From NCBI GenBank assembly GCA_960531495.1, contig OY482846.1, positions 49,852,361 through 49,916,360 of the forward strand: 64,000 nucleotides of DNA. Direction: 5' to 3'. Below, piece after piece: positions 1-64,000 of the stretch. The translations under genes were made by a program, and so were the position numbers. Each line of letters starts with the position of its first letter. Position 1 is the stretch's first letter. The notes under the pieces were generated by a model. That model worked only from the letters and a program-made list of their open reading frames with translations. It was not told the DNA's origin and did not search any database. Source of the DNA: Zeus faber. Its lineage: Eukaryota; Chordata; Actinopteri; Zeiformes; Zeidae.

Positions 1-430
1 TCCAGAGACACACAGGGGTTCGTGCCAGGTCCCCGAGGTGCTTGAAGTGCTTGAATTTCGTCCTGAGAAATGGAAGGCGCTGGAACACCACGAAAATAGC
101 CCCCTGTTGTGCTGAAGGGCTTGAACGAGTCCTGGTGGGGTTGCCCTGCTTTTGTTATTCAGATGGTAACGTGACAGCAGCAGGATCCCTCTGATGAGAC
201 GGGAAATCAAATCAAATGGGATCAGGCATCGCTGGAAATAATCAATCAATGATATGTTGATAAACTTAAACGACTGAGAGACAACGAGGTTAAGATGATA
301 TTCTTCAATTAATAACGATCACATTGAAAATGGATGATATTTGTGTTGCATGAAGAAAATGAAAAAATGGTGCTTTTAAAAAAAAAAAAAGGGTCCTTGA
401 AAGTCCCCGAACTTGGTTTTGTGACGGCAG
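1..430. other. Non-coding left edge, nothing recognised
   Basis: I see no supported gene or RNA here. Around 30-130 and again near 391-415 there are phrases built on 'cttgaa' (for example GTCCTTGAAAGTCC) that recur in fish interspersed repeats, so part of this may be an old diverged repeat, but I cannot name a family. A run of A residues lies near 378-390. The reading frames that cross the segment are short or run into GC-rich DNA and show no protein family resemblance. Confidence 0.5.
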
Positions 431-800
431 AACGAGGCCCGCGTCTCACCTCCCCCCCGCTGCATCCACCTCTAGGCCGCTCCCCTCTGAGCCGGTGACT
501 CATCCCCAACCCGATCCGGCGGTGACGTAGTTCCCCACCGCCGGCGGAGGACGCCGGCGAGGGTGTGCGTTTCGCCCAGGCCGGGGAAAAAAGACGACAC
601 CTCGGGAACGGTTTGCGCGGCGGCAGAGGGCCACACGCCGGTGCGTGCGGAGTAGGTGCGGCGGGGGGGACGCGTGAGGGAGGTGTTTCCTGCTGCAACC
701 AACTCCCCCCCCCCCCTTCTCTGCCTTCCCATGAATCCACCCGTGACCGCCTACTCTGTGGCCTCTGAACATTCGTGTCCCTGTGAATATCCGGTTCCTT
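430..800. promoter_or_regulatory. GC-rich, CpG-containing stretch (possible CpG island)
   Basis: The segment is clearly richer in G, C and CpG than the sequence on either side, with runs of C near 453-459 and 706-716 and repeated CCGGCG/CGCCGG words. In vertebrates such islands often mark promoters, but I find no start exon on either strand, so the promoter role is inferred. Several overlapping open frames exist only because GC-rich DNA has few stops; none resembles a protein family. Confidence 0.35.
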
Positions 801-850
801 CCAAAACACCGCCCCGGTGACGATATCGACAGTCTACGCTGCGTCACCGT

Positions 851-880
851 GTCACTTCCTGTCACTTCCTGTCACTTCCT
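851..880 (-). promoter_or_regulatory. Three tandem ETS-type sites (GTCACTTCCT x3)
   Basis: The 10-mer GTCACTTCCT occurs three times in immediate succession. On the minus strand each copy reads AGGAAGTGAC, so each contains GGAAGT, the core bound by ETS-family factors (GABPA, PU.1 and relatives). The exact 10-bp spacing puts all three on the same helical face. The motif match is direct; binding is inferred. It lies just 3' of the GC-rich stretch. Confidence 0.4.
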
Positions 881-899
881 GCGTGTTTCCCAGCGATGG

Positions 900-1730
900 A
901 AACAGCCACGGAGGAGCACATCAGAACATAGATAGAAGTAGCAGCCAGATCAAGCCTCCAGTATGGGATGTCTTTCATCAAATAAACACATGGATTACCA
1001 CTTTAAACCAGGCCTCCAGTCGTCGTGCAGCAGCAGTGACTTGATTGGACGACGCCCACTTTTCTGACTGGTTCCCGGAGGTTTTGGGGCGGAGCTGGAT
1101 GATTTGATTCCACTTCCCCTCCGACCTGGAACCGACCACGGAGCCCCGCGTGTTTTGTCGGCTTGTGGCGGCGTCTCCGGCCTTTGCTTCCAGAAGCTTT
1201 GCCAGAAGTGAATGTGCAGCTCCAGCGGGGGGCCCCACGCCGACCTCGTGGCCCGGGGGGGAACCTCGCTGAACGGCGACTGGAGCCCAGGGGCCGCAGA
1301 GGGAGGCGTGCGACGCCGCCTCGGCTCACGGGCCCCTTCTCCTCCCGGGAAAGATGTTTGTGACGCCAGTACAAACAGGTTCAGCCTCGTAGCGTCTGAT
1401 GCGTGGTGGTGTCCGCGGTCACGGGTGGAGACTCGAGAGGACGCCGGGGACCCCCAGGGGCCCTGGACAGAAACAGTACTGAGTCCAGGAGAAAGGGATT
1501 TACACCCAGGACCGGCCCCTACGTTGATGGGGCCCTAAGTGGTGGGACGTGGGGGGCTGGCAGAAAGCCACATTCACCGTGTGGCCCCCACCCTGATAGT
1601 GTGGCCCCCCACCCTGGCGGTTGTGGCCCTAAACAACCACATCGAGTGTTGATGCCACGGCCCCCCTGTTTGGACCACACTTGGAAACCTAATGTTCAGA
1701 CATCTTGACATGATGGATGCTTGTGTATAA
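900..1730. other. Non-coding, no gene recognised
   Basis: The interval is moderately GC-rich with a CpG-dense part at about 1140-1350. Open frames on both strands are under 130 residues, overlap each other and resemble nothing I know. I see no splice-site-bounded exon with protein-like composition. Confidence 0.5.
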
Positions 1731-1731
1731 C

Positions 1732-1735
<4 letters not shown>

Positions 1736-1784
<49 letters not shown>

Positions 1785-1852
1785 TGCAGACATAAATACA
1801 CACTTTCTTTACACTAAATATGTATGTGTGTGTGTGCGTGTGTGTGTGTGTG
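1736..1852. repeat. (CA)n and (TG)n tracts facing each other
   Basis: A (CA)n run at 1736-1780 is followed about 40 bp later by a (TG)n run at 1821-1852. The bases bordering the gap also match in inverted orientation: CACACATACAT on the left pairs with ATGTATGTGTG on the right. The two tracts can therefore fold as one long stem with a loop of roughly 35-40 nt. Protein frames through the tracts are artefacts of dinucleotide repeats. Confidence 0.9.
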
Positions 1853-1960
1853 GGTTTGGGGGCAAATTTGTAATTTCTTTGCAAATACTTTGTCGCGTGG
1901 CAACAGGTTTTAGGAGACACAGAATCAATGAGATCAATGAACAATTCATGTGGTTATTGA

Positions 1961-2276
1961 TGACGTCATTCTGTTGAGAACGTTTCATCGGCGCTCAAAG
2001 CGGCTCTGCAGCACGTGGTGCTATTTAAAAAGCAGCCCTGAACAGGACTCTCAGAGACGGACGTCATAGACGTGTCACTCCCGTTGGAATCGACGTCATT
2101 GAGCATGCGCGCGCGCGCCGCAGAATCCCTCAGACGTTTGCTTTCGTCGCCACCGCGCGGTGAGACGACGTCACTGCAGACGCGTCGGACCACCACAGCC
2201 TGACGCGCCCAGCCCAAAGCAGCTGCTACTGACGTCAACCGATCAGCTGTGCGTGCGCTGCTCCATGATGACGTCA
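1961..2276. promoter_or_regulatory. Cluster of CRE/ATF palindromes
   Basis: The full palindrome TGACGTCA occurs at 1961-1968, 2230-2237 and 2269-2276. The seven-base core GACGTCA occurs again at 2060-2066, 2092-2098 and 2167-2173, making six cores in 316 bp. TGACGTCA is the consensus CREB/ATF/AP-1-like bZIP site. A CATGCGCGCGCGCG run at about 2104-2117 resembles an NRF1-type site and could adopt Z-DNA. No coding exon is visible nearby, so which transcript it would serve is unknown. Confidence 0.5.
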
Positions 2277-2299
2277 TCACCTGTTTGTACTCTTCTCTG

Positions 2300-3200
2300 T
2301 CCTTTTGGGTTTGTTTTTGTTGTTTTTTTGACGTTGTTTTTCTGGGCTTGAAGGTTTGTTGTTTTTCTTGGGCCTCGTTCAAATGTTGCTTTTATCATTT
2401 GTGACACGTTACCGTTGAGAACCACTTCCCTTCCGCTGCAGATGTTCTAACCCTGCTGTGAAGAACAGTTAAACCACATTTTGTTTGAAAACTATTTTCT
2501 TGTAATTGCCGCAGTGCGTCCACGGCGTAATGTTGGCAAGTAGGAAGCGATGCAGCTTCCCGTTTCTAGTCTTTATATTGATGATGTCGCTGAAACGGTC
2601 CCTGAGACTGTGAGGATCCGGTGAAAATGCTGATGTTATGTTTTTGATGAGGAGACGCGGCAGCAGAGCAGCACGTTCCTCAGCAGCAGAACGCTCTGCA
2701 CGCTGTGAGCCTACACACAATGAAGGACAACTTTCAACCCCTTCAAAGACAAACAGCTGATCCTGGGAGCCGCCACCGCCGGGGCCGCAGGGGCCGCAGG
2801 GGCCGCAGGGGCCGGAGCCAACGTCCCAGAGCATTCCATGCAGAACATCAATATCACAAAGTACTACACAACACAATACGTCAGAACAACTGCACCCAAG
2901 CAGGAGACGCCCGCCCTGTTCTGGCTGCATTATGGGATGTTTCCTGTCGTCACGTCACTCAGGATCGACTGCTTCATGTGGAGTGAGACAGATGAAAGAT
3001 GAAAAAGATGAAAAATATTAAAAATATTTAAAGATTAAAAAGGTTATTTTGTTACTTTGTTATTTTGTCTTGTTAATCTAAAGGGATGAACCAGTAGACG
3101 TCAGCAAACTCCTAAATGGGGTGAGGGGCCCCTGAGGCCCCTGAAAGGACAGGTTCTCTACTTTCCAACCCAGGTCTCACCTAATGTAACTATACATCTA
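2300..3200. other. Non-coding, with a short 9-bp GC tandem repeat
   Basis: No gene recognised. A GGGGCCGCA 9-mer is repeated three to four times at about 2779-2813. An AT-rich purine patch lies at about 2990-3050. Small frames on both strands here have no family resemblance. Confidence 0.5.
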
Positions 3201-3211
3201 AGAACTTCTGT

Positions 3212-3238
3212 CCGTCTGTCTGTCTGTCTGTCCTTCTG
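3212..3238. repeat. (GTCT)n microsatellite
   Basis: GTCT/CTGT tetranucleotides repeat in tandem (gtccgtctgtctgtctgtct), ending in a slightly degenerate CCTTCTGTC. Confidence 0.8.
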
Positions 3239-3387
3239 TCATCTCGACAGCTGTTCATCCACTTCCACTTGGCAGGTGTGGCGCTGGGGCCCAACACGAC
3301 TCGTGTACCGTGACATCAATAAACAACAAGCAGAACAGCGAGCGGCTCGGCTCTGCGCAGCAGGCCAACCATTCTGAGCGGGGCGGA

Positions 3388-3757
3388 GCGGGTCGACTTG
3401 TGACATCGTCATCCAGTTCCACTAAGCAGGGCGACTTGTGACATCATCATCCAGTTCCACTAAGCGGGGCAACTTGTGACATCATCATCCAGTTCCACTC
3501 AGCGGGGCGACTTGTGACATCATCATCCAGTTCCACTCAGCGGGGCGACTTGTGACATCATCATCCAGTTCCACTCAGCGGGGCGACTTGTGACAACATC
3601 ATCCAGTTCCACTAAGCGGGGCGACTTGTGACATCATCATCCAGTTCCACTCAGCTGGGCGACTTGTGACATCATCATCCAGTTCCACTCAGCGGGGCGA
3701 CTTGTGACATCATCATCCAGTTCCACTAAGCGGGGCGATTTGTGACATCATCATCCA
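3388..3757. repeat. 38-bp minisatellite, about 10 copies
   Basis: The word (G/A)ACTTGTGACATCATCATCC recurs at 3395, 3433, 3471, 3509, 3547, 3585, 3623, 3661, 3699 and 3737, exactly 38 bp apart. Copies differ by single substitutions (CGTC for CATC, AACATC for ATCATC, CTAA versus CTCA before GCGGGGC). There are no unique spacers between copies, so this is an ordinary tandem repeat and not a CRISPR-like array. The conserved GACATCATCAT is close to an ATF half-site, but function is unsupported. Confidence 0.95.
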
Positions 3758-3932
3758 ATATGATGTATGCAGTAGGTGCAGGGCGTGGCTCTGGGGGACA
3801 TTTCGCCACAGGACACGGTGCAAGCTGCCAGTGGCATAACCAGTCGGCACCGGGCCCCGACGCAAGATGCTCAAAGTGGCTCCCATCACAACGCAACATC
3901 ATGTTCCACTTGCTATTCAGTCTGTGGCCGGA

Positions 3933-4153
3933 CCTTCTCCTCCTCCTCCTCCTCCCTCTCCTCCTCCTCCTCCCTCTCCTCTTCCCTCTCTCCTCCTCCT
4001 CCTCCTCCCTCTCTCCTCCTCCTCCTCCTCCTCCCTCTCTCCTCCTCCTCCTCCTCCTCCTCCCTCTCTCCTCCTCCTCCTCCCTCTCTCCTCCTCCTCC
4101 TCCTCCTCCTCCCTCTCTCCTCCTCCTCCTCCTCCTCCTCCCTCTCCTCCTCC
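3933..4153 (+). repeat. 221-bp pure polypyrimidine (CTC/CCT) tract
   Basis: Every base between 3933 and 4153 on the + strand is C or T, made of CTC triplets broken by CCCTCTC motifs. Long mirror-like homopyrimidine tracts can form triplex (H-DNA) structures. The Ser/Leu/Pro-rich and Glu/Arg/Gly-rich reading frames here are low-complexity artefacts. Confidence 0.95.
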
Positions 4154-4263
4154 ACTCTTCCTTCAGTATGTATTGTTCCGTTACAACAGCAGCCTCGTTC
4201 ACTAATTAACGTACCTCACAAGATTTGTGATCAGGTTCTCGTAAAGGATTTGTTTTTATAAAA

Positions 4264-4308
4264 CATTACGTTGTTACGGTAACATGACGTAATGTCAGCA
4301 GCCAATCA
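4264..4308. promoter_or_regulatory. Imperfect palindrome followed by a CCAAT motif
   Basis: CATTACGT at 4264-4271 is matched by ACGTAATG at 4287-4294, and the centre TGTTACGGTAACA is itself nearly palindromic. The right arm contains TGACGTAA, a bZIP-type half-site. A CCAATCA (NF-Y type CCAAT) box follows at about 4302-4308. Together these could be a promoter fragment or terminal repeats of a small element. No transcript start can be seen. The feature ends about 160 bp before the first array spacer. Confidence 0.3.
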
Positions 4309-4464
4309 AAGAAGTGAAATCACGCAGCTTTGAAAGGAGCAGCAACAGTGAAATGTGCTGCACAGTCGATGCCGAAATGAAACGATCAGGAAAGCCAGCG
4401 CTGCGCCGCGCTTGACAAAATCTGGTGTGGGAGCATCATAACAGATGAGAACGTTTGGCTGAGA

Positions 4465-4688
4465 GCCTGCCTGCACGTAGACCTTATAAACAAAAACACA
4501 AGTCTTAAAACTATTCTGTTATAAAATTTGATGGTTACAGAGGAAATGTGAGACAAACACTTTAGGTGAAATAGAGTATTTAATCTGGTACAAGAGGAGC
4601 ATTTACAAAGCAATGACAACAACAACAACAACATGATGTTACCGAGGAAATGGTCAGTTCTGTCGAGACAGCTGAGCCTACTTAAGTT
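4465..4688. repeat. 224-bp array spacer, copy 1 (left founder copy)
   Basis: This is a non-satellite segment running from GCCTGCCTGCACGTAG to CTACTTAAGTT. It is AT-rich, with an ACA-triplet run near 4617-4633. It is preceded by single-copy flank (ggctgagagcctgcctg), whereas copies 2-4 are preceded by satellite, so this is probably the ancestral copy. The first satellite units begin directly at its end (ttaag|ttgttcttacatg). No coding sense was found on either strand. Confidence 0.9.
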
Positions 4689-5757
4689 GTTCTTACATGT
4701 TGTTCTTACATGTTGTTCGTACATATTGTTCTTACATGTTGTTTGAACATGTTGTTCGTACATGTTGTTCGTACATGTTGTTCTTACATGTTGTTTTTAC
4801 ATGTTGTTCGTACATGTTGTTCGTACATGTTGTTCTTATATGTTTTTCTTACATGTTCGTACATGTTGTTCTTGCATGTTGTTCGTACATGTTGTTCTTA
4901 CATGTTGTTCGTACATGTTGTTCTTACATGTTGTTCTTGCATGTTGTTCGTACATGTTCTTCTTACATGTTCTTCTTACATGTTGTTTTTACATGTTTGT
5001 ACATGTTGTTCTTACATGTTGTTTTTACATGTTGTTCTTGCATGTTGTTTTTACATGTTGTTCGTACATGTTCTTCTTACATGTTCTTCTTACATGTTGT
5101 TTTTACATGTTTGTACATGTTGTTTTTACATGTTCTTACATGTTGTTCTTACATGTTGTTTTTACATGTTGTTCGTACATGTTGTTCATACATGTTGTTC
5201 TTACATGTTGTTTTTACATGTTGTTTTTACATGTTGTTCTTACATGTTGTTTTTACATGTTGTTTTTACATGTTGTTTTTACATGTTGTTCTTTCATGTT
5301 GTTCGTACATGTTGTTCTTACATGTTGTTCTTACATGTTGTTTTTACATGTTGTTCTTACATGTTGTTCGTACATGTTGTTCTTACATGTTGTTCTTACA
5401 TGTTGTTCTTACATGTTGTTCTTACATGTTGTTCTTACATGTTGTTTTTACATGTTGTTCTTACATGTTGTTCGTACATGTTGTTCTTACATGTTGTTCT
5501 TACATGTTGTTTTTACATGTTGTTCCAACATGTTTTTACATGTTGTTCTTACATGTTGTTCGTACATGTTGTTCTTACATGTTGTTTTTACATGTTGTTC
5601 TTACATGTTGTTTGTACATGTTGTTCTTACATGTTCTTGCATGTTGTTCTTGCATGTTGTTCTTACATGTTGTTCTTGCATGTTGTTCTTGCATGTTGTT
5701 CTTGCATGTTGTTCTTACATGTTCTTACATGTTGTTTGTACATGTTGGTTCTTACCT

Positions 5758-5981
5758 GCCTGCCTGCACGTAGACCTTATAAACAAAAACACAAGTCTTA
5801 AAACTATTCTGTTATAAAATTTGATGGTTACAGAGGAAATGTGAGACAAACACTTTAGGTGAAATAGAGTATTTAATCTGGTACAAGAGGAGCATTTACA
5901 AAGCAATGACAACAACAACAACAACATGATGTTACCGAGGAAATGGTCAGTTCTGTCGAGACAGCTGAGCCTACTTAAGTT
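5758..5981. repeat. 224-bp array spacer, copy 2
   Basis: This is a same-orientation copy of the spacer at 4465, beginning 1,293 bp after it and embedded in satellite on both sides. By eye it is identical to copy 1. The left junction is satellite (catgttggttcttac) running into CTGCCTGCCTGCACG. Confidence 0.95.
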
Positions 5982-6696
5982 GTTCTTACATGTTGTTCTT
6001 ACATGTTGTTTTTACATGTTGTTCGTACATGTTGTTCGTACATGTTGTTCTTATATGTTTTTCTTACATGTTCGTACATGATGTTCTTAGATGTTGTTTT
6101 TACATGTTGTTCTTGCATGTTGTTCGTACATGTTGTTCTTACATGTTGTTTTTACATGTTGTTCGTACATGTTGTTCTTACATGTTGTTCGTACATGTTG
6201 TTCTTAGATGTTGTTCTTACATGTTGTTCTTGCATGTTGTTCTTGCATGTTGTTCTTGCATGTTGTTCTTACATGTTGTTTTTACATGTTGTTCTTACAT
6301 GTTTTTACATGTTGTTCTTACATGTTGTTCTTACATGTTGTTCTTACATGTTGTTCTTACATGTTGTTCGTACATGTTCTTACATGTTGTTTTTACATGT
6401 TCTTACATGTTGTTCGTACATATTCTTACATGTTGTTTTTACATGTTGTTCCAACATGTTTTTACATGTTGTTCTTACATGTTGTTCGTACATGTTGTTC
6501 TTACATGTTGTTTTTACATGTTGTTCTTACATGTTGTTTGTACATGTTGTTCTTACATGTTCTTGCATGTTGTTCTTGCATGTTGTTCTTGCATGTTGTT
6601 CTTACATGTTGTTCTTGGATGTTGTTCTTGCATGTTGTTCTTGCATGTTGTTCTTACATGTTCTTACATGTTGTTTGTACATGTTGGTTCTTACCT

Positions 6697-6920
6697 GCCT
6701 GCCTGCACGTAGACCTTATAAACAAAAACACAAGTCTTAAAACTATTCTGTTATAAAATTTGATGGTTACAGAGGAAATGTGAGACAAACACTTTAGGTG
6801 AAATAGAGTATTTAATCTGGTACAAGAGGAGCATTTACAAAGCAATGTCAACAACAACAACAACATGATGTTACCGAGGAAATGGTCAGTTCTGTCGAGA
6901 CAGCTGAGCCTACTTAAGTT
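6697..6920. repeat. 224-bp array spacer, copy 3
   Basis: A third copy, 939 bp after copy 2. It differs by one visible base in the run before the ACA triplets (caatgtcaac here, caatgacaac in the others). Confidence 0.95.
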
Positions 6921-8247
6921 GTTCTTACATGTTGTTCTTACATGTTGTTTTTACATGTTGTTCGTACATGTTGTTCGTACATGTTGTTCTTATATGTTTT
7001 TCTTACATGTTCGTACATGTTGTTCTTAGATGTTGTTTTTACATGTTGTTCTTGTATGTTGTTCGTACATGTTGTTCTTACATGTTGTTTTTACATGTTG
7101 TTCGTACATGTTGTTCTTACATGTTGTTCGTACATGTTGTTCTTACATGTTGTTCTTGCATGTTGTTCGTACATGTTCTTCTTACATGTTCTTCTTACAT
7201 GTTGTTTTTACATGTTTGTACATGTTGTTCTTACATGTTGTTTTTACATGTTGTTCTTGCATGTTGTTTTTACATGTTGTTCGTACATGTTCTTCTTACA
7301 TGTTCTTCTTACATGTTGTTTTTACATGTTTGTACATGTTGTTTTTACATGTTCTTACATGTTGTTCTTACATGTTGTTTTTACATGTTGTTCGTACATG
7401 TTGTTCATACATGTTGTTCTTACATGTTGTTTTTACATGTTGTTTTTACATGTTGTTCTTTCATGTTGTTCGTACATGTTGTTCTTACATGTTGTTCTTA
7501 CATGTTGTTTTTACATGTTGTTCTTACATGTTGTTCGTACATGTTGTTCTTACATGTTGTTCTTACATGTTGTTCTTACATGTTGTTCTTACATGTTGTT
7601 CTTACATGTTGTTTTTACATGTTGTTCGTACATGTTGTTCGTACATGTTGTTCTTACATGTTGTTCTTACATGTTGTTTTTACATGTTGTTCTTGCATGT
7701 TGTTCTTGCATGTTGTTTTTACATGTTGTTCTTACATGTTCGTACATGTTGTTCTTAGATGTTGTTCTTAGATGTTGTTCTTACATGTTGTTCTTGCATG
7801 TTGTTCTTGCATGTTGTTCTTGCATGTTGTTCTTACATGTTGTTTTTACATGTTGTTCTTACATGTTTTTACATGTTGTTCTTACATGTTGTTCTTACAT
7901 GTTGTTCTTACATGTTGTTCGTACATGTTCTTACATGTTGTTTTTACATGTTCTTACATGTTGTTCGTACATATTCTTACATGTTGTTTTTACATGTTGT
8001 TCCAACATGTTTTTACATGTTGTTCTTACATGTTGTTCGTACATGTTGTTCTTACATGTTGTTTTTACATGTTGTTCTTACATGTTGTTTGTACATGTTG
8101 TTCTTACATGTTCTTGCATGTTGTTCTTGCATGTTGTTCTTGCATGTTGTTCTTACATGTTGTTCTTGCATGTTGTTCTTGCATGTTGTTCTTGCATGTT
8201 GTTCTTACATGTTCTTACATGTTGTTTGTACATGTTGGTTCTTACCT

Positions 8248-8471
8248 GCCTGCCTGCACGTAGACCTTATAAACAAAAACACAAGTCTTAAAACTATTCT
8301 GTTATAAAATTTGATGGTTACAGAGGAAATGTGAGACAAACACTTTAGGTGAAATAGAGTATTTAATCTGGTACAAGAGGAGCATTTACAAAGCAATGAC
8401 AACAACAACAACAACATGATGTTACCGAGGAAATGGTCAGTTCTGTCGAGACAGCTGAGCCTACTTAAGTT
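8248..8471. repeat. 224-bp array spacer, copy 4
   Basis: The fourth and last copy, 1,551 bp after copy 3. The remaining 41 kb of the array contains no spacer. The same array motifs flank copies 2, 3 and 4, so spacer plus satellite was duplicated as one unit, with different amounts of satellite kept. Confidence 0.95.
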
Positions 8472-11424
8472 GTTCTTACATGTTGTTCTTACATGTTGTT
8501 TTTACATGTTGTTCGTACATGTTGTTCGTACATGTTGTTCTTATATGTTTTTCTTACATGTTCGTACATGTTGTTCTTAGATGTTGTTTTTACATGTTGT
8601 TCTTGCATGTTGTTCGTACATGTTGTTCTTACATGTTGTTTTTACATGTTGTTCGTACATGTTCTTACATGTTGTTCGTACATGTTGTTCTTACATGTTG
8701 TTCTTGCATGTTGTTCGTACATGTTCTTCTTACATGTTCTTCTTACATGTTGTTTTTACATGTTGTTCGTACATGTTCTTCTTACATGTTCTTCTTACAT
8801 GTTGTTTTTACATGTTTGTACATGTTGTTTTTACATGTTCTTACATGTTGTTCTTACATGTTGTTTTTACATGTTGTTCGTACATGTTGTTCGTACATGT
8901 TGTTCTTACATGTTGTTTTTACATGTTGTTTTTACATGTTGTTCTTTCATGTTGTTCGTACATGTTGTTCTTACATGTTGTTCTTACATGTTGTTCTTAC
9001 ATGTTGTTCGTACATGTTGTTCTTACATGTTGTTCTTACATGTTGTTCTTACATGTTGTTCTTACATGTTGTTTTTACATGTTGTTCTTGCATGTTGTTC
9101 TTGCATGTTGTTTTTACATGTTGTTCTTACATGTTCGTACATGTTGTTCTTAGATGTTGTTCTTAGATGTTGTTCTTACATGTTGTTCTTGCATGTTGTT
9201 CTTGCATGTTGTTCTTGCATGTTGTTCTTACATGTTGTTTTTACATGTTGTTCTTACATGTTTTTACATGTTGTTCTTACATGTTTGTCTTACATGTTGT
9301 TCTTACATGTTGTTCGTACATGTTCTTACATGTTGTTTTTACATGTTCTTACATGTTGTTCGTACATATTCTTACATGTTGTTTTTACATGTTGTTCCAA
9401 CATGTTTTTACATGTTGTTCTTACATGTTGTTCGTACATGTTGTTCTTACATGTTGTTTTTACATGTTGTTTTTACATGTTGTTCTTGCATGTTGTTCTT
9501 GCATGTTGTTTTTACATGTTGTTCTTACATGTTCGTACATGTTGTTCTTAGATGTTGTTCTTAGATGTTGTTCTTACATGTTGTTCTTACATGTTGTTCT
9601 TGCATGTTGTTCTTACATGTTGTTTTTACATGTTGTTCTTACATGTTTTTACATGTTGTTCTTACATGTTGTTCGTACATGTTCTTACATGTTGTTTTTA
9701 CATGTTCTTACATGTTGTTCGTACATATTCTTACATGTTGTTTTTACATGTTGTTCCAACATGTTTTTACATGTTGTTCTTACATGTTGTTCGTACATGT
9801 TGTTCTTACATGTTGTTTTTACATGTTGTTTTTACATGTTGTTCTTACATGTTGTTCTTGCATGTTGTTTTTACCATTTGTTCGTACATGTTGTTCTTAC
9901 ATGTTGTTCGTACATGTTGTTCTTACATGTTGTTCTTGCATGTTGTTTTTACATGTTGTTCTTACATGTTCGTACATGTTGTTCTTAGATGTTGTTCTTA
10001 CATGTTGTTCTTACATGTTGTTCTTGCATGTTGTTTTTACATGTTCTTGCATGATGTTCTTGCATGTTGTTCTTGCATTTTGTTCTTACATGTTGTTTTT
10101 ACATGATGTTCGTACATGTTGTTTTTACATGTTGTTTTTACACGTTGTTCTTGCATGTTGTTCTTGCATGTTGTTCTTGCATGTTGTTCTTACATGTTCT
10201 TACATGTTTGTACATGTTGGTTCTTACATGTTGTTCGTACATGTTCTTACATGTTGTTTTTACATGTTCTTACATGTTGTTCTTGCATGTTGTTTTTACA
10301 TGTTCTTGCATGTTGTTCTTACATGTTGTTCTTACATGTTGTTCTTGCATGTTGTTCTTACATGTTGTTCTTACATGTTGTTCTTGCATGTTGTTCTTAC
10401 ATGTTGTTCTTAAATGTTGTTCGTACATGTTGTTCTTGCATGTTGTTCTTGCATGTTGTTCTTGCATGTTGTTCTTGCATGTTATTCTTACATGTTATTC
10501 TTACATGTTGTTCTTACATGTTGCTCTTACATGTTGTTCTTACATGTTGTTCTTGCATGTTGTTCTTGCATGTTGTTCTTGCATGTTATTCTTACATGTT
10601 ATTCTTACATCTTGTTCTTGCATGTTGCTCTTACATGTTGTTCTTGCATGTTGTTATTGCATGTTGTTTTGAAATGTTGTTTTGAAATGTTGTTCTTACA
10701 TGTTGTTCTTGCATGTTGTTTTGAAAAGTTTTGAAATGTTGTTCTTACATGTTTTTACATGTTGTTCTTACATGTTGTTTTTACATGTAGTTTGTACATG
10801 TTGTTTGTACATGTTGTTTGTACATGTTGTTTTTACATGTAGTTTGTACATGTAGTTTGTACATGTAGTTTGTACATGTTTGTACATGCTGTTTTTACAT
10901 GTTGTTCTTACATGTTTTTACATGTTGTTCTTACATGTTGGTCTTACATGTTGTTTTTACATGTTGTTTGTACATATTGTTTTTACATGTTCTTCTTACA
11001 TGTTGTTTTTACATGTTTGTACATGTTGTTCTTACATGTTGTTTTTACATGTTCTTCTTACATGTTTTTACATGTTGTTCTTACATGTTGTTCTTACATG
11101 TTTTTACATGTTGTTTGTACATGTTGTTCTTACATGTTGTTTTTACATGTTCTTCTTACATGTTGTTTTTACATGTTGTTCTTACATGTTGTTCTTACAT
11201 GTTTTTACATGTTGTTCTTGCATGTTGTTTTTACATGTTGTTTGTACATGTTGTTCTTACATGTTCTTACATGTTGTTCTTGCATGTTGTTCTTGCATGT
11301 TGTTCTTACATGTTGTTCTTGCATGTTGTTCTTGCACGTTGCTCTTGCATGTTGTTCTTGCATGTTGTTCTTGCATGTTGTTCTTACATGTTGTTCTTGC
11401 ATGTTGTTCTTGCACGTTGCTCTT

Positions 11425-13951
11425 GCATGTTGTTCTTGCATGTTGTTTTGAAATGTTGTTTTGAAATGTTGTTCTTACATGTTTTTACATGTTGTTCTTA
11501 CATGTTGTTTTTACATGTAGTTTGTACATGTAGTTTGTACATGTTGTTTGTGCATGCTGTTTTTACATGTTGTTCTTACATGTTTTTACATGCTGTTCTT
11601 ACATGTTGGTCTTGCATGTTGTTCTTGCATGTTGTTCTTGCATGTTGTTCTTACATGTTGTTTTTACATGTTGTTCTTACATGTTTTTACATGTTGTTCT
11701 TACATGTTGTTCTTACATGTTGTTCTTACATGTTGTTCTTACATGTTGTTCGTACATGTTCTTACATGTTGTTTTTACATGTTCTTACATGTTGTTCGTA
11801 CATATTCTTACATGTTGTTTTTACATGTTGTTCCAACATGTTTTTACATGTTGTTCTTACATGTTGTTCGTACATGTTGTTCTTACATGTTGTTTTTACA
11901 TGTTGTTTTTACATGTTGTTCTTGCATGTTGTTCTTGCATGTTGTTTTTACATGTTGTTCTTACATGTTCGTACATGTTGTTCTTAGATGTTGTTCTTAG
12001 ATGTTGTTCTTACATGTTGTTCTTACATGTTGTTCTTGCATGTTGTTCTTACATGTTGTTTTTACATGTTGTTCTTACATGTTTTTACATGTTGTTCTTA
12101 CATGTTGTTCGTACATGTTCTTACATGTTGTTTTTACATGTTCTTACATGTTGTTCGTACATATTCTTACATGTTGTTTTTACATGTTGTTCCAACATGT
12201 TTTTACATGTTGTTCTTACATGTTGTTCGTACATGTTGTTCTTACATGTTGTTTTTACATGTTGTTTTTACATGTTGTTCTTACATGTTGTTCTTGCATG
12301 TTGTTTTTACCATTTGTTCGTACATGTTGTTCTTACATGTTGTTCGTACATGTTGTTCTTACATGTTGTTTTTACATGTTGTTTTTACAGGTTCTTACAT
12401 GTTGTTCTTGCATGTTGTTTTTACCATTTGTTCGTACATGTTGTTTTTACATGTTGTTTTTACAGGTTATTACATGTTGTTCTTACATGTTGTTTTTACA
12501 TGTTGTTTTTACATGTTGTTCTTACATGTTGTTCTTGCATGTTGTTTTTACCATTTGTTCGTACATGTTGTTCTTACATGTTGTTCGTACATGTTGTTCT
12601 TACATGTTGTTTTTACATGTTGTTTTTACAGGTTCTTACATGTTGTTCTTGCATGTTGTTTTTACCATTTGTTCGTACATGTTGTTTTTACATGTTGTTT
12701 TTACAGGTTATTACATGTTGTTCTTACATGTTGTTTTTACATGTTGTTTTTACATGTTGTTCTTACATGTTGTTCTTGCATGTTGTTTTGAAATGTTGTT
12801 TTGAAATGTTGTTCTTACATGTTTTTACATGTTGTTCTTACATGTTGTTTTTACATGTAGTTTGTACATGTAGTTTGTACATGTTGTTTGTGCATGCTGT
12901 TTTTACATGTTGTTCTTACATGTTTTTACATGCTGTTCTTACATGTTGGTCTTGCATGTTGTTCTTGCATGTTGTTCTTGCATGTTGTTCTTACATGTTG
13001 TTTTTACATGTTGTTCTTACATGTTTTTACATGTTGTTCTTACATGTTGTTCTTACATGTTGTTCTTACATGTTGTTCTTACATGTTGTTCGTACATGTT
13101 CTTACATGTTGTTTTTACATGTTCTTACATGTTGTTCGTACATATTCTTACATGTTGTTTTTACATGTTGTTCCAACATGTTTTTACATGTTGTTCTTAC
13201 ATGTTGTTCGTACATGTTGTTCTTACATGTTGTTTTTACATGTTGTTTTTACATGTTGTTCTTGCATGTTGTTCTTGCATGTTGTTTTTACATGTTGTTC
13301 TTACATGTTCGTACATGTTGTTCTTAGATGTTGTTCTTAGATGTTGTTCTTACATGTTGTTCTTACATGTTGTTCTTGCATGTTGTTCTTACATGTTGTT
13401 TTTACATGTTGTTCTTACATGTTTTTACATGTTGTTCTTACATGTTGTTCGTACATGTTCTTACATGTTGTTTTTACATGTTCTTACATGTTGTTCGTAC
13501 ATATTCTTACATGTTGTTTTTACATGTTGTTCCAACATGTTTTTACATGTTGTTCTTACATGTTGTTCGTACATGTTGTTCTTACATGTTGTTTTTACAT
13601 GTTGTTTTTACATGTTGTTCTTACATGTTGTTCTTGCATGTTGTTTTTACCATTTGTTCGTACATGTTGTTCTTACATGTTGTTCGTACATGTTGTTCTT
13701 ACATGTTGTTTTTACATGTTGTTTTTACAGGTTCTTACATGTTGTTCTTGCATGTTGTTTTTACCATTTGTTCGTACATGTTGTTTTTACATGTTGTTTT
13801 TACAGGTTATTACATGTTGTTCTTACATGTTGTTTTTACATGTTGTTTTTACATGTTGTTCTTACATGTTGTTCTTGCATGTTGTTTTTACCATTTGTTC
13901 GTACATGTTGTTCTTACATGTTGTTCGTACATGTTGTTCTTACATGTTGTT
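11425..13951 (+). repeat. 1,340-bp higher-order tandem duplication
   Basis: The segment from about 11425 to 12611 repeats at about 12765 to 13951 with an offset of 1,340 bp. In the lines I compared the order of variant units is identical, including TGTTTGTGCATGC, TTCCAACATG, paired TTCTTAGATG and TTTTTACCATTTGTTCG. A smaller 240-bp duplication sits inside it at about 12.25-12.73 kb. The two copies diverge after 12611/13951. This is a recent duplication within the satellite. Confidence 0.85.
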
Positions 13952-16900
13952 CTTGCATGTTGTTCTTGCATGTTGCTCTTACATGTTCGTACATGTTGTT
14001 CTTAGATGTTGTTCTTAGATGTTGTTCTTACATGTTGTTCTTACATGTTGTTCTTGCATGTTGTTTTTACATGTTCTTGCATTTTGTTCTTACATGTTGT
14101 TCTTACATGTTCTTGCATGTTGTTCTTGCATGTTATTCTTACATGTTGTTCTTGCATGTTGTTTTGAAATGTTGTTCTTACATGTTTTTACATGTTGTTC
14201 TTACATGTTGTTTTTACATGTTGTTTTTACATGTAGTTTGTACATGTAGTTTGTACATGTTGTTTGTACATGCTGTTTTTACATGTTGTTCTTACATATT
14301 TTTACATGTTGTTCTTACATGTTGGTCTTACATGTTGTTTTACATGTTGTTTGTACATATTGTTTTTACATGTTCTTCTTACATGTTGTTTTTACATGTT
14401 GTTTGTACATGTTGTTCTTACATGTTGTTTTTACATGTTCTTCTTACATGTTTTTACATGTTGTTCTTACATGTTGTTCTTACATATTTTTACATGTTGT
14501 TTGTACATGTTGTTCTTACATGTTGTTTTTACATGTTGTTCTTACATGTTTTTACATGTTGTTCTTACATGTTGTTCTTACATGTTTTTACATGTTGTTC
14601 TTACATGTTGTTCTTACATGTTTTTACATGTTGTTCTTGCATGTTGTTCTTACATGTTGTTTGTACATGTTGTTCTTACATGTTCTTGCATGTTGTTCTT
14701 GCATGTTGTTCTTGCATGTTTTTTTTACATGTTGTTCTTGCATGTTGTTCTTGCACGTTGCTCTTGCATGTTGCTCTTGCATGTTGTTCTTGCATGTTGT
14801 TCTTGCATGTTGTTTTCACATGTTGTTCTTGCATCTTGGTCTTGCATGTTGCTCTTGCATGTTGCTCTTGCATGTTGTTCTTGCATGTTGTTTTGAAATG
14901 TTGTTCTTGCATGTTGTTTTGAAATGTTGTTCTTACATGTTTTTACATGTTGTTCTTACATGTTGTTTTTACATGTAGTTTGTACATGTTGTTTGTACAT
15001 GTTTGTAAATGTTGTTTGTACATGTTTGTTCATGTTGTTTTTACATGTTGTTTGTACATGCTGTTTTTACATGTTGTACTCACATGTTTTTACATGTTGT
15101 TCTTACATGTTTTTACATGTTGTTCTTACATGTTGTTTTTACATGTAGTTTGTACATGTAGTTTGTACATGTTGTTTGTACATGCTGTTTTTACATGTTG
15201 TTCTTACATGTTTTTACATGCTGTTCTTACATGTTGGTCTTACATGTTGTTTTTACATGTTGTTTGTACATATTGTTTTTACATGTTCTTCTTACAAGTT
15301 GTTTTTACATGTTGTTCTTACATGTTGTTTTTACATGTTCTTCTTACATGTTGTTTTTACATGTTGTTCTTACATGTTTTTACATGTTGTTCTTACATGT
15401 TTTTACATGTTGTTTTTACATGTTGTTCTTACATGTTTTTACATGTTTTTCTTACATGTTGTTTGTACATATTGTTCTTACATGTTGTTCGTACATGTTG
15501 TTCTTGCATGTTGTTCGTACATGTTCGTACATGTTGTTCTTACATGTAGTTTGTACATGTAGTTTGTACATGTTGTTTTTACATGTTGTTTTGAAATGTT
15601 GTTCTTGCATGTTGTTTTGAAATGTTGTTTTGAAATATTGTTCTTACATGTTTTTACATGTTGTTCTTACATGTTGTTTTTACATGTAGTTTGTACATGT
15701 TGTTTGTACATGTTTGTACATGTTGTTTTTACATGTAGTTTGTACATGTAGTTTTTACATGTTGTTCTTACATGTTTTTACATGCTGTTCTTACATGTTG
15801 GTCTTACATGTTGTTTTTACATGTTGTTTGTACATATTGTTTTTACATGTTCTTCTTACAAGTTGTTTTTTAATGTTGTTTGTACATGTTGTTCTTACAT
15901 GTTGTTTTTACATGTTCTTCTTACATGTTGTTTTTACATGATGTTCTTACATGTTTTTACATGTTGTTTTTACATGTTGTTCTTACATGTTCTTACATGT
16001 TGTTTTTACATGTTGTTAGTACATGTTGTTCGTACATGTTGTTCTTGCATGTTGTTCGTACATGTTGTTCGTACATGTTGTTCTTACATGTAGTTTGTAC
16101 ATGTAGTTTGTAAATGTTGTTTTTACATGTTTTTACATTGTTTTAACATGTTCTTACATGTTTTTACATGTTGTTCTTACATGTTGTTTTTACATGTTGT
16201 TCTTACATGTTGTTCTTACATGTTGTTCTTACATGTTGTTTTTACATGTTGTTTTTAAATGTTGTTCGTACATGTTGTTCGTACATGTTGTTCTTGCATG
16301 TTGTTCGTACATGTTGTTCGTACATGTTGTTCTTACATGTAGTTTGTACATGTAGTTTGTACATGTTGTTTTTACATGTTGTTTTTACATTGTTTTAACA
16401 TGTTCTTACATGTTTTTACATGTTGTTTTTACATGTTGTTCTTACATGTTTTTTTTACATGTTGTTCTTACATGTTGTTCTTACATGTTTTTACATGTTG
16501 TTTGTACATGTTGTTCTTACATGTTGTTTTTACATGTTCTTCTTACATGTTGTTTTTACATGTTGTTCTTACATGTTGTTCTTACATGTTGTTCTTGCAT
16601 GTTGTTCTTACATGTTGTTTGTACATGTTCTTACATGTTGTTTGTACATGTTGTTCTTACATGTTCTTGCATGTTGTTCTTGCATGTTGTTCTTGCATGT
16701 TGTTCTTGCATGTTGCTCTTGCATGTTGCTCTTGCATGTTGCTCTTGCATGTGTTTTTGCATGTTGTTCTTACATGTTGTTCTTACATGTTGTTCTTACA
16801 TGTTGTTCTTGCATGTTGTTCTTACATGTTATTCTTGCATGTTGTTCTTGCATGTTGCTCTTGCATGTTGCTCTTGCATGTTGTTCTTACATGTTGTTTT

Positions 16901-17439
16901 GAAATGTTGTTCTTACATGTTTTTACATGTTGTTCTTACATGTTGTTTTTACATGTAGTTTGTACATGTTGTTTGTACATGTTTGTAAATGTTGTTTGTA
17001 CATGTTTGTACATGTTGTTTTTACATGTAGTTTGTACATGTAGTTTGTACATGTTGTTTGTACATGCTGTTTTTACATGTTGTTCTTACATGTTTTTACA
17101 TGCTGTTCTTACATGTTGGTCTTACATGTTGTTTTTACATGTTGTTTGTACATATTGTTTTTACATGTTCTTCTTACAAGTTGTTTTTTAATGTTGTTTG
17201 TACATGTTGTTCTTACATGTTGTTTTTACATGTTCTTCTTACATGTTGTTTTTACATGTTGTTCTTACATGTTTTTACATGTTGTTTTTACATGTTGTTC
17301 TTACATGTTCCTACATGTTGTTTTTACATGTTGTTCGTACATGTTGTTCTTGCATGTTGTTCTTGCATGTTGTTCGTACATGTTGTTCGTACATGTTGTT
17401 CTTACATGTAGTTTGTACATGTAGTTTGTACATGTTGTT

Positions 17440-20400
17440 TTTACATGTTTTTACATTGTTTTAACATGTTCTTACATGTTTTTACATGTTGTTCTTACAT
17501 GTTGTTTTTACATGTTGTTCTTACATGTTGTTCTTACATGTTGTTTGTACATGTTGTTCGTACATGTTGTTCGTACATGTTCTTACATGTTTTTACATGT
17601 TGTTTTTACATGTTGTTCTTACATGTTCTTACATGTTGTTCTTACATGTTGTTCTTACATGTTGTTCGTACATGTTGTTCGTACATGTTGTTCTTACATG
17701 TTGTTCTTACATGTAGTTTGTACATGTAGTTTGTACATGTTGTTCTTACATGTTTTTACATGTTGTTCTTACATGTTGTCCTTACATGTTGTTTGTACAT
17801 GTTTTTACATGTTGTTCTTACATGTTGTCCTTACATGTTGTTTGTACATGTTGTTCTTACATGTTGTTCTTACTTGTTCTTACATGTTGTTCTTACATGT
17901 AGTTTGTACATGTAGTTTGTACATGTTGTTCTTACATGTTTTTACATGTTGTTCTTACATGTTGTTTTTACATGTAGTTTGTACATGTAGTTTTTACATG
18001 TTGTTCTTACATGTTTTTACATGCTGTTCTTACATGTTGGTCTTACATGTTGTTTTTACATGTTGTTTGTACATATTGTTTTTACATGTTCTTCTTACAA
18101 GTTGTTTTTTAATGTTGTTTGTACATGTTGTTCTTACATGTTGTTTTTACATGTTCTTCTTACATGTTGTTTTTACATGTTGTTCTTACATGTTTTTACA
18201 TGTTGTTTTTACATGTTGTTCTTACATGTTCTTACATGTTGTTTTTACATGTTGTTAGTACATGTTGTTCGTACATGTTGTTCTTGCATGTTGTTCGTAC
18301 ATGTTGTTCGTACATGTTGTTCTTACATGTAGTTTGTACATGTAGTTTGTACATGTTGTTTTTACATGTTTTTACATTGTTTTAACATGTTCTTACATGT
18401 TTTTACATGTTGTTCTTACATGTTGTTTTTACATGTTGTTCTTACATGTTGTTCTTACATGTTGTTCTTACATGTTGTTCTTACATGTTGTTTTTACATG
18501 TTGTTTTTAAATGTTGTTCTTACATGTTTTTACATGTTGTTCTTACATGTTTGTACATATTGTTTTTACATGTTGTTCTTACATGTTGTTTTTACATGTT
18601 GTTCTTACATGTTGTTTGACATGTTGTTCGTACATGTTGTTCGTACATGTTGTTCTTGCATGTTGTTCGTACATGTTGTTCGTACATGTTGTTCTTACAT
18701 GTAGTTTGTACATGTAGTTTGTACATGTTGTTTTTACATGTTGTTTTTACATTGTTTTAACATGTTCTTACATGTTTTTACATGTTGTTTTTACATGTTG
18801 TTCTTACATGTTTTTTTTACATGTTGTTCTTACATGTTGTTCTTACATGTTTTTACATGTTGTTTGTACATGTTGTTCTTACATGTTGTTTTTACATGTT
18901 CTTCTTACATGTTGTTTTTACATGTTGTTCTTACATGTTGTTCTTACATGTTGTTCTTGCATGTTGTTCTTACATGTTGTTTGTACATGTTCTTACATGT
19001 TGTTTGTACATGTTGTTCTTACATGTTCTTGCATGTTGTTCTTGCATGTTGTTCTTGCATGTTGTTCTTGCATGTTGCTCTTGCATGTTGCTCTTGCATG
19101 TTGCTCTTGCATGTTGCTCTTACATGTTGTTTTTGCATGTTGTTCTTACATGTTGTTCTTACATGTTGTTCTTACATGTTGTTCTTGCATGTTGTTCTTA
19201 CATGTTATTCTTGCATGTTGGTCTTGCATGTTGTTCTTGCATGTTGCTCTTGCATGTTGCTCTTGCATGTTGTTCTTACATGTTGTTTTGAAATGTTGTT
19301 TTGAAATGTTGTTCTTACATGTTTTTACATGTTGTTCTTACATGTAGTTTGTACATGTAGTTTGTACATGTTGTTCTTACATGTTTTTACATGTTGTTCT
19401 TACATGTTGTTTTTACATGTAGTTTGTACATGTAGTTTTTACATGTTGTTCTTACATGTTTTTACATGCTGTTCTTACATGTTGGTCTTACATGTTGTTT
19501 TTACATGTTGTTTGTACATATTGTTTTTACATGTTCTTCTTACAAGTTGTTTTTTAATGTTGTTTGTACATGTTGTTCTTACATGTTGTTTTTACATGTT
19601 CTTCTTACATGTTGTTTTTACATGTTGTTCTTACATGTTTTTACATGTTGTTTTTACATGTTGTTCTTACATGTTCTTACATGTTGTTTTTACATGTTGT
19701 TAGTACATGTTGTTCGTACATGTTGTTCTTGCATGTTGTTCGTACATGTTGTTCGTACATGTTGTTCTTACATGTAGTTTGTACATGTAGTTTGTACATG
19801 TTGTTTTTACATGTTTTTACATTGTTTTAACATGTTCTTACATGTTTTTACATGTTGTTCTTACATGTTGTTTTTACATGTTGTTCTTACATGTTGTTCT
19901 TACATGTTGTTCTTACATGTTGTTCTTACATGTTGTTTTTACATGTTGTTTTTAAATGTTGTTCTTACATGTTTTTACATGTTGTTTGTACATGTTGTTC
20001 TTACATGTTGTTTTTACATGTTCTTCTTACATGTTGTTTTTACATGTTGTTCTTACATGTTGTTCTTACATGTTGTTCTTGCATGTTGTTCTTACATGTT
20101 GTTTGTACATGTTCTTACATGTTGTTTGTACATGTTGTTCTTACATGTTCTTGCATGTTGTTCTTGCATGTTGTTCTTGCATGTTGTTCTTGCATGTTGC
20201 TCTTGCATGTTGCTCTTGCATGTTGCTCTTGCATGTTGCTCTTACATGTTGTTTTTGCATGTTGTTCTTACATGTTGTTCTTACATGTTGTTCTTACATG
20301 TTGTTCTTGCATGTTGTTCTTACATGTTATTCTTGCATGTTGGTCTTGCATGTTGTTCTTGCATGTTGCTCTTGCATGTTGCTCTTGCATGTTGTTCTTA

Positions 20401-23400
20401 CATGTTGTTTTGAAATGTTGTTTTGAAATGTTGTTCTTACATGTTTTTACATGTTGTTCTTACATGTAGTTTGTACATGTAGTTTGTACATGTTGTTCTT
20501 ACATGTTTTTACATGTTGTTCTTACATGTTGTTTTTACATGTAGTTTGTACATGTAGTTTTTACATGTTGTTCTTACATGTTTTTACATGCTGTTCTTAC
20601 ATGTTGGTCTTACATGTTGTTTTTACATGTTGTTTGTACATATTGTTTTTACATGTTCTTCTTACAAGTTGTTTTTTAATGTTGTTTGTACATGTTGTTC
20701 TTACATGTTGTTTTTACATGTTCTTCTTACATGTTGTTTTTACATGTTGTTCTTACATGTTTTTACATGTTGTTTTTACATGTTGTTCTTACATGTTCTT
20801 ACATGTTGTTTTTACATGTTGTTAGTACATGTTGTTCGTACATGTTGTTCTTGCATGTTGTTCGTACATGTTGTTCGTACATGTTGTTCTTACATGTAGT
20901 TTGTACATGTAGTTTGTACATGTTGTTTTTACATGTTTTTACATTGTTTTAACATGTTCTTACATGTTTTTACATGTTGTTCTTACATGTTGTTTTTACA
21001 TGTTGTTCTTACATGTTGTTCTTACATGTTGTTCTTACATGTTGTTCTTACATGTTGTTTTTACATGTTGTTTTTAAATGTTGTTCTTACATGTTTTTAC
21101 ATGTTGTTCTTACATGTTTGTACATATTGTTTTTACATGTTGTTCTTACATGTTGTTTTTACATGTTGTTCTTACATGTTGTTTGACATGTTGTTCGTAC
21201 ATGTTGTTCGTACATGTTGTTCTTGCATGTTGTTCGTACATGTTGTTCGTACATGTTGTTCTTACATGTAGTTTGTACATGTAGTTTGTACATGTTGTTT
21301 TTACATGTTGTTTTTACATTGTTTTAACATGTTCTTACATGTTTTTACATGTTGTTTTTACATGTTGTTCTTACATGTTTTTTTTACATGTTGTTCTTGC
21401 ATGTTGTTCTTACATGTTATTCTTGCATGTTGGTCTTGCATGTTGTTCTTGCATGTTGCTCTTGCATGTTGCTCTTACATGTTGTTTTTGCATGTTGTTC
21501 TTACATGTTGTTCTTACATGTTGTTCTTACATGTTGTTCTTGCATGTTGTTCTTACATGTTATTCTTGCATGTTGGTCTTGCATGTTGTTCTTGCATGTT
21601 GCTCTTGCATGTTGCTCTTGCATGTTGTTCTTACATGTTGTTTTGAAATGTTGTTTTGAAATGTTGTTCTTACATGTTTTTACATGTTGTTCTTACATGT
21701 TGTTTTTACATGTAGTTTGTACATGTTGTTTGTACATGTTTGTAAATGTTGTTTGTACATGTTTGTACATGTTGTTTTTACATGTAGTTTGTACATGTAG
21801 TTGGTACATGTTGTTTGTACATGCTGTTTTTACATGTTGTTCTTACATGTTTTTACATGCTGTTCTTACATGTTGGTCTTACATGTTGTTTTTACATGTT
21901 GTTTGTACATATTGTTTTTACATGTTCTTCTTACAAGTTGTTTTTTAATGTTGTTTGTACATGTTGTTCTTACATGTTGTTTTTACATGTTCTTCTTACA
22001 TGTTGTTTTTACATGTTGTTCTTACATGTTTTTACATGTTGTTTTTACATGTTGTTCTTACATGTTCTTACATGTTGTTTTTACATGTTGTTCGTACATG
22101 TTGTTCGTACATGTTGTTCTTGCATGTTGTTCTTGCATGTTGTTCGTACATGTTGTTCGTACATGTTGTTCTTACATGTAGTTTGTACATGTAGTTTGTA
22201 CATGTTGTTTTTACATGTTTTTACATTGTTTTAACATGTTCTTACATGTTTTTACATGTTGTTCTTACATGTTGTTTTTACATGTTGTTCTTACATGTTG
22301 TTCTTACATGTTGTTTGTACATGTTGTTCGTACATGTTGTTCGTACATGTTCTTACATGTTTTTACATGTTGTTTTTACATGTTGTTCTTACATGTTCTT
22401 ACATGTTGTTCTTACATGTTGTTCTTACATGTTGTTCGTACATGTTGTTCGTACATGTTGTTCTTACATGTTGTTCTTACATGTAGTTTGTACATGTAGT
22501 TTGTACATGTTGTTCTTACATGTTTTTACATGTTGTTCTTACATGTTGTCCTTACATGTTGTTTGTACATGTTGTTCTTACATGTTGTTCTTACATGTTT
22601 TTACATGTTGTTCTTGCATGTTGTTCTTACATGTTGTTCTTACATGTTGTTCTTACATGTTGTTTTTACATGTAGTTTGTACATGTTGTTTGTACATGTT
22701 TGTAAATGTTGTTTGTACATGTTGTTTTTACATGTAGTTTGTACATGTAGTTTGTACATGTTGTTTGTACATGCTGTTTTTACATGTTGTTCTTACATGT
22801 TTTTACATGCTGTTCTTACATGTTGGTCTTGCATGTTGTTCTTGCATGTTGTTCTTGCGTGTTGTTCTTGCATGTTGCTCTTGCATGTTGCTCTTGCATG
22901 TTGCTCTTGCATGTTGCTCTTGCATGTTGCTCTTACATGTTGTTTTTGCATGTTGTTCTTACATGTTGTTCTTACATGTTGTTCTTACATGTTGTTCTTG
23001 CATGTTGTTCTTACATGTTATTCTTGCATGTTGTTCTTGCATGTTGTTCTTGCATGTTGCTCTTGCAAGTTGCTCTTGCATGTTGTTCTTACATGTTGTT
23101 TTGAAATGTTGTTTTGAAATGTTGTTTTGAAATGTTGTTCTTACATGTTTTTACATGTTGTTCTTACATGTTGTTTTTACATGTAGTTTGTACATGTTGT
23201 TTGTACATGTTTGTAAATGTTGTTTGTACATGTTTGTACATGTTGTTTTTACATGTAGTTTGTACATGTAGTTTGTACATGTTGTTTGTACATGCTGTTT
23301 TTACATGTTGTTCTTACATGTTTTTACATGCTGTTCTTACATGTTGGTCTTACATGTTGTTTTTACATGTTGTTTGTACATATTGTTTTTACATGTTCTT

Positions 23401-26400
23401 CTTACAAGTTGTTTTTTAATGTTGTTTGTACATGTTGTTCTTACATGTTGTTTTTACATGTTCTTCTTACATGTTGTTTTTACATGTTGTTCTTAGATGT
23501 TTTTACATGTTGTTTTTACATGTTGTTCTTACATGTTCTTACATGTTGTTTTTACATGTTGTTCGTACATGTTGTTCGTACATGTTGTTCTTGCATGTTG
23601 TTCTTGCATGTTGTTCGTACATGTTGTTCGTACATGTTGTTCTTACATGTAGTTTGTACATGTAGTTTGTACATGTTGTTTTTACATGTTTTTACATTGT
23701 TTTAACATGTTCTTACATGTTTTTACATGTTGTTCTTACATGTTGTTTTTACATGTTGTTCTTACATGTTGTTCGTACATGTTGTTTGTACATGTTGTTC
23801 GTACATGTTGTTCGTACATGTTCTTACATGTTTTTACATGTTGTTTTTACATGTTGTTCTTACATGTTCTTACATGTTGTTCTTACATGTTGTTCTTACA
23901 TGTTGTTCGTACATGTTGTTCGTACATGTTGTTCTTACATGTTGTTCTTACATGTAGTTTGTACATGTAGTTTGTACATGTTGTTCTTACATGTTTTTAC
24001 ATGTTGTTCTTACATGTTGTCCTTACATGTTGTTTGTACATGTTGTTCTTACATGTTGTTCTTACTTGTTCTTACATGTTGTTCTTACATGTAGTTTTTA
24101 CATGTAGTTTGTACATGTTGTTCTTACATGTTTTTACATGTTGTTCTTACATGTTGTTTTTACATGTAGTTTGTACATGTAGTTTTTACATGTTGTTCTT
24201 ACATGTTTTTACATGCTGTTCTTACATGTTGGTCTTACATGTTGTTTTTACATGTTGTTTGTACATATTGTTTTTACATGTTCTTCTTACAAGTTGTTTT
24301 TTAATGTTGTTTGTACATGTTGTTCTTACATGTTGTTTTTACATGTTCTTCTTACATGTTGTTTTTACATGTTGTTCTTACATGTTTTTACATGTTGTTT
24401 TTACATGTTGTTCTTACATGTTCTTACATGTTGTTTTTACATGTTGTTAGTACATGTTGTTCGTACATGTTGTTCTTGCATGTTGTTCGTACATGTTGTT
24501 CGTACATGTTGTTCTTACATGTAGTTTGTACATGTAGTTTGTACATGTTGTTTTTACATGTTTTTACATTGTTTTAACATGTTCTTACATGTTTTTACAT
24601 GTTGTTCTTACATGTTGTTTTTACATGTTGTTCTTACATGTTGTTCTTACATGTTGTTCTTACATGTTGTTCTTACATGTTGTTTTTACATGTTGTTTTT
24701 AAATGTTGTTCTTACATGTTTTTACATGTTGTTCTTACATGTTTGTACATATTGTTTTTACATGTTGTTCTTACATGTTGTTTTTACATGTTGTTCTTAC
24801 ATGTTGTTTGACATGTTGTTCGTACATGTTGTTCGTACATGTTGTTCTTGCATGTTGTTCGTACATGTTGTTCGTACATGTTGTTCTTACATGTAGTTTG
24901 TACATGTAGTTTGTACATGTTGTTTTTACATGTTGTTTTTACATTGTTTTAACATGTTCTTACATGTTTTTACATGTTGTTTTTACATGTTGTTCTTACA
25001 TGTTTTTTTTACATGTTGTTCTTACATGTTGTTCTTACATGTTTTTACATGTTGTTTGTACATGTTGTTCTTACATGTTGTTTTTACATGTTCTTCTTAC
25101 ATGTTGTTTTTACATGTTGTTCTTACATGTTGTTCTTGCATGTTGTTCTTACATGTTGTTTGTACATGTTCTTACATGTTGTTTGTACATGTTGTTCTTA
25201 CATGTTCTTGCATGTTGTTCTTGCATGTTGTTCTTACATGTTGTTTTTGCATGTTGTTCTTACATGTTGTTCTTACATGTTGTTCTTGCATGTTGCTCTT
25301 GCATGTTGCTCTTGCATGTTGCTCTTGCATGTTGCTCTTACATGTTGTTTTTGCATGTTGTTCTTACATGTTGTTCTTACATGTTGTTCTTACATGTTGT
25401 TCTTGCATGTTGTTCTTACATGTTATTCTTGCATGTTGGTCTTGCATGTTGTTCTTGCATGTTGCTCTTGCATGTTGCTCTTGCATGTTGTTCTTACATG
25501 TTGTTTTGAAATGTTGTTTTGAAATGTTGTTTTGAAATGTTGTTCTTACATGTTTTTACATGTTGTTCTTACATGTTGTTTTTACATGTAGTTTGTACAT
25601 GTTGTTTGTACATGTTTGTAAATGTTGTTTGTACATGTTTGTACATGTTGTTTTTACATGTAGTTTGTACATGTAGTTTGAACATGTTGTTTGTACATGC
25701 TGTTTTTACATGTTGTTCTTACATGTTTTTACATGCTGTTCTTACATGTTGGTCTTACATGTTGTTTTTACATGTTGTTTGTACATATTGTTTTTACATG
25801 TTCTTCTTACAAGTTGTTTTTTAATGTTGTTTGTACATGTTGTTCTTACATGTTGTTTTTACATGTACTTCTTACATGTTGTTTTTACATGTTGTTCTTA
25901 CATGTTTTTACATGTTGTTTTTACATGTTGTTCTTACATGTTCTTACATGTTGTTTTTACATGTTGTTCGTACATGTTGTTCGTACATGTTGTTCTTGCA
26001 TGTTGTTCTTGCATGTTGTTCGTACATGTTGTTCGTACATGTTGTTCTTACATGTAGTTTGTACATGTAGTTTGTACATGTTGTTTTTACATGTTTTTAC
26101 ATTGTTTTAACATGTTCTTACATGTTTTTACATGTTGTTCTTACATGTTGTTTTTACATGTTGTTCTTACATGTTGTTCTTACATGTTGTTTGTACATGT
26201 TGTTCGTACATGTTGTTCGTACATGTTCTTACATGTTTTTACATGTTGTTTTTACATGTTGTTCTTACATGTTCTTACATGTTGTTCTTACATGTTGTTC
26301 TTACATGTTGTTCGTACATGTTGTTCGTACATGTTGTTCTTACATGTTGTTCTTACATGTAGTTTGTACATGTAGTTTGTACATGTTGTTCTTACATGTT

Positions 26401-27980
26401 TTTACATGTTGTTCTTACATGTTGTCCTTACATGTTGTTTGTACATGTTGTTCTTACATGTTGTTCTTACATGTTTTTACATGTTGTTCTTGCATGTTGT
26501 TCTTACATGTTGTTCTTACATGTTGTTCTTACATGTTGTTTTTACATGTAGTTTGTACATGTTGTTTGTACATGTTTGTAAATGTTGTTTGTACATGTTG
26601 TTTTTACATGTAGTTTGTACATGTAGTTTGTACATGTTGTTTGTACATGCTGTTTTTACATGTTGTTCTTACATGTTTTTACATGCTGTTCTTACATGTT
26701 GGTCTTACATGTTGTTCTTACATGTTGTTTGTACATATTGTTTTTACATGTTATTCTTGCATGTTGTTCTTGCATGTTGTTCTTGCATGTTGCTCTTGCA
26801 TGTTGCTCTTGCATGTTGTTCTTACATGTTGTTTTGAAATGTTGTTCTTACATGTTTTTACCTGTTGTTCTTACATGTTGTTTTTACATGTAGTTTGTAC
26901 ATGTTGTTTGTACATGTTTGTAAATGTTGTTTGTACATGTTTGTACATGTTGTTTTTACATGTAGTTTGTACATGTAGTTTGTACATGTTGTTTGTACAT
27001 GCTGTTTTTACATGTTGTTCTTACATGTTTTTACATGCTGTTCTTACATGTTGGTCTTACATGTTGTTTTTACATGTTGTTTGTACATATTGTTTTTACA
27101 TGTTCTTCTTACAAGTTGTTTTTTAATGTTGTTTGTACATGTTGTTCTTACATGTTGTTTTTACATGTTCTTCTTACATGTTGTTTTTACATGTTGTTCT
27201 TGCATGTTGTTCTTGCATGTTGTTCTTGCATGTTGTTCTTGCATGTTGTTCTTACATGTTGTTTTTACATGTTGTTCTTACATGTTTTTACATGTTGTTT
27301 TTACATGTTGTTCTTACATGTTCTTACATGTTGTTTTTACATGTTGTTCGTACATGTTGTTCGTACATGTTGTTCTTGCATGTTGTTCTTGCATGTTGTT
27401 CGTACATGTTGTTCGTACATGTTGTTCTTACATGTAGTTTGTACATGTTGTTTTTACATGTTTTTACATTGTTTTAACATGTTCTTACATGTTTTTACAT
27501 GTTGTTCTTACATGTTGTTTTTACATGTTGTTCTTACATGTTGTTCTTACATGTTGTTTGTACATGTTGTTCGTACATGTTGTTCGTACATGTTCTTACA
27601 TGTTTTTACATGTTGTTTTTACATGTTGTTCTTACATGTTCTTACATGTTGTTCTTACATGTTGTTCTTACATGTTGTTCGTACATGTTGTTCGTACATG
27701 TTGTTCTTACATGTTGTTCTTACATGTAGTTTGTACATGTAGTTTGTACATGTTGTTCTTACATGTTTTTACATGTTGTTCTTACATGTTGTTCTTACAT
27801 GTTGTTTGTACATGTTGTTCTTACATGTTGTTCTTACATGTTTTTACATGTTGTTCTTGCATGTTGTTCTTACATGTTGTTCTTACATGTTGTTCTTACA
27901 TGTTGTTTTTACATGTAGTTTGTACATGTTGTTTGTACATGTTTGTAAATGTTGTTTGTACATGTTGTTTTTACATGTAG
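17440..27980 (+). repeat. Nested 1.1-3.9-kb higher-order repeats
   Basis: Blocks sharing an identical order of unit variants recur at several offsets. One block starts near 18021, 19466, 20588 and 24213; another near 18366, 20933 and 24558; another at 22246 and 26122 (3,876 bp apart), with a near copy at 27489. The marker ACATTGTTTTAACATG recurs at the head of many blocks (for example near 17455, 18373, 19819, 20941, 22223, 23695, 24566 and 26100). The variable offsets suggest repeated unequal exchange and not one clean multimer. Confidence 0.8.
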
Positions 27981-30900
27981 TTTGTACATGTAGTTTGTAC
28001 ATGTTGTTTGTACATGCTGTTTTTACATGTTGTTCTGACATGTTTTTACATGCTGTTCTTACATGTTGGTCTTACATGTTGTTCTTACATGTTGTTTGTA
28101 CATATTGTTTTTACATGTTCTTCTTACAAGTTGTTTTTACATGTTGTTTGTACATGTTGTTCTTACATGTTGTTTTTACATGTTCTTCTTACATGTTGTT
28201 TTTACATGTTGTTCTTACATGTTGTTCTTACATGTTTTTACATGTTGTTCTTGCATGTTGTTCTTACATGTTGTTTGTACATGTTGTTCTTACATGTTCT
28301 TGCATGTTGTTCTTGCATGTTGTTCTTGCATGTTGTTCTTACATGTTGTTCTTGCATGTTGTTCTTGCACGTTGCTCTTGCATGTTGTTCTTACATGTTG
28401 TTTTTACATGTTCTTCTTACATGTTGTTTTTACATGTTGTTCTTACATGTTTTTACATGTTGTTCTTACATGTTTTTACATGTTGTTCTTACATGTTTTT
28501 ACATGTTGTTTTTACATGTTGTTTTTACATGTTGTTCTTACATGTTTTTACATGTTGTTTTTACATGTTGTTCTTACATGTTTTTACATGCTGTTCTTAC
28601 ATGTTGGTCTTACATGTTGTTTTTACCATTTGTTCGTACATGTTGTTCTTACATGTTGTTCGTACATGTTGTTCTTACATGTTGTTCTTGCATGTTGTTT
28701 TTACATGTTGTTCTTACATGTTGTTCGTACATGTTGTTCTTGCATGTTGTTCGTACATGTTCGTACATGTTGTTCTTACATGTAGTTTGTACATGTAGTT
28801 TGTACATGTTGTTTTTACATGTTGTTTTGAAATGTTGTTCTTGCATGTTGTTTTGAAATGTTGTTTTGAAATGTTGTTCTTACATGTTTTTACATGTTGT
28901 TCTTACATGTTGTTTTTACATGTAGTTTGTACATGTTGTTTGTACATGTTTGTAAATGTTGTTTGTACATGTTTGTACATGTTGTTTTTACATGTAGTTT
29001 GTACATGTAGTTTTTACATGTTCCTCTTACATGTTTTTACATGCTGTTCTTACATGTTGGTCTTACATGTTGTTTTCACATGTTGTTTGTACATATTGTT
29101 TTTACATGTTCTTCTTACAAGTTGTTTTTTAATGTTGTTTGTACATGTTGTTCTTACATGTTGTTCTTACATGTTGTTTTTACCATTTGTTCGTACATGT
29201 TGTTCTTACATGTTGTTCGTACATGTTGTTCTTACATGTTGTTCTTGCATGTTGTTTTTACATGTTGTTCTTACATGTTGTTCGTACATGTTGTTCTTGC
29301 ATGTTGTTCGTACATGTTCGTACATGTTGTTCTTACATGTAGTTTGTACATGTAGTTTGTACATGTTGTTTTTACATGTTGTTTTGAAATGTTGTTCTTG
29401 CATGTTGTTTTGAAATGTTGTTTTGAAATGTTGTTCTTACATGTTTTTACATGTTGTTCTTACATGTTGTTGTTTACATGTAGTTTGTACATGTTGTTTG
29501 TACATGTTTGTAAATGTTGTTTGTACATGTTTGTACATGTTGTTTTTACATGTAGTTTGTACATGTAGTTTTTACATGTTCCTCTTACATGTTTTTACAT
29601 GCTGTTCTTACATGTTGGTCTTACATGTTGTTTTCACATGTTGTTTGTACATATTGTTTTTACATGTTCTTCTTACAAGTTGTTTTTACATGTTGTTCTT
29701 ACATGTTGTTTTTACATGTTGTTTTTACATGTTGTTCTTACATGTTTTTACATGTTGTTCTTACATGTTGTTCTTACATGTTTGTACATATTGTTTTTAC
29801 ATGTTCTTACATGTTGTTTTTACATGTTGTTCTTACATGTTGTTCGTACATGTTGTTCGTACATGTTGTTCGTACATGTTGTTCTTGCATGTTGTTCGTA
29901 CATGTTGTTCTTACATGTAGTTTGTACATGTAGTTTGTACATGTTGTTTTTACATGTTGTTTTTACATTGTTTTAACATGTTCTTACATGTTTTTACATG
30001 TTGTTCTTACATGTTGTTTTTACATGTTCTTACATGTTGTTCTTACATGTTGTTTGTACATGTTGTTCGTACATGTTGTTCGTACATGTTCTTACATGTT
30101 TTTACATGTTGTTTTTACATGTTGTTCTTACATGTTTTTTTTACAAGATGTTCTTACATGTTGTTCTTACATGTTTTTACATGTTGTTTGTACATGTTGT
30201 TCTTACATGTTGTTTTTACATGTTATTCTTACATGTTGTTTTTACATGTTGTTCTTACATGTTGTTCTTACATGTTGTTCTTGCATGTTGTTCTTACATG
30301 TTGTTTGTACATGTTCTTACATGTTGTTTGTACATGTTGTTCTTACATGTTCTTGCATGTTGTTCTTGCATGTTGTTCTTGCATGTTTTTCTTGCATGTT
30401 GCTCTTGCATGTTGCTCTTGCATGTTGCTCTTGCATGTTGCTCTTACATGTTGTTTTTGCATGTTGTTCTTACATGTTGTTCTTACATGTTGTTCTTACA
30501 TGTTGTTCTTACATGTTGTTCTTGCATGTTGTTCTTACATGTTATTCTTGCATGTTGTTCTTGCATGTTGTTCTTGCATGTTGCTCTTGCATGTTGCTCT
30601 TGCATGTTGTTCTTACATGTTGTTTTGAAATGTTGTTTTGAAATGTTGTTTTGAAATGTTGTTCTTACATGTTTTTACATGTTGTTCTTACATGTTGTTT
30701 TTACATGTAGTTTGTACATGTTGTTTGTACATGTTTGTAAATGTTGTTTGTACATGTTTGTACATGTTGTTTTTACATGTAGTTTGTACATGTAGTTTGT
30801 ACATGTAGTTTGTACATGCTGTTTTTACATGTTGTTCTTACATGTTTTTACATGCTGTTCTTACATGTTGGTCTTACATGTTGTTTTTACATGTTGTTTG

Positions 30901-33449
30901 TACATATTGTTTTTACATGTTCTTCTTACAAGTTGTTTTTTAATGTTGTTTGTACATGTTGTTCTTACATGTTGTTTTTACATGTTCTTCTTACATGTTG
31001 TTTTTACATGTTGTTCTTACATGTTTTTACATGTTGTTTTTACATGTTGTTCTTACATGTTCTTACATGTTGTTTTTACATGTTGTTCGTACATGTTGTT
31101 CGTACATGTTGTTCTTGCATGTTGTTCGTACATGTTGTTCGTACATGTTGTTCTTACATGTAGTTTGTACATGTAGTTTGTACATGTTGTTTTTACATGT
31201 TTTTACATTGTTTTAACATGTTCTTACATGTTTTTACATGTTGTTCTTACATGTTGTTTTTACATGTTGTTCTTACATGTTGTTCTTACATGTTGTTTGT
31301 ACATGTTGTTCGTACATGTTGTTCGTACATGTTCTTACATGTTTTTACATGTTGTTTTTACATGTTGTTCTTACATGTTCTTACATGTTGTTCTTACATG
31401 TTGTTCTTACATGTTGTTCGTACATGTTGTTTGTACATGTTGTTCGTACAGGTTGTTCTTACATGTTGTTCTTACATGTAGTTTGAACATGTTGTTCTTA
31501 CATGTTTTTACATGTTGTTCTTACATGTTGTTCTTACATGTTGTTCTTACATGTTGTTTGTACATGTTGTTCTTACATGTTTTTACATGTTGTTCTTGCA
31601 TGTTGTTCTTACATGTTGTTTTTACATGTAGTTTGTACATGTTGTTTGTACATGTTTGTAAATGTTGTTTGTACATGTTGTTTTTACATGTAGTTTGTAC
31701 ATGTAGTTTGTACATGTTGTTTGTACATGCTGTTTTTACATGTTCTTACATGTTTTTACATGCTGTTCTTACATGTTGGTCTTACATGTTGTTCTTACAT
31801 GTTGTTTGTACATATTGTTTTTACATGTTCTTCTTACAAGTTGTTTTTACATGTTGTTTGTACATGTTGTTCTTACATGTTGTTCTTACATGTTTTTACA
31901 TGTTGTTCTTGCATGTTGTTCTTACATGTTGTTTGTACATGTTGTTCTTACATGTTCTTGCATGTTGTTCTTGCATGTTGTTCTTGCATGTTGTTCTTAC
32001 ATGTTGTTCTTGCATGTTGTTCTTGCATGTTGTTCTTGCACGTTGCTCTTGCATGTTGTTCTTACATGTTGTTTTTACATGTTCTTCTTACATGTTGTTT
32101 TTACATGTTGTTCTTACATGTTTTTACATGTTGTTCTTACATGTTTTTACATGTTGTTTTTACATGTTGTTCTTACATGTTTTTACATGTTGTTCTTACA
32201 TGTTGTTCTTACATGTTGTTTTTACATGTTGTTCTTACATGTTGTTCTTGCATGTTGTTTTTACCATTTGTTCGTACATGTTGTTCTTACATGTTGTTCG
32301 TACATGTTGTTCTTACATGTTGTTCTTGCATGTTGTTTTTACATGTTGTTCTTACATGTTGTTCTTGCATGTTGTTTTTACATGTTGTTCTTACATGTTC
32401 GTACATGTTGTTCTTAGATGTTGTTCTTACATGTTGTTCTTACATGTTGTTCTTGCATGTTGTTTTTACATGTTCTTGCATGATGTTCTTGCATGTTGTT
32501 CTTGCATTTTGTTCTTACATGTTGTTTTTACATGATGTTCGTACATGTTGTTTTTACATGTTTTAACACGTTGTTCTTGCATGTTGTTCTTGCATGTTGT
32601 TCTTACATGTTCTTACATGTTTGTACATGTTGGTTCTTACATGTTGTTCGTACATGTTCTTACATGTTGTTTTTACATGTTCTTACATGTTGTTCTTGCA
32701 TGTTGTTTTTACATGTTCTTGCATGTTGTTCTTGCATGTTGTTCTTACATGTTGTTCTTACATGTTGTTCTTGCATGTTGTTCTTGCATGTTGCTCTTGC
32801 ATGTTGTTCTTGCATGTTGTTCTTAAATGTTGTTCGTACATGTTCTTACATGTTGTTCTTGCATGTTGTTCTTGCATGTTATTCTTACATGTTATTCTTA
32901 CATGTTGTTCTTGCATGTTGCTCTTACATGTTGTTCTTGCATGTTGTTATTGCATGTTGTTTTGAAATGTTGTTTTGAAATGTTGTTCTTACATGTTGTT
33001 CTTGCATGTTGTTTTGAAATGTTGTTTTGAAATGTTGTTCTTACATGTTTTTACATGTTGTTCTTACATGTTGTTTTTACATGTAGTTTGTACATGTTGT
33101 TTGTACATGTTGTTTTTACATGTAGTTTGTACATGTAGTTTGTACATGTTTGTACATGCTGTTTTTACATGTTGTTCTTACATGTTTTTACATGTTGTTC
33201 TTACATGTTTGTCTTACATGTTGTTTTTACATGTTGTTTGTACATATTGTTTTTACATGTTCTTCTTACATGTTGTTTTTACATGTTTGTACATGTTTTT
33301 CTTACATGTTGTTCTTACATGTTGTTCTTACATGTTTTTACATGTTGTTTGTACATGTTGTTCTTACATGTTGTTTTTACATGTTCTTCTTACATGTTGT
33401 TTTTACATGTTGTTCTTACATGTTGTTCTTACATGTTTTTACATGTTGT

Positions 33450-36400
33450 TCTTGCATGTTGTTCTTACATGTTGTTTGTACATGTTGTTCTTACATGTTC
33501 TTGCATGTTGTTCTTGCATGTTGTTCTTGCATGTTGTTCTTACATGTTGTTCTTGCATGTTGTTCTTGCACGTTGCTCTTGCATGTTGCTCTTGCATGTT
33601 GTTCTTGCATGTTGTTTTGAAATGTTGTTTTGAAATGTTGTTCTTACATGTTTTTACATGTTGTTCTTACATGTTTTTACATGTAGTTTGTACATGTAGT
33701 TTGTACATGTTGTTTGTGCATGCTGTTTTTACATGTTGTTCTTACATGTTTTTACATGCTGTTCTTACATGTTGGTCTTACATGTTGTTTTTACATGTTG
33801 TTTGTACATATTGTTTTTACATGTTGTTCTTACAAGTTGTTTTTACATGTTGTTTTTACATGTTGTTCTAACATGTTTTTACATGTTGTTCTTACATGTT
33901 GTTCGTACATGTTGTTCTTACATGTTGTTTTTACATGTTGTTTTTACAGGTTCTTACATGTTGTTCTTGCATGTTGTTTTTACCATTTGTTCGTACATGT
34001 TGTTCTTACATGTTGTTCGTACATGTTGTTCTTACATGTTGTTCTTGCATGTTGTTTTTACATGTTGTTCTTACATGTTCGTACATGTTGTTCTTAGATG
34101 TTGTTCTTAGATGTTGTTCTTACACGTTGTTCTTACATGTTGTTCGTACATGTTGTTCTTACATGTTGTTTTTACATGTTGTTCTTACATGTTCGTACAT
34201 GTTGTTCTTAGATGTTGTTCTTAGATGTTGTTCTTACACGTTGTTCTTACATGTTGTTCTTGCATGTTGTTTTTACATGTTCTTGCATTTTGTTCTTACA
34301 TGTTGTTCTTACATGTTCTTGCATGTTGTTCTTGCATGTTATTCTCACATGTTATTCTTACATGTTGTTCTTGCATGTTGTTTTGAAATGTTGTTCTTAC
34401 ATGTTTTTACATGTTGTTCTTACATGTTGTTTTTACATGTAGTTTGTACATGTTGTTTGTACATATTGTTTGTACATGTTTTTACATGTAGTTTGTACAT
34501 GTAGTTTGTACATGTTTGTACATGCTGTTTTTACATGTTGTTCTTACATATTTTTACATGTTGTTCTTACATGTTGGTCTTACATGTTGTTTTTACATGT
34601 TGTTTGTACATATTGTTTTTACATGTTGTTCTTACATGTTGTTTTTACATGTTGTTTGTACATGTTGTTCTTACATGTTGTTCTTACATGTTGTTTTTAC
34701 ATGTTCTTCTTACATGTTTTTACATGTTGTTCTTACATGTTGTTCTTACATGTTTTTACATGTTGTTTGTAGATGTTGTTCTTACATGTTGTTTTTACAT
34801 GTTCTTCTTACATGTTTTTACATGTTGTTCTTACATGTTGTTCTTACATGTTTTTACATGTTCTTACATGTTGTTCTTACATGTTTTTACATGTTGTTCT
34901 TGCATGTTGTTCTTACATGTTGTTTGTACATGTTGTTCTTACATGTTCTTGCATGTTGTTCTTGCATGTTGTTCTTGCATGTTGTTCTTACATGTTGTTC
35001 TTGCATGTTGTTCTTGCACGTTGCTCTTGCATGTTGCTCTTGCATGTTGTTCTTGCATGTTGTTCTTGCATGTTGTTTTCACATGTTGTTCTTGCATCTT
35101 GGTCTTGCATGTTGCTCTTGCATGTTGCTCTTGCATGTTGTTCTTGCATGTTGTTTTGAAATGTTGTTCTTACATGTTTTTACATGTTGTTCTTACATGT
35201 TGTTTTTACATGTAGTTTGTACATGTTGTTTGTACATGTTTGTAAATGTTGTTTGTACATGTTTGTTCATGTTGTTTTTACATGTAGTTTGTACATGTAG
35301 TTTGTACATGTTGTTTGTACATGCTGTTTTTACATGTTGTTCTCACATGTTTTTACATGTTGTTCTTACATGTTTTTACATGTTGTTCTTACATGTTGTT
35401 TTTACATGTAGTTTGTACATGTAGTTTGTACATGTTGTTTGTACATGCTGTTTTTACATGTTGTTCTTACATGTTTTTACATGCTGTTCTTACATGTTGG
35501 TCTTACATGTTGTTTTTACATGTTGTTTGTACATATTGTTTTTACATGTTCTTCTTACATGTTGTTTTTACATGTTGTTCTTACATGTTTTTACATGTTG
35601 TTCTTACATGTTTTTACATGTTGTTTTTACATGTTGTTCTTACATGTTTTTACATGTTTTTCTTACATGTTGTTCTTACATGTTGTTTGTACTGTTTTTA
35701 CATGTTGTTCGTACATGTTGTTCGTACATGTTGTTCTTGCATGTTGTTCGTACATGTTCGTACATGTTGTTCTTACATGTAGTTTGTACATGTAGTTTGT
35801 ACATGTTGTTTTTACATGTTGTTTTGAAATGTTGTTCTTGCATGTTGTTTTGAAATGTTGTTTTGAAATGTTGTTCTTACATGTTTTTACATGTTGTTCT
35901 TACATGTTGTTTTTACATGTAGTTTGTACATGTTGTTTGTACATGTTTGTAAATGTTGTTTGTACATGTTTGTACATGTTGTTTTTACATGTAGTTTGTA
36001 CATGTAGTTTTTACATGTTGTTCTTACATGTTTTTACATGCTGTTCTTACATGTTGGTCTTACATATTGTTTTTACATGTTGTTTGTACATATTGTTTTT
36101 ACATGTTCTTCTTACAAGTTGTTTTTACATGTTGTTCTTACATGTTGTTTTTACATGTTGTTTTTACATGTTGTTCTTACATGTTTTTACATGTTGTTCT
36201 TACATGTTGTTCTTACATGTTTGTACATATTGTTTTTACATGTTGTTCTTACATGTTGTTTTTACATGTTGTTCTTACATGTTGTTCGTACATGTTGTTC
36301 GTACATGTTGTTCGTACATGTTGTTCTTGCATGTTGTTCGTACATGTTGTTCGTACATGTTGTTCTTACATGTAGTTTGTACATGTAGTTTGTACATGTT

Positions 36401-39400
36401 GTTTTTACATGTTGTTTTTACATTGTTTTAACATGTTCTTACATGGTTTTACATGTTGTTCTTACATGTTGTTTTTACATGTTCTTACATGTTGTTTGTA
36501 CATGTTGTTCGTACATGTTGTTCGTACATGTTCTTACATGTTTTTACATGTTGTTTTTACATGTTGTTCTTACATGTTTTTTTTACATGTTGTTCTTACA
36601 TGTTGTTCTTACATGTTTTTACATGTTGTTTGTACATGTTGTTCTTACATGTTGTTTTTACATGTTCTTCTTACGTGTTGTTTTTACATGTTGTTCTTAC
36701 ATGTTGTTCTTACATGTTGTTCTTGCATGTTGTTCTTACATGTTGTTTGTACATGTTCTTACATGTTGTTTGTACATGTTGTTCTTACATGTTCTTGCAT
36801 GTTGTTCTTGCATGTTGTTCTTGCATGTTGTTCTTGCATGTTGCTCTTGCATGTTGCTCTTGCATGTTGCTCTTGCATGTTGTTCTTGCATGTTGTTCTT
36901 ACATGTTGTTTTTGCATGTTGTTCTTACATGTTGTTCTTACATGTTGTTCTTACATGTTGTTCTTGCATGTTGTTCTTGCATGTTGTTCTTACATGTTGT
37001 TCTTACATGTTATTCTTGCATGTTGTTCTTGCATGTTGTTCTTGCATGTTGCTCTTGCATGTTGCTCTTGCATGTTGTTCTTACATGTTGTTTTGAAATG
37101 TTGTTTTGAAATGTTGTTTTGAAATGTTGTTCTTACATGTTTTTACATGTTGTTCTTACATGTTGTTTTTACATGTAGTTTGTACATGTTGTTTGTACAT
37201 GTTTGTAAATGTTGTTTGTACATGTTGTTTTTACATGTAGTTTGTACATGTAGTTTGTACATGTTGTTTGTACATGCTTTTTTTACATGTTGTTCTTACA
37301 TGTTTTTACATGCTGTTCTTACATGTTGGTCTTACATGTTGTTTTTACATGTTGTTTGTACATATTGTTTTTACATGTTCTTCTTACAAGTTGTTTTTTA
37401 ATGTTGTTTGTACATGTTGTTCTTACATGTTGTTTTTACATGTTGTTCTTACATGTTGTTCTTACATGTTGTTCTTACATGTTTTTACATGTTCTTACAT
37501 GTTGTTCTTACATGTTTTTACATGTTGTTCTTGCATGTTGTTCTTACATGTTGTTTGTACATGTTGTTCTTACATGTTCTTGCATGTTGTTCTTGCATGT
37601 TGTTCTTGCATGTTGTTCTTACATGTTGTTCTTGCATGTTGTTCTTGCACGTTGCTCTTGCATGTTGCTCTTGCATGTTGTTCTTGCATGTTGTTCTTGC
37701 ATGTTGTTTTCACATGTTGTTCTTGCATCTTGGTCTTGCATGTTGCTCTTGCATGTTGCTCTTGCATGTTGTTCTTGCATGTTGTTTTGAAATGTTGTTC
37801 TTGCATGTTGTTTTGAAATGTTGTTCTTACATGTTTTTACATGTTGTTCTTACATGTTGTTTTTACATGTAGTTTGTACATGTTGTTTGTACATGTTTGT
37901 AAATGTTGTTTGTACATGTTTGTTCATGTTGTTTTTACATGTAGTTTGTACATGTAGTTTGTACATGTTGTTTGTACATGCTGTTTTTACATGTTGTTCT
38001 CACATGTTTTTACATGTTGTTCTTGCATGTTGTTCTTACATGTTGTTTGTACATGTTGTTCATACATGTTCTTGCATGTTGTTCTTGCATGTTGTTCTTG
38101 CATGTTGTTCTTACATGTTGTTCTTGCATGTTGTTCTTGCACGTTGCTCTTGCATGTTGCTCTTGCATGTTGTTCTTGCATGTTGTTTTGAAATGTTGTT
38201 TTGAAATGTTTTTCTTACATGTTTTTACATGTTGTTCTTACATGTTTTTACATGTAGTTTGTACATGTAGTTTGTACATGTTGTTTGTGCATGCTGTTTT
38301 TACATGTTGTTCTTACATGTTTTTACATGCTGTTCTTACATGTTGGTCTTACATGTTGTTTTTACATGTTGTTTGTACATATTGTTTTTACATGTTGTTC
38401 TTACAAGTTGTTTTTACATGTTGTTTTTACATGTTGTTCTAACATGTTTTTACATGTTGTTCTTACATGTTGTTCGTACATGTTCTTACATGTTGTTTTT
38501 ACATGTTGTTTTTACAGGTTCTTACATGTTGTTCTTGCATGTTGTTTTTACCATTTGTTCGTACATGTTGTTCTTACATGTTGTTCGTACATGTTGTTCT
38601 TACATGTTGTTCTTGCATGTTGTTTTTACATGTTGTTCTTACATGTTCGTACATGTTGTTCTTAGATGTTGTTCTTAGATGTTGTTCTTACACGTTGTTC
38701 TTACATGTTGTTCGTACATGTTGTTCTTACATGTTGTTTTTACATGTTGTTCTTACATGTTCGTACATGTTGTTCTTAGATGTTGTTCTTAGATGTTGTT
38801 CTTACACGTTGTTCTTACATGTTGTTCTTGCATGTTGTTTTTACATGTTCTTGCATTTTGTTCTTACATGTTGTTCTTACATGTTCTTGCATGTTGTTCT
38901 TGCATGTTATTCTCACATGTTATTCTTACATGTTGTTCTTGCATGTTGTTTTGAAATGTTGTTCTTACATGTTTTTACATGTTGTTCTTACATGTTGTTT
39001 TTACATGTAGTTTGTACATGTTGTTTGTACATATTGTTTGTACTTGTTTTTACATGTAGTTTGTACATGTAGTTTGTACATGTTTGTACATGCTGTTTTT
39101 ACATGTTGTTCTTACATATTTTTACATGTTGTTCTTACATGTTGGTCTTACATGTTGTTTTTACATGTTGTTTGTACATATTGTTTTTACATGTTGTTCT
39201 TACATGTTGTTTTTACATGTTGTTTGTACATGTTGTTCTTACATGTTGTTTTTACATGTTCTTCTTACATGTTTTTACATGTTGTTCTTACATGTTGTTC
39301 TTACATGTTTTTACATGTTGTTTGTACATGTTGTTCTTACATGTTGTTTTTACATGTTCTTCTTACATGTTTTTACATGTTGTTCTTACATGTTGTTCTT

Positions 39401-41000
39401 ACATGTTTTTACATGTTCTTACATGTTGTTCTTACATGTTTTTACATGTTGTTCTTGCATGTTGTTCTTACATGTTGTTTGTACATGTTGTTCTTACATG
39501 TTCTTGCATGTTGTTCTTGCATGTTGTTCTTGCATGTTGTTCTTACATGTTGTTCTTGCATGTTGTTCTTGCACGTTGCTCTTGCATGTTGCTCTTGCAT
39601 GTTGTTCTTGCATGTTGTTCTTGCATGTTGTTTTCACATGTTGTTCTTGCATCTTGGTCTTGCATGTTGCTCTTGCATGTTGCTCTTGCATGTTGTTCTT
39701 GCATGTTGTTTTGAAATGTTGTTTTTACATGTTGTTCTTACATGTTGTTTTTACATGTAGTTTGTACATGTTGTTTGTACATGTTTGTAAATGTTGTTTG
39801 TACATGTTTGTTCATGTTGTTTTTACATGTAGTTTGTACATGTAGTTTGTACATGTTGTTTGTACATGCTGTTTTTACATGTTGTTCTCACATGTTTTTA
39901 CATGTTGTTCTTACATGTTTTTACATGTTGTTCTTACATGTTGTTTTTACATGTAGTTTGTACATGTAGTTTGTACATGTTGTTTGTACATGCTGTTTTT
40001 ACATGTTGTTCTTACATGTTTTTACATGCTGTTCTTACATGTTGGTCTTACATGTTGTTTTTACATGTTGTTTGTACATATTGTTTTTACATGTTCTTCT
40101 TACAAGTTGTTTTTACATGTTGTTCTTACATGTTGTTTTTACATGTTCTTCTTACATGTTGTTTTTACATGTTGTTCTTACATGTTTTTACATGTTGTTC
40201 TTACATGTTTTTACATGTTGTTTTTACATGTTGTTCTTACATGTTTTTACATGTTTTTCTTACATGTTGTTCTTACATGTTGTTTGTACATATTGTTTTT
40301 ACATGTTGTTCGTACATGTTGTTCGTACATGTTGTTCTTGCATGTTGTTCGTACATGTTCGTACATGTTGTTCTTACATGTAGTTTGTACATGTAGTTTG
40401 TACATGTTGTTTTTACATGTTGTTTTGAAATGTTGTTCTTGCATGTTGTTTTGAAATGTTGTTTTGAAATGTTGTTCTTACATGTTTTTACATGTTGTTC
40501 TTACATGTTGTTTTTACATGTAGTTTGTACATGTTGTTTGTACATGTTTGTAAATGTTGTTTGTACATGTTTGTACATGTTGTTTTTACATGTAGTTTGT
40601 ACATGTAGTTTTTACATGTTGTTCTTACATGTTTTTACATGCTGTTCTTACATGTTGGTCTTACATATTGTTTTTACATGTTGTTTGTACATATTGTTTT
40701 TACATGTTCTTCTTACAAGTTGTTTTTACATGTTGTTCTTACATGTTGTTTTTACATGTTGTTTTTACATGTTGTTCTTACATGTTTTTACATGTTGTTC
40801 TTACATGTTGTTCTTACATGTTTGTACATATTGTTTTTACATGTTGTTCTTACATGTTGTTTTTACATGTTGTTCTTACATGTTGTTCGTACATGTTGTT
40901 CGTACATGTTGTTCGTACATGTTGTTCTTGCATGTTGTTCGTACATGTTGTTCGTACATGTTGTTCTTACATGTAGTTTGTACATGTAGTTTGTACATGT
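33450..41000 (+). repeat. 4.57-kb higher-order tandem duplication
   Basis: The variant order from about 33.45 to 36.4 kb recurs from about 38.02 to 41.0 kb. The offset is 4,571 bp at the left (TGTGCATGCTG at 33717 and 38288) and 4,601 bp at the right. In one compared stretch the only difference is loss of one TTG triplet. This is the largest adjacent duplication I can see in the array. Confidence 0.8.
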
Positions 41001-43429
41001 TGTTTTTACATGCTGTTTTTACATGTTGTTCTGACATGTTTTTACATGCTGTTCTTACATGTTGGTCTTACATGTTGTTCTTACATGTTGTTCTTACATG
41101 TTGTTCTTGCATGTTGTTCTTGCATGTTGTTCTTACATGTTATTCTTGCATGTTGTTCTTGCATGTTGTTCTTGCATGTTGCTCTTGCATGTTGCTCTTG
41201 CATGTTGTTCTTACATGTTGTTTTGAAATGTTGTTTTGAAATGTTTTGAAATGTTGTTCTTACATGTTTTTACATGTTGTTCTTACATGTTGTTTTTACA
41301 TGTAGTTTGTACATGTTGTTTGTACATGTTTGTAAATGTTGTTTGTACATGTTTGTACATGTTGTTTTTACATGTAGTTTGTACATGTAGTTTGTACATG
41401 TTGTTTGTACATGCTGTTTTTACATGTTGTTCTTACATGTTTTTACATGCTGTTCTTACATGTTGGTCTTACATGTTGTTTTTACATGTTGTTTGTACAT
41501 ATTGTTTTTACATGTTCTTCTTACAAGTTGTTTTTTAATGTTGTTTGTACATGTTGTTCTTACATGTTGTTTTTACATGTTCTTCTTACATGTTGTTTTT
41601 ACATGTTGTTCTTACATGTTTTTACATGTTGTTTTTACATGTTGTTCTTACATGTTCTTACATGTTGTTTTTACATGTTGTTCGTACATGTTGTTCGTAC
41701 ATGTTGTTCTTGCATGTTGTTCGTACATGTTGTTCGTACATGTTGTTCTTACATGTAGTTTGTACATGTAGTTTGTACATGTTGTTTTTACATGTTTTTA
41801 CATTGTTTTAACATGTTCTTACATGTTTTTACATGTTGTTCTTACATGTTGTTTTTACATGTTGTTCTTACATGTTGTTTGTACATGTTGTTCTTACATG
41901 TTGTTCGTACATGTTGTTCGTACATGTTCTTACATGTTTTTACATGTTGTTTTTACATGTTCTTAGATGTTCTTACATGTTGTTCTTACATGTTGTTCGT
42001 ACATGTTGTTCGTACATGTTGTTCTTACATGTTGTTCTTACATGTAGTTTGTACATGTAGTTTGTACATGTTGTTCTTACATGTTTTACATGTTGTTCTT
42101 ACATGTTGTTCTTACATGTTGTTTGTATATGTTGTTCTTACATGTTGTTCTTACATGTTTTTACATGTTGTTCTTGCATGTTGTTCTTACATGTTGTTCT
42201 TACATGTTGTTCTTACATGTTGTTTTTACATGTAGTTTGTACATGTTGTTTTTACATGTTTGTAAATGTTGTTTGTACATGTTGTTTTTACATGTAGTTT
42301 TTACATGTAGTTTGTACATGTAGTTTGTACATGTTGTTTGTACATGCTGTTTTTACATGTTGGTCTTACATGTTGTTTTTACATGTTCTTCTTACATGTT
42401 GTTTTTACATGTTGTTCTTACATGTTTTTACATGTTGTTTTTACATGTTGTTCTTACATGTTCTTACATGTTGTTTTTACATGTTGTTCTTACATGTTGT
42501 TTTTACATGTTGTTCGTACATGTTGTTCGTACATGTTGTTCTTGCATGTTGTTCGTACATGTTGTTCTTACATGTAGTTTGTACATGTAGTTTGTACATG
42601 TTGTTTTTACATGTATTTACATTGTTTTAACATGTTCTTACATGTTTTTACATGTTGTTCTTACATGTTGTTCTTACATGTTGTTCTTACATGTTTGTAC
42701 ATTTTGTTCGTACATGTTGTTCGTACATGTTCTAACATGTTTTTACATGTTGTTTTTACATGTTGTTCTTACATGTTCTTACATGTTGTTCTTACATGTT
42801 GTTCTTACATGTTGTTCGTACATGTTGTTCTTACATGTTGTTCTTACATGTAGTTTGTACATGTAGTTTGTACATGTTGTTTTTACATGTTCTTCTTACA
42901 AGTTGTTTTTACATGTTGTTTGTACATGTTGTTCTTACATGTTGTTTTTACATGTTCCTCTTACATGTTGTTTTTACATGTTGTTCTTACATGTTTTTAC
43001 ATGTTGTTTTTACATGTTGTTCTTACATGTTCTTACATGTTGTTTTTACATGTTGTTCTTACATGTTGTTTTTACATGTTGTTCGTACATGTTGTTCGTA
43101 CATGTTGTTCTTACATGTAGTTTGTACATGTAGTTTGTACATGTTGTTTTTACATGTATTTACATTGTTTTAACATGTTCTTACATGTTTTTACATGTTG
43201 TTCTTACATGTTGTTTTTACATGTTGTTCTTACATGTTGTTTGTACATTTTGTTCGTACATGTTGTTCGTACATGTTCTAACATGTTTTTACATGTTGTT
43301 TTTACATGTTGTTCTTACATGTTCTTACATGTTGTTCTTACATGTTGTTCTTACATGTTGTTCGTACATGTTGTTCTTACATGTTGTTCTTACATGTAGT
43401 TTGTACATGTAGTTTGTACATGTTGTTTT

Positions 43430-46400
43430 TACATGTTGTTCTTACATGTTTTTACATGTTGTTCTTACATGTTGTTCTTACATGTTGTTTGTACATGTTG
43501 TTCTTACATGTTGTTCTTACATGTTTTTACATGTTGTTCTTGCATGTTGTTCTTACATGTTGTTCTTGCATGTTGTTTTTACATGTTGTTCTTACATGTT
43601 TTTACATGTTGTTCTTACATTTTGTTCTTACATGTTGTTTTTACATGTTGTTTTTATATGTTGTTCTTACATGTTCTTACATGTTGTTCTTACATGTTGT
43701 TCTTACATGTTGTTTTTACATGTTGTTCTTACATGTTTTTACATGTTGTTCTTACATTTTGTTCTTACATGTTGTTTGTACATTTTGTTCGTACATGTTG
43801 TTCGTACATGTTCTTACATGTTTTTACATGTTGTTTTTACATGTTGTTCTTACATGTTCTTACATGTTGTTCTTACATGTTGTTCGTACATGTTGTTCTT
43901 ACATGTTGTTCTTACATGTAGTTTGTACATCTAGTTTGTACATGTTGTTTTTACATGTTGTTCTTACATGTTTTTACATGTTGTTCTTACATGTTGTTCT
44001 TACATGTTGTTTTTACATGTTGTTCTTACATGTCGTTCTTACATGTTTTTACATGTTGTTCTTGCATGTTGTTCTTACATGTTGTTCTTACATGTTGTTT
44101 TTACATGTTGTTTTTATATGTTGTTCTTACATGTTCTTACATGTTGTTTTTACATGTTGTTCTTACATGTTGTTCTTACATGTTGTTTGTACATTTTGTT
44201 CGTACATGTTGTTCGTACATGTTCTTACATGTTTTTACATGTTGTTTTTACATGTTGTTCTTACATGTTCTTACATGTTGTTCTTACATGTTGTTCTTAC
44301 ATGTTGTTCGTACATGTTGTTCTTACATGTTGTTCTTACATGTAGTTTGTACATGTAGTTTGTACATGTTGTTTTTACATGTTGTTCTTACATGTTTTTA
44401 CATGTTGTTCTTACATGTTGTTCTTACATGTTGTTTGTACATGTTGTTCTTACATGTTGTTCTTACATGTTTTTACATGTTGTTCTTGCATGTTGTTCTT
44501 ACATGTTGTTCTTACATGTTGTTCTTACATGTTGTTTTTATATGTTGTTCTTACATGTTCTTACATGTTGTTCTTACATGTTGTTCTTACATGTTGTTTT
44601 TACATGTTGTTTTTACATGTTGTTCTTACATGTTGTTCTTGCATGTTATTCTTACATGTTATTCTTGCATGTTGCTCTTACATGTTGTTCTTGCATGTTG
44701 TTCTTGCATGTTGTTCTTACATGTTGTTCTTGCATGTTGTTCTTGCATGTTGTTCTTACATGTTGTTTTTACATGTTGTTCTTACATGTTTTTACATGTT
44801 GTTCTTACATGTTGTTCTTACATGTTGTTTGTACATGTTGTTCTTACATGTTGTTCTTACATGTTTTTACATGTTGTTCTTGCATGTTGTTCTTACATGT
44901 TGTTTTTACATGTTGTTTTTATATGTTGTTCTTACATGTTCTTACATGTTGTTCTTACATGTTGTTCTTACATGTTGTTTTTACATGTTGTTCTTACATG
45001 TTTTTACATGTTGTTCTTACATTTTGTTCTTACATGTTGTTTGTACATTTTGTTCGTACATGTTGTTCGTACATGTTCTTACATGTTTTTACATGTTGTT
45101 TTTACATGTTGTTCTTACATGTTCTTACATGTTGTTCTTACATGTTGTTCTTACATGTTGTTCGTACATGTTGTTCTTACATGTTGTTCTTACATGTAGT
45201 TTGTACATGTAGTTTGTACATGTTGTTTTTACATGTTGTTCTTACATGTTTTTACATGTTGTTCTTACATGTTGTTCTTACATGTTGTTTGTACATGTTG
45301 TTCTTACATGTCGTTCTTACATGTTTTTACATGTTGTTCTTGCATGTTGTTCTTACATGTTGTTCTTGCATGTTGTTCTTACATGTTGTTCTTACATGTT
45401 GTTCTTACATGTTGTTTTTACATGTTGTTTTTATATGTTGTTCTTACATGTTCTTACATGTTGTTTTTACATGTTGTTCTTACATGTTGTTTGTACATTT
45501 TGTTCGTACATGTTGTTCGTACATGTTCTTACATGTTTTTACATGTTGTTCTTACATGTTCTTACATGTTGTTCTTACATGTTGTTCTTACATGTTGTTC
45601 GTACATGTTGTTCTTACATGTTGTTCTTACATGTAGTTTGTACATGTAGTTTGTACATGTTGTTTTTACATGTTGTTCTTACATGTTTTTACATGTTGTT
45701 CTTACATGTTGTTCTTACATGTTGTTTGTACATGTTGTTCTTACATGTTGTTCTTACATGTTTTTACATGTTGTTCTTGCATGTTGTTCTTACATGTTGT
45801 TCTTACATGTTGTTCTTACATGTTGTTTTTACATGTTGTTTTTATATGTTGTTCTTACATGTTCTTACATGTTGTTTTTACATGTTGTTTTTACATGTTG
45901 CTCTTACATGTTGTTCTTACATGTTTTTACATGATGTTCTTACATGTTCTTACATGTTGTTCTTACATGTTGTTCTTACATGTTGTTTTTACATGTTGTT
46001 CTTACATGTTTTTACATGTTGTTCTTACATTTTGTTCTTACATGTTGTTTGTACATTTTGTTCGTACATGTTGTTCGTACATGTTCTTACATGTTTTTAC
46101 ATGTTGTTTTTACATGTTGTTCTTATATGTTCTTACATGTTGTTCTTACATGTTGTTCTTACATGTTGTTCGTACATGTTGTTCTTACATGTTGTTCTTA
46201 AATGTAGTTTGTACATGTTGTTTGTACATGTTGTTCTTACATATCGTTCTTACATGTTTTTACATGTTGTTCTTGCATGTTGTTCTTACATGTTGTTCTT
46301 ACATGTTTTTACATGTTGTTCTTACATTTTGTTCTTACATGTTGTTTGTACATTTTGTTCGTACATGTTGTTCGTACATGTTCTTACATGTTTTTACATG

Positions 46401-48500
46401 TTGTTTTTACATGTTGTTCTTACATGTTCTTACATGTTGTTCTTACATGTTGTTCTTACATGTTGTTCGTACATGTTGTTCTTACATGTTGTTCTTACAT
46501 GTAGTTTGTACATGTAGTTTGTACATGTTGTTTTTACATGTTGTTCTTACATGTTTTTACATGTTGTTCTTACATGTTGTTCTTACATGTTGTTTGTACA
46601 TGTTGTTCTTACATGTCGTTCTTACATGTTTTTACATGTTGTTCTTGCATGTTGTTCTTACATGTTGTTCTTACATGTTGTTCTCACATGTTGTTTTTAC
46701 ATGTTGTTTTTATATGTTGTTCTTACATGTTCTTACATGTTGTTTTTACATGTTGTTCTTACATGTTGTTCTTACATGTTGTTTGTACATTTTGTTCGTA
46801 CATTTTGTTCGTACATGTTCTTACATGTTTTTACATGTTGTTCTTACATGTTGTTCTTACATGTTGTTCGTACATGTTGTTCTTACATGTTGTTCTTACA
46901 TGTAGTTTGTACATGTTGTTCTTACATGTTTTTACATGTTGTTCTTACATGTTGTTCTTACATGTTGTTTGTACATGTTGTTCTTACATGTTGTTCTTAC
47001 ATGTTTTTACATGTTGTTCTTGCATGTTGTTCTTACATGTTGTTCTTACATGTTGTTCTTACATGTTGTTTTTACATGTTGTTTTTATATGTTGTTCTTA
47101 CATGTTCTTACATGTTGTTCTTACATGTTGTTCTTACATGTTGTTTTTACATGTTGTTTTTACATGTTGTTCTTACATGTTGTTTTTGCATGTTATTCTT
47201 ACATGTTATTCTTGCATGTTGCTCTTACATGTTGTTCTTGCATGTTGTTCTTGCATGTTGTTCTTACATGTTGTTCTTGCATGTTGTTCTTGCATGTTGT
47301 TCTTACATGTTGTTTTTACATGTTGTTCTTACATGTTTTTACATGTTGTTCTTACATGTTGTTCTTACATGTTGTTTGTACATGTTGTTCTTACATGTTG
47401 TTCTTACATGTTTTTACATGTTGTTCTTGCATGTTGTTCTTACATGTTGTTCTTACATGTTGTTTTTACATGTTGTTTTTATATGTTGTTCTTACATGTT
47501 CTTACATGTTGTTCTTACATGTTGTTCTTACATGTTGTTTTTACATGTTGTTCTTACATGTTTTTACATGTTGTTCTTACATTTTGTTCTTACATGTTGT
47601 TTGTACATTTTGTTCGTACATGTTGTTCGTACATGTTCTTACATGTTTTTACATGTTGTTTTTACATGTTGTTCTTACATGTTCTTACATGTTGTTCTTA
47701 CATGTTGTTCTTACATGTTGTTCGTACATGTTGTTCTTACATGTTGTTCTTACATGTAGTTTGTACATGTAGTTTGTACATGTTGTTTTTACATGTTGTT
47801 CTTACATGTTTTTACATGTTGTTCTTACATGTTGTTCTTACATGTTGTTTGTACATGTTGTTCTTACATATCGTTCTTACATGTTTTTACATGTTGTTCT
47901 TGCATGTTGTTCTTACATGTTGTTCTTACATGTTGTTCTTACATGTTGTTTTTATATGTTGTTCTTACATGTTGTTCTTACATGTTGTTTTTACATGTTG
48001 TTCTTACATGTTGTTCTTACATGTTGTTTGTACATTTTGTTCGTACATGTTGTTCGTACATGTTCTTACATGTTTTTACATGTTGTTTTTACATGTTGTT
48101 CTTACATGTTCTTACATGTTGTTCTTACATGTTGTTCTTACATGTTGTTCGTACATGTTGTTCTTACATGTTGTTCTTACATGTAGTTTGTACATGTAGT
48201 TTGTACATGTTGTTTTTACATGTTGTTCTTACATGTTTTTACATGTTGTTCTTACATGTTGTTCTTACATGGTGTTTGTACATGTTGTTCTTACATGTTG
48301 TTCTTACATGTTTTTACATGTTGTTCTTGCATGTTGTTCTTACATGTTGTTCTTACATGTTGTTCTTACATGTTGTTTTTACATGTTTTTATATGTTGTT
48401 CTTACATGTTCTTACATGTTGTTCTTACATGTTGTTCTTACATGTTGTTTTTACATGTTGTTCTTGCATGTTGTTCTTACATGTTGTTTTGAAATGTTGT
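43430..48500 (+). repeat. About 0.43-kb higher-order repeat zone
   Basis: The same series of variants starts near 43446, 43968, 44392, 45246, 45683, 46551, 47806 and 48233. Several steps are 424-437 bp (33 units of 13 bp would be 429) and others are about twice that. Private markers of this zone are TTTTTATATG and GTACATTTTGTTCG. A larger copy of about 2.56 kb (for example 45212 versus 47772) overlies it. Confidence 0.8.
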
Positions 48501-48971
48501 TCCATGTTGTTCTTACATGTTGTTTTTACATGTAGTTTGTACATGTAGTTTGTAGATGTTGTTTGTACATGCTGTTTTTACATGTTGTTCTTACATGTTG
48601 TTCTTACATGTTGTTTTTACATGTTTGTACATATTGTTTTTACATGTTTTTACATGTTCTTCTTACATGTTCTTCTTACATGTTGTTTTTACATGTTTGT
48701 ACATGTTGTTCTTACATGTTGTTTTTACATGTTGTTTTTACATGTTGTTCTTGCATGTTGTTCTTGCATGTTGTTCTTACATGTTGTTCTTACATGTTGT
48801 TCTTACATGTTGTTCTTACATGTTGTTCGTACATGTTGTTCGTACATGTTCTTACATGTTGTTCGTACATGTTCTTACATGTTGTTTGTACATGTTGTTC
48901 TACATGTTGTTCTTACATGTAGTTTGTACATGTAGTTTGTACATGTTGTTTTTACATGTTGTTTTTACATT

Positions 48972-49059
48972 CAAGAGATTCAAGATTCAAGATTCAAGAT
49001 TTTTTATTTGTCACATACATATACATACTTCCATACATATATGCAGTGAAATGTAATGA
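48972..49059. mobile_element. 88-bp short interspersed insertion inside the array
   Basis: A non-satellite segment starts with repeated TTCAAGA motifs, continues through TTTTTTATTTGTCACATAC and ends in GCAGTGAAATGTAATGA. It interrupts the array marker ACATTGTTTTAACATG and is flanked by the 5-bp duplication ACATT (48967-48971 and 49060-49064). A closely similar copy lies at 56367-56448. The family is not identified; similar TTCAAGATT...GCAGTGAAATG strings are widespread in fish genomes. Confidence 0.75.
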
Positions 49060-50058
49060 ACATTGTTTTAACATGTTCTTACATGTTTTTACATGTTGTT
49101 CTTACATGTTGTTTTTACATGTTGTTCTTACATGTTGTTCTTACATGTTCGTACATGTTGTTCATACATGTTCTTACATGTTGTTTTTACATGTTGTTCT
49201 TACATGTTGTTTTTACATGTTGTTCTTACATGTTCTTACATGTTGTTCTTACATGTTGTTTTTACATGTTGCTCTTGCATGTTGTTCTTACATGTTGTTC
49301 GTACATGTTGTTTTTACATGTAGTTTGTACATGTAGTTTGCACATGTAGTTTTTACATGTTGTTCTTACATGTTTTTACATGTTGTTCTTACATGTTGTT
49401 CTTACATGTTGTTTTTACATTGTTTTAACATGTTGTTCTTACATGTTTTTACATGTTGTTCTTACATGTTGTTTTTACATGTTGTTCTTACATGTTGTTC
49501 TTACATGTTGTTTGTACATGTTGTTCTTACATGTTGTTCTTACATGTTTTTACATGTTGTTCTTGCATGTTGTTCTTACATGTTGTTTTTACATGTTGTT
49601 CTTACATGTTGTTTTTACATGTTGTTCTTACATGTTCTTACATTTTGTTCTTGCATCTTGTTCTTGCATGTTGTTCTTGCATGTTATTCTTACATGTTAT
49701 TCTTGCATGTTGCTCTTACATGTTGTTCTTGCATGTTGTTCTTACATGTTGTTCTTGCATGTTGTTCTTACATGTTGTTCTTGCATGTTGTTCTTACATG
49801 TTGTTTTGAAATGTTGTTCCATGTTGTTCTTACATGTTGTTTTTACATGTAGTTTGTACATGTAGTTTGTACATGTTGTTTGTACATGCTGTTTTTACAT
49901 GTTGTTCTTACATGTTTTTACATGTTGTTTGTACATATTGTTTTTACATGTTTTTACATGTTGTTTTTACATGTTCTTCTTACATGTTCTTCTTACATGT
50001 TGTTTTTACATGTTTGTACATGTTGTTCTTACATGTTGTTTTTACATGTTCTTCTTAC

Positions 50059-50889
50059 TTAAATTAGAGCTACAAGCGAAAGACAAAACCGTGGTCAACA
50101 TGATCAGTTCAGTTAATGCTTTCAAAAGAAAAATGCAACTTCTGTCCTCAAAGCTGCCGTTCCATGATTTGGGGAACTTTCAAAACCTGGCATCAGAGCT
50201 GGAGACCCAAGGGAAGGTGTGTGGTTTCCTGTTGACAGTGTGTGCGCCACACAGAGCAGATTGAAAATTGTCTGTCAGACTCCGAGAAACGGTTTCAAGA
50301 CTTTGCTTTACTCATGCCAATCGCTATCGTATTTATGTGCTGCCCGTTTAGGGAAGATATTGAGGTTGATTCACTCACATCAATAATTGTTTTGCACTTT
50401 CACCTGAACTTGTCTGCAGTGGAGGATGAGATGTTGACACTACAGGCTGACATTCAGCTGAAGTCTTACTCACAGGGGAAAAGTACAGGAACATGAGGAA
50501 ATGTGCTACCTCCTTGACTGCATTATTCTGCTCTACTTATTTTTGGGAGCCTTTTCCCACATGAAGATTATTAAGTCCAAATAGCGTTCCACCATGACTG
50601 ATGATCATTTGGAAGCTGCTTGAGACTGGCTACCAGCAGCTACTGTCCGGACTATGCAACCCTGGCCGACTCCATTCAGTGCAAGTCATCAGAGTAAGGT
50701 GTTGACCATAAATGTATTTAATTGTATTGTTCCGTAAAGGTTAATGCAGTGCTGCATATAACTGTATAAAGTATACTCAGTATATACAGTATATAAATAA
50801 ATATATTTAGCATTTTTTATGCAGGTAGATCATTTTGACCTGGTCATTTTAAAAGTAGCTCACAAGCCGAAAAAGTGTGGGCACCCCTG
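50059..50889 (+). mobile_element. Truncated hAT-Charlie transposon (transposase remnant and right end)
   Basis: The + strand carries the C-terminal half of a hAT transposase of the Charlie8/GTF2IRD2-like type: DKTVVNMISSVNAFKRKMQ, then FQDFALLMP and FREDIEVDSL, then ADIQLKS, then HMKIIKSK with RSTMTDDHLEA (hAT dimerisation region), ending YATLADSIQCKSSE and TAA at 50695-50697. These pieces lie in different frames, so several frameshifts and stops make it non-functional. The A/T-rich tail leads to TGTGGGCACCCCTG ending at 50889, a typical hAT terminal repeat (CAGGGGTGCCCACA in reverse). ATCTAGGT follows as the candidate 8-bp target duplication. The left half, with the BED finger and left terminal repeat, is missing: homology starts at the last satellite unit. 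Confidence 0.85.
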
Positions 50890-50939
50890 ATCTAGGTGAC
50901 TGGGATCAGAGTGGCTGCATACATTTTGTTCATTGATTG

Positions 50940-51130
50940 GTCTAAGGAGCAGCAGGTAAAACCCCCCTCCCCACACACTCAGAGAGGAGCCCTGTCATGA
51001 CATGTCTATCTGCTCCTGGCTTGTTCCACCTAGCCCACTCTCTACAATAAACTGGTGTTTACAACCCCCGTCTTCTGTGCCTCTGTGTCGGAGTTCCCGG
51101 AACACGGCACTCGGGTGGCGCGTGGTAGGA
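50940..51130 (+). mobile_element. Possible LTR fragment of an LTR retroelement
   Basis: The segment has LTR-like features: CTCTACAATAAACTGG supplies a polyadenylation signal, followed by a GTCTTCTGTGCCTCTGTG stretch like R/U5, and then a GC-rich TGGCGCGTGG that could be a primer-binding region. No partner LTR or internal genes are visible in the window, so at most it is a broken fossil. This is inference from layout only. Confidence 0.3.
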
Positions 51131-51429
51131 GAAACTGCCACAGCTGGAAAAACATATACTAGAATTACTAAAAATTAATTTAACAAAAAATGGATTTTGA
51201 TTTCAATTTGGAATTCTATCTACAAATTAAGGGTACATCCAGGGGAAAGTAATTTGCCCCCTCTTATATTTATATGGCAAATTGGGAGCCTTGGCCGAAT
51301 ATCCCCTCAAACCATTATTTTATTATCAACTCACATACAACGCACCCCTATGTGCAGGTACAAGACGCAGCCGCAGGCGCAGAACCTGGGCCGCGGGTGC
51401 CAGGCATATTAAGCAAACCATCTTCAATT

Positions 51430-52165
51430 TATATTGAATGGTTACATCCAGAGCAACAATTGGGCCATGGATGGCAAGACATTGAACAAACAGAATGTAG
51501 TGTTGCTAGTTTAATTCTCAGTTTCTTATTTTTTTTATAGAATTTATTGGTCATTGAGTCTACAGTATTAAACCAATTGGTTGCACTGGGGTCATTGAAA
51601 AAATATAGTTTATTTTTGGTAATATATTAATTTTCACTGCTGCTATCCTACCAATTAATGAGATGGGTAGGTTGTTCCATCAAATGAGGTCTTCTTCAAT
51701 GGATTTGAGCAATGGAATAAAGTTAAGGGTAAACAAATAGGACAGATTGGTGGAGATATCAATACCAAGGTATCTGATGTTGCTCGTTGTAATGGTTAAG
51801 GGAAGTTTCTGGGTTACAGAATACCAGTCCCTCCCACTGAATGGTAAGACCGTGGTTTTAGTCCAATTTATTGAATAGTCTGAGATGGCTGAGAATTTAG
51901 ATAAATCTAAGATTTAACACTTCTGGTAGGGATGATAATGGGTTCCGTAAGTACAACAAACTATCGGCTGCATACAAACTGGTTTTGTGAACAGAGTTTC
52001 CTGTTTGAATGCCAACGATACTTTTTTAACAGATGGCGGCCACGAGGAGTTCAATAAAGATGCAGAATAGTAAAGGGGAGAGCGGGCATCCTTGTCTTGC
52101 GCCGCGTTGTACAGTCTAACGCTGTGAAGTGTAAGCGTGAACTCTTTCAGTCTTTTTGAAGCAAG
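51430..52165 (-). pseudogene. L1-type LINE ORF2 fragment (reverse transcriptase)
   Basis: On the minus strand, reading from 52165 down, one finds ARQGCPLSPLLFCIF (reverse transcriptase motif), then YAADSLLYL where active enzymes have YADD, then SINWTKTTVLPF, SNIRYLGIDISTNLS, SIEEDLIWWNNLPISLIG, KINILPKINYIF, and FYKKNKKLRIKLATL near 51490-51545. These are the fingers, palm and thumb motifs of vertebrate L1-clade ORF2 in the right order. The pieces are spread over frames with stops, and one catalytic Asp of the YADD box is Ala, so it is dead. The endonuclease and 3' end are missing. It lies between the LTR-like fragment and the 3' side of the zinc-finger gene. Confidence 0.85.
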
Positions 52166-52500
52166 GTGGTGGGAGTGCTTCAAAACATGCAAATTCTAAC
52201 CAGAAAAATGAAGAACTGATGTCATCCCGTCTTGTTATCCAATTTTAACATTCCACATACCCTTTGGGAAGTTTCTTTAATGGGTCCTTGATGTGAAAAG
52301 GTGCTCAGTGCAGCGCCCAGGAGAGACTTGACCACTCTCACCTGGTACAAGTAGCTCAGACACCACCATTCTGTGTAGTGGTGCAATCTCTCTCATTTGT
52401 AACTAAGATCATGTCTACTGAGATGACTTGTTGAATAAAAGCTTTTCTCCACACTGTTCAGTCATTTAGTCTCGTTCCAGTGTGAAATCACTGATGTGTT
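52166..52500. other. Short intergenic/3' flank, nothing recognised
   Basis: No gene motif is seen. The segment separates the L1 fragment from degenerate finger sequence of the zinc-finger locus; the 3' UTR of that minus-strand gene would lie here, but I find no convincing poly(A) signal on the minus strand. Confidence 0.4.
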
Positions 52501-52506
52501 TCAAGA

Positions 52507-52776
52507 TTATTGAAGCGACTTACGTTCACAGGGGTAAAATTTCTATTGTGCGTGCGTATGCTGATGTTTTTTTACTTCACCCCTTGTCGCAAAGCTCTTC
52601 CCACACTGTTCACATGGGTAAGGCTTCTCAGCTGTGTGCGTACGCTGATGTTGTTTGAGATGTCCTAAGCGACTGAATCTCATCTCACACTGTTCACACG
52701 AGTAAGGTTTCTCTCCTGTATGTGTACGCTGATGTTGTTTGAGATGTCCTAACTGACTGAATCTCTTCTCACACTG
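52507..52776 (-). pseudogene. Downstream C2H2 fingers after the in-frame stop
   Basis: After the stop at 52777-52779 the same minus-strand frame continues with three well-formed finger modules: [19 protein letters not shown] (its first Cys is before the stop), [19 protein letters not shown] and [19 protein letters not shown], with TGEKPY-type linkers. They end HTHAQ-stop, after which a fourth, decayed module (KFYPCERKSL) is visible. The good preservation says this was translated until recently, or still is in an allele without the stop. It belongs to the finger exon at 52777-53480. Confidence 0.75.
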
Positions 52777-53480
52777 TTAACACGGGTAAGGTTTCTCTCC
52801 TGTATGTGTAAGGTGGTGTTGCTTGAGATGTCCTAACTGACTGAATCTCATCCCACACTGTTCACAGGGATACGGTTTCTCTCCTGTATGTGTCCGCTGA
52901 TGTACTTTTACTTCCGCCCTTGTCGCAAAGCTCTTCCAACACTGTTCACAGGGGTAAGGTTTCTCTCCCGTGTTTGTAAGTTGATGTTGTTTGAGAGTTA
53001 CGAATTGACTTAATCTCTTCCCACACTGTTCACAGGGGTAAGGTTTCTTTCCTGAGTGAATGCGTTGATGTCGCTTGAGATTGCCACGGTCATTAAAACT
53101 CCTCCCACACTGTTCACAGGGGTAATGTTTCTGTCCTGTGTGAATGCGCTGGTGTATTTTCAGGTATCTTTGTGCAGTAAAATCCTTCCCACACTGTTCA
53201 CACTCATATAGTTTCTGGGAATTTAAAGGCCTACCACAATGTTTACAAGTGTGAATTCGTTGTGAGTCTTTCCGTTTCCGGGTGGTTCCAGAGATGCCTA
53301 CTGGATGACATTCTGCTGAGGGGAATAGACTTTCTGCTCGGATTGCTCCACTTGCCAGCTGTTGAATGCTAAACCCACTGTTTCCACTCTTAATGTGGTG
53401 ATCAGAGATGGGAGATGTGAAGGATGACAGGCACTTGGGACAAGAAAATCCCTTAGTAGGAGCCAACTGGGGTTTCTCTG
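52777..53480 (-). CDS. C2H2 zinc-finger protein, finger-coding last exon
   Basis: The exon begins after a strong acceptor (cttcttccag) at 53480 with two bases that complete a codon, giving AEKPQLAPTKGFSCPKC. It codes a linker, a weak finger-like pair (FSCPKC and HTCKHC), then fingers [76 protein letters not shown] and [19 protein letters not shown] joined by TGEKPYPC linkers. The product should be a nuclear DNA-binding factor, as for tandem C2H2 arrays of this type. The third full finger ends HQLTN, so its last zinc ligand is Asn instead of His. The frame stops at TAA (52777-52779), where GAA is expected in the next finger; fingers continue beyond it. The phase fits the donor of the exon at 58806-59201. 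It is a host gene of the large fish C2H2 family, not assignable to a named orthologue. Confidence 0.8.
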
Positions 53481-53519
53481 CTGGAAGAAGAGAGGGAGAG
53501 AAAGACAAGAGTGGATTAT

Positions 53520-54470
53520 AAAATAAGTCAGAGTGGACGCTGCGAATTTAGGACATTGAGTAAAGAATTTCAAGCAGTTAAGCAGTGAAGTGATGGCACC
53601 ATCTACAGCTTCAGAAAAAGAAGCGTAGTCCTTTTATTCCTTAAAGTGATCAGGAAAATACAGACCTGGCCATCAAGGTTCCACTGTGATTTTCCCCAAA
53701 GTAGCAGCAAGTAGATCCCCCCATCAGTAATAGCATCAGCAATAGTACTATGTTCATTGATGAAGGGATTCATAATTGTATTCTTTTATAGTTAGAAATA
53801 AAGGTTAATATTTGGATGAAATAAGGTAGAAATGCATTTTATGTGGTACTACATGCATGGCATCTTGTAAGTAATGAATAATGTGAAGTAACTTATTGCA
53901 CAGCTACTTAATAAGTAAAATACATTGAGACGGAAAATTGATTTTAAAGTATTTTCTCAAGTATTCCTATTCCCTTCTGCTAAGAAAAGTAGTCCACAAC
54001 AACTCATAAAAATACATTTGGGAATTCTCTATTTCCTCTTTGACTAAGACATATCAACCATCTGTCTATTTTAGTTTTGTGTGGATGGAAAGATAGCTTT
54101 TTTGTTTATTGAAATAGCCACTCCTCTTCCAGTAGAACTAGATCTTCCTGTAGATCATTTAACTGGTCCTGTTGTTTTTTAGCGAGGCGCTTCCTGCAGA
54201 AAAGGAATATCTGCTTTATCTTTCTGAAACTCCTGTGCTGTCCACTCTCTCTTCATAAGGTATTTTCATCCATTTATATCAATTTATTTTCAATTAATTA
54301 ATTTTCTGATTTCACCAGATGCCCTTCCCCCCCCCAATACCTGAGGTTTTATTTTCTACATATTACACCTTGTCCAGCTCTTTGAATTTCTCTGTTTTCC
54401 TGGAAGGTTTGCGGGTGTAACTTCATGTAAACGAGACATACAGTACATTTAGACCACAAGGTACTTTCCC
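53520..54470. other. Intron sequence of the zinc-finger gene, no feature recognised
   Basis: AT-rich sequence upstream (on the minus strand) of the finger exon. No exon with splice sites and no repeat I can name was found. A short C run is at about 54328-54336. Confidence 0.5.
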
Positions 54471-54479
54471 AAAGGAGAC

Positions 54480-54620
54480 ACCCCGTCTATATAACCGACT
54501 CTTTCCTCCTGATGTTCAGACTTTCCGCAGGCTGCCTTGTTGTATACTGTGAAACTCTCTTAATCTCAATAAATAACCATTTTAATTATTGTTTTCCGAA
54601 ACCCGAGAGACGTGAGTTAA
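54480..54620 (+). mobile_element. LTR-like or promoter-like segment
   Basis: CTATATAACC (TATA box) at about 54488 is followed some 80 bp later by CTCAATAAATAACC (poly(A) signal) and then TTCCGAAACCCGAGAGACGTG. TATA and AATAAA this close together is the R-region layout of LTRs. There is no paired copy in the window. If an LTR, it is an old isolated fossil inside the intron. Confidence 0.25.
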
Positions 54621-54851
54621 GCAAATCACACTGAGTACGTCTGGAATACCACGGCAGTTTGCAGACAACACGTTCCACTCGGTCAACTCTCCAGTCCAAA
54701 TGTACAACTGCCTCGTTAGGTTTTTCAGCTCTTTTAGCTCCGTCTTCATTTCAAATATTTTCTCTGTTTCTGCTCTGAGTTCAGAGAAATTGTTTTTTAA
54801 TTCGGGCAGCTGCGTGGAGATGGGGGCGGGCGTGGCCTGTGTAGTATCCAT
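54582..54851 (-). pseudogene. Coiled-coil ORF, possible LINE ORF1-like remnant
   Basis: An ATG-started minus-strand frame of 89 residues has a short Thr/Pro-rich start (MDTTQATPAP) and then a heptad-like charged stretch (QLPELKNNFSELRAETEKI, then MKTELKELKNLTRQLY). This resembles the coiled-coil of transposon ORF1/gag-like proteins more than a host gene, but I recognise no family. It overlaps the LTR-like segment on the other strand and has no visible splice partners. Confidence 0.3.
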
Positions 54852-55192
54852 TGTTTGTTCAATTTTATCTGGGTCCCTGTTTCTGGTTCCTCCACAGATT
54901 TTGCTCCCCAGACCTTCGATGCATTCCTCATATATATTCAGGTTTGATTCATCACTTCTCGGCTTCGATTCCCAGTATTATATATTTTAATAATTTATGG
55001 GTAGTGGTGATATGGTGAGTGGAAGCCAGGCTTGGGCGATTGGACTGGAATACATATTTTTTTTATGTGATTTTGGTCCTTTTATTTTGCTAATTTAATC
55101 ACCCGTAGGGTGCAACTCAAAGCATACGCAAATTGGAACTGGTATTGCGCTTTGCCGCTTCAACCGCGCTCGGTACTTGTCTGGAGATATCC

Positions 55193-55340
55193 TCAAAAAG
55201 AAGAAATAAAATCATCGTAAACCCCATTTCCAGGTTTGCCGTGATTGCAAAGACGGCAAATTACATATTTTACTTCCTTCGGCTTGCCGGTTGCATCCGG
55301 TTTGAAACCAAAATAATCCCATATAGTATGGAAGCAAAAA
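55193..55340 (-). pseudogene. BED-type zinc-finger remnant (hAT/ZBED-like)
   Basis: The minus-strand reading IWDYFGFKPDATGKPKEVK followed by YVICRLCNHGKPGNG matches the start of a BED finger: the aromatic W-x-Y-F-x-F opening and the CxxC pair are present. The HxxxH half is missing: the frame runs into DDFISSF and stops. BED fingers open hAT transposases and host ZBED proteins. No transposase body follows, so this is a fragment. It lies in the intron between the damaged acidic exon and the finger exon. Confidence 0.6.
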
Positions 55341-55399
55341 ATGATCATAATTCGAATGAAAAAGCTAATTCCAAAATGAAAATGCAATAACACAAATGC

Positions 55400-55860
55400 T
55401 TTTTATTTTTCAGAATATGAACGTATTATTTGACTTATAAATCATTAAAATTCAATCATCCAATTTGCATTTTCATCTCAAAGTATGCACATTCTATGTC
55501 ATTGAAAATTAAAAAGAAAAGACATTTGCCTTTTCAATTTCAAAAACTGCCGCACTAATTAGAAATCATGAAAATAATTTCTTCCAAGTCCATTCCCTAA
55601 TTCTACACACGTCACCTTTAAAACTCAAATCTGCTCCCATTACATTTCAGACCAACTGAATAAATAATAATCTCTGTGAACAACCTACCGTGAGAAAACC
55701 TTTATAGTAAAAAACAGGGGTAAACCTGTTTCTATGCCACAAGGCTTTAATGAGCACTCAATGATTTGACAAAACTACAAATGTCAATAAAGTTTGAATA
55801 ATATTGTGAGATCTTTAGTGCTCATATCATTTTGTTTATTTCTATTTAATGGTGAATCAA
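55400..55860. other. AT-rich intron sequence, nothing recognised
   Basis: The sequence is AT-rich with repeated phrases such as CATTTTCAT and CTCAAAG(C/T)AT(A/G)C, the latter also at about 55116, suggesting a decayed interspersed repeat. No exon or named family can be supported. Confidence 0.45.
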
Positions 55861-55879
55861 CTATTCATGAAGTTATTAC

Positions 55880-56317
55880 CTGACATTCATCTGGTCAACA
55901 GCTTGGTAGGAGAGGTTGTCTGGTCTCCTTCCGATGGTCATCACTGGCTTCAGTCTCAGTTTGAGAAGAGTGTGAAGAGAAGAGCTGCTCAGCACCAGCT
56001 GGTTCTAAAGCAGCAGCTGGGTCTGAGCTACTGGCTGCTTCTGACACCTCCCAGTCCTCTCTATCAGCTTCTGTTTCCATCTGTTCAGTTGAGGTGCTGG
56101 CTACAGGTTCTGCCTCTCTCTTCTCCTCACTTTGGCTTTGATGAAGCCGGGACCACTGAGCGCACGCTTCATCATGTTCAGTCTTCACAGGGAACTCCTC
56201 CTCTTCCTCTTTAATGTGTGCGGGCCCTGGCTCCTCCTGGCCCAGACCGGGGCCCCGCTGCTGCTGCTCAGGGGGAAGCTCCTCTTTACAGAGAGAGAGA
56301 GCGGCTGGAGCTCTGGA
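55880..56317 (-). pseudogene. Second copy of the acidic exon (zinc-finger family), damaged
   Basis: On the minus strand this follows an acceptor (ctgtatgtcag) and codes SLCKEELPPEQQQRGPGLGQ, then EEPGPAHIKEEEEEFPVKTE, then VASTSTEQMETEADREDWE, ending QTETEASDDHRKETRQP. It is plainly a paralogue of the exon at 58806-59201. Two signs argue against normal use. The stretch after the acceptor is 2 bp longer than in the other copy, so a phase-1 splice would enter the wrong frame. The frame also reaches a TGA (…LLPSC) before the CAG|GTAATA donor at 55880. It may be a decayed exon from a tandem gene duplication or an alternatively used exon. Confidence 0.7.
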
Positions 56318-56366
56318 GGCAACACTGACATACAGACACAGAAAGACGTGTGAAACCTTAAGATTG

Positions 56367-56448
56367 AAGCATTCAAGATTCAAGATTCAAGATTTTTATT
56401 TGTCACATACATATACATACTTTCATACATATATGCAGTGAAATGTAA
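56367..56448. mobile_element. Short interspersed repeat, same family as the array insertion
   Basis: Three TTCAAGA motifs are followed by TTTTTATTTGTCACATAC, CATACTTTCATACATATATG and CAGTGAAATGTAAT. It matches 48972-49059 nearly base for base apart from the ends. It lies just upstream (minus strand) of the damaged exon's acceptor. The family is not identified. Confidence 0.75.
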
Positions 56449-56574
56449 TTCTACTATACTGTACACATTGCATTGACTTTTCGAATCCTCTTGTCTAATA
56501 GAAATGTCTAATAATTCTCATTTAACCCTAATCACAGTTTACAATAATACGAAAGATGTCATTTTAATCATACA

Positions 56575-57085
56575 ATATGGCTGCAGGCAGCGATGCATGG
56601 GGTCCAGGTTAGTGGTGTTAGTCAGGAATAACAGTTTTGAGTTCCCGTGAAACGCAGCATCACTTCCTCTCGAACCGAATTGCAATTTTCCGAGTTCTCA
56701 TGAAACCCATCATCCTGCAGTCTCTCATCTTGACCCAGCAATGGAGTCTAGACGGCAGTGCGCTGCGTACCTTGCCCCATGTGGAAGCCCCCCCCCCAGA
56801 GCCACACCCTGCACATACATGACAAATTGGGTGACGATTTCACAAAGCACCCCGATGCACTACCCCAGCCCACCCCACTCCGCCAACCCAGATCCCTTCG
56901 TTCCGCTACATCCGGTACGTCGGCAATGATTTTCCCTTATTCCTGCTCCAAATATAGATCGATGTGAATCCAATTTGGACAACAAAATGTCTGGAATGCC
57001 AACACTTCATTCATGTCCGTGGGTTCGTCGGTTGCTGTGCGCCAGACACTTTCAGCCAGCAAAACACCCGAGGGAAAAATTATAA
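56575..57085. repeat. Interspersed repeat, copy A (ATATGGCTGCAGGCAGCG family)
   Basis: It begins ATATGGCTGCAGGCAGCGAT and ends near CAGCCAGCAAAACACCCGAG. It shares with the next segment, in the same order, GGGTCCAG, GTGAAACGCAGCA, CAATTTTC, TCATGTCC(G/A)TGG, TTC(G/A)TCGGTTG(C/T)TGTG. A C run with CCACACCC words is private to this copy. It is probably a non-autonomous element common in fish, but I cannot give a family name. Confidence 0.65.
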
Positions 57086-57520
57086 ATATAGCTGCAGGCA
57101 GCAATAGACAGGGTCCAGTTTAGTCGGGTTAGGTATGTATTCCAGTTTCCCAGGTTCTGTGAAACGCAGCACCAGTTACAATTTTCTGGGTTTACACTGA
57201 ACGCCACATTGGCTCCTCCAGTCTGTCGTCTTGAACAAGCGTGAATACTACATGGAGCAACCAGATCTTCATGGCGCAACTCTCGGAATGCTAATGACCA
57301 AACAGTGACGAAGGCTGGACTTATATAACATTGGTTCATGATGTCACAAAATGTCCAGATCCACAAACTAATCAAGATATGCCAACACTCTTCAACTTAC
57401 GCTAAATTTGCAACACTTTTTCACTAATTCCGGCTACAAATGTAGAGACCTCAATCATGTCCATGGCTTCATCGGTTGTTGTGATTTACACCGTTTTAGC
57501 CCGAAAAAGTGCAGAGAAGA
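57086..57520. repeat. Interspersed repeat, copy B, directly adjoining copy A
   Basis: It starts ATATAGCTGCAGGCAGCAAT where copy A ends and follows the same motif order in the same orientation through ATCGGTTGTTGTG near 57470. The two are well diverged, so the tandem placement is old. Confidence 0.65.
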
Positions 57521-57985
57521 ATAGGGGCTGGACTTGTCTACTTCCAGGCCGGACCCCTAAAAATCCGAACTGAAACCTGCTGCCATGATATGTCAATAGT
57601 GCCGCCATCTTAACACGGTGTCCCACTGCTGTAGGAAAAGGTTGTAACTTGCGATGTTTCAGACCAAATAATTATTTCACATAACTGTACATATACAGTA
57701 TAAGATTTCATACATAAATCTCAAATTTCCCAGAGGCTTTCAGAGCGCAGAGTGTACACAGCACCAAGATGCCGGCCATTGAGGAAACAATGGACTGTTG
57801 TGTCTTATCATTGCACCCTCTTTGTGGATACTTGGTCCAAAGCGCTGAGAACTCAATGGCAACAATATAAAGGTAGATAGATAGATGATGGATAGATAAT
57901 GAATGGACAGACAGATGATAAATTAGTGCTTCGTACGGACCTACTCTGACTTGTCTCTTCTGGATTGGGAGAGAGGAGCTGACCT
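57520..57985. other. Intron sequence with a degenerate (GATA/GATG)n patch
   Basis: No exon is seen. A short run of GATAGATAGATGATGGATA words lies at about 57873-57900. Confidence 0.5.
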
Positions 57986-57987
57986 AA

Positions 57988-58370
57988 GCGGAGGAATTTA
58001 GGGATCTCTGGGTCGTCATCACAATTGATGCAAGAGGGGGTGTGAAATTGCATGCACTGTACCAGACCATTGTGGTGAAGAAGGAGCCGAGCAGAAAGAG
58101 CAAGCTCTCAATTTACCGGTCCATCATTGTTGCAACCCTCACCTATGGTCATGAGCTTTGGGTAGCGACTGTGAAAGAATAAGGTCACAACAAGTGGAAG
58201 ATGGTCCCAGACACAGGCAGCCAAATCGAGGATTTTCTGCTGGGTTTCTGGGCTTAGCCTTAAAGATAGGGGGAGGAGCTCAGCGATCCAGGAGCACCTC
58301 AGAGTAGAACTGTTGCTCCTCAGCTTTGAGAGGAGGCAGGTGAGTAGCTTCAGCCAAATGAGGAACATGA
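57988..58370 (+). pseudogene. LINE ORF2 C-terminal fragment, copy 1
   Basis: The + strand matches the common fish non-LTR element phrase that encodes LSIYRSI..TLTYGHELWV: here KLSIYRSIIVATLTYGHELW is readable, preceded by a decayed AEEF-type start (gcggaggaattta) and followed by decayed DNA for the TER.RSRIQAAEM region and the ending (LLSFERRQ-like). Stops and frame changes are frequent, so it is an old fragment. It lies in the intron, opposite in strand to the zinc-finger gene. The clade (Rex/RTE-like or other) is not certain. Confidence 0.75.
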
Positions 58371-58579
58371 GGAATGTCCACTAAGGAATGTTGTCGGACC
58401 GATTGAGGTCATCAAAAGAAGTAGGCCACTCACTTAACACCAATTGTTATGAACATCTTCCAGTTCTTCATTGGTAGAAGAGGTACAAGTGTTGGATGAT
58501 GAAGCAGTGCAAGGTTGTGTGGATGGGTGAGGGAGAATGAAAATGAGACTGATGATAAAATAGTCATCTGCAGTTATGC

Positions 58580-58775
58580 AGGTGCTGAAATGGACCATCG
58601 TGGTGGAGAGAGCAGAGCCAGGGGGCAAAGATCTCAATTTACCAGTCAATTTTCCAATGTTCACAGATGGTCATCAGCTTTGGGTAGTGACCGATAGAAT
58701 ACGGTGTCCAGGCAGCCGAAATGAGGCTCCTTTCACAAGGTCGCTGTGCTCAGCCTTAGAGATAGACTGAGCATG
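58580..58775 (+). pseudogene. LINE ORF2 C-terminal fragment, copy 2
   Basis: A second, shorter remnant of the same phrase: GGCAAAGATCTCAATTTACC, then CATCAGCTTTGGGTAGTGAC (HQLWVVTDRI), then CAGGCAGCCGAAATGAGGCT. It is in the same orientation as copy 1 and ends about 30 bp from the donor of the acidic exon. Confidence 0.75.
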
Positions 58776-58805
58776 AGAGTTAAGTGAGAGAAAGAAAACA
58801 GTTAC

Positions 58806-59201
58806 CTGATAAAGGTTCTGTGGACTCCTCCCAACATTCATCGCTGTCTTTAGTCTCAGGTGCTGAACAGTGTGAAGAGAGGAGCTGCTGAGCACCACTT
58901 GGTTCTAAAGCAGCAGTTAGATCTTCGGGATCTACTTCTGCTTCTGCTTCAAATACTTCTGCTTGCATCTGTTCAGTTGAGGTGCTGGCTAGAGGTTGTG
59001 CTTCTTTGCTCTTCTCATTTTGGCACTGATGAAGCCAGGGCCACTCTTCATCATGTTCCCTCTTCACAGGGAACTTCTCCGCTTCCTCTTTAATGTGTGG
59101 AGGCTCTGGCTCCTCCTGGCACAGACTGGGGCTCCACTCCTGCTGCTTAGGGGGAAGCTGCCTTTTGCAGACAGAGACATGCTGGAGCGCCGGAGGGAAC
59201 A
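58806..59201 (-). CDS. Zinc-finger protein, acidic IKEE-rich second exon
   Basis: A 396-bp minus-strand exon bounded by a good acceptor (ctgtattgcag) at 59202-59203 and donor CAG|GTAACT. It codes FPPALQHVSVCKRQLPPKQQ, EWSPSLCQEEPEPPHIKEEA, EKFPVKREHDEEW, then STEQMQAEVFEAEAEVDPED, ending ESTEPLSG. In fish C2H2 genes this module (KEE.PPEQQEWS…QEEPEPPHIKEE…TEQMETEADGED…DDWKETREPQSG) is the standard exon between the leader and the fingers, and it is usually an acidic, disordered linker. It starts with two bases and ends with one, and the finger exon starts with two bases, so the junction reads …LSAEKPQ in frame. Of the two copies in the window this is the one with an intact frame and splice sites. 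Confidence 0.8.
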
Positions 59202-59209
59202 CTGCAATA

Positions 59210-60340
59210 CAGACACAGGGAGGAAAACTAGGGCAGTGAGACCAAGCTGAAGCAGAAACCTCAGTAACGTCTTCCAAATCTTGGCTTCCAGAGAAGAGTT
59301 AGTAGATGTAGCAGCAGCATCCTTTGCTGCGTGAGCTCCCATAGCTCCCATAGATGTTGTGGCAAGACCACATTTAATGGGTCTGCTCTTTATACTGAAA
59401 AAAAATTATACTTGACTTTTGTCGATTTTGATAAACAGATTGGATAAAGAAATTCCCATTATAAAAGTAATACTCATATTGGCTACATTTAATATCCACA
59501 AATGCAAATCCACAAAATCAAAGCCCTTTTCACTTGACTTTTTCAAAGTGTGAAAAATGTGTTGGTTTAAGTTCACAGTCAAACAGCTATAACTTTTGAT
59601 ATATTTTTTTTGTTTTTATAAACAATATGATACCGGTTTAATTGTTGTGTAAGCTACTCCCCCGGTCTCTTTTTTCTCTCTCTTTCCACTACCTTCGCTT
59701 AGCTTAGAATGTACAGCCCAACTCATACATACTTTTGTATTGTAAGATACACCTAAAGTCAGTAGGTGTATGACTGTAAACCTGTTTGCATTGAGTATGT
59801 TATATTTGTATGGTTTGTATTTTGCATACTACATATACTGTATACATTATATTGAAGCTTATATTATTTCATAATCATATTTACATCATATTACATAACC
59901 TGTATATCGTTGAACTGTCACTATACATTGCATTTTGCTCTATTCCTTTGTTGCAGTAATCGACCGTAATTTAGTAATTTCCCCCTGGGATTATTAAAGT
60001 ATTTCTAATTCTGATTGCACACATAGGCCCTCAGAGGCATAGGAGAGCGCTCGGATACATTCTGCAACTGTATTTGTGTATTGTATATTACTAAGTAGTG
60101 TAAATGATAGCTTTAAAAATAAATGACATTTATCACGTGGATGTCTTCACCCACTCTGTTATCAAAATCAAATATCGCCCCATGTGATCTTACCACAACA
60201 TCTATGGGAGCTCGCCGAGATCTAGTGGAACTCGAACAGCAAAGGAAGGAGGGAGGGAGCTCCCCCTCCCTCGGAATGATTGACGGTTTGATATTTATTT
60301 CCTATTAAATGATTGTAATGCTCTGTGCAACACAACCCGG
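59210..60340. other. Putative first intron of the zinc-finger gene
   Basis: AT-rich sequence without coding signal. At about 59960-60020 the phrase AATTTCCCCCTGGGATTATT followed by AAAGTATTTCTAATTCTG is the 3' tail found on many fish LINE/SINE copies. CTCTTTTTTCTCTCTC is a short pyrimidine patch near 59667. Nothing else is recognised. Confidence 0.5.
59960..60020 (+). mobile_element. LINE/SINE 3' tail motif
   Basis: The string TTTCCCCCTGGGATTATTAA with AAGTATTTCTAATTCTGATT is a recognisable variant of the widespread teleost tail that reads 'TTTCCC..GGGATTAATAAAGT'. The body of the element is not identifiable. A reverse-oriented relative occurs at 61715-61760. Confidence 0.5.
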
Positions 60341-60349
60341 GGACTCAGT

Positions 60350-60509
60350 GCAGCGTCCAGCAGCTGGCGCTGACCGTTGTTTTCTTCTTGTAAACGAGAA
60401 ACTTTCTCCTCGTATTCTGAGATGGTTTTTCAAATAATCCTAAAATCTCGCCCACCGCTGCAGCCAGAGGACGGCTGACGTCCGCCCTCAGGGTTTCTAA
60501 CCTCCGCAT
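60350..60509 (-). CDS. Zinc-finger protein leader exon (frameshifted in this sequence)
   Basis: The first in-frame ATG on the minus strand is at 60509, giving MRRLETLRADVSRPLAAAVG then EILGLFEK. In fish C2H2 genes the leader exon reads M..…LRA..…RL.AA.EEI..LFE+TI.EYEEE..R..EEN.RQR.LLDA. The rest is present but one frame over: ISEYEEKVSRLQEENNGQRQ then LLDAALSPRVVLHRA. The break coincides with an A run (TTTTT on the plus strand, 60426-60430) that is one base shorter than GAAAAAACC would require. Upstream TTG-started reading is not needed. The 3' donor is not certain; CTGA|GT near 60346 would give the right phase. It lies 1.1 kb upstream of the acidic exon on the same strand. Confidence 0.65.
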
Positions 60510-60564
60510 CTCAACACGGAGACGGGGAACGTCAACAAGCTGAGCCAAGCTGGCGAGCTCCGGG

Positions 60565-60573
60565 ACTTCCGGT
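60565..60573 (-). promoter_or_regulatory. ETS/GABPA-type site (ACCGGAAGT) upstream of the leader exon
   Basis: The minus strand reads ACCGGAAGT, the full consensus for GABPA-type ETS factors, about 55 bp upstream of the leader-exon ATG. It lies in CpG-containing sequence without a TATA box, the usual architecture of a housekeeping-type promoter. Promoter activity is inferred. Confidence 0.45.
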
Positions 60574-60599
60574 GCGTCGCTGAAAATGCCCCCCGCAAA

Positions 60600-61165
60600 C
60601 AGGCTGGTCTACGTGGTTCCGCTGCCACGTTAAATTCACACAAATGATTTGCAACTCAGTAATCATTGGTATATTAACGTCGCGGGATTGTCACAATCTC
60701 ATAATATATGATAGTTACTTGTTTAGCTTTATACATATTGTATTTGTAAGTCATCGAATGTATTCTGCTCTTAACGACGTTATCGTAATGTAGTGCACGT
60801 TTCTGCACGGGCGGGTTTGGAACCGCACACAGTGTTACAGTATTGTCTCTTCTGATTGGACGACAGATCTCACAACTGACCAGTCATACGGTTGTGGTGA
60901 ACGCTGTCGTCACACTCCAAGTTCCTCCGAGAGACAGAGCCGTATGGAGGCCGCAAGCGCACGTTACGTGTCGGAAATAACGCGTTGTCGCGTCCAAAAA
61001 AACCCCCAAAAAACGACGCGTTAACGTGTCACTTTTTCCAACACGTTATTTGCGCCAATGGCCTTCCAAAAACATGGCAGCCGTCACTCATGGTCGACAG
61101 GAAACACGTCAAGTTTTATTCAACGTTGTCAATCAGACTGTAATATATGGAAGAAGTTGTCGATC
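60600..61165. other. Upstream region with a CpG-dense inverted repeat
   Basis: No gene is recognised. AAATAACGCGTTG at 60975-60987 faces CAACACGTTATTT at 61039-61051 (12 of 13 positions pair), with ACGCGTTAACG and CGCG words between. CpGs are frequent from 60950 to 61060. This could be regulatory or the end of a small element. Confidence 0.4.
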
Positions 61166-61171
61166 AACTTA

Positions 61172-61556
61172 GTGCGACACACAGTACACAGTACAGACGA
61201 CATAGTAGATACGACACGGTACACAGTACACAGTACACACGCGACACAGTACAGGCACGACACTGTACAGAGTTCACATGGCACGGTACACAGTAAACAC
61301 ACAACACAGTACACACACGACACAGCACAGAGTTCACATGACACAGTACACAGTAAACACACGACACAGTACACAGTATACAGTACACACAGTACACAGT
61401 ACGCACAGGACACAGTACAGAGTAGACAAACGACACACACGACACAGTATACACGACTCAGTACTCAGGGCACAGTACACAGTAAATACGACACACAGTG
61501 CACAGTACACACGACACACAGTGCACAGTACACAGTACACACACGACACATAATAT
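61172..61556. repeat. Degenerate GACACAGTACACAGTA minisatellite
   Basis: About 385 bp are built from ACACAGTACAC, CACGACAC and GAGTTCACATG words of variable order, with no fixed period. One 60-bp stretch with GAGTTCACATG recurs at about 61270 and 61331. Tyr/Val/Cys- and Thr/His/Gln-rich reading frames across it are artefacts. Confidence 0.85.
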
Positions 61557-61576
61557 ACATAAGTGTAAAAAACATT

Positions 61577-61700
61577 TCTTTAGTGTCAACATTTTTCAAA
61601 GTCCGAATTTTACAAGTGTCGATTTTTTTCAAAGTCTCAAAAATTTTCTAAGTCTCAAAATTGTTCTAGATCTCGAAAATGTTCAAAAATCGTTTAAATG
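61577..61700. repeat. Degenerate 20-22-bp tandem repeat
   Basis: Words of the form AGTGTC(A/G)A.…TTTTTCAAAGTC and AAGTCTCAAAA.TTTTCT recur five or six times with drift. It follows the GTACAC minisatellite almost directly. Confidence 0.5.
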
Positions 61701-61714
61701 TCAGGAGGGCACAA

Positions 61715-61760
61715 TATAAAATAAGATAAGACTTTATCAATCCCATGGGAGAAATTCAGG
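61715..61760 (-). mobile_element. LINE/SINE tail motif, reverse orientation
   Basis: AAAATAAGATAAGACTTTAT followed by CAATCCCATGGGAGAAATTC is the reverse of the common teleost tail (GAATTTC..GGGATT.ATAAAGTCTTATCTTAT). The element body cannot be delimited. Confidence 0.5.
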
Positions 61761-61764
61761 AACT

Positions 61765-62500
61765 TTGAAGATATAAATTCAGTATTATCACAATAATAAA
61801 TTAATTATGAAGAATTAAGAATTTGTGTTGTGCAGGTGCCAACATAGATAAAAAAAATATGAATATTAAAACAATGATGCCATCATACAAACATTTAATT
61901 GTCAAACATGCAGTTTATAGTTATGGACCAGTTATTTTACATACTTATATAATGTTGGCACTGGAACTACTGTAGATCACATTGTACTACTGAATTAATA
62001 GTAACTGGTAGTTTGTTTTACCCATTATCAACAAATAATTTTGTGTTTATTCATTGAAACGAAGGCAATGAATGTGGTTTCACACCAGAAGCTTCCAAGT
62101 CACCGACATGGGATCATGTTCTGAATAATTTATTATCTTTAACTGTTATTTTCAGTTCACAGAAGCTGCTGAAAGAAGCAGATTATCCAGGTTTGGTCGC
62201 TTGTGTTTTGAAGACACAACAATAACTGGATGCTCGTGTGGCTTGAAATGATGGAAATGATGCACAACTCAGAAGCGTCTATTCAACATGTGCTCCAAAG
62301 GAGAAACGCACAGGGTTAAAGAAAAAACCCAGAGAAAAGCAGAGCACAGAGTCAGAGTCGCATGAGCGGGATTCGGGGTGATGAGATCTTTACACTGATG
62401 TGTCGAGCTGCTCTGCTTCACCAGCGAAACCACATGATGCTGCTTTGAAGCCGGGGTCACGCAGGAGGGAGCACAGCCTCAAATTACATTATTATTCTTA
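61765..62500. other. Intergenic, nothing recognised
   Basis: AT-rich single-copy-looking sequence. Frames are short, with no known protein motif on either strand. Confidence 0.5.
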
Positions 62501-62507
62501 TTATATT

Positions 62508-62520
62508 TATTATTATATTT

Positions 62521-62570
<50 letters not shown>
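62508..62570. repeat. (ATT)n microsatellite
   Basis: TTATTATTA triplets run nearly uninterrupted; a more degenerate patch precedes it from about 62484. Confidence 0.9.
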
Positions 62571-62687
62571 CACATTATTGCTCACAGTCCATTTCCCTGA
62601 GGATTGAACCTTAGTTTTACTTCAGAACATCGCTGCCCTTGAGCAAGGCACTAAACCCTGAGACGCTCCAGGGACAGAGATCTGTGC

Positions 62688-62688
<1 letters not shown>

Positions 62689-62760
<72 letters not shown>
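62689..62760. repeat. (TG)n microsatellite
   Basis: About 70 bp of perfect TG dinucleotides. The His/Thr reading frames on the minus strand come from this repeat. Confidence 0.95.
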
Positions 62761-62762
<2 letters not shown>

Positions 62763-62829
62763 CACGCATGAGTGCAAAGAGAGGTACAGAGTGTGGATAT
62801 TTCAAACGCATGTAAACTAAACCTTTGTG

Positions 62830-64000
62830 ACATGAGAAACGTCCTTATATTTACTGTGGAATGTCACACAACACTCAGATTCAAGCCTCTATTAAACAAG
62901 ATTAACTGCATCCATTTATAGAAAACCTCCACACCTCCAAAAAGTACCACAATAAAAAAAAAACACCAATCATTTTCATCAAGTAAGTTTAGCCCGGTTA
63001 AGATATTTACTTTTACACATGTCTGGAAACACTACTTGGAATGCTTTTTATCCAGTGCATCATGTGCATCATATGCACCTTCTGGGCCTGTGCCCGTTTC
63101 ATTATTAAGCCAAAATATCCATTTTTAGGCAGAAATGTTTGTGGAAAAAATATTCCAAAATATTTGTTTGCGCACAAATCTGCTCTGCTCACGGTGAATG
63201 GTGTAGTACAATAGATCAGGCCCATTGGTAGTTGGATCAGCGTGGTTTTCAATTGTATTTTCTATTTTAAAGTTCCCCCAGAGGGAAAAAAAAAACAAAG
63301 TTTTAAAAACTGTGTTTTCCGAAGCCGCACTCAGCCCTGCTGGGTCTGCAGGCGGCCGTGAGGCTGGGATGGAAACGACACGACTTTGTTTTCCCACGGT
63401 TCTGGAATCACAGTGATAATGTCGGGCGTCCATTTCAGGGCCTCCGCTCCGTCCGTCTACAGGGCCCCCGGAAATCCGCGATCCACGGGAAGGAAGACGG
63501 ACCCCGCATTGCCTTGAAGGCCCTTAGAAAGTAGAGTTATTATTATGATTATTAATCAGAAGTGCAAGCGGCGTTTTAACCCCGCAGGAGCGGAGCACAT
63601 TTAACAATACAGAACCTGGGAGAATATTATCTAGAAAAATGTTTATTTTGAGCTTTTGTCGACTGATCATTCGAACAATTTGCATCCTGGTGCAGGGTCA
63701 GGGAAGGAGGACGAGGAGGCAGGCGGAGGCCAAACTGTTTTTTCATTCACAGTCTTTTCAACAAAATGTGGCTCGTGGGCCACGACGTAAAGGCTCGCAG
63801 GCCAGTGTGCTCGCAGGCCGTGGGCTCTGCGCTCGGCGACGCTCGGGGAGCCGGCTCGCTCGCCCGGTCGTATCCAGTCCCGCACGCACGCCCATCCTCA
63901 CCGCGGGGACAACAAACCATATGTTACTTCCTGGTTTGGGGACCGGACGAAACCGGGGCCCCTCTGTGGATTTGCCCGATTCGCAGCAGCTGAGCGGGCC
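62830..64000. other. Intergenic to window edge, GC-rich at the end
   Basis: No gene is recognised. From about 63740 to 64000 the DNA becomes GC- and CpG-rich (CTCGGCGACGCTCGG, GGCTCGCTCGCCCGG), which could be the start of a CpG island continuing beyond the window. Open frames there show no family resemblance. Confidence 0.45.

Follow-up and report, generated by a model that had tools for sequence, protein, structure and literature searches.

A single-locus 45-kb satellite of Zeus faber, probably grown from a short tandem repeat in a retrotransposon LTR

Introduction

Satellites usually occur without a visible ancestor. A long array of a 13-bp unit in the genome of Zeus faber raises the question of where such DNA came from and by which events it reached its present length. 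The stretch of DNA analysed here, referred to as the window, comprises 64,000 nucleotides (positions 49852361-49916360 of contig C2) in a genome assembly of 803 Mb and 153 contigs. Between the array and the end of the 52.95-Mb contig there are about 3.0 Mb.

Structure and Genomic Place of the Array

The satellite array extends from 4681 to 50058 on the forward strand and is built of the unit TTCTTACATGTTG together with shorter and longer variants. Rather than repeating one 13-mer uniformly, it alternates between 10-bp and 13-bp words, with 36-bp variants among them. An earlier interpretation made from the letters alone, the sequence-only reading, had described a single-orientation 13-bp array of about 45 kb, sharply edged on both sides and filling 71% of the window, and this description is borne out in all of these respects. 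TRF calls the array at 4686-50058, with a period of 13, 3610.8 copies and 83% matches, and the array occupies 45,378 of the 64,000 bases. The exact unit is found 810 times in the window in forward orientation and never in reverse; when the rotations of the unit are pooled, 12,158 forward positions and no reverse position are counted. Since the window consists of A, C, G and T only, with no N, the array is gapless.

Long open frames run through the array on the plus strand. They are explained by a repeat that has no stop codons in that direction, and they are not counted as genes here. A search of Rfam for RNA genes gave 0 matches at gathering thresholds.

The satellite is seen at a single locus in the assembly, from which centromeres may be absent. 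All 192 genome-wide copies of the exact 26-base unit dimer are inside the window. When up to 3 mismatches are allowed, the 803 Mb hold 2,186 dimer matches (2,185 forward and 1 reverse), with 2,181 forward and 0 reverse in the window, and the same 26-mer read backwards, used as a control over the same 803 Mb, gave 0 matches. The four forward matches and one reverse match outside the window are accounted for by copies of a long terminal repeat (LTR) described below: in number and strand, these five equal the dimer matches in the loci L024, L025, L026, L032 and L030, of which L032 and L025 were also placed by the genome listing and the other three were inferred from the counts.

The unit was not found described as a satellite in a full-text search with its 11-mers on both strands and a second term required, and within that search the earlier statement that no named satellite has this unit holds. 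One 11-mer text match, in PMC3873399, was discarded, as the relevant portion of that article gives a zebrafish primer and no satellite description.

The Borders of the Array

The array had also been said to be bordered by single-copy DNA, and this proved wrong on both sides: a dispersed LTR fragment adjoins it on the left and a dispersed repeat, family B, on the right. The left fragment belongs to family A and occupies 4505..4684 on the minus strand, where it is broken off at the start of the array. With positions 4441-4690 as query, 36 of the 40 matches listed are outside the window (best 40 of 264 candidates scored), and the family A copy of the window is 74-81% identical to the others listed. 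Moreover, the left edge is not single-copy even within the window. A border block of 226 bp (4465..4690) recurs three times inside the array on the plus strand, at 5758..5983, 6697..6922 and 8248..8473, with identities of 100, 100 and 99.6% over the 226 bp. These inner copies indicate that growth of the array moved flanking DNA inward.

The right border is formed by a family B copy at 50058..50894 on the plus strand, the 5' part of which is missing at the array edge. Family B gave 45 match pieces, 44 of them elsewhere (best 40 of 2,966 candidates scored). Four of the five copies examined have about 118-124 bp of extra upstream sequence in common, and the fifth has 30-44 bp; this extra stretch is absent from the window copy. 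The ends of family B resemble those of hAT-type transposons, and it may be one of them; a 68-aa piece of it had no Pfam match. The family A copy and the family B copy are thus both truncated at the array. Additionally, ACTTAA is present at both array edges (4680..4685 and 50057-50062), which may represent microhomology or a short duplication.

Family A Is the LTR of a Retrotransposon

Family A is a dispersed element of about 460 bp. One copy of this left-border family was used as a query, which yielded 50 match pieces (best 40 of 378 candidates scored). Thirty loci were retrieved, and they match the query at 71-89%, with the query copy itself at 100%. The copies begin with TGTTAAA and finish in a TTATAACA-like sequence, and their ends are of the TG...CA type. 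In pattern searches, a PBS-like sequence was found after the LTR in 7 of the 30 loci and a polypurine tract in 4 of the 30. Two of the copies, L025 and L026, share one orientation at a distance of 4.2 kb, and the interior between them begins with a PBS-like sequence and ends with a polypurine one. Five of the 15 interior ORFs were searched and returned zf-CCHC, RVT_1, RNase_H and Chromo, with the order RVT_1, RNase_H, Chromo between the two LTRs; no integrase core was found in these 5 ORF pieces (15 listed, 8 on the strand of the element). The occurrence of a PBS, a polypurine tract and reverse transcriptase, RNase H and chromodomain sequences between two copies identifies family A as an LTR. 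Its owner is presumably a chromodomain-bearing element of Ty3/Gypsy type (a chromovirus), a name based on the order of the domains. Four of the LTR loci (L042-L045), located on four contigs, are near-identical including their flanks, which suggests duplicated or redundant contigs.

A Seed of the Satellite Within the LTR

Words resembling the satellite occur in the LTR copies on the same strand, in a stretch that lies downstream of the portion matching the left border of the window. With as many as 4 mismatches allowed, the seed GTACATGTTGTTCTTGCA is present in 29 of the 30 LTR loci, and 16 of the 30 contain the exact sequence TACATGTTGTTCT. The word ACATGTTGTTC, with up to 2 mismatches, is paired at 13-bp spacing in 16 of the 30 loci, a count that has no random control and that becomes 13 of 27 when the near-identical L042-L045 group is counted once. 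Exact matches of 19 bp between the LTR seed and the array are found at many array places, again on the same strand. Both landmarks of the seed region are present in 24 of the 30 copies, where the length of the region ranges between 136 and 253 bp, and this variation implies that the stretch is unstable in the LTR copies too. In the window the LTR fragment stops where the array begins, and in the other copies the seed follows downstream on the same strand. In effect, the unit exists as a short tandem repeat in dispersed copies, and the array is joined to the element in matching orientation, two features that speak for a satellite derived from an LTR.

The reading that we favour, with a probability of roughly 0.8, is that this single-locus satellite grew from a short tandem repeat in the LTR of a chromodomain-bearing Ty3/Gypsy-type retrotransposon. 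Because the dimer matches outside the window are all accounted for by LTR copies, the LTR-internal dimer is the most likely source. The first step would have been slippage or unequal exchange, by which the 13-bp dimer of one LTR copy became a small array. If so, the seed, the completed array and the traces of how it grew, namely nested duplications and border blocks carried inward, coexist in one genome, and the birth of a satellite can be traced there stepwise.

Several observations complicate this origin. The LTR copy of the window lacks the stretch of about 60-130 bp (estimated by eye) that elsewhere separates the matching part from the first seed, which means that the exact seed of the array has been lost. 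The distal LTR end had no copy among the best 40 matches of the window comparison, and together with the unrelated repeat at the right border this indicates that a single LTR does not simply enclose the array. An intermediate array of tens of units was not found either: a 50-base repeat pattern of the LTR, searched for with as many as 3 mismatches allowed, matched once, within an LTR copy, and a second expanded array was rejected on this result.

The opposite direction, in which the satellite is the older of the two and one or two of its units were captured by an LTR retrotransposon and spread with it, is unlikely. A unit common to array and LTR would be expected in either direction, and such capture is named for plant elements in passages of PMC7004042. 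However, the seed occupies the same place in 29 of 30 LTR loci that match the query at only 71-89%, and its constant position in diverged copies suggests that it is old in the family. Additionally, the long array exists at one locus only and much of it is near-identical, which also argues against a satellite older than the element.

Satellites derived from LTR retrotransposons are already known as a kind, and the derivation from an LTR favoured here places the present array among them, with its seed in the LTR itself and a unit of 13 bp. In Lathyrus sativus, according to parts of PMC7004042, satellites (FabTR families, Ogre elements) arose from short tandem arrays in LTR retrotransposons, and both directions, from element to satellite and the reverse, are discussed there. 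The resemblance is that element-internal short tandem repeats gave rise to long local arrays and the element is still dispersed. The difference, as far as those parts of PMC7004042 go, is that the Lathyrus sativus seeds are located downstream of gag-pol and gave nine satellites, whereas here the seed is in the LTR, the unit has 13 bp and one locus is involved. A further likeness is to maize, in which tandem repeats are derived from Ty3/Gypsy elements, as stated in portions of PMC3648361; the same portions trace the maize repeats to centromeric retrotransposons, whereas the array described here is known only as a single locus about 3.0 Mb from a contig end.

Growth of the Array

Larger duplications compose the array, with lags of, for example, 939, 1122, 1340, 1551 and 4601 bp, and these long-range lags point to nested direct duplications. 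The array has 811 pairs of maximal exact repeats that are 100 bp or longer. The longest, of 1,186 bp, begins at 11426 and 12766 (lag 1340) and marks a young segmental duplication at 11426..13951 on the plus strand. The most homogenised part (17880..25137, plus strand) contains exact repeats of 1,153 bp (18834/19956) and 1,039 bp (17907/24099). When the array is divided into 300-bp windows, 53% of them have an ungapped partner that is at least 97% identical and 24% have an identical one. Mean partner identity reaches 1.00 in the bin from 18181 and only 0.81 in the bin from 48181, which suggests that the middle is young and the right end older.

The older right part also harbours an insertion of a young dispersed element, family C, at about 48971..49058 on the plus strand, apparently flanked by ACATT. 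Family C is about 88 bp long, and its copies are 94-100% identical among the 40 matches listed (best 40 of 675 candidates scored). The target-like sequence of this insertion occurs unoccupied at 19 other places of the array. A second copy of the 88-bp element is found in the right flank at about 56370-56450.

Under the origin from an LTR seed, the small array would have been enlarged in a second step through duplication of blocks about 1-5 kb long; such duplications are observed, and unequal exchange or a similar process is the probable cause. The latest of them would have affected the middle and the left border, with the right end older. Three duplications took the LTR border along, nearly unchanged. 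The likeliest role of the array is none, that is, a neutrally or selfishly expanded array.

The length of the array, its homogenised centre and its diverged right end are also general satellite behaviour and would suit an ordinary centromeric or sex-chromosomal satellite that lies beside transposon debris by chance. This explanation is improbable. The arguments against it, which are weak in an assembly that may omit centromeres, are that the array is found at one locus only and that it is placed about 3.0 Mb from the contig end and less than 3 kb from a C2H2 zinc-finger coding sequence.

A Steroid-Receptor-Like Motif in the Unit

The content of the unit allows a further reading, in which a hormone-responsive enhancer word of the LTR would have been amplified into a 45-kb array of about a thousand receptor-like sites, making the array a putative cluster of steroid-receptor sites (androgen, glucocorticoid, progesterone, mineralocorticoid). 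We consider this rather doubtful, a long shot suggested by motif resemblance. Read on the minus strand, a typical unit is AGAACA-ACA-TGTAAG or -TGTACG. The motif AGAACAnnnTGT occurs 1,030 times in the array, always on that strand, and is absent from the 18,380 flanking bases; it was contained on either strand in 66 of 200,000 shuffled 13-mers. Sites resembling RGWACAnnnTGTWCY with up to 2 mismatches reach 28.3 per kb in the array versus 0.60 per kb outside, a density attained by 14 of 20,000 shuffled units; however, the motif was picked post hoc, and the shuffles therefore understate chance.

Some external data are consistent with receptor recognition. In mouse Defb41, a predicted androgen response element agrees with the unit over 14 consecutive bases, spacer included, and is part of a receptor-bound region supported by ChIP, according to sections of PMC4127520. 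Excerpts of PMC3985627 give the first hexamer AGAACA and a G at position 11 as most important for the androgen receptor, with a T at position 12 needed in addition by the other class I receptors; the unit has AGAACA, G11 and T12.

A class I response element has inverted AGAACA hexamers with a 3-bp spacer, and the 1,030 sites contain the first hexamer plus the TGT of the second. Against the reading, the full palindrome AGAACAnnnTGTTC occurs once. Among array hexamers, 974 TGTTTT stand beside 1,602 TGTTCT, and many units have no motif. Moreover, the LTR family gives no sign of constraint on the motif in a conservation test based on 27 roughly aligned rows, of which three have long extra sequence: conservation of the motif window is 0.788 versus a median of 0.835, and 323 of 455 windows are better conserved.

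If the reading were true, androgen or glucocorticoid receptor could be recruited to the array, or titrated by it, within the nucleus, and hormone or stress could start transcription of the satellite, as is comparable with human satellite 3 and HSF1. A real resemblance would make the satellite a hormone-responsive chromatin platform. The likeness to satellite 3, as described in part of PMC10813801, would be in recognition-like elements for a stress-activated transcription factor; there HSF1 binding is experimental, whereas here the likeness to receptor sites is one of sequence. Among the papers listed in literature searches, none describes a receptor-binding satellite in its title or abstract opening.

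Assembly and Neighbouring Sequences

That the length of the array is an assembly artefact, produced by exact internal repeats of up to 1,186 bp that could mislead assemblers given short or noisy reads, is very improbable in a window without N, in which many copies differ from each other, making long accurate reads placeable, and in which the transposon insertion and the three border copies serve as internal landmarks.

The neighbourhood of the array includes further repeats and coding sequences. On the left, a separate 38-bp tandem repeat occupies 3387-3757, with 9.8 copies at 95%. Near the right border, the minus strand has a C2H2 zinc-finger coding sequence at 52591-53547, in which a tandem period of 84 bp is seen. 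It is followed by two similar acidic open frames, also on the minus strand (55898-56386 and 58783-59298), which have common stretches with HIKEE...PVK. These two frames had no Pfam match and are possibly N-terminal parts of zinc-finger genes. At the ends of contig C2, the start (L056 1-5000) consists of more than 5 kb of GAAAGATT-like repeat, and the end (L055 1151-4960) carries degenerate TTAGGG-like repeats and a 318-bp tandem repeat at 99%.
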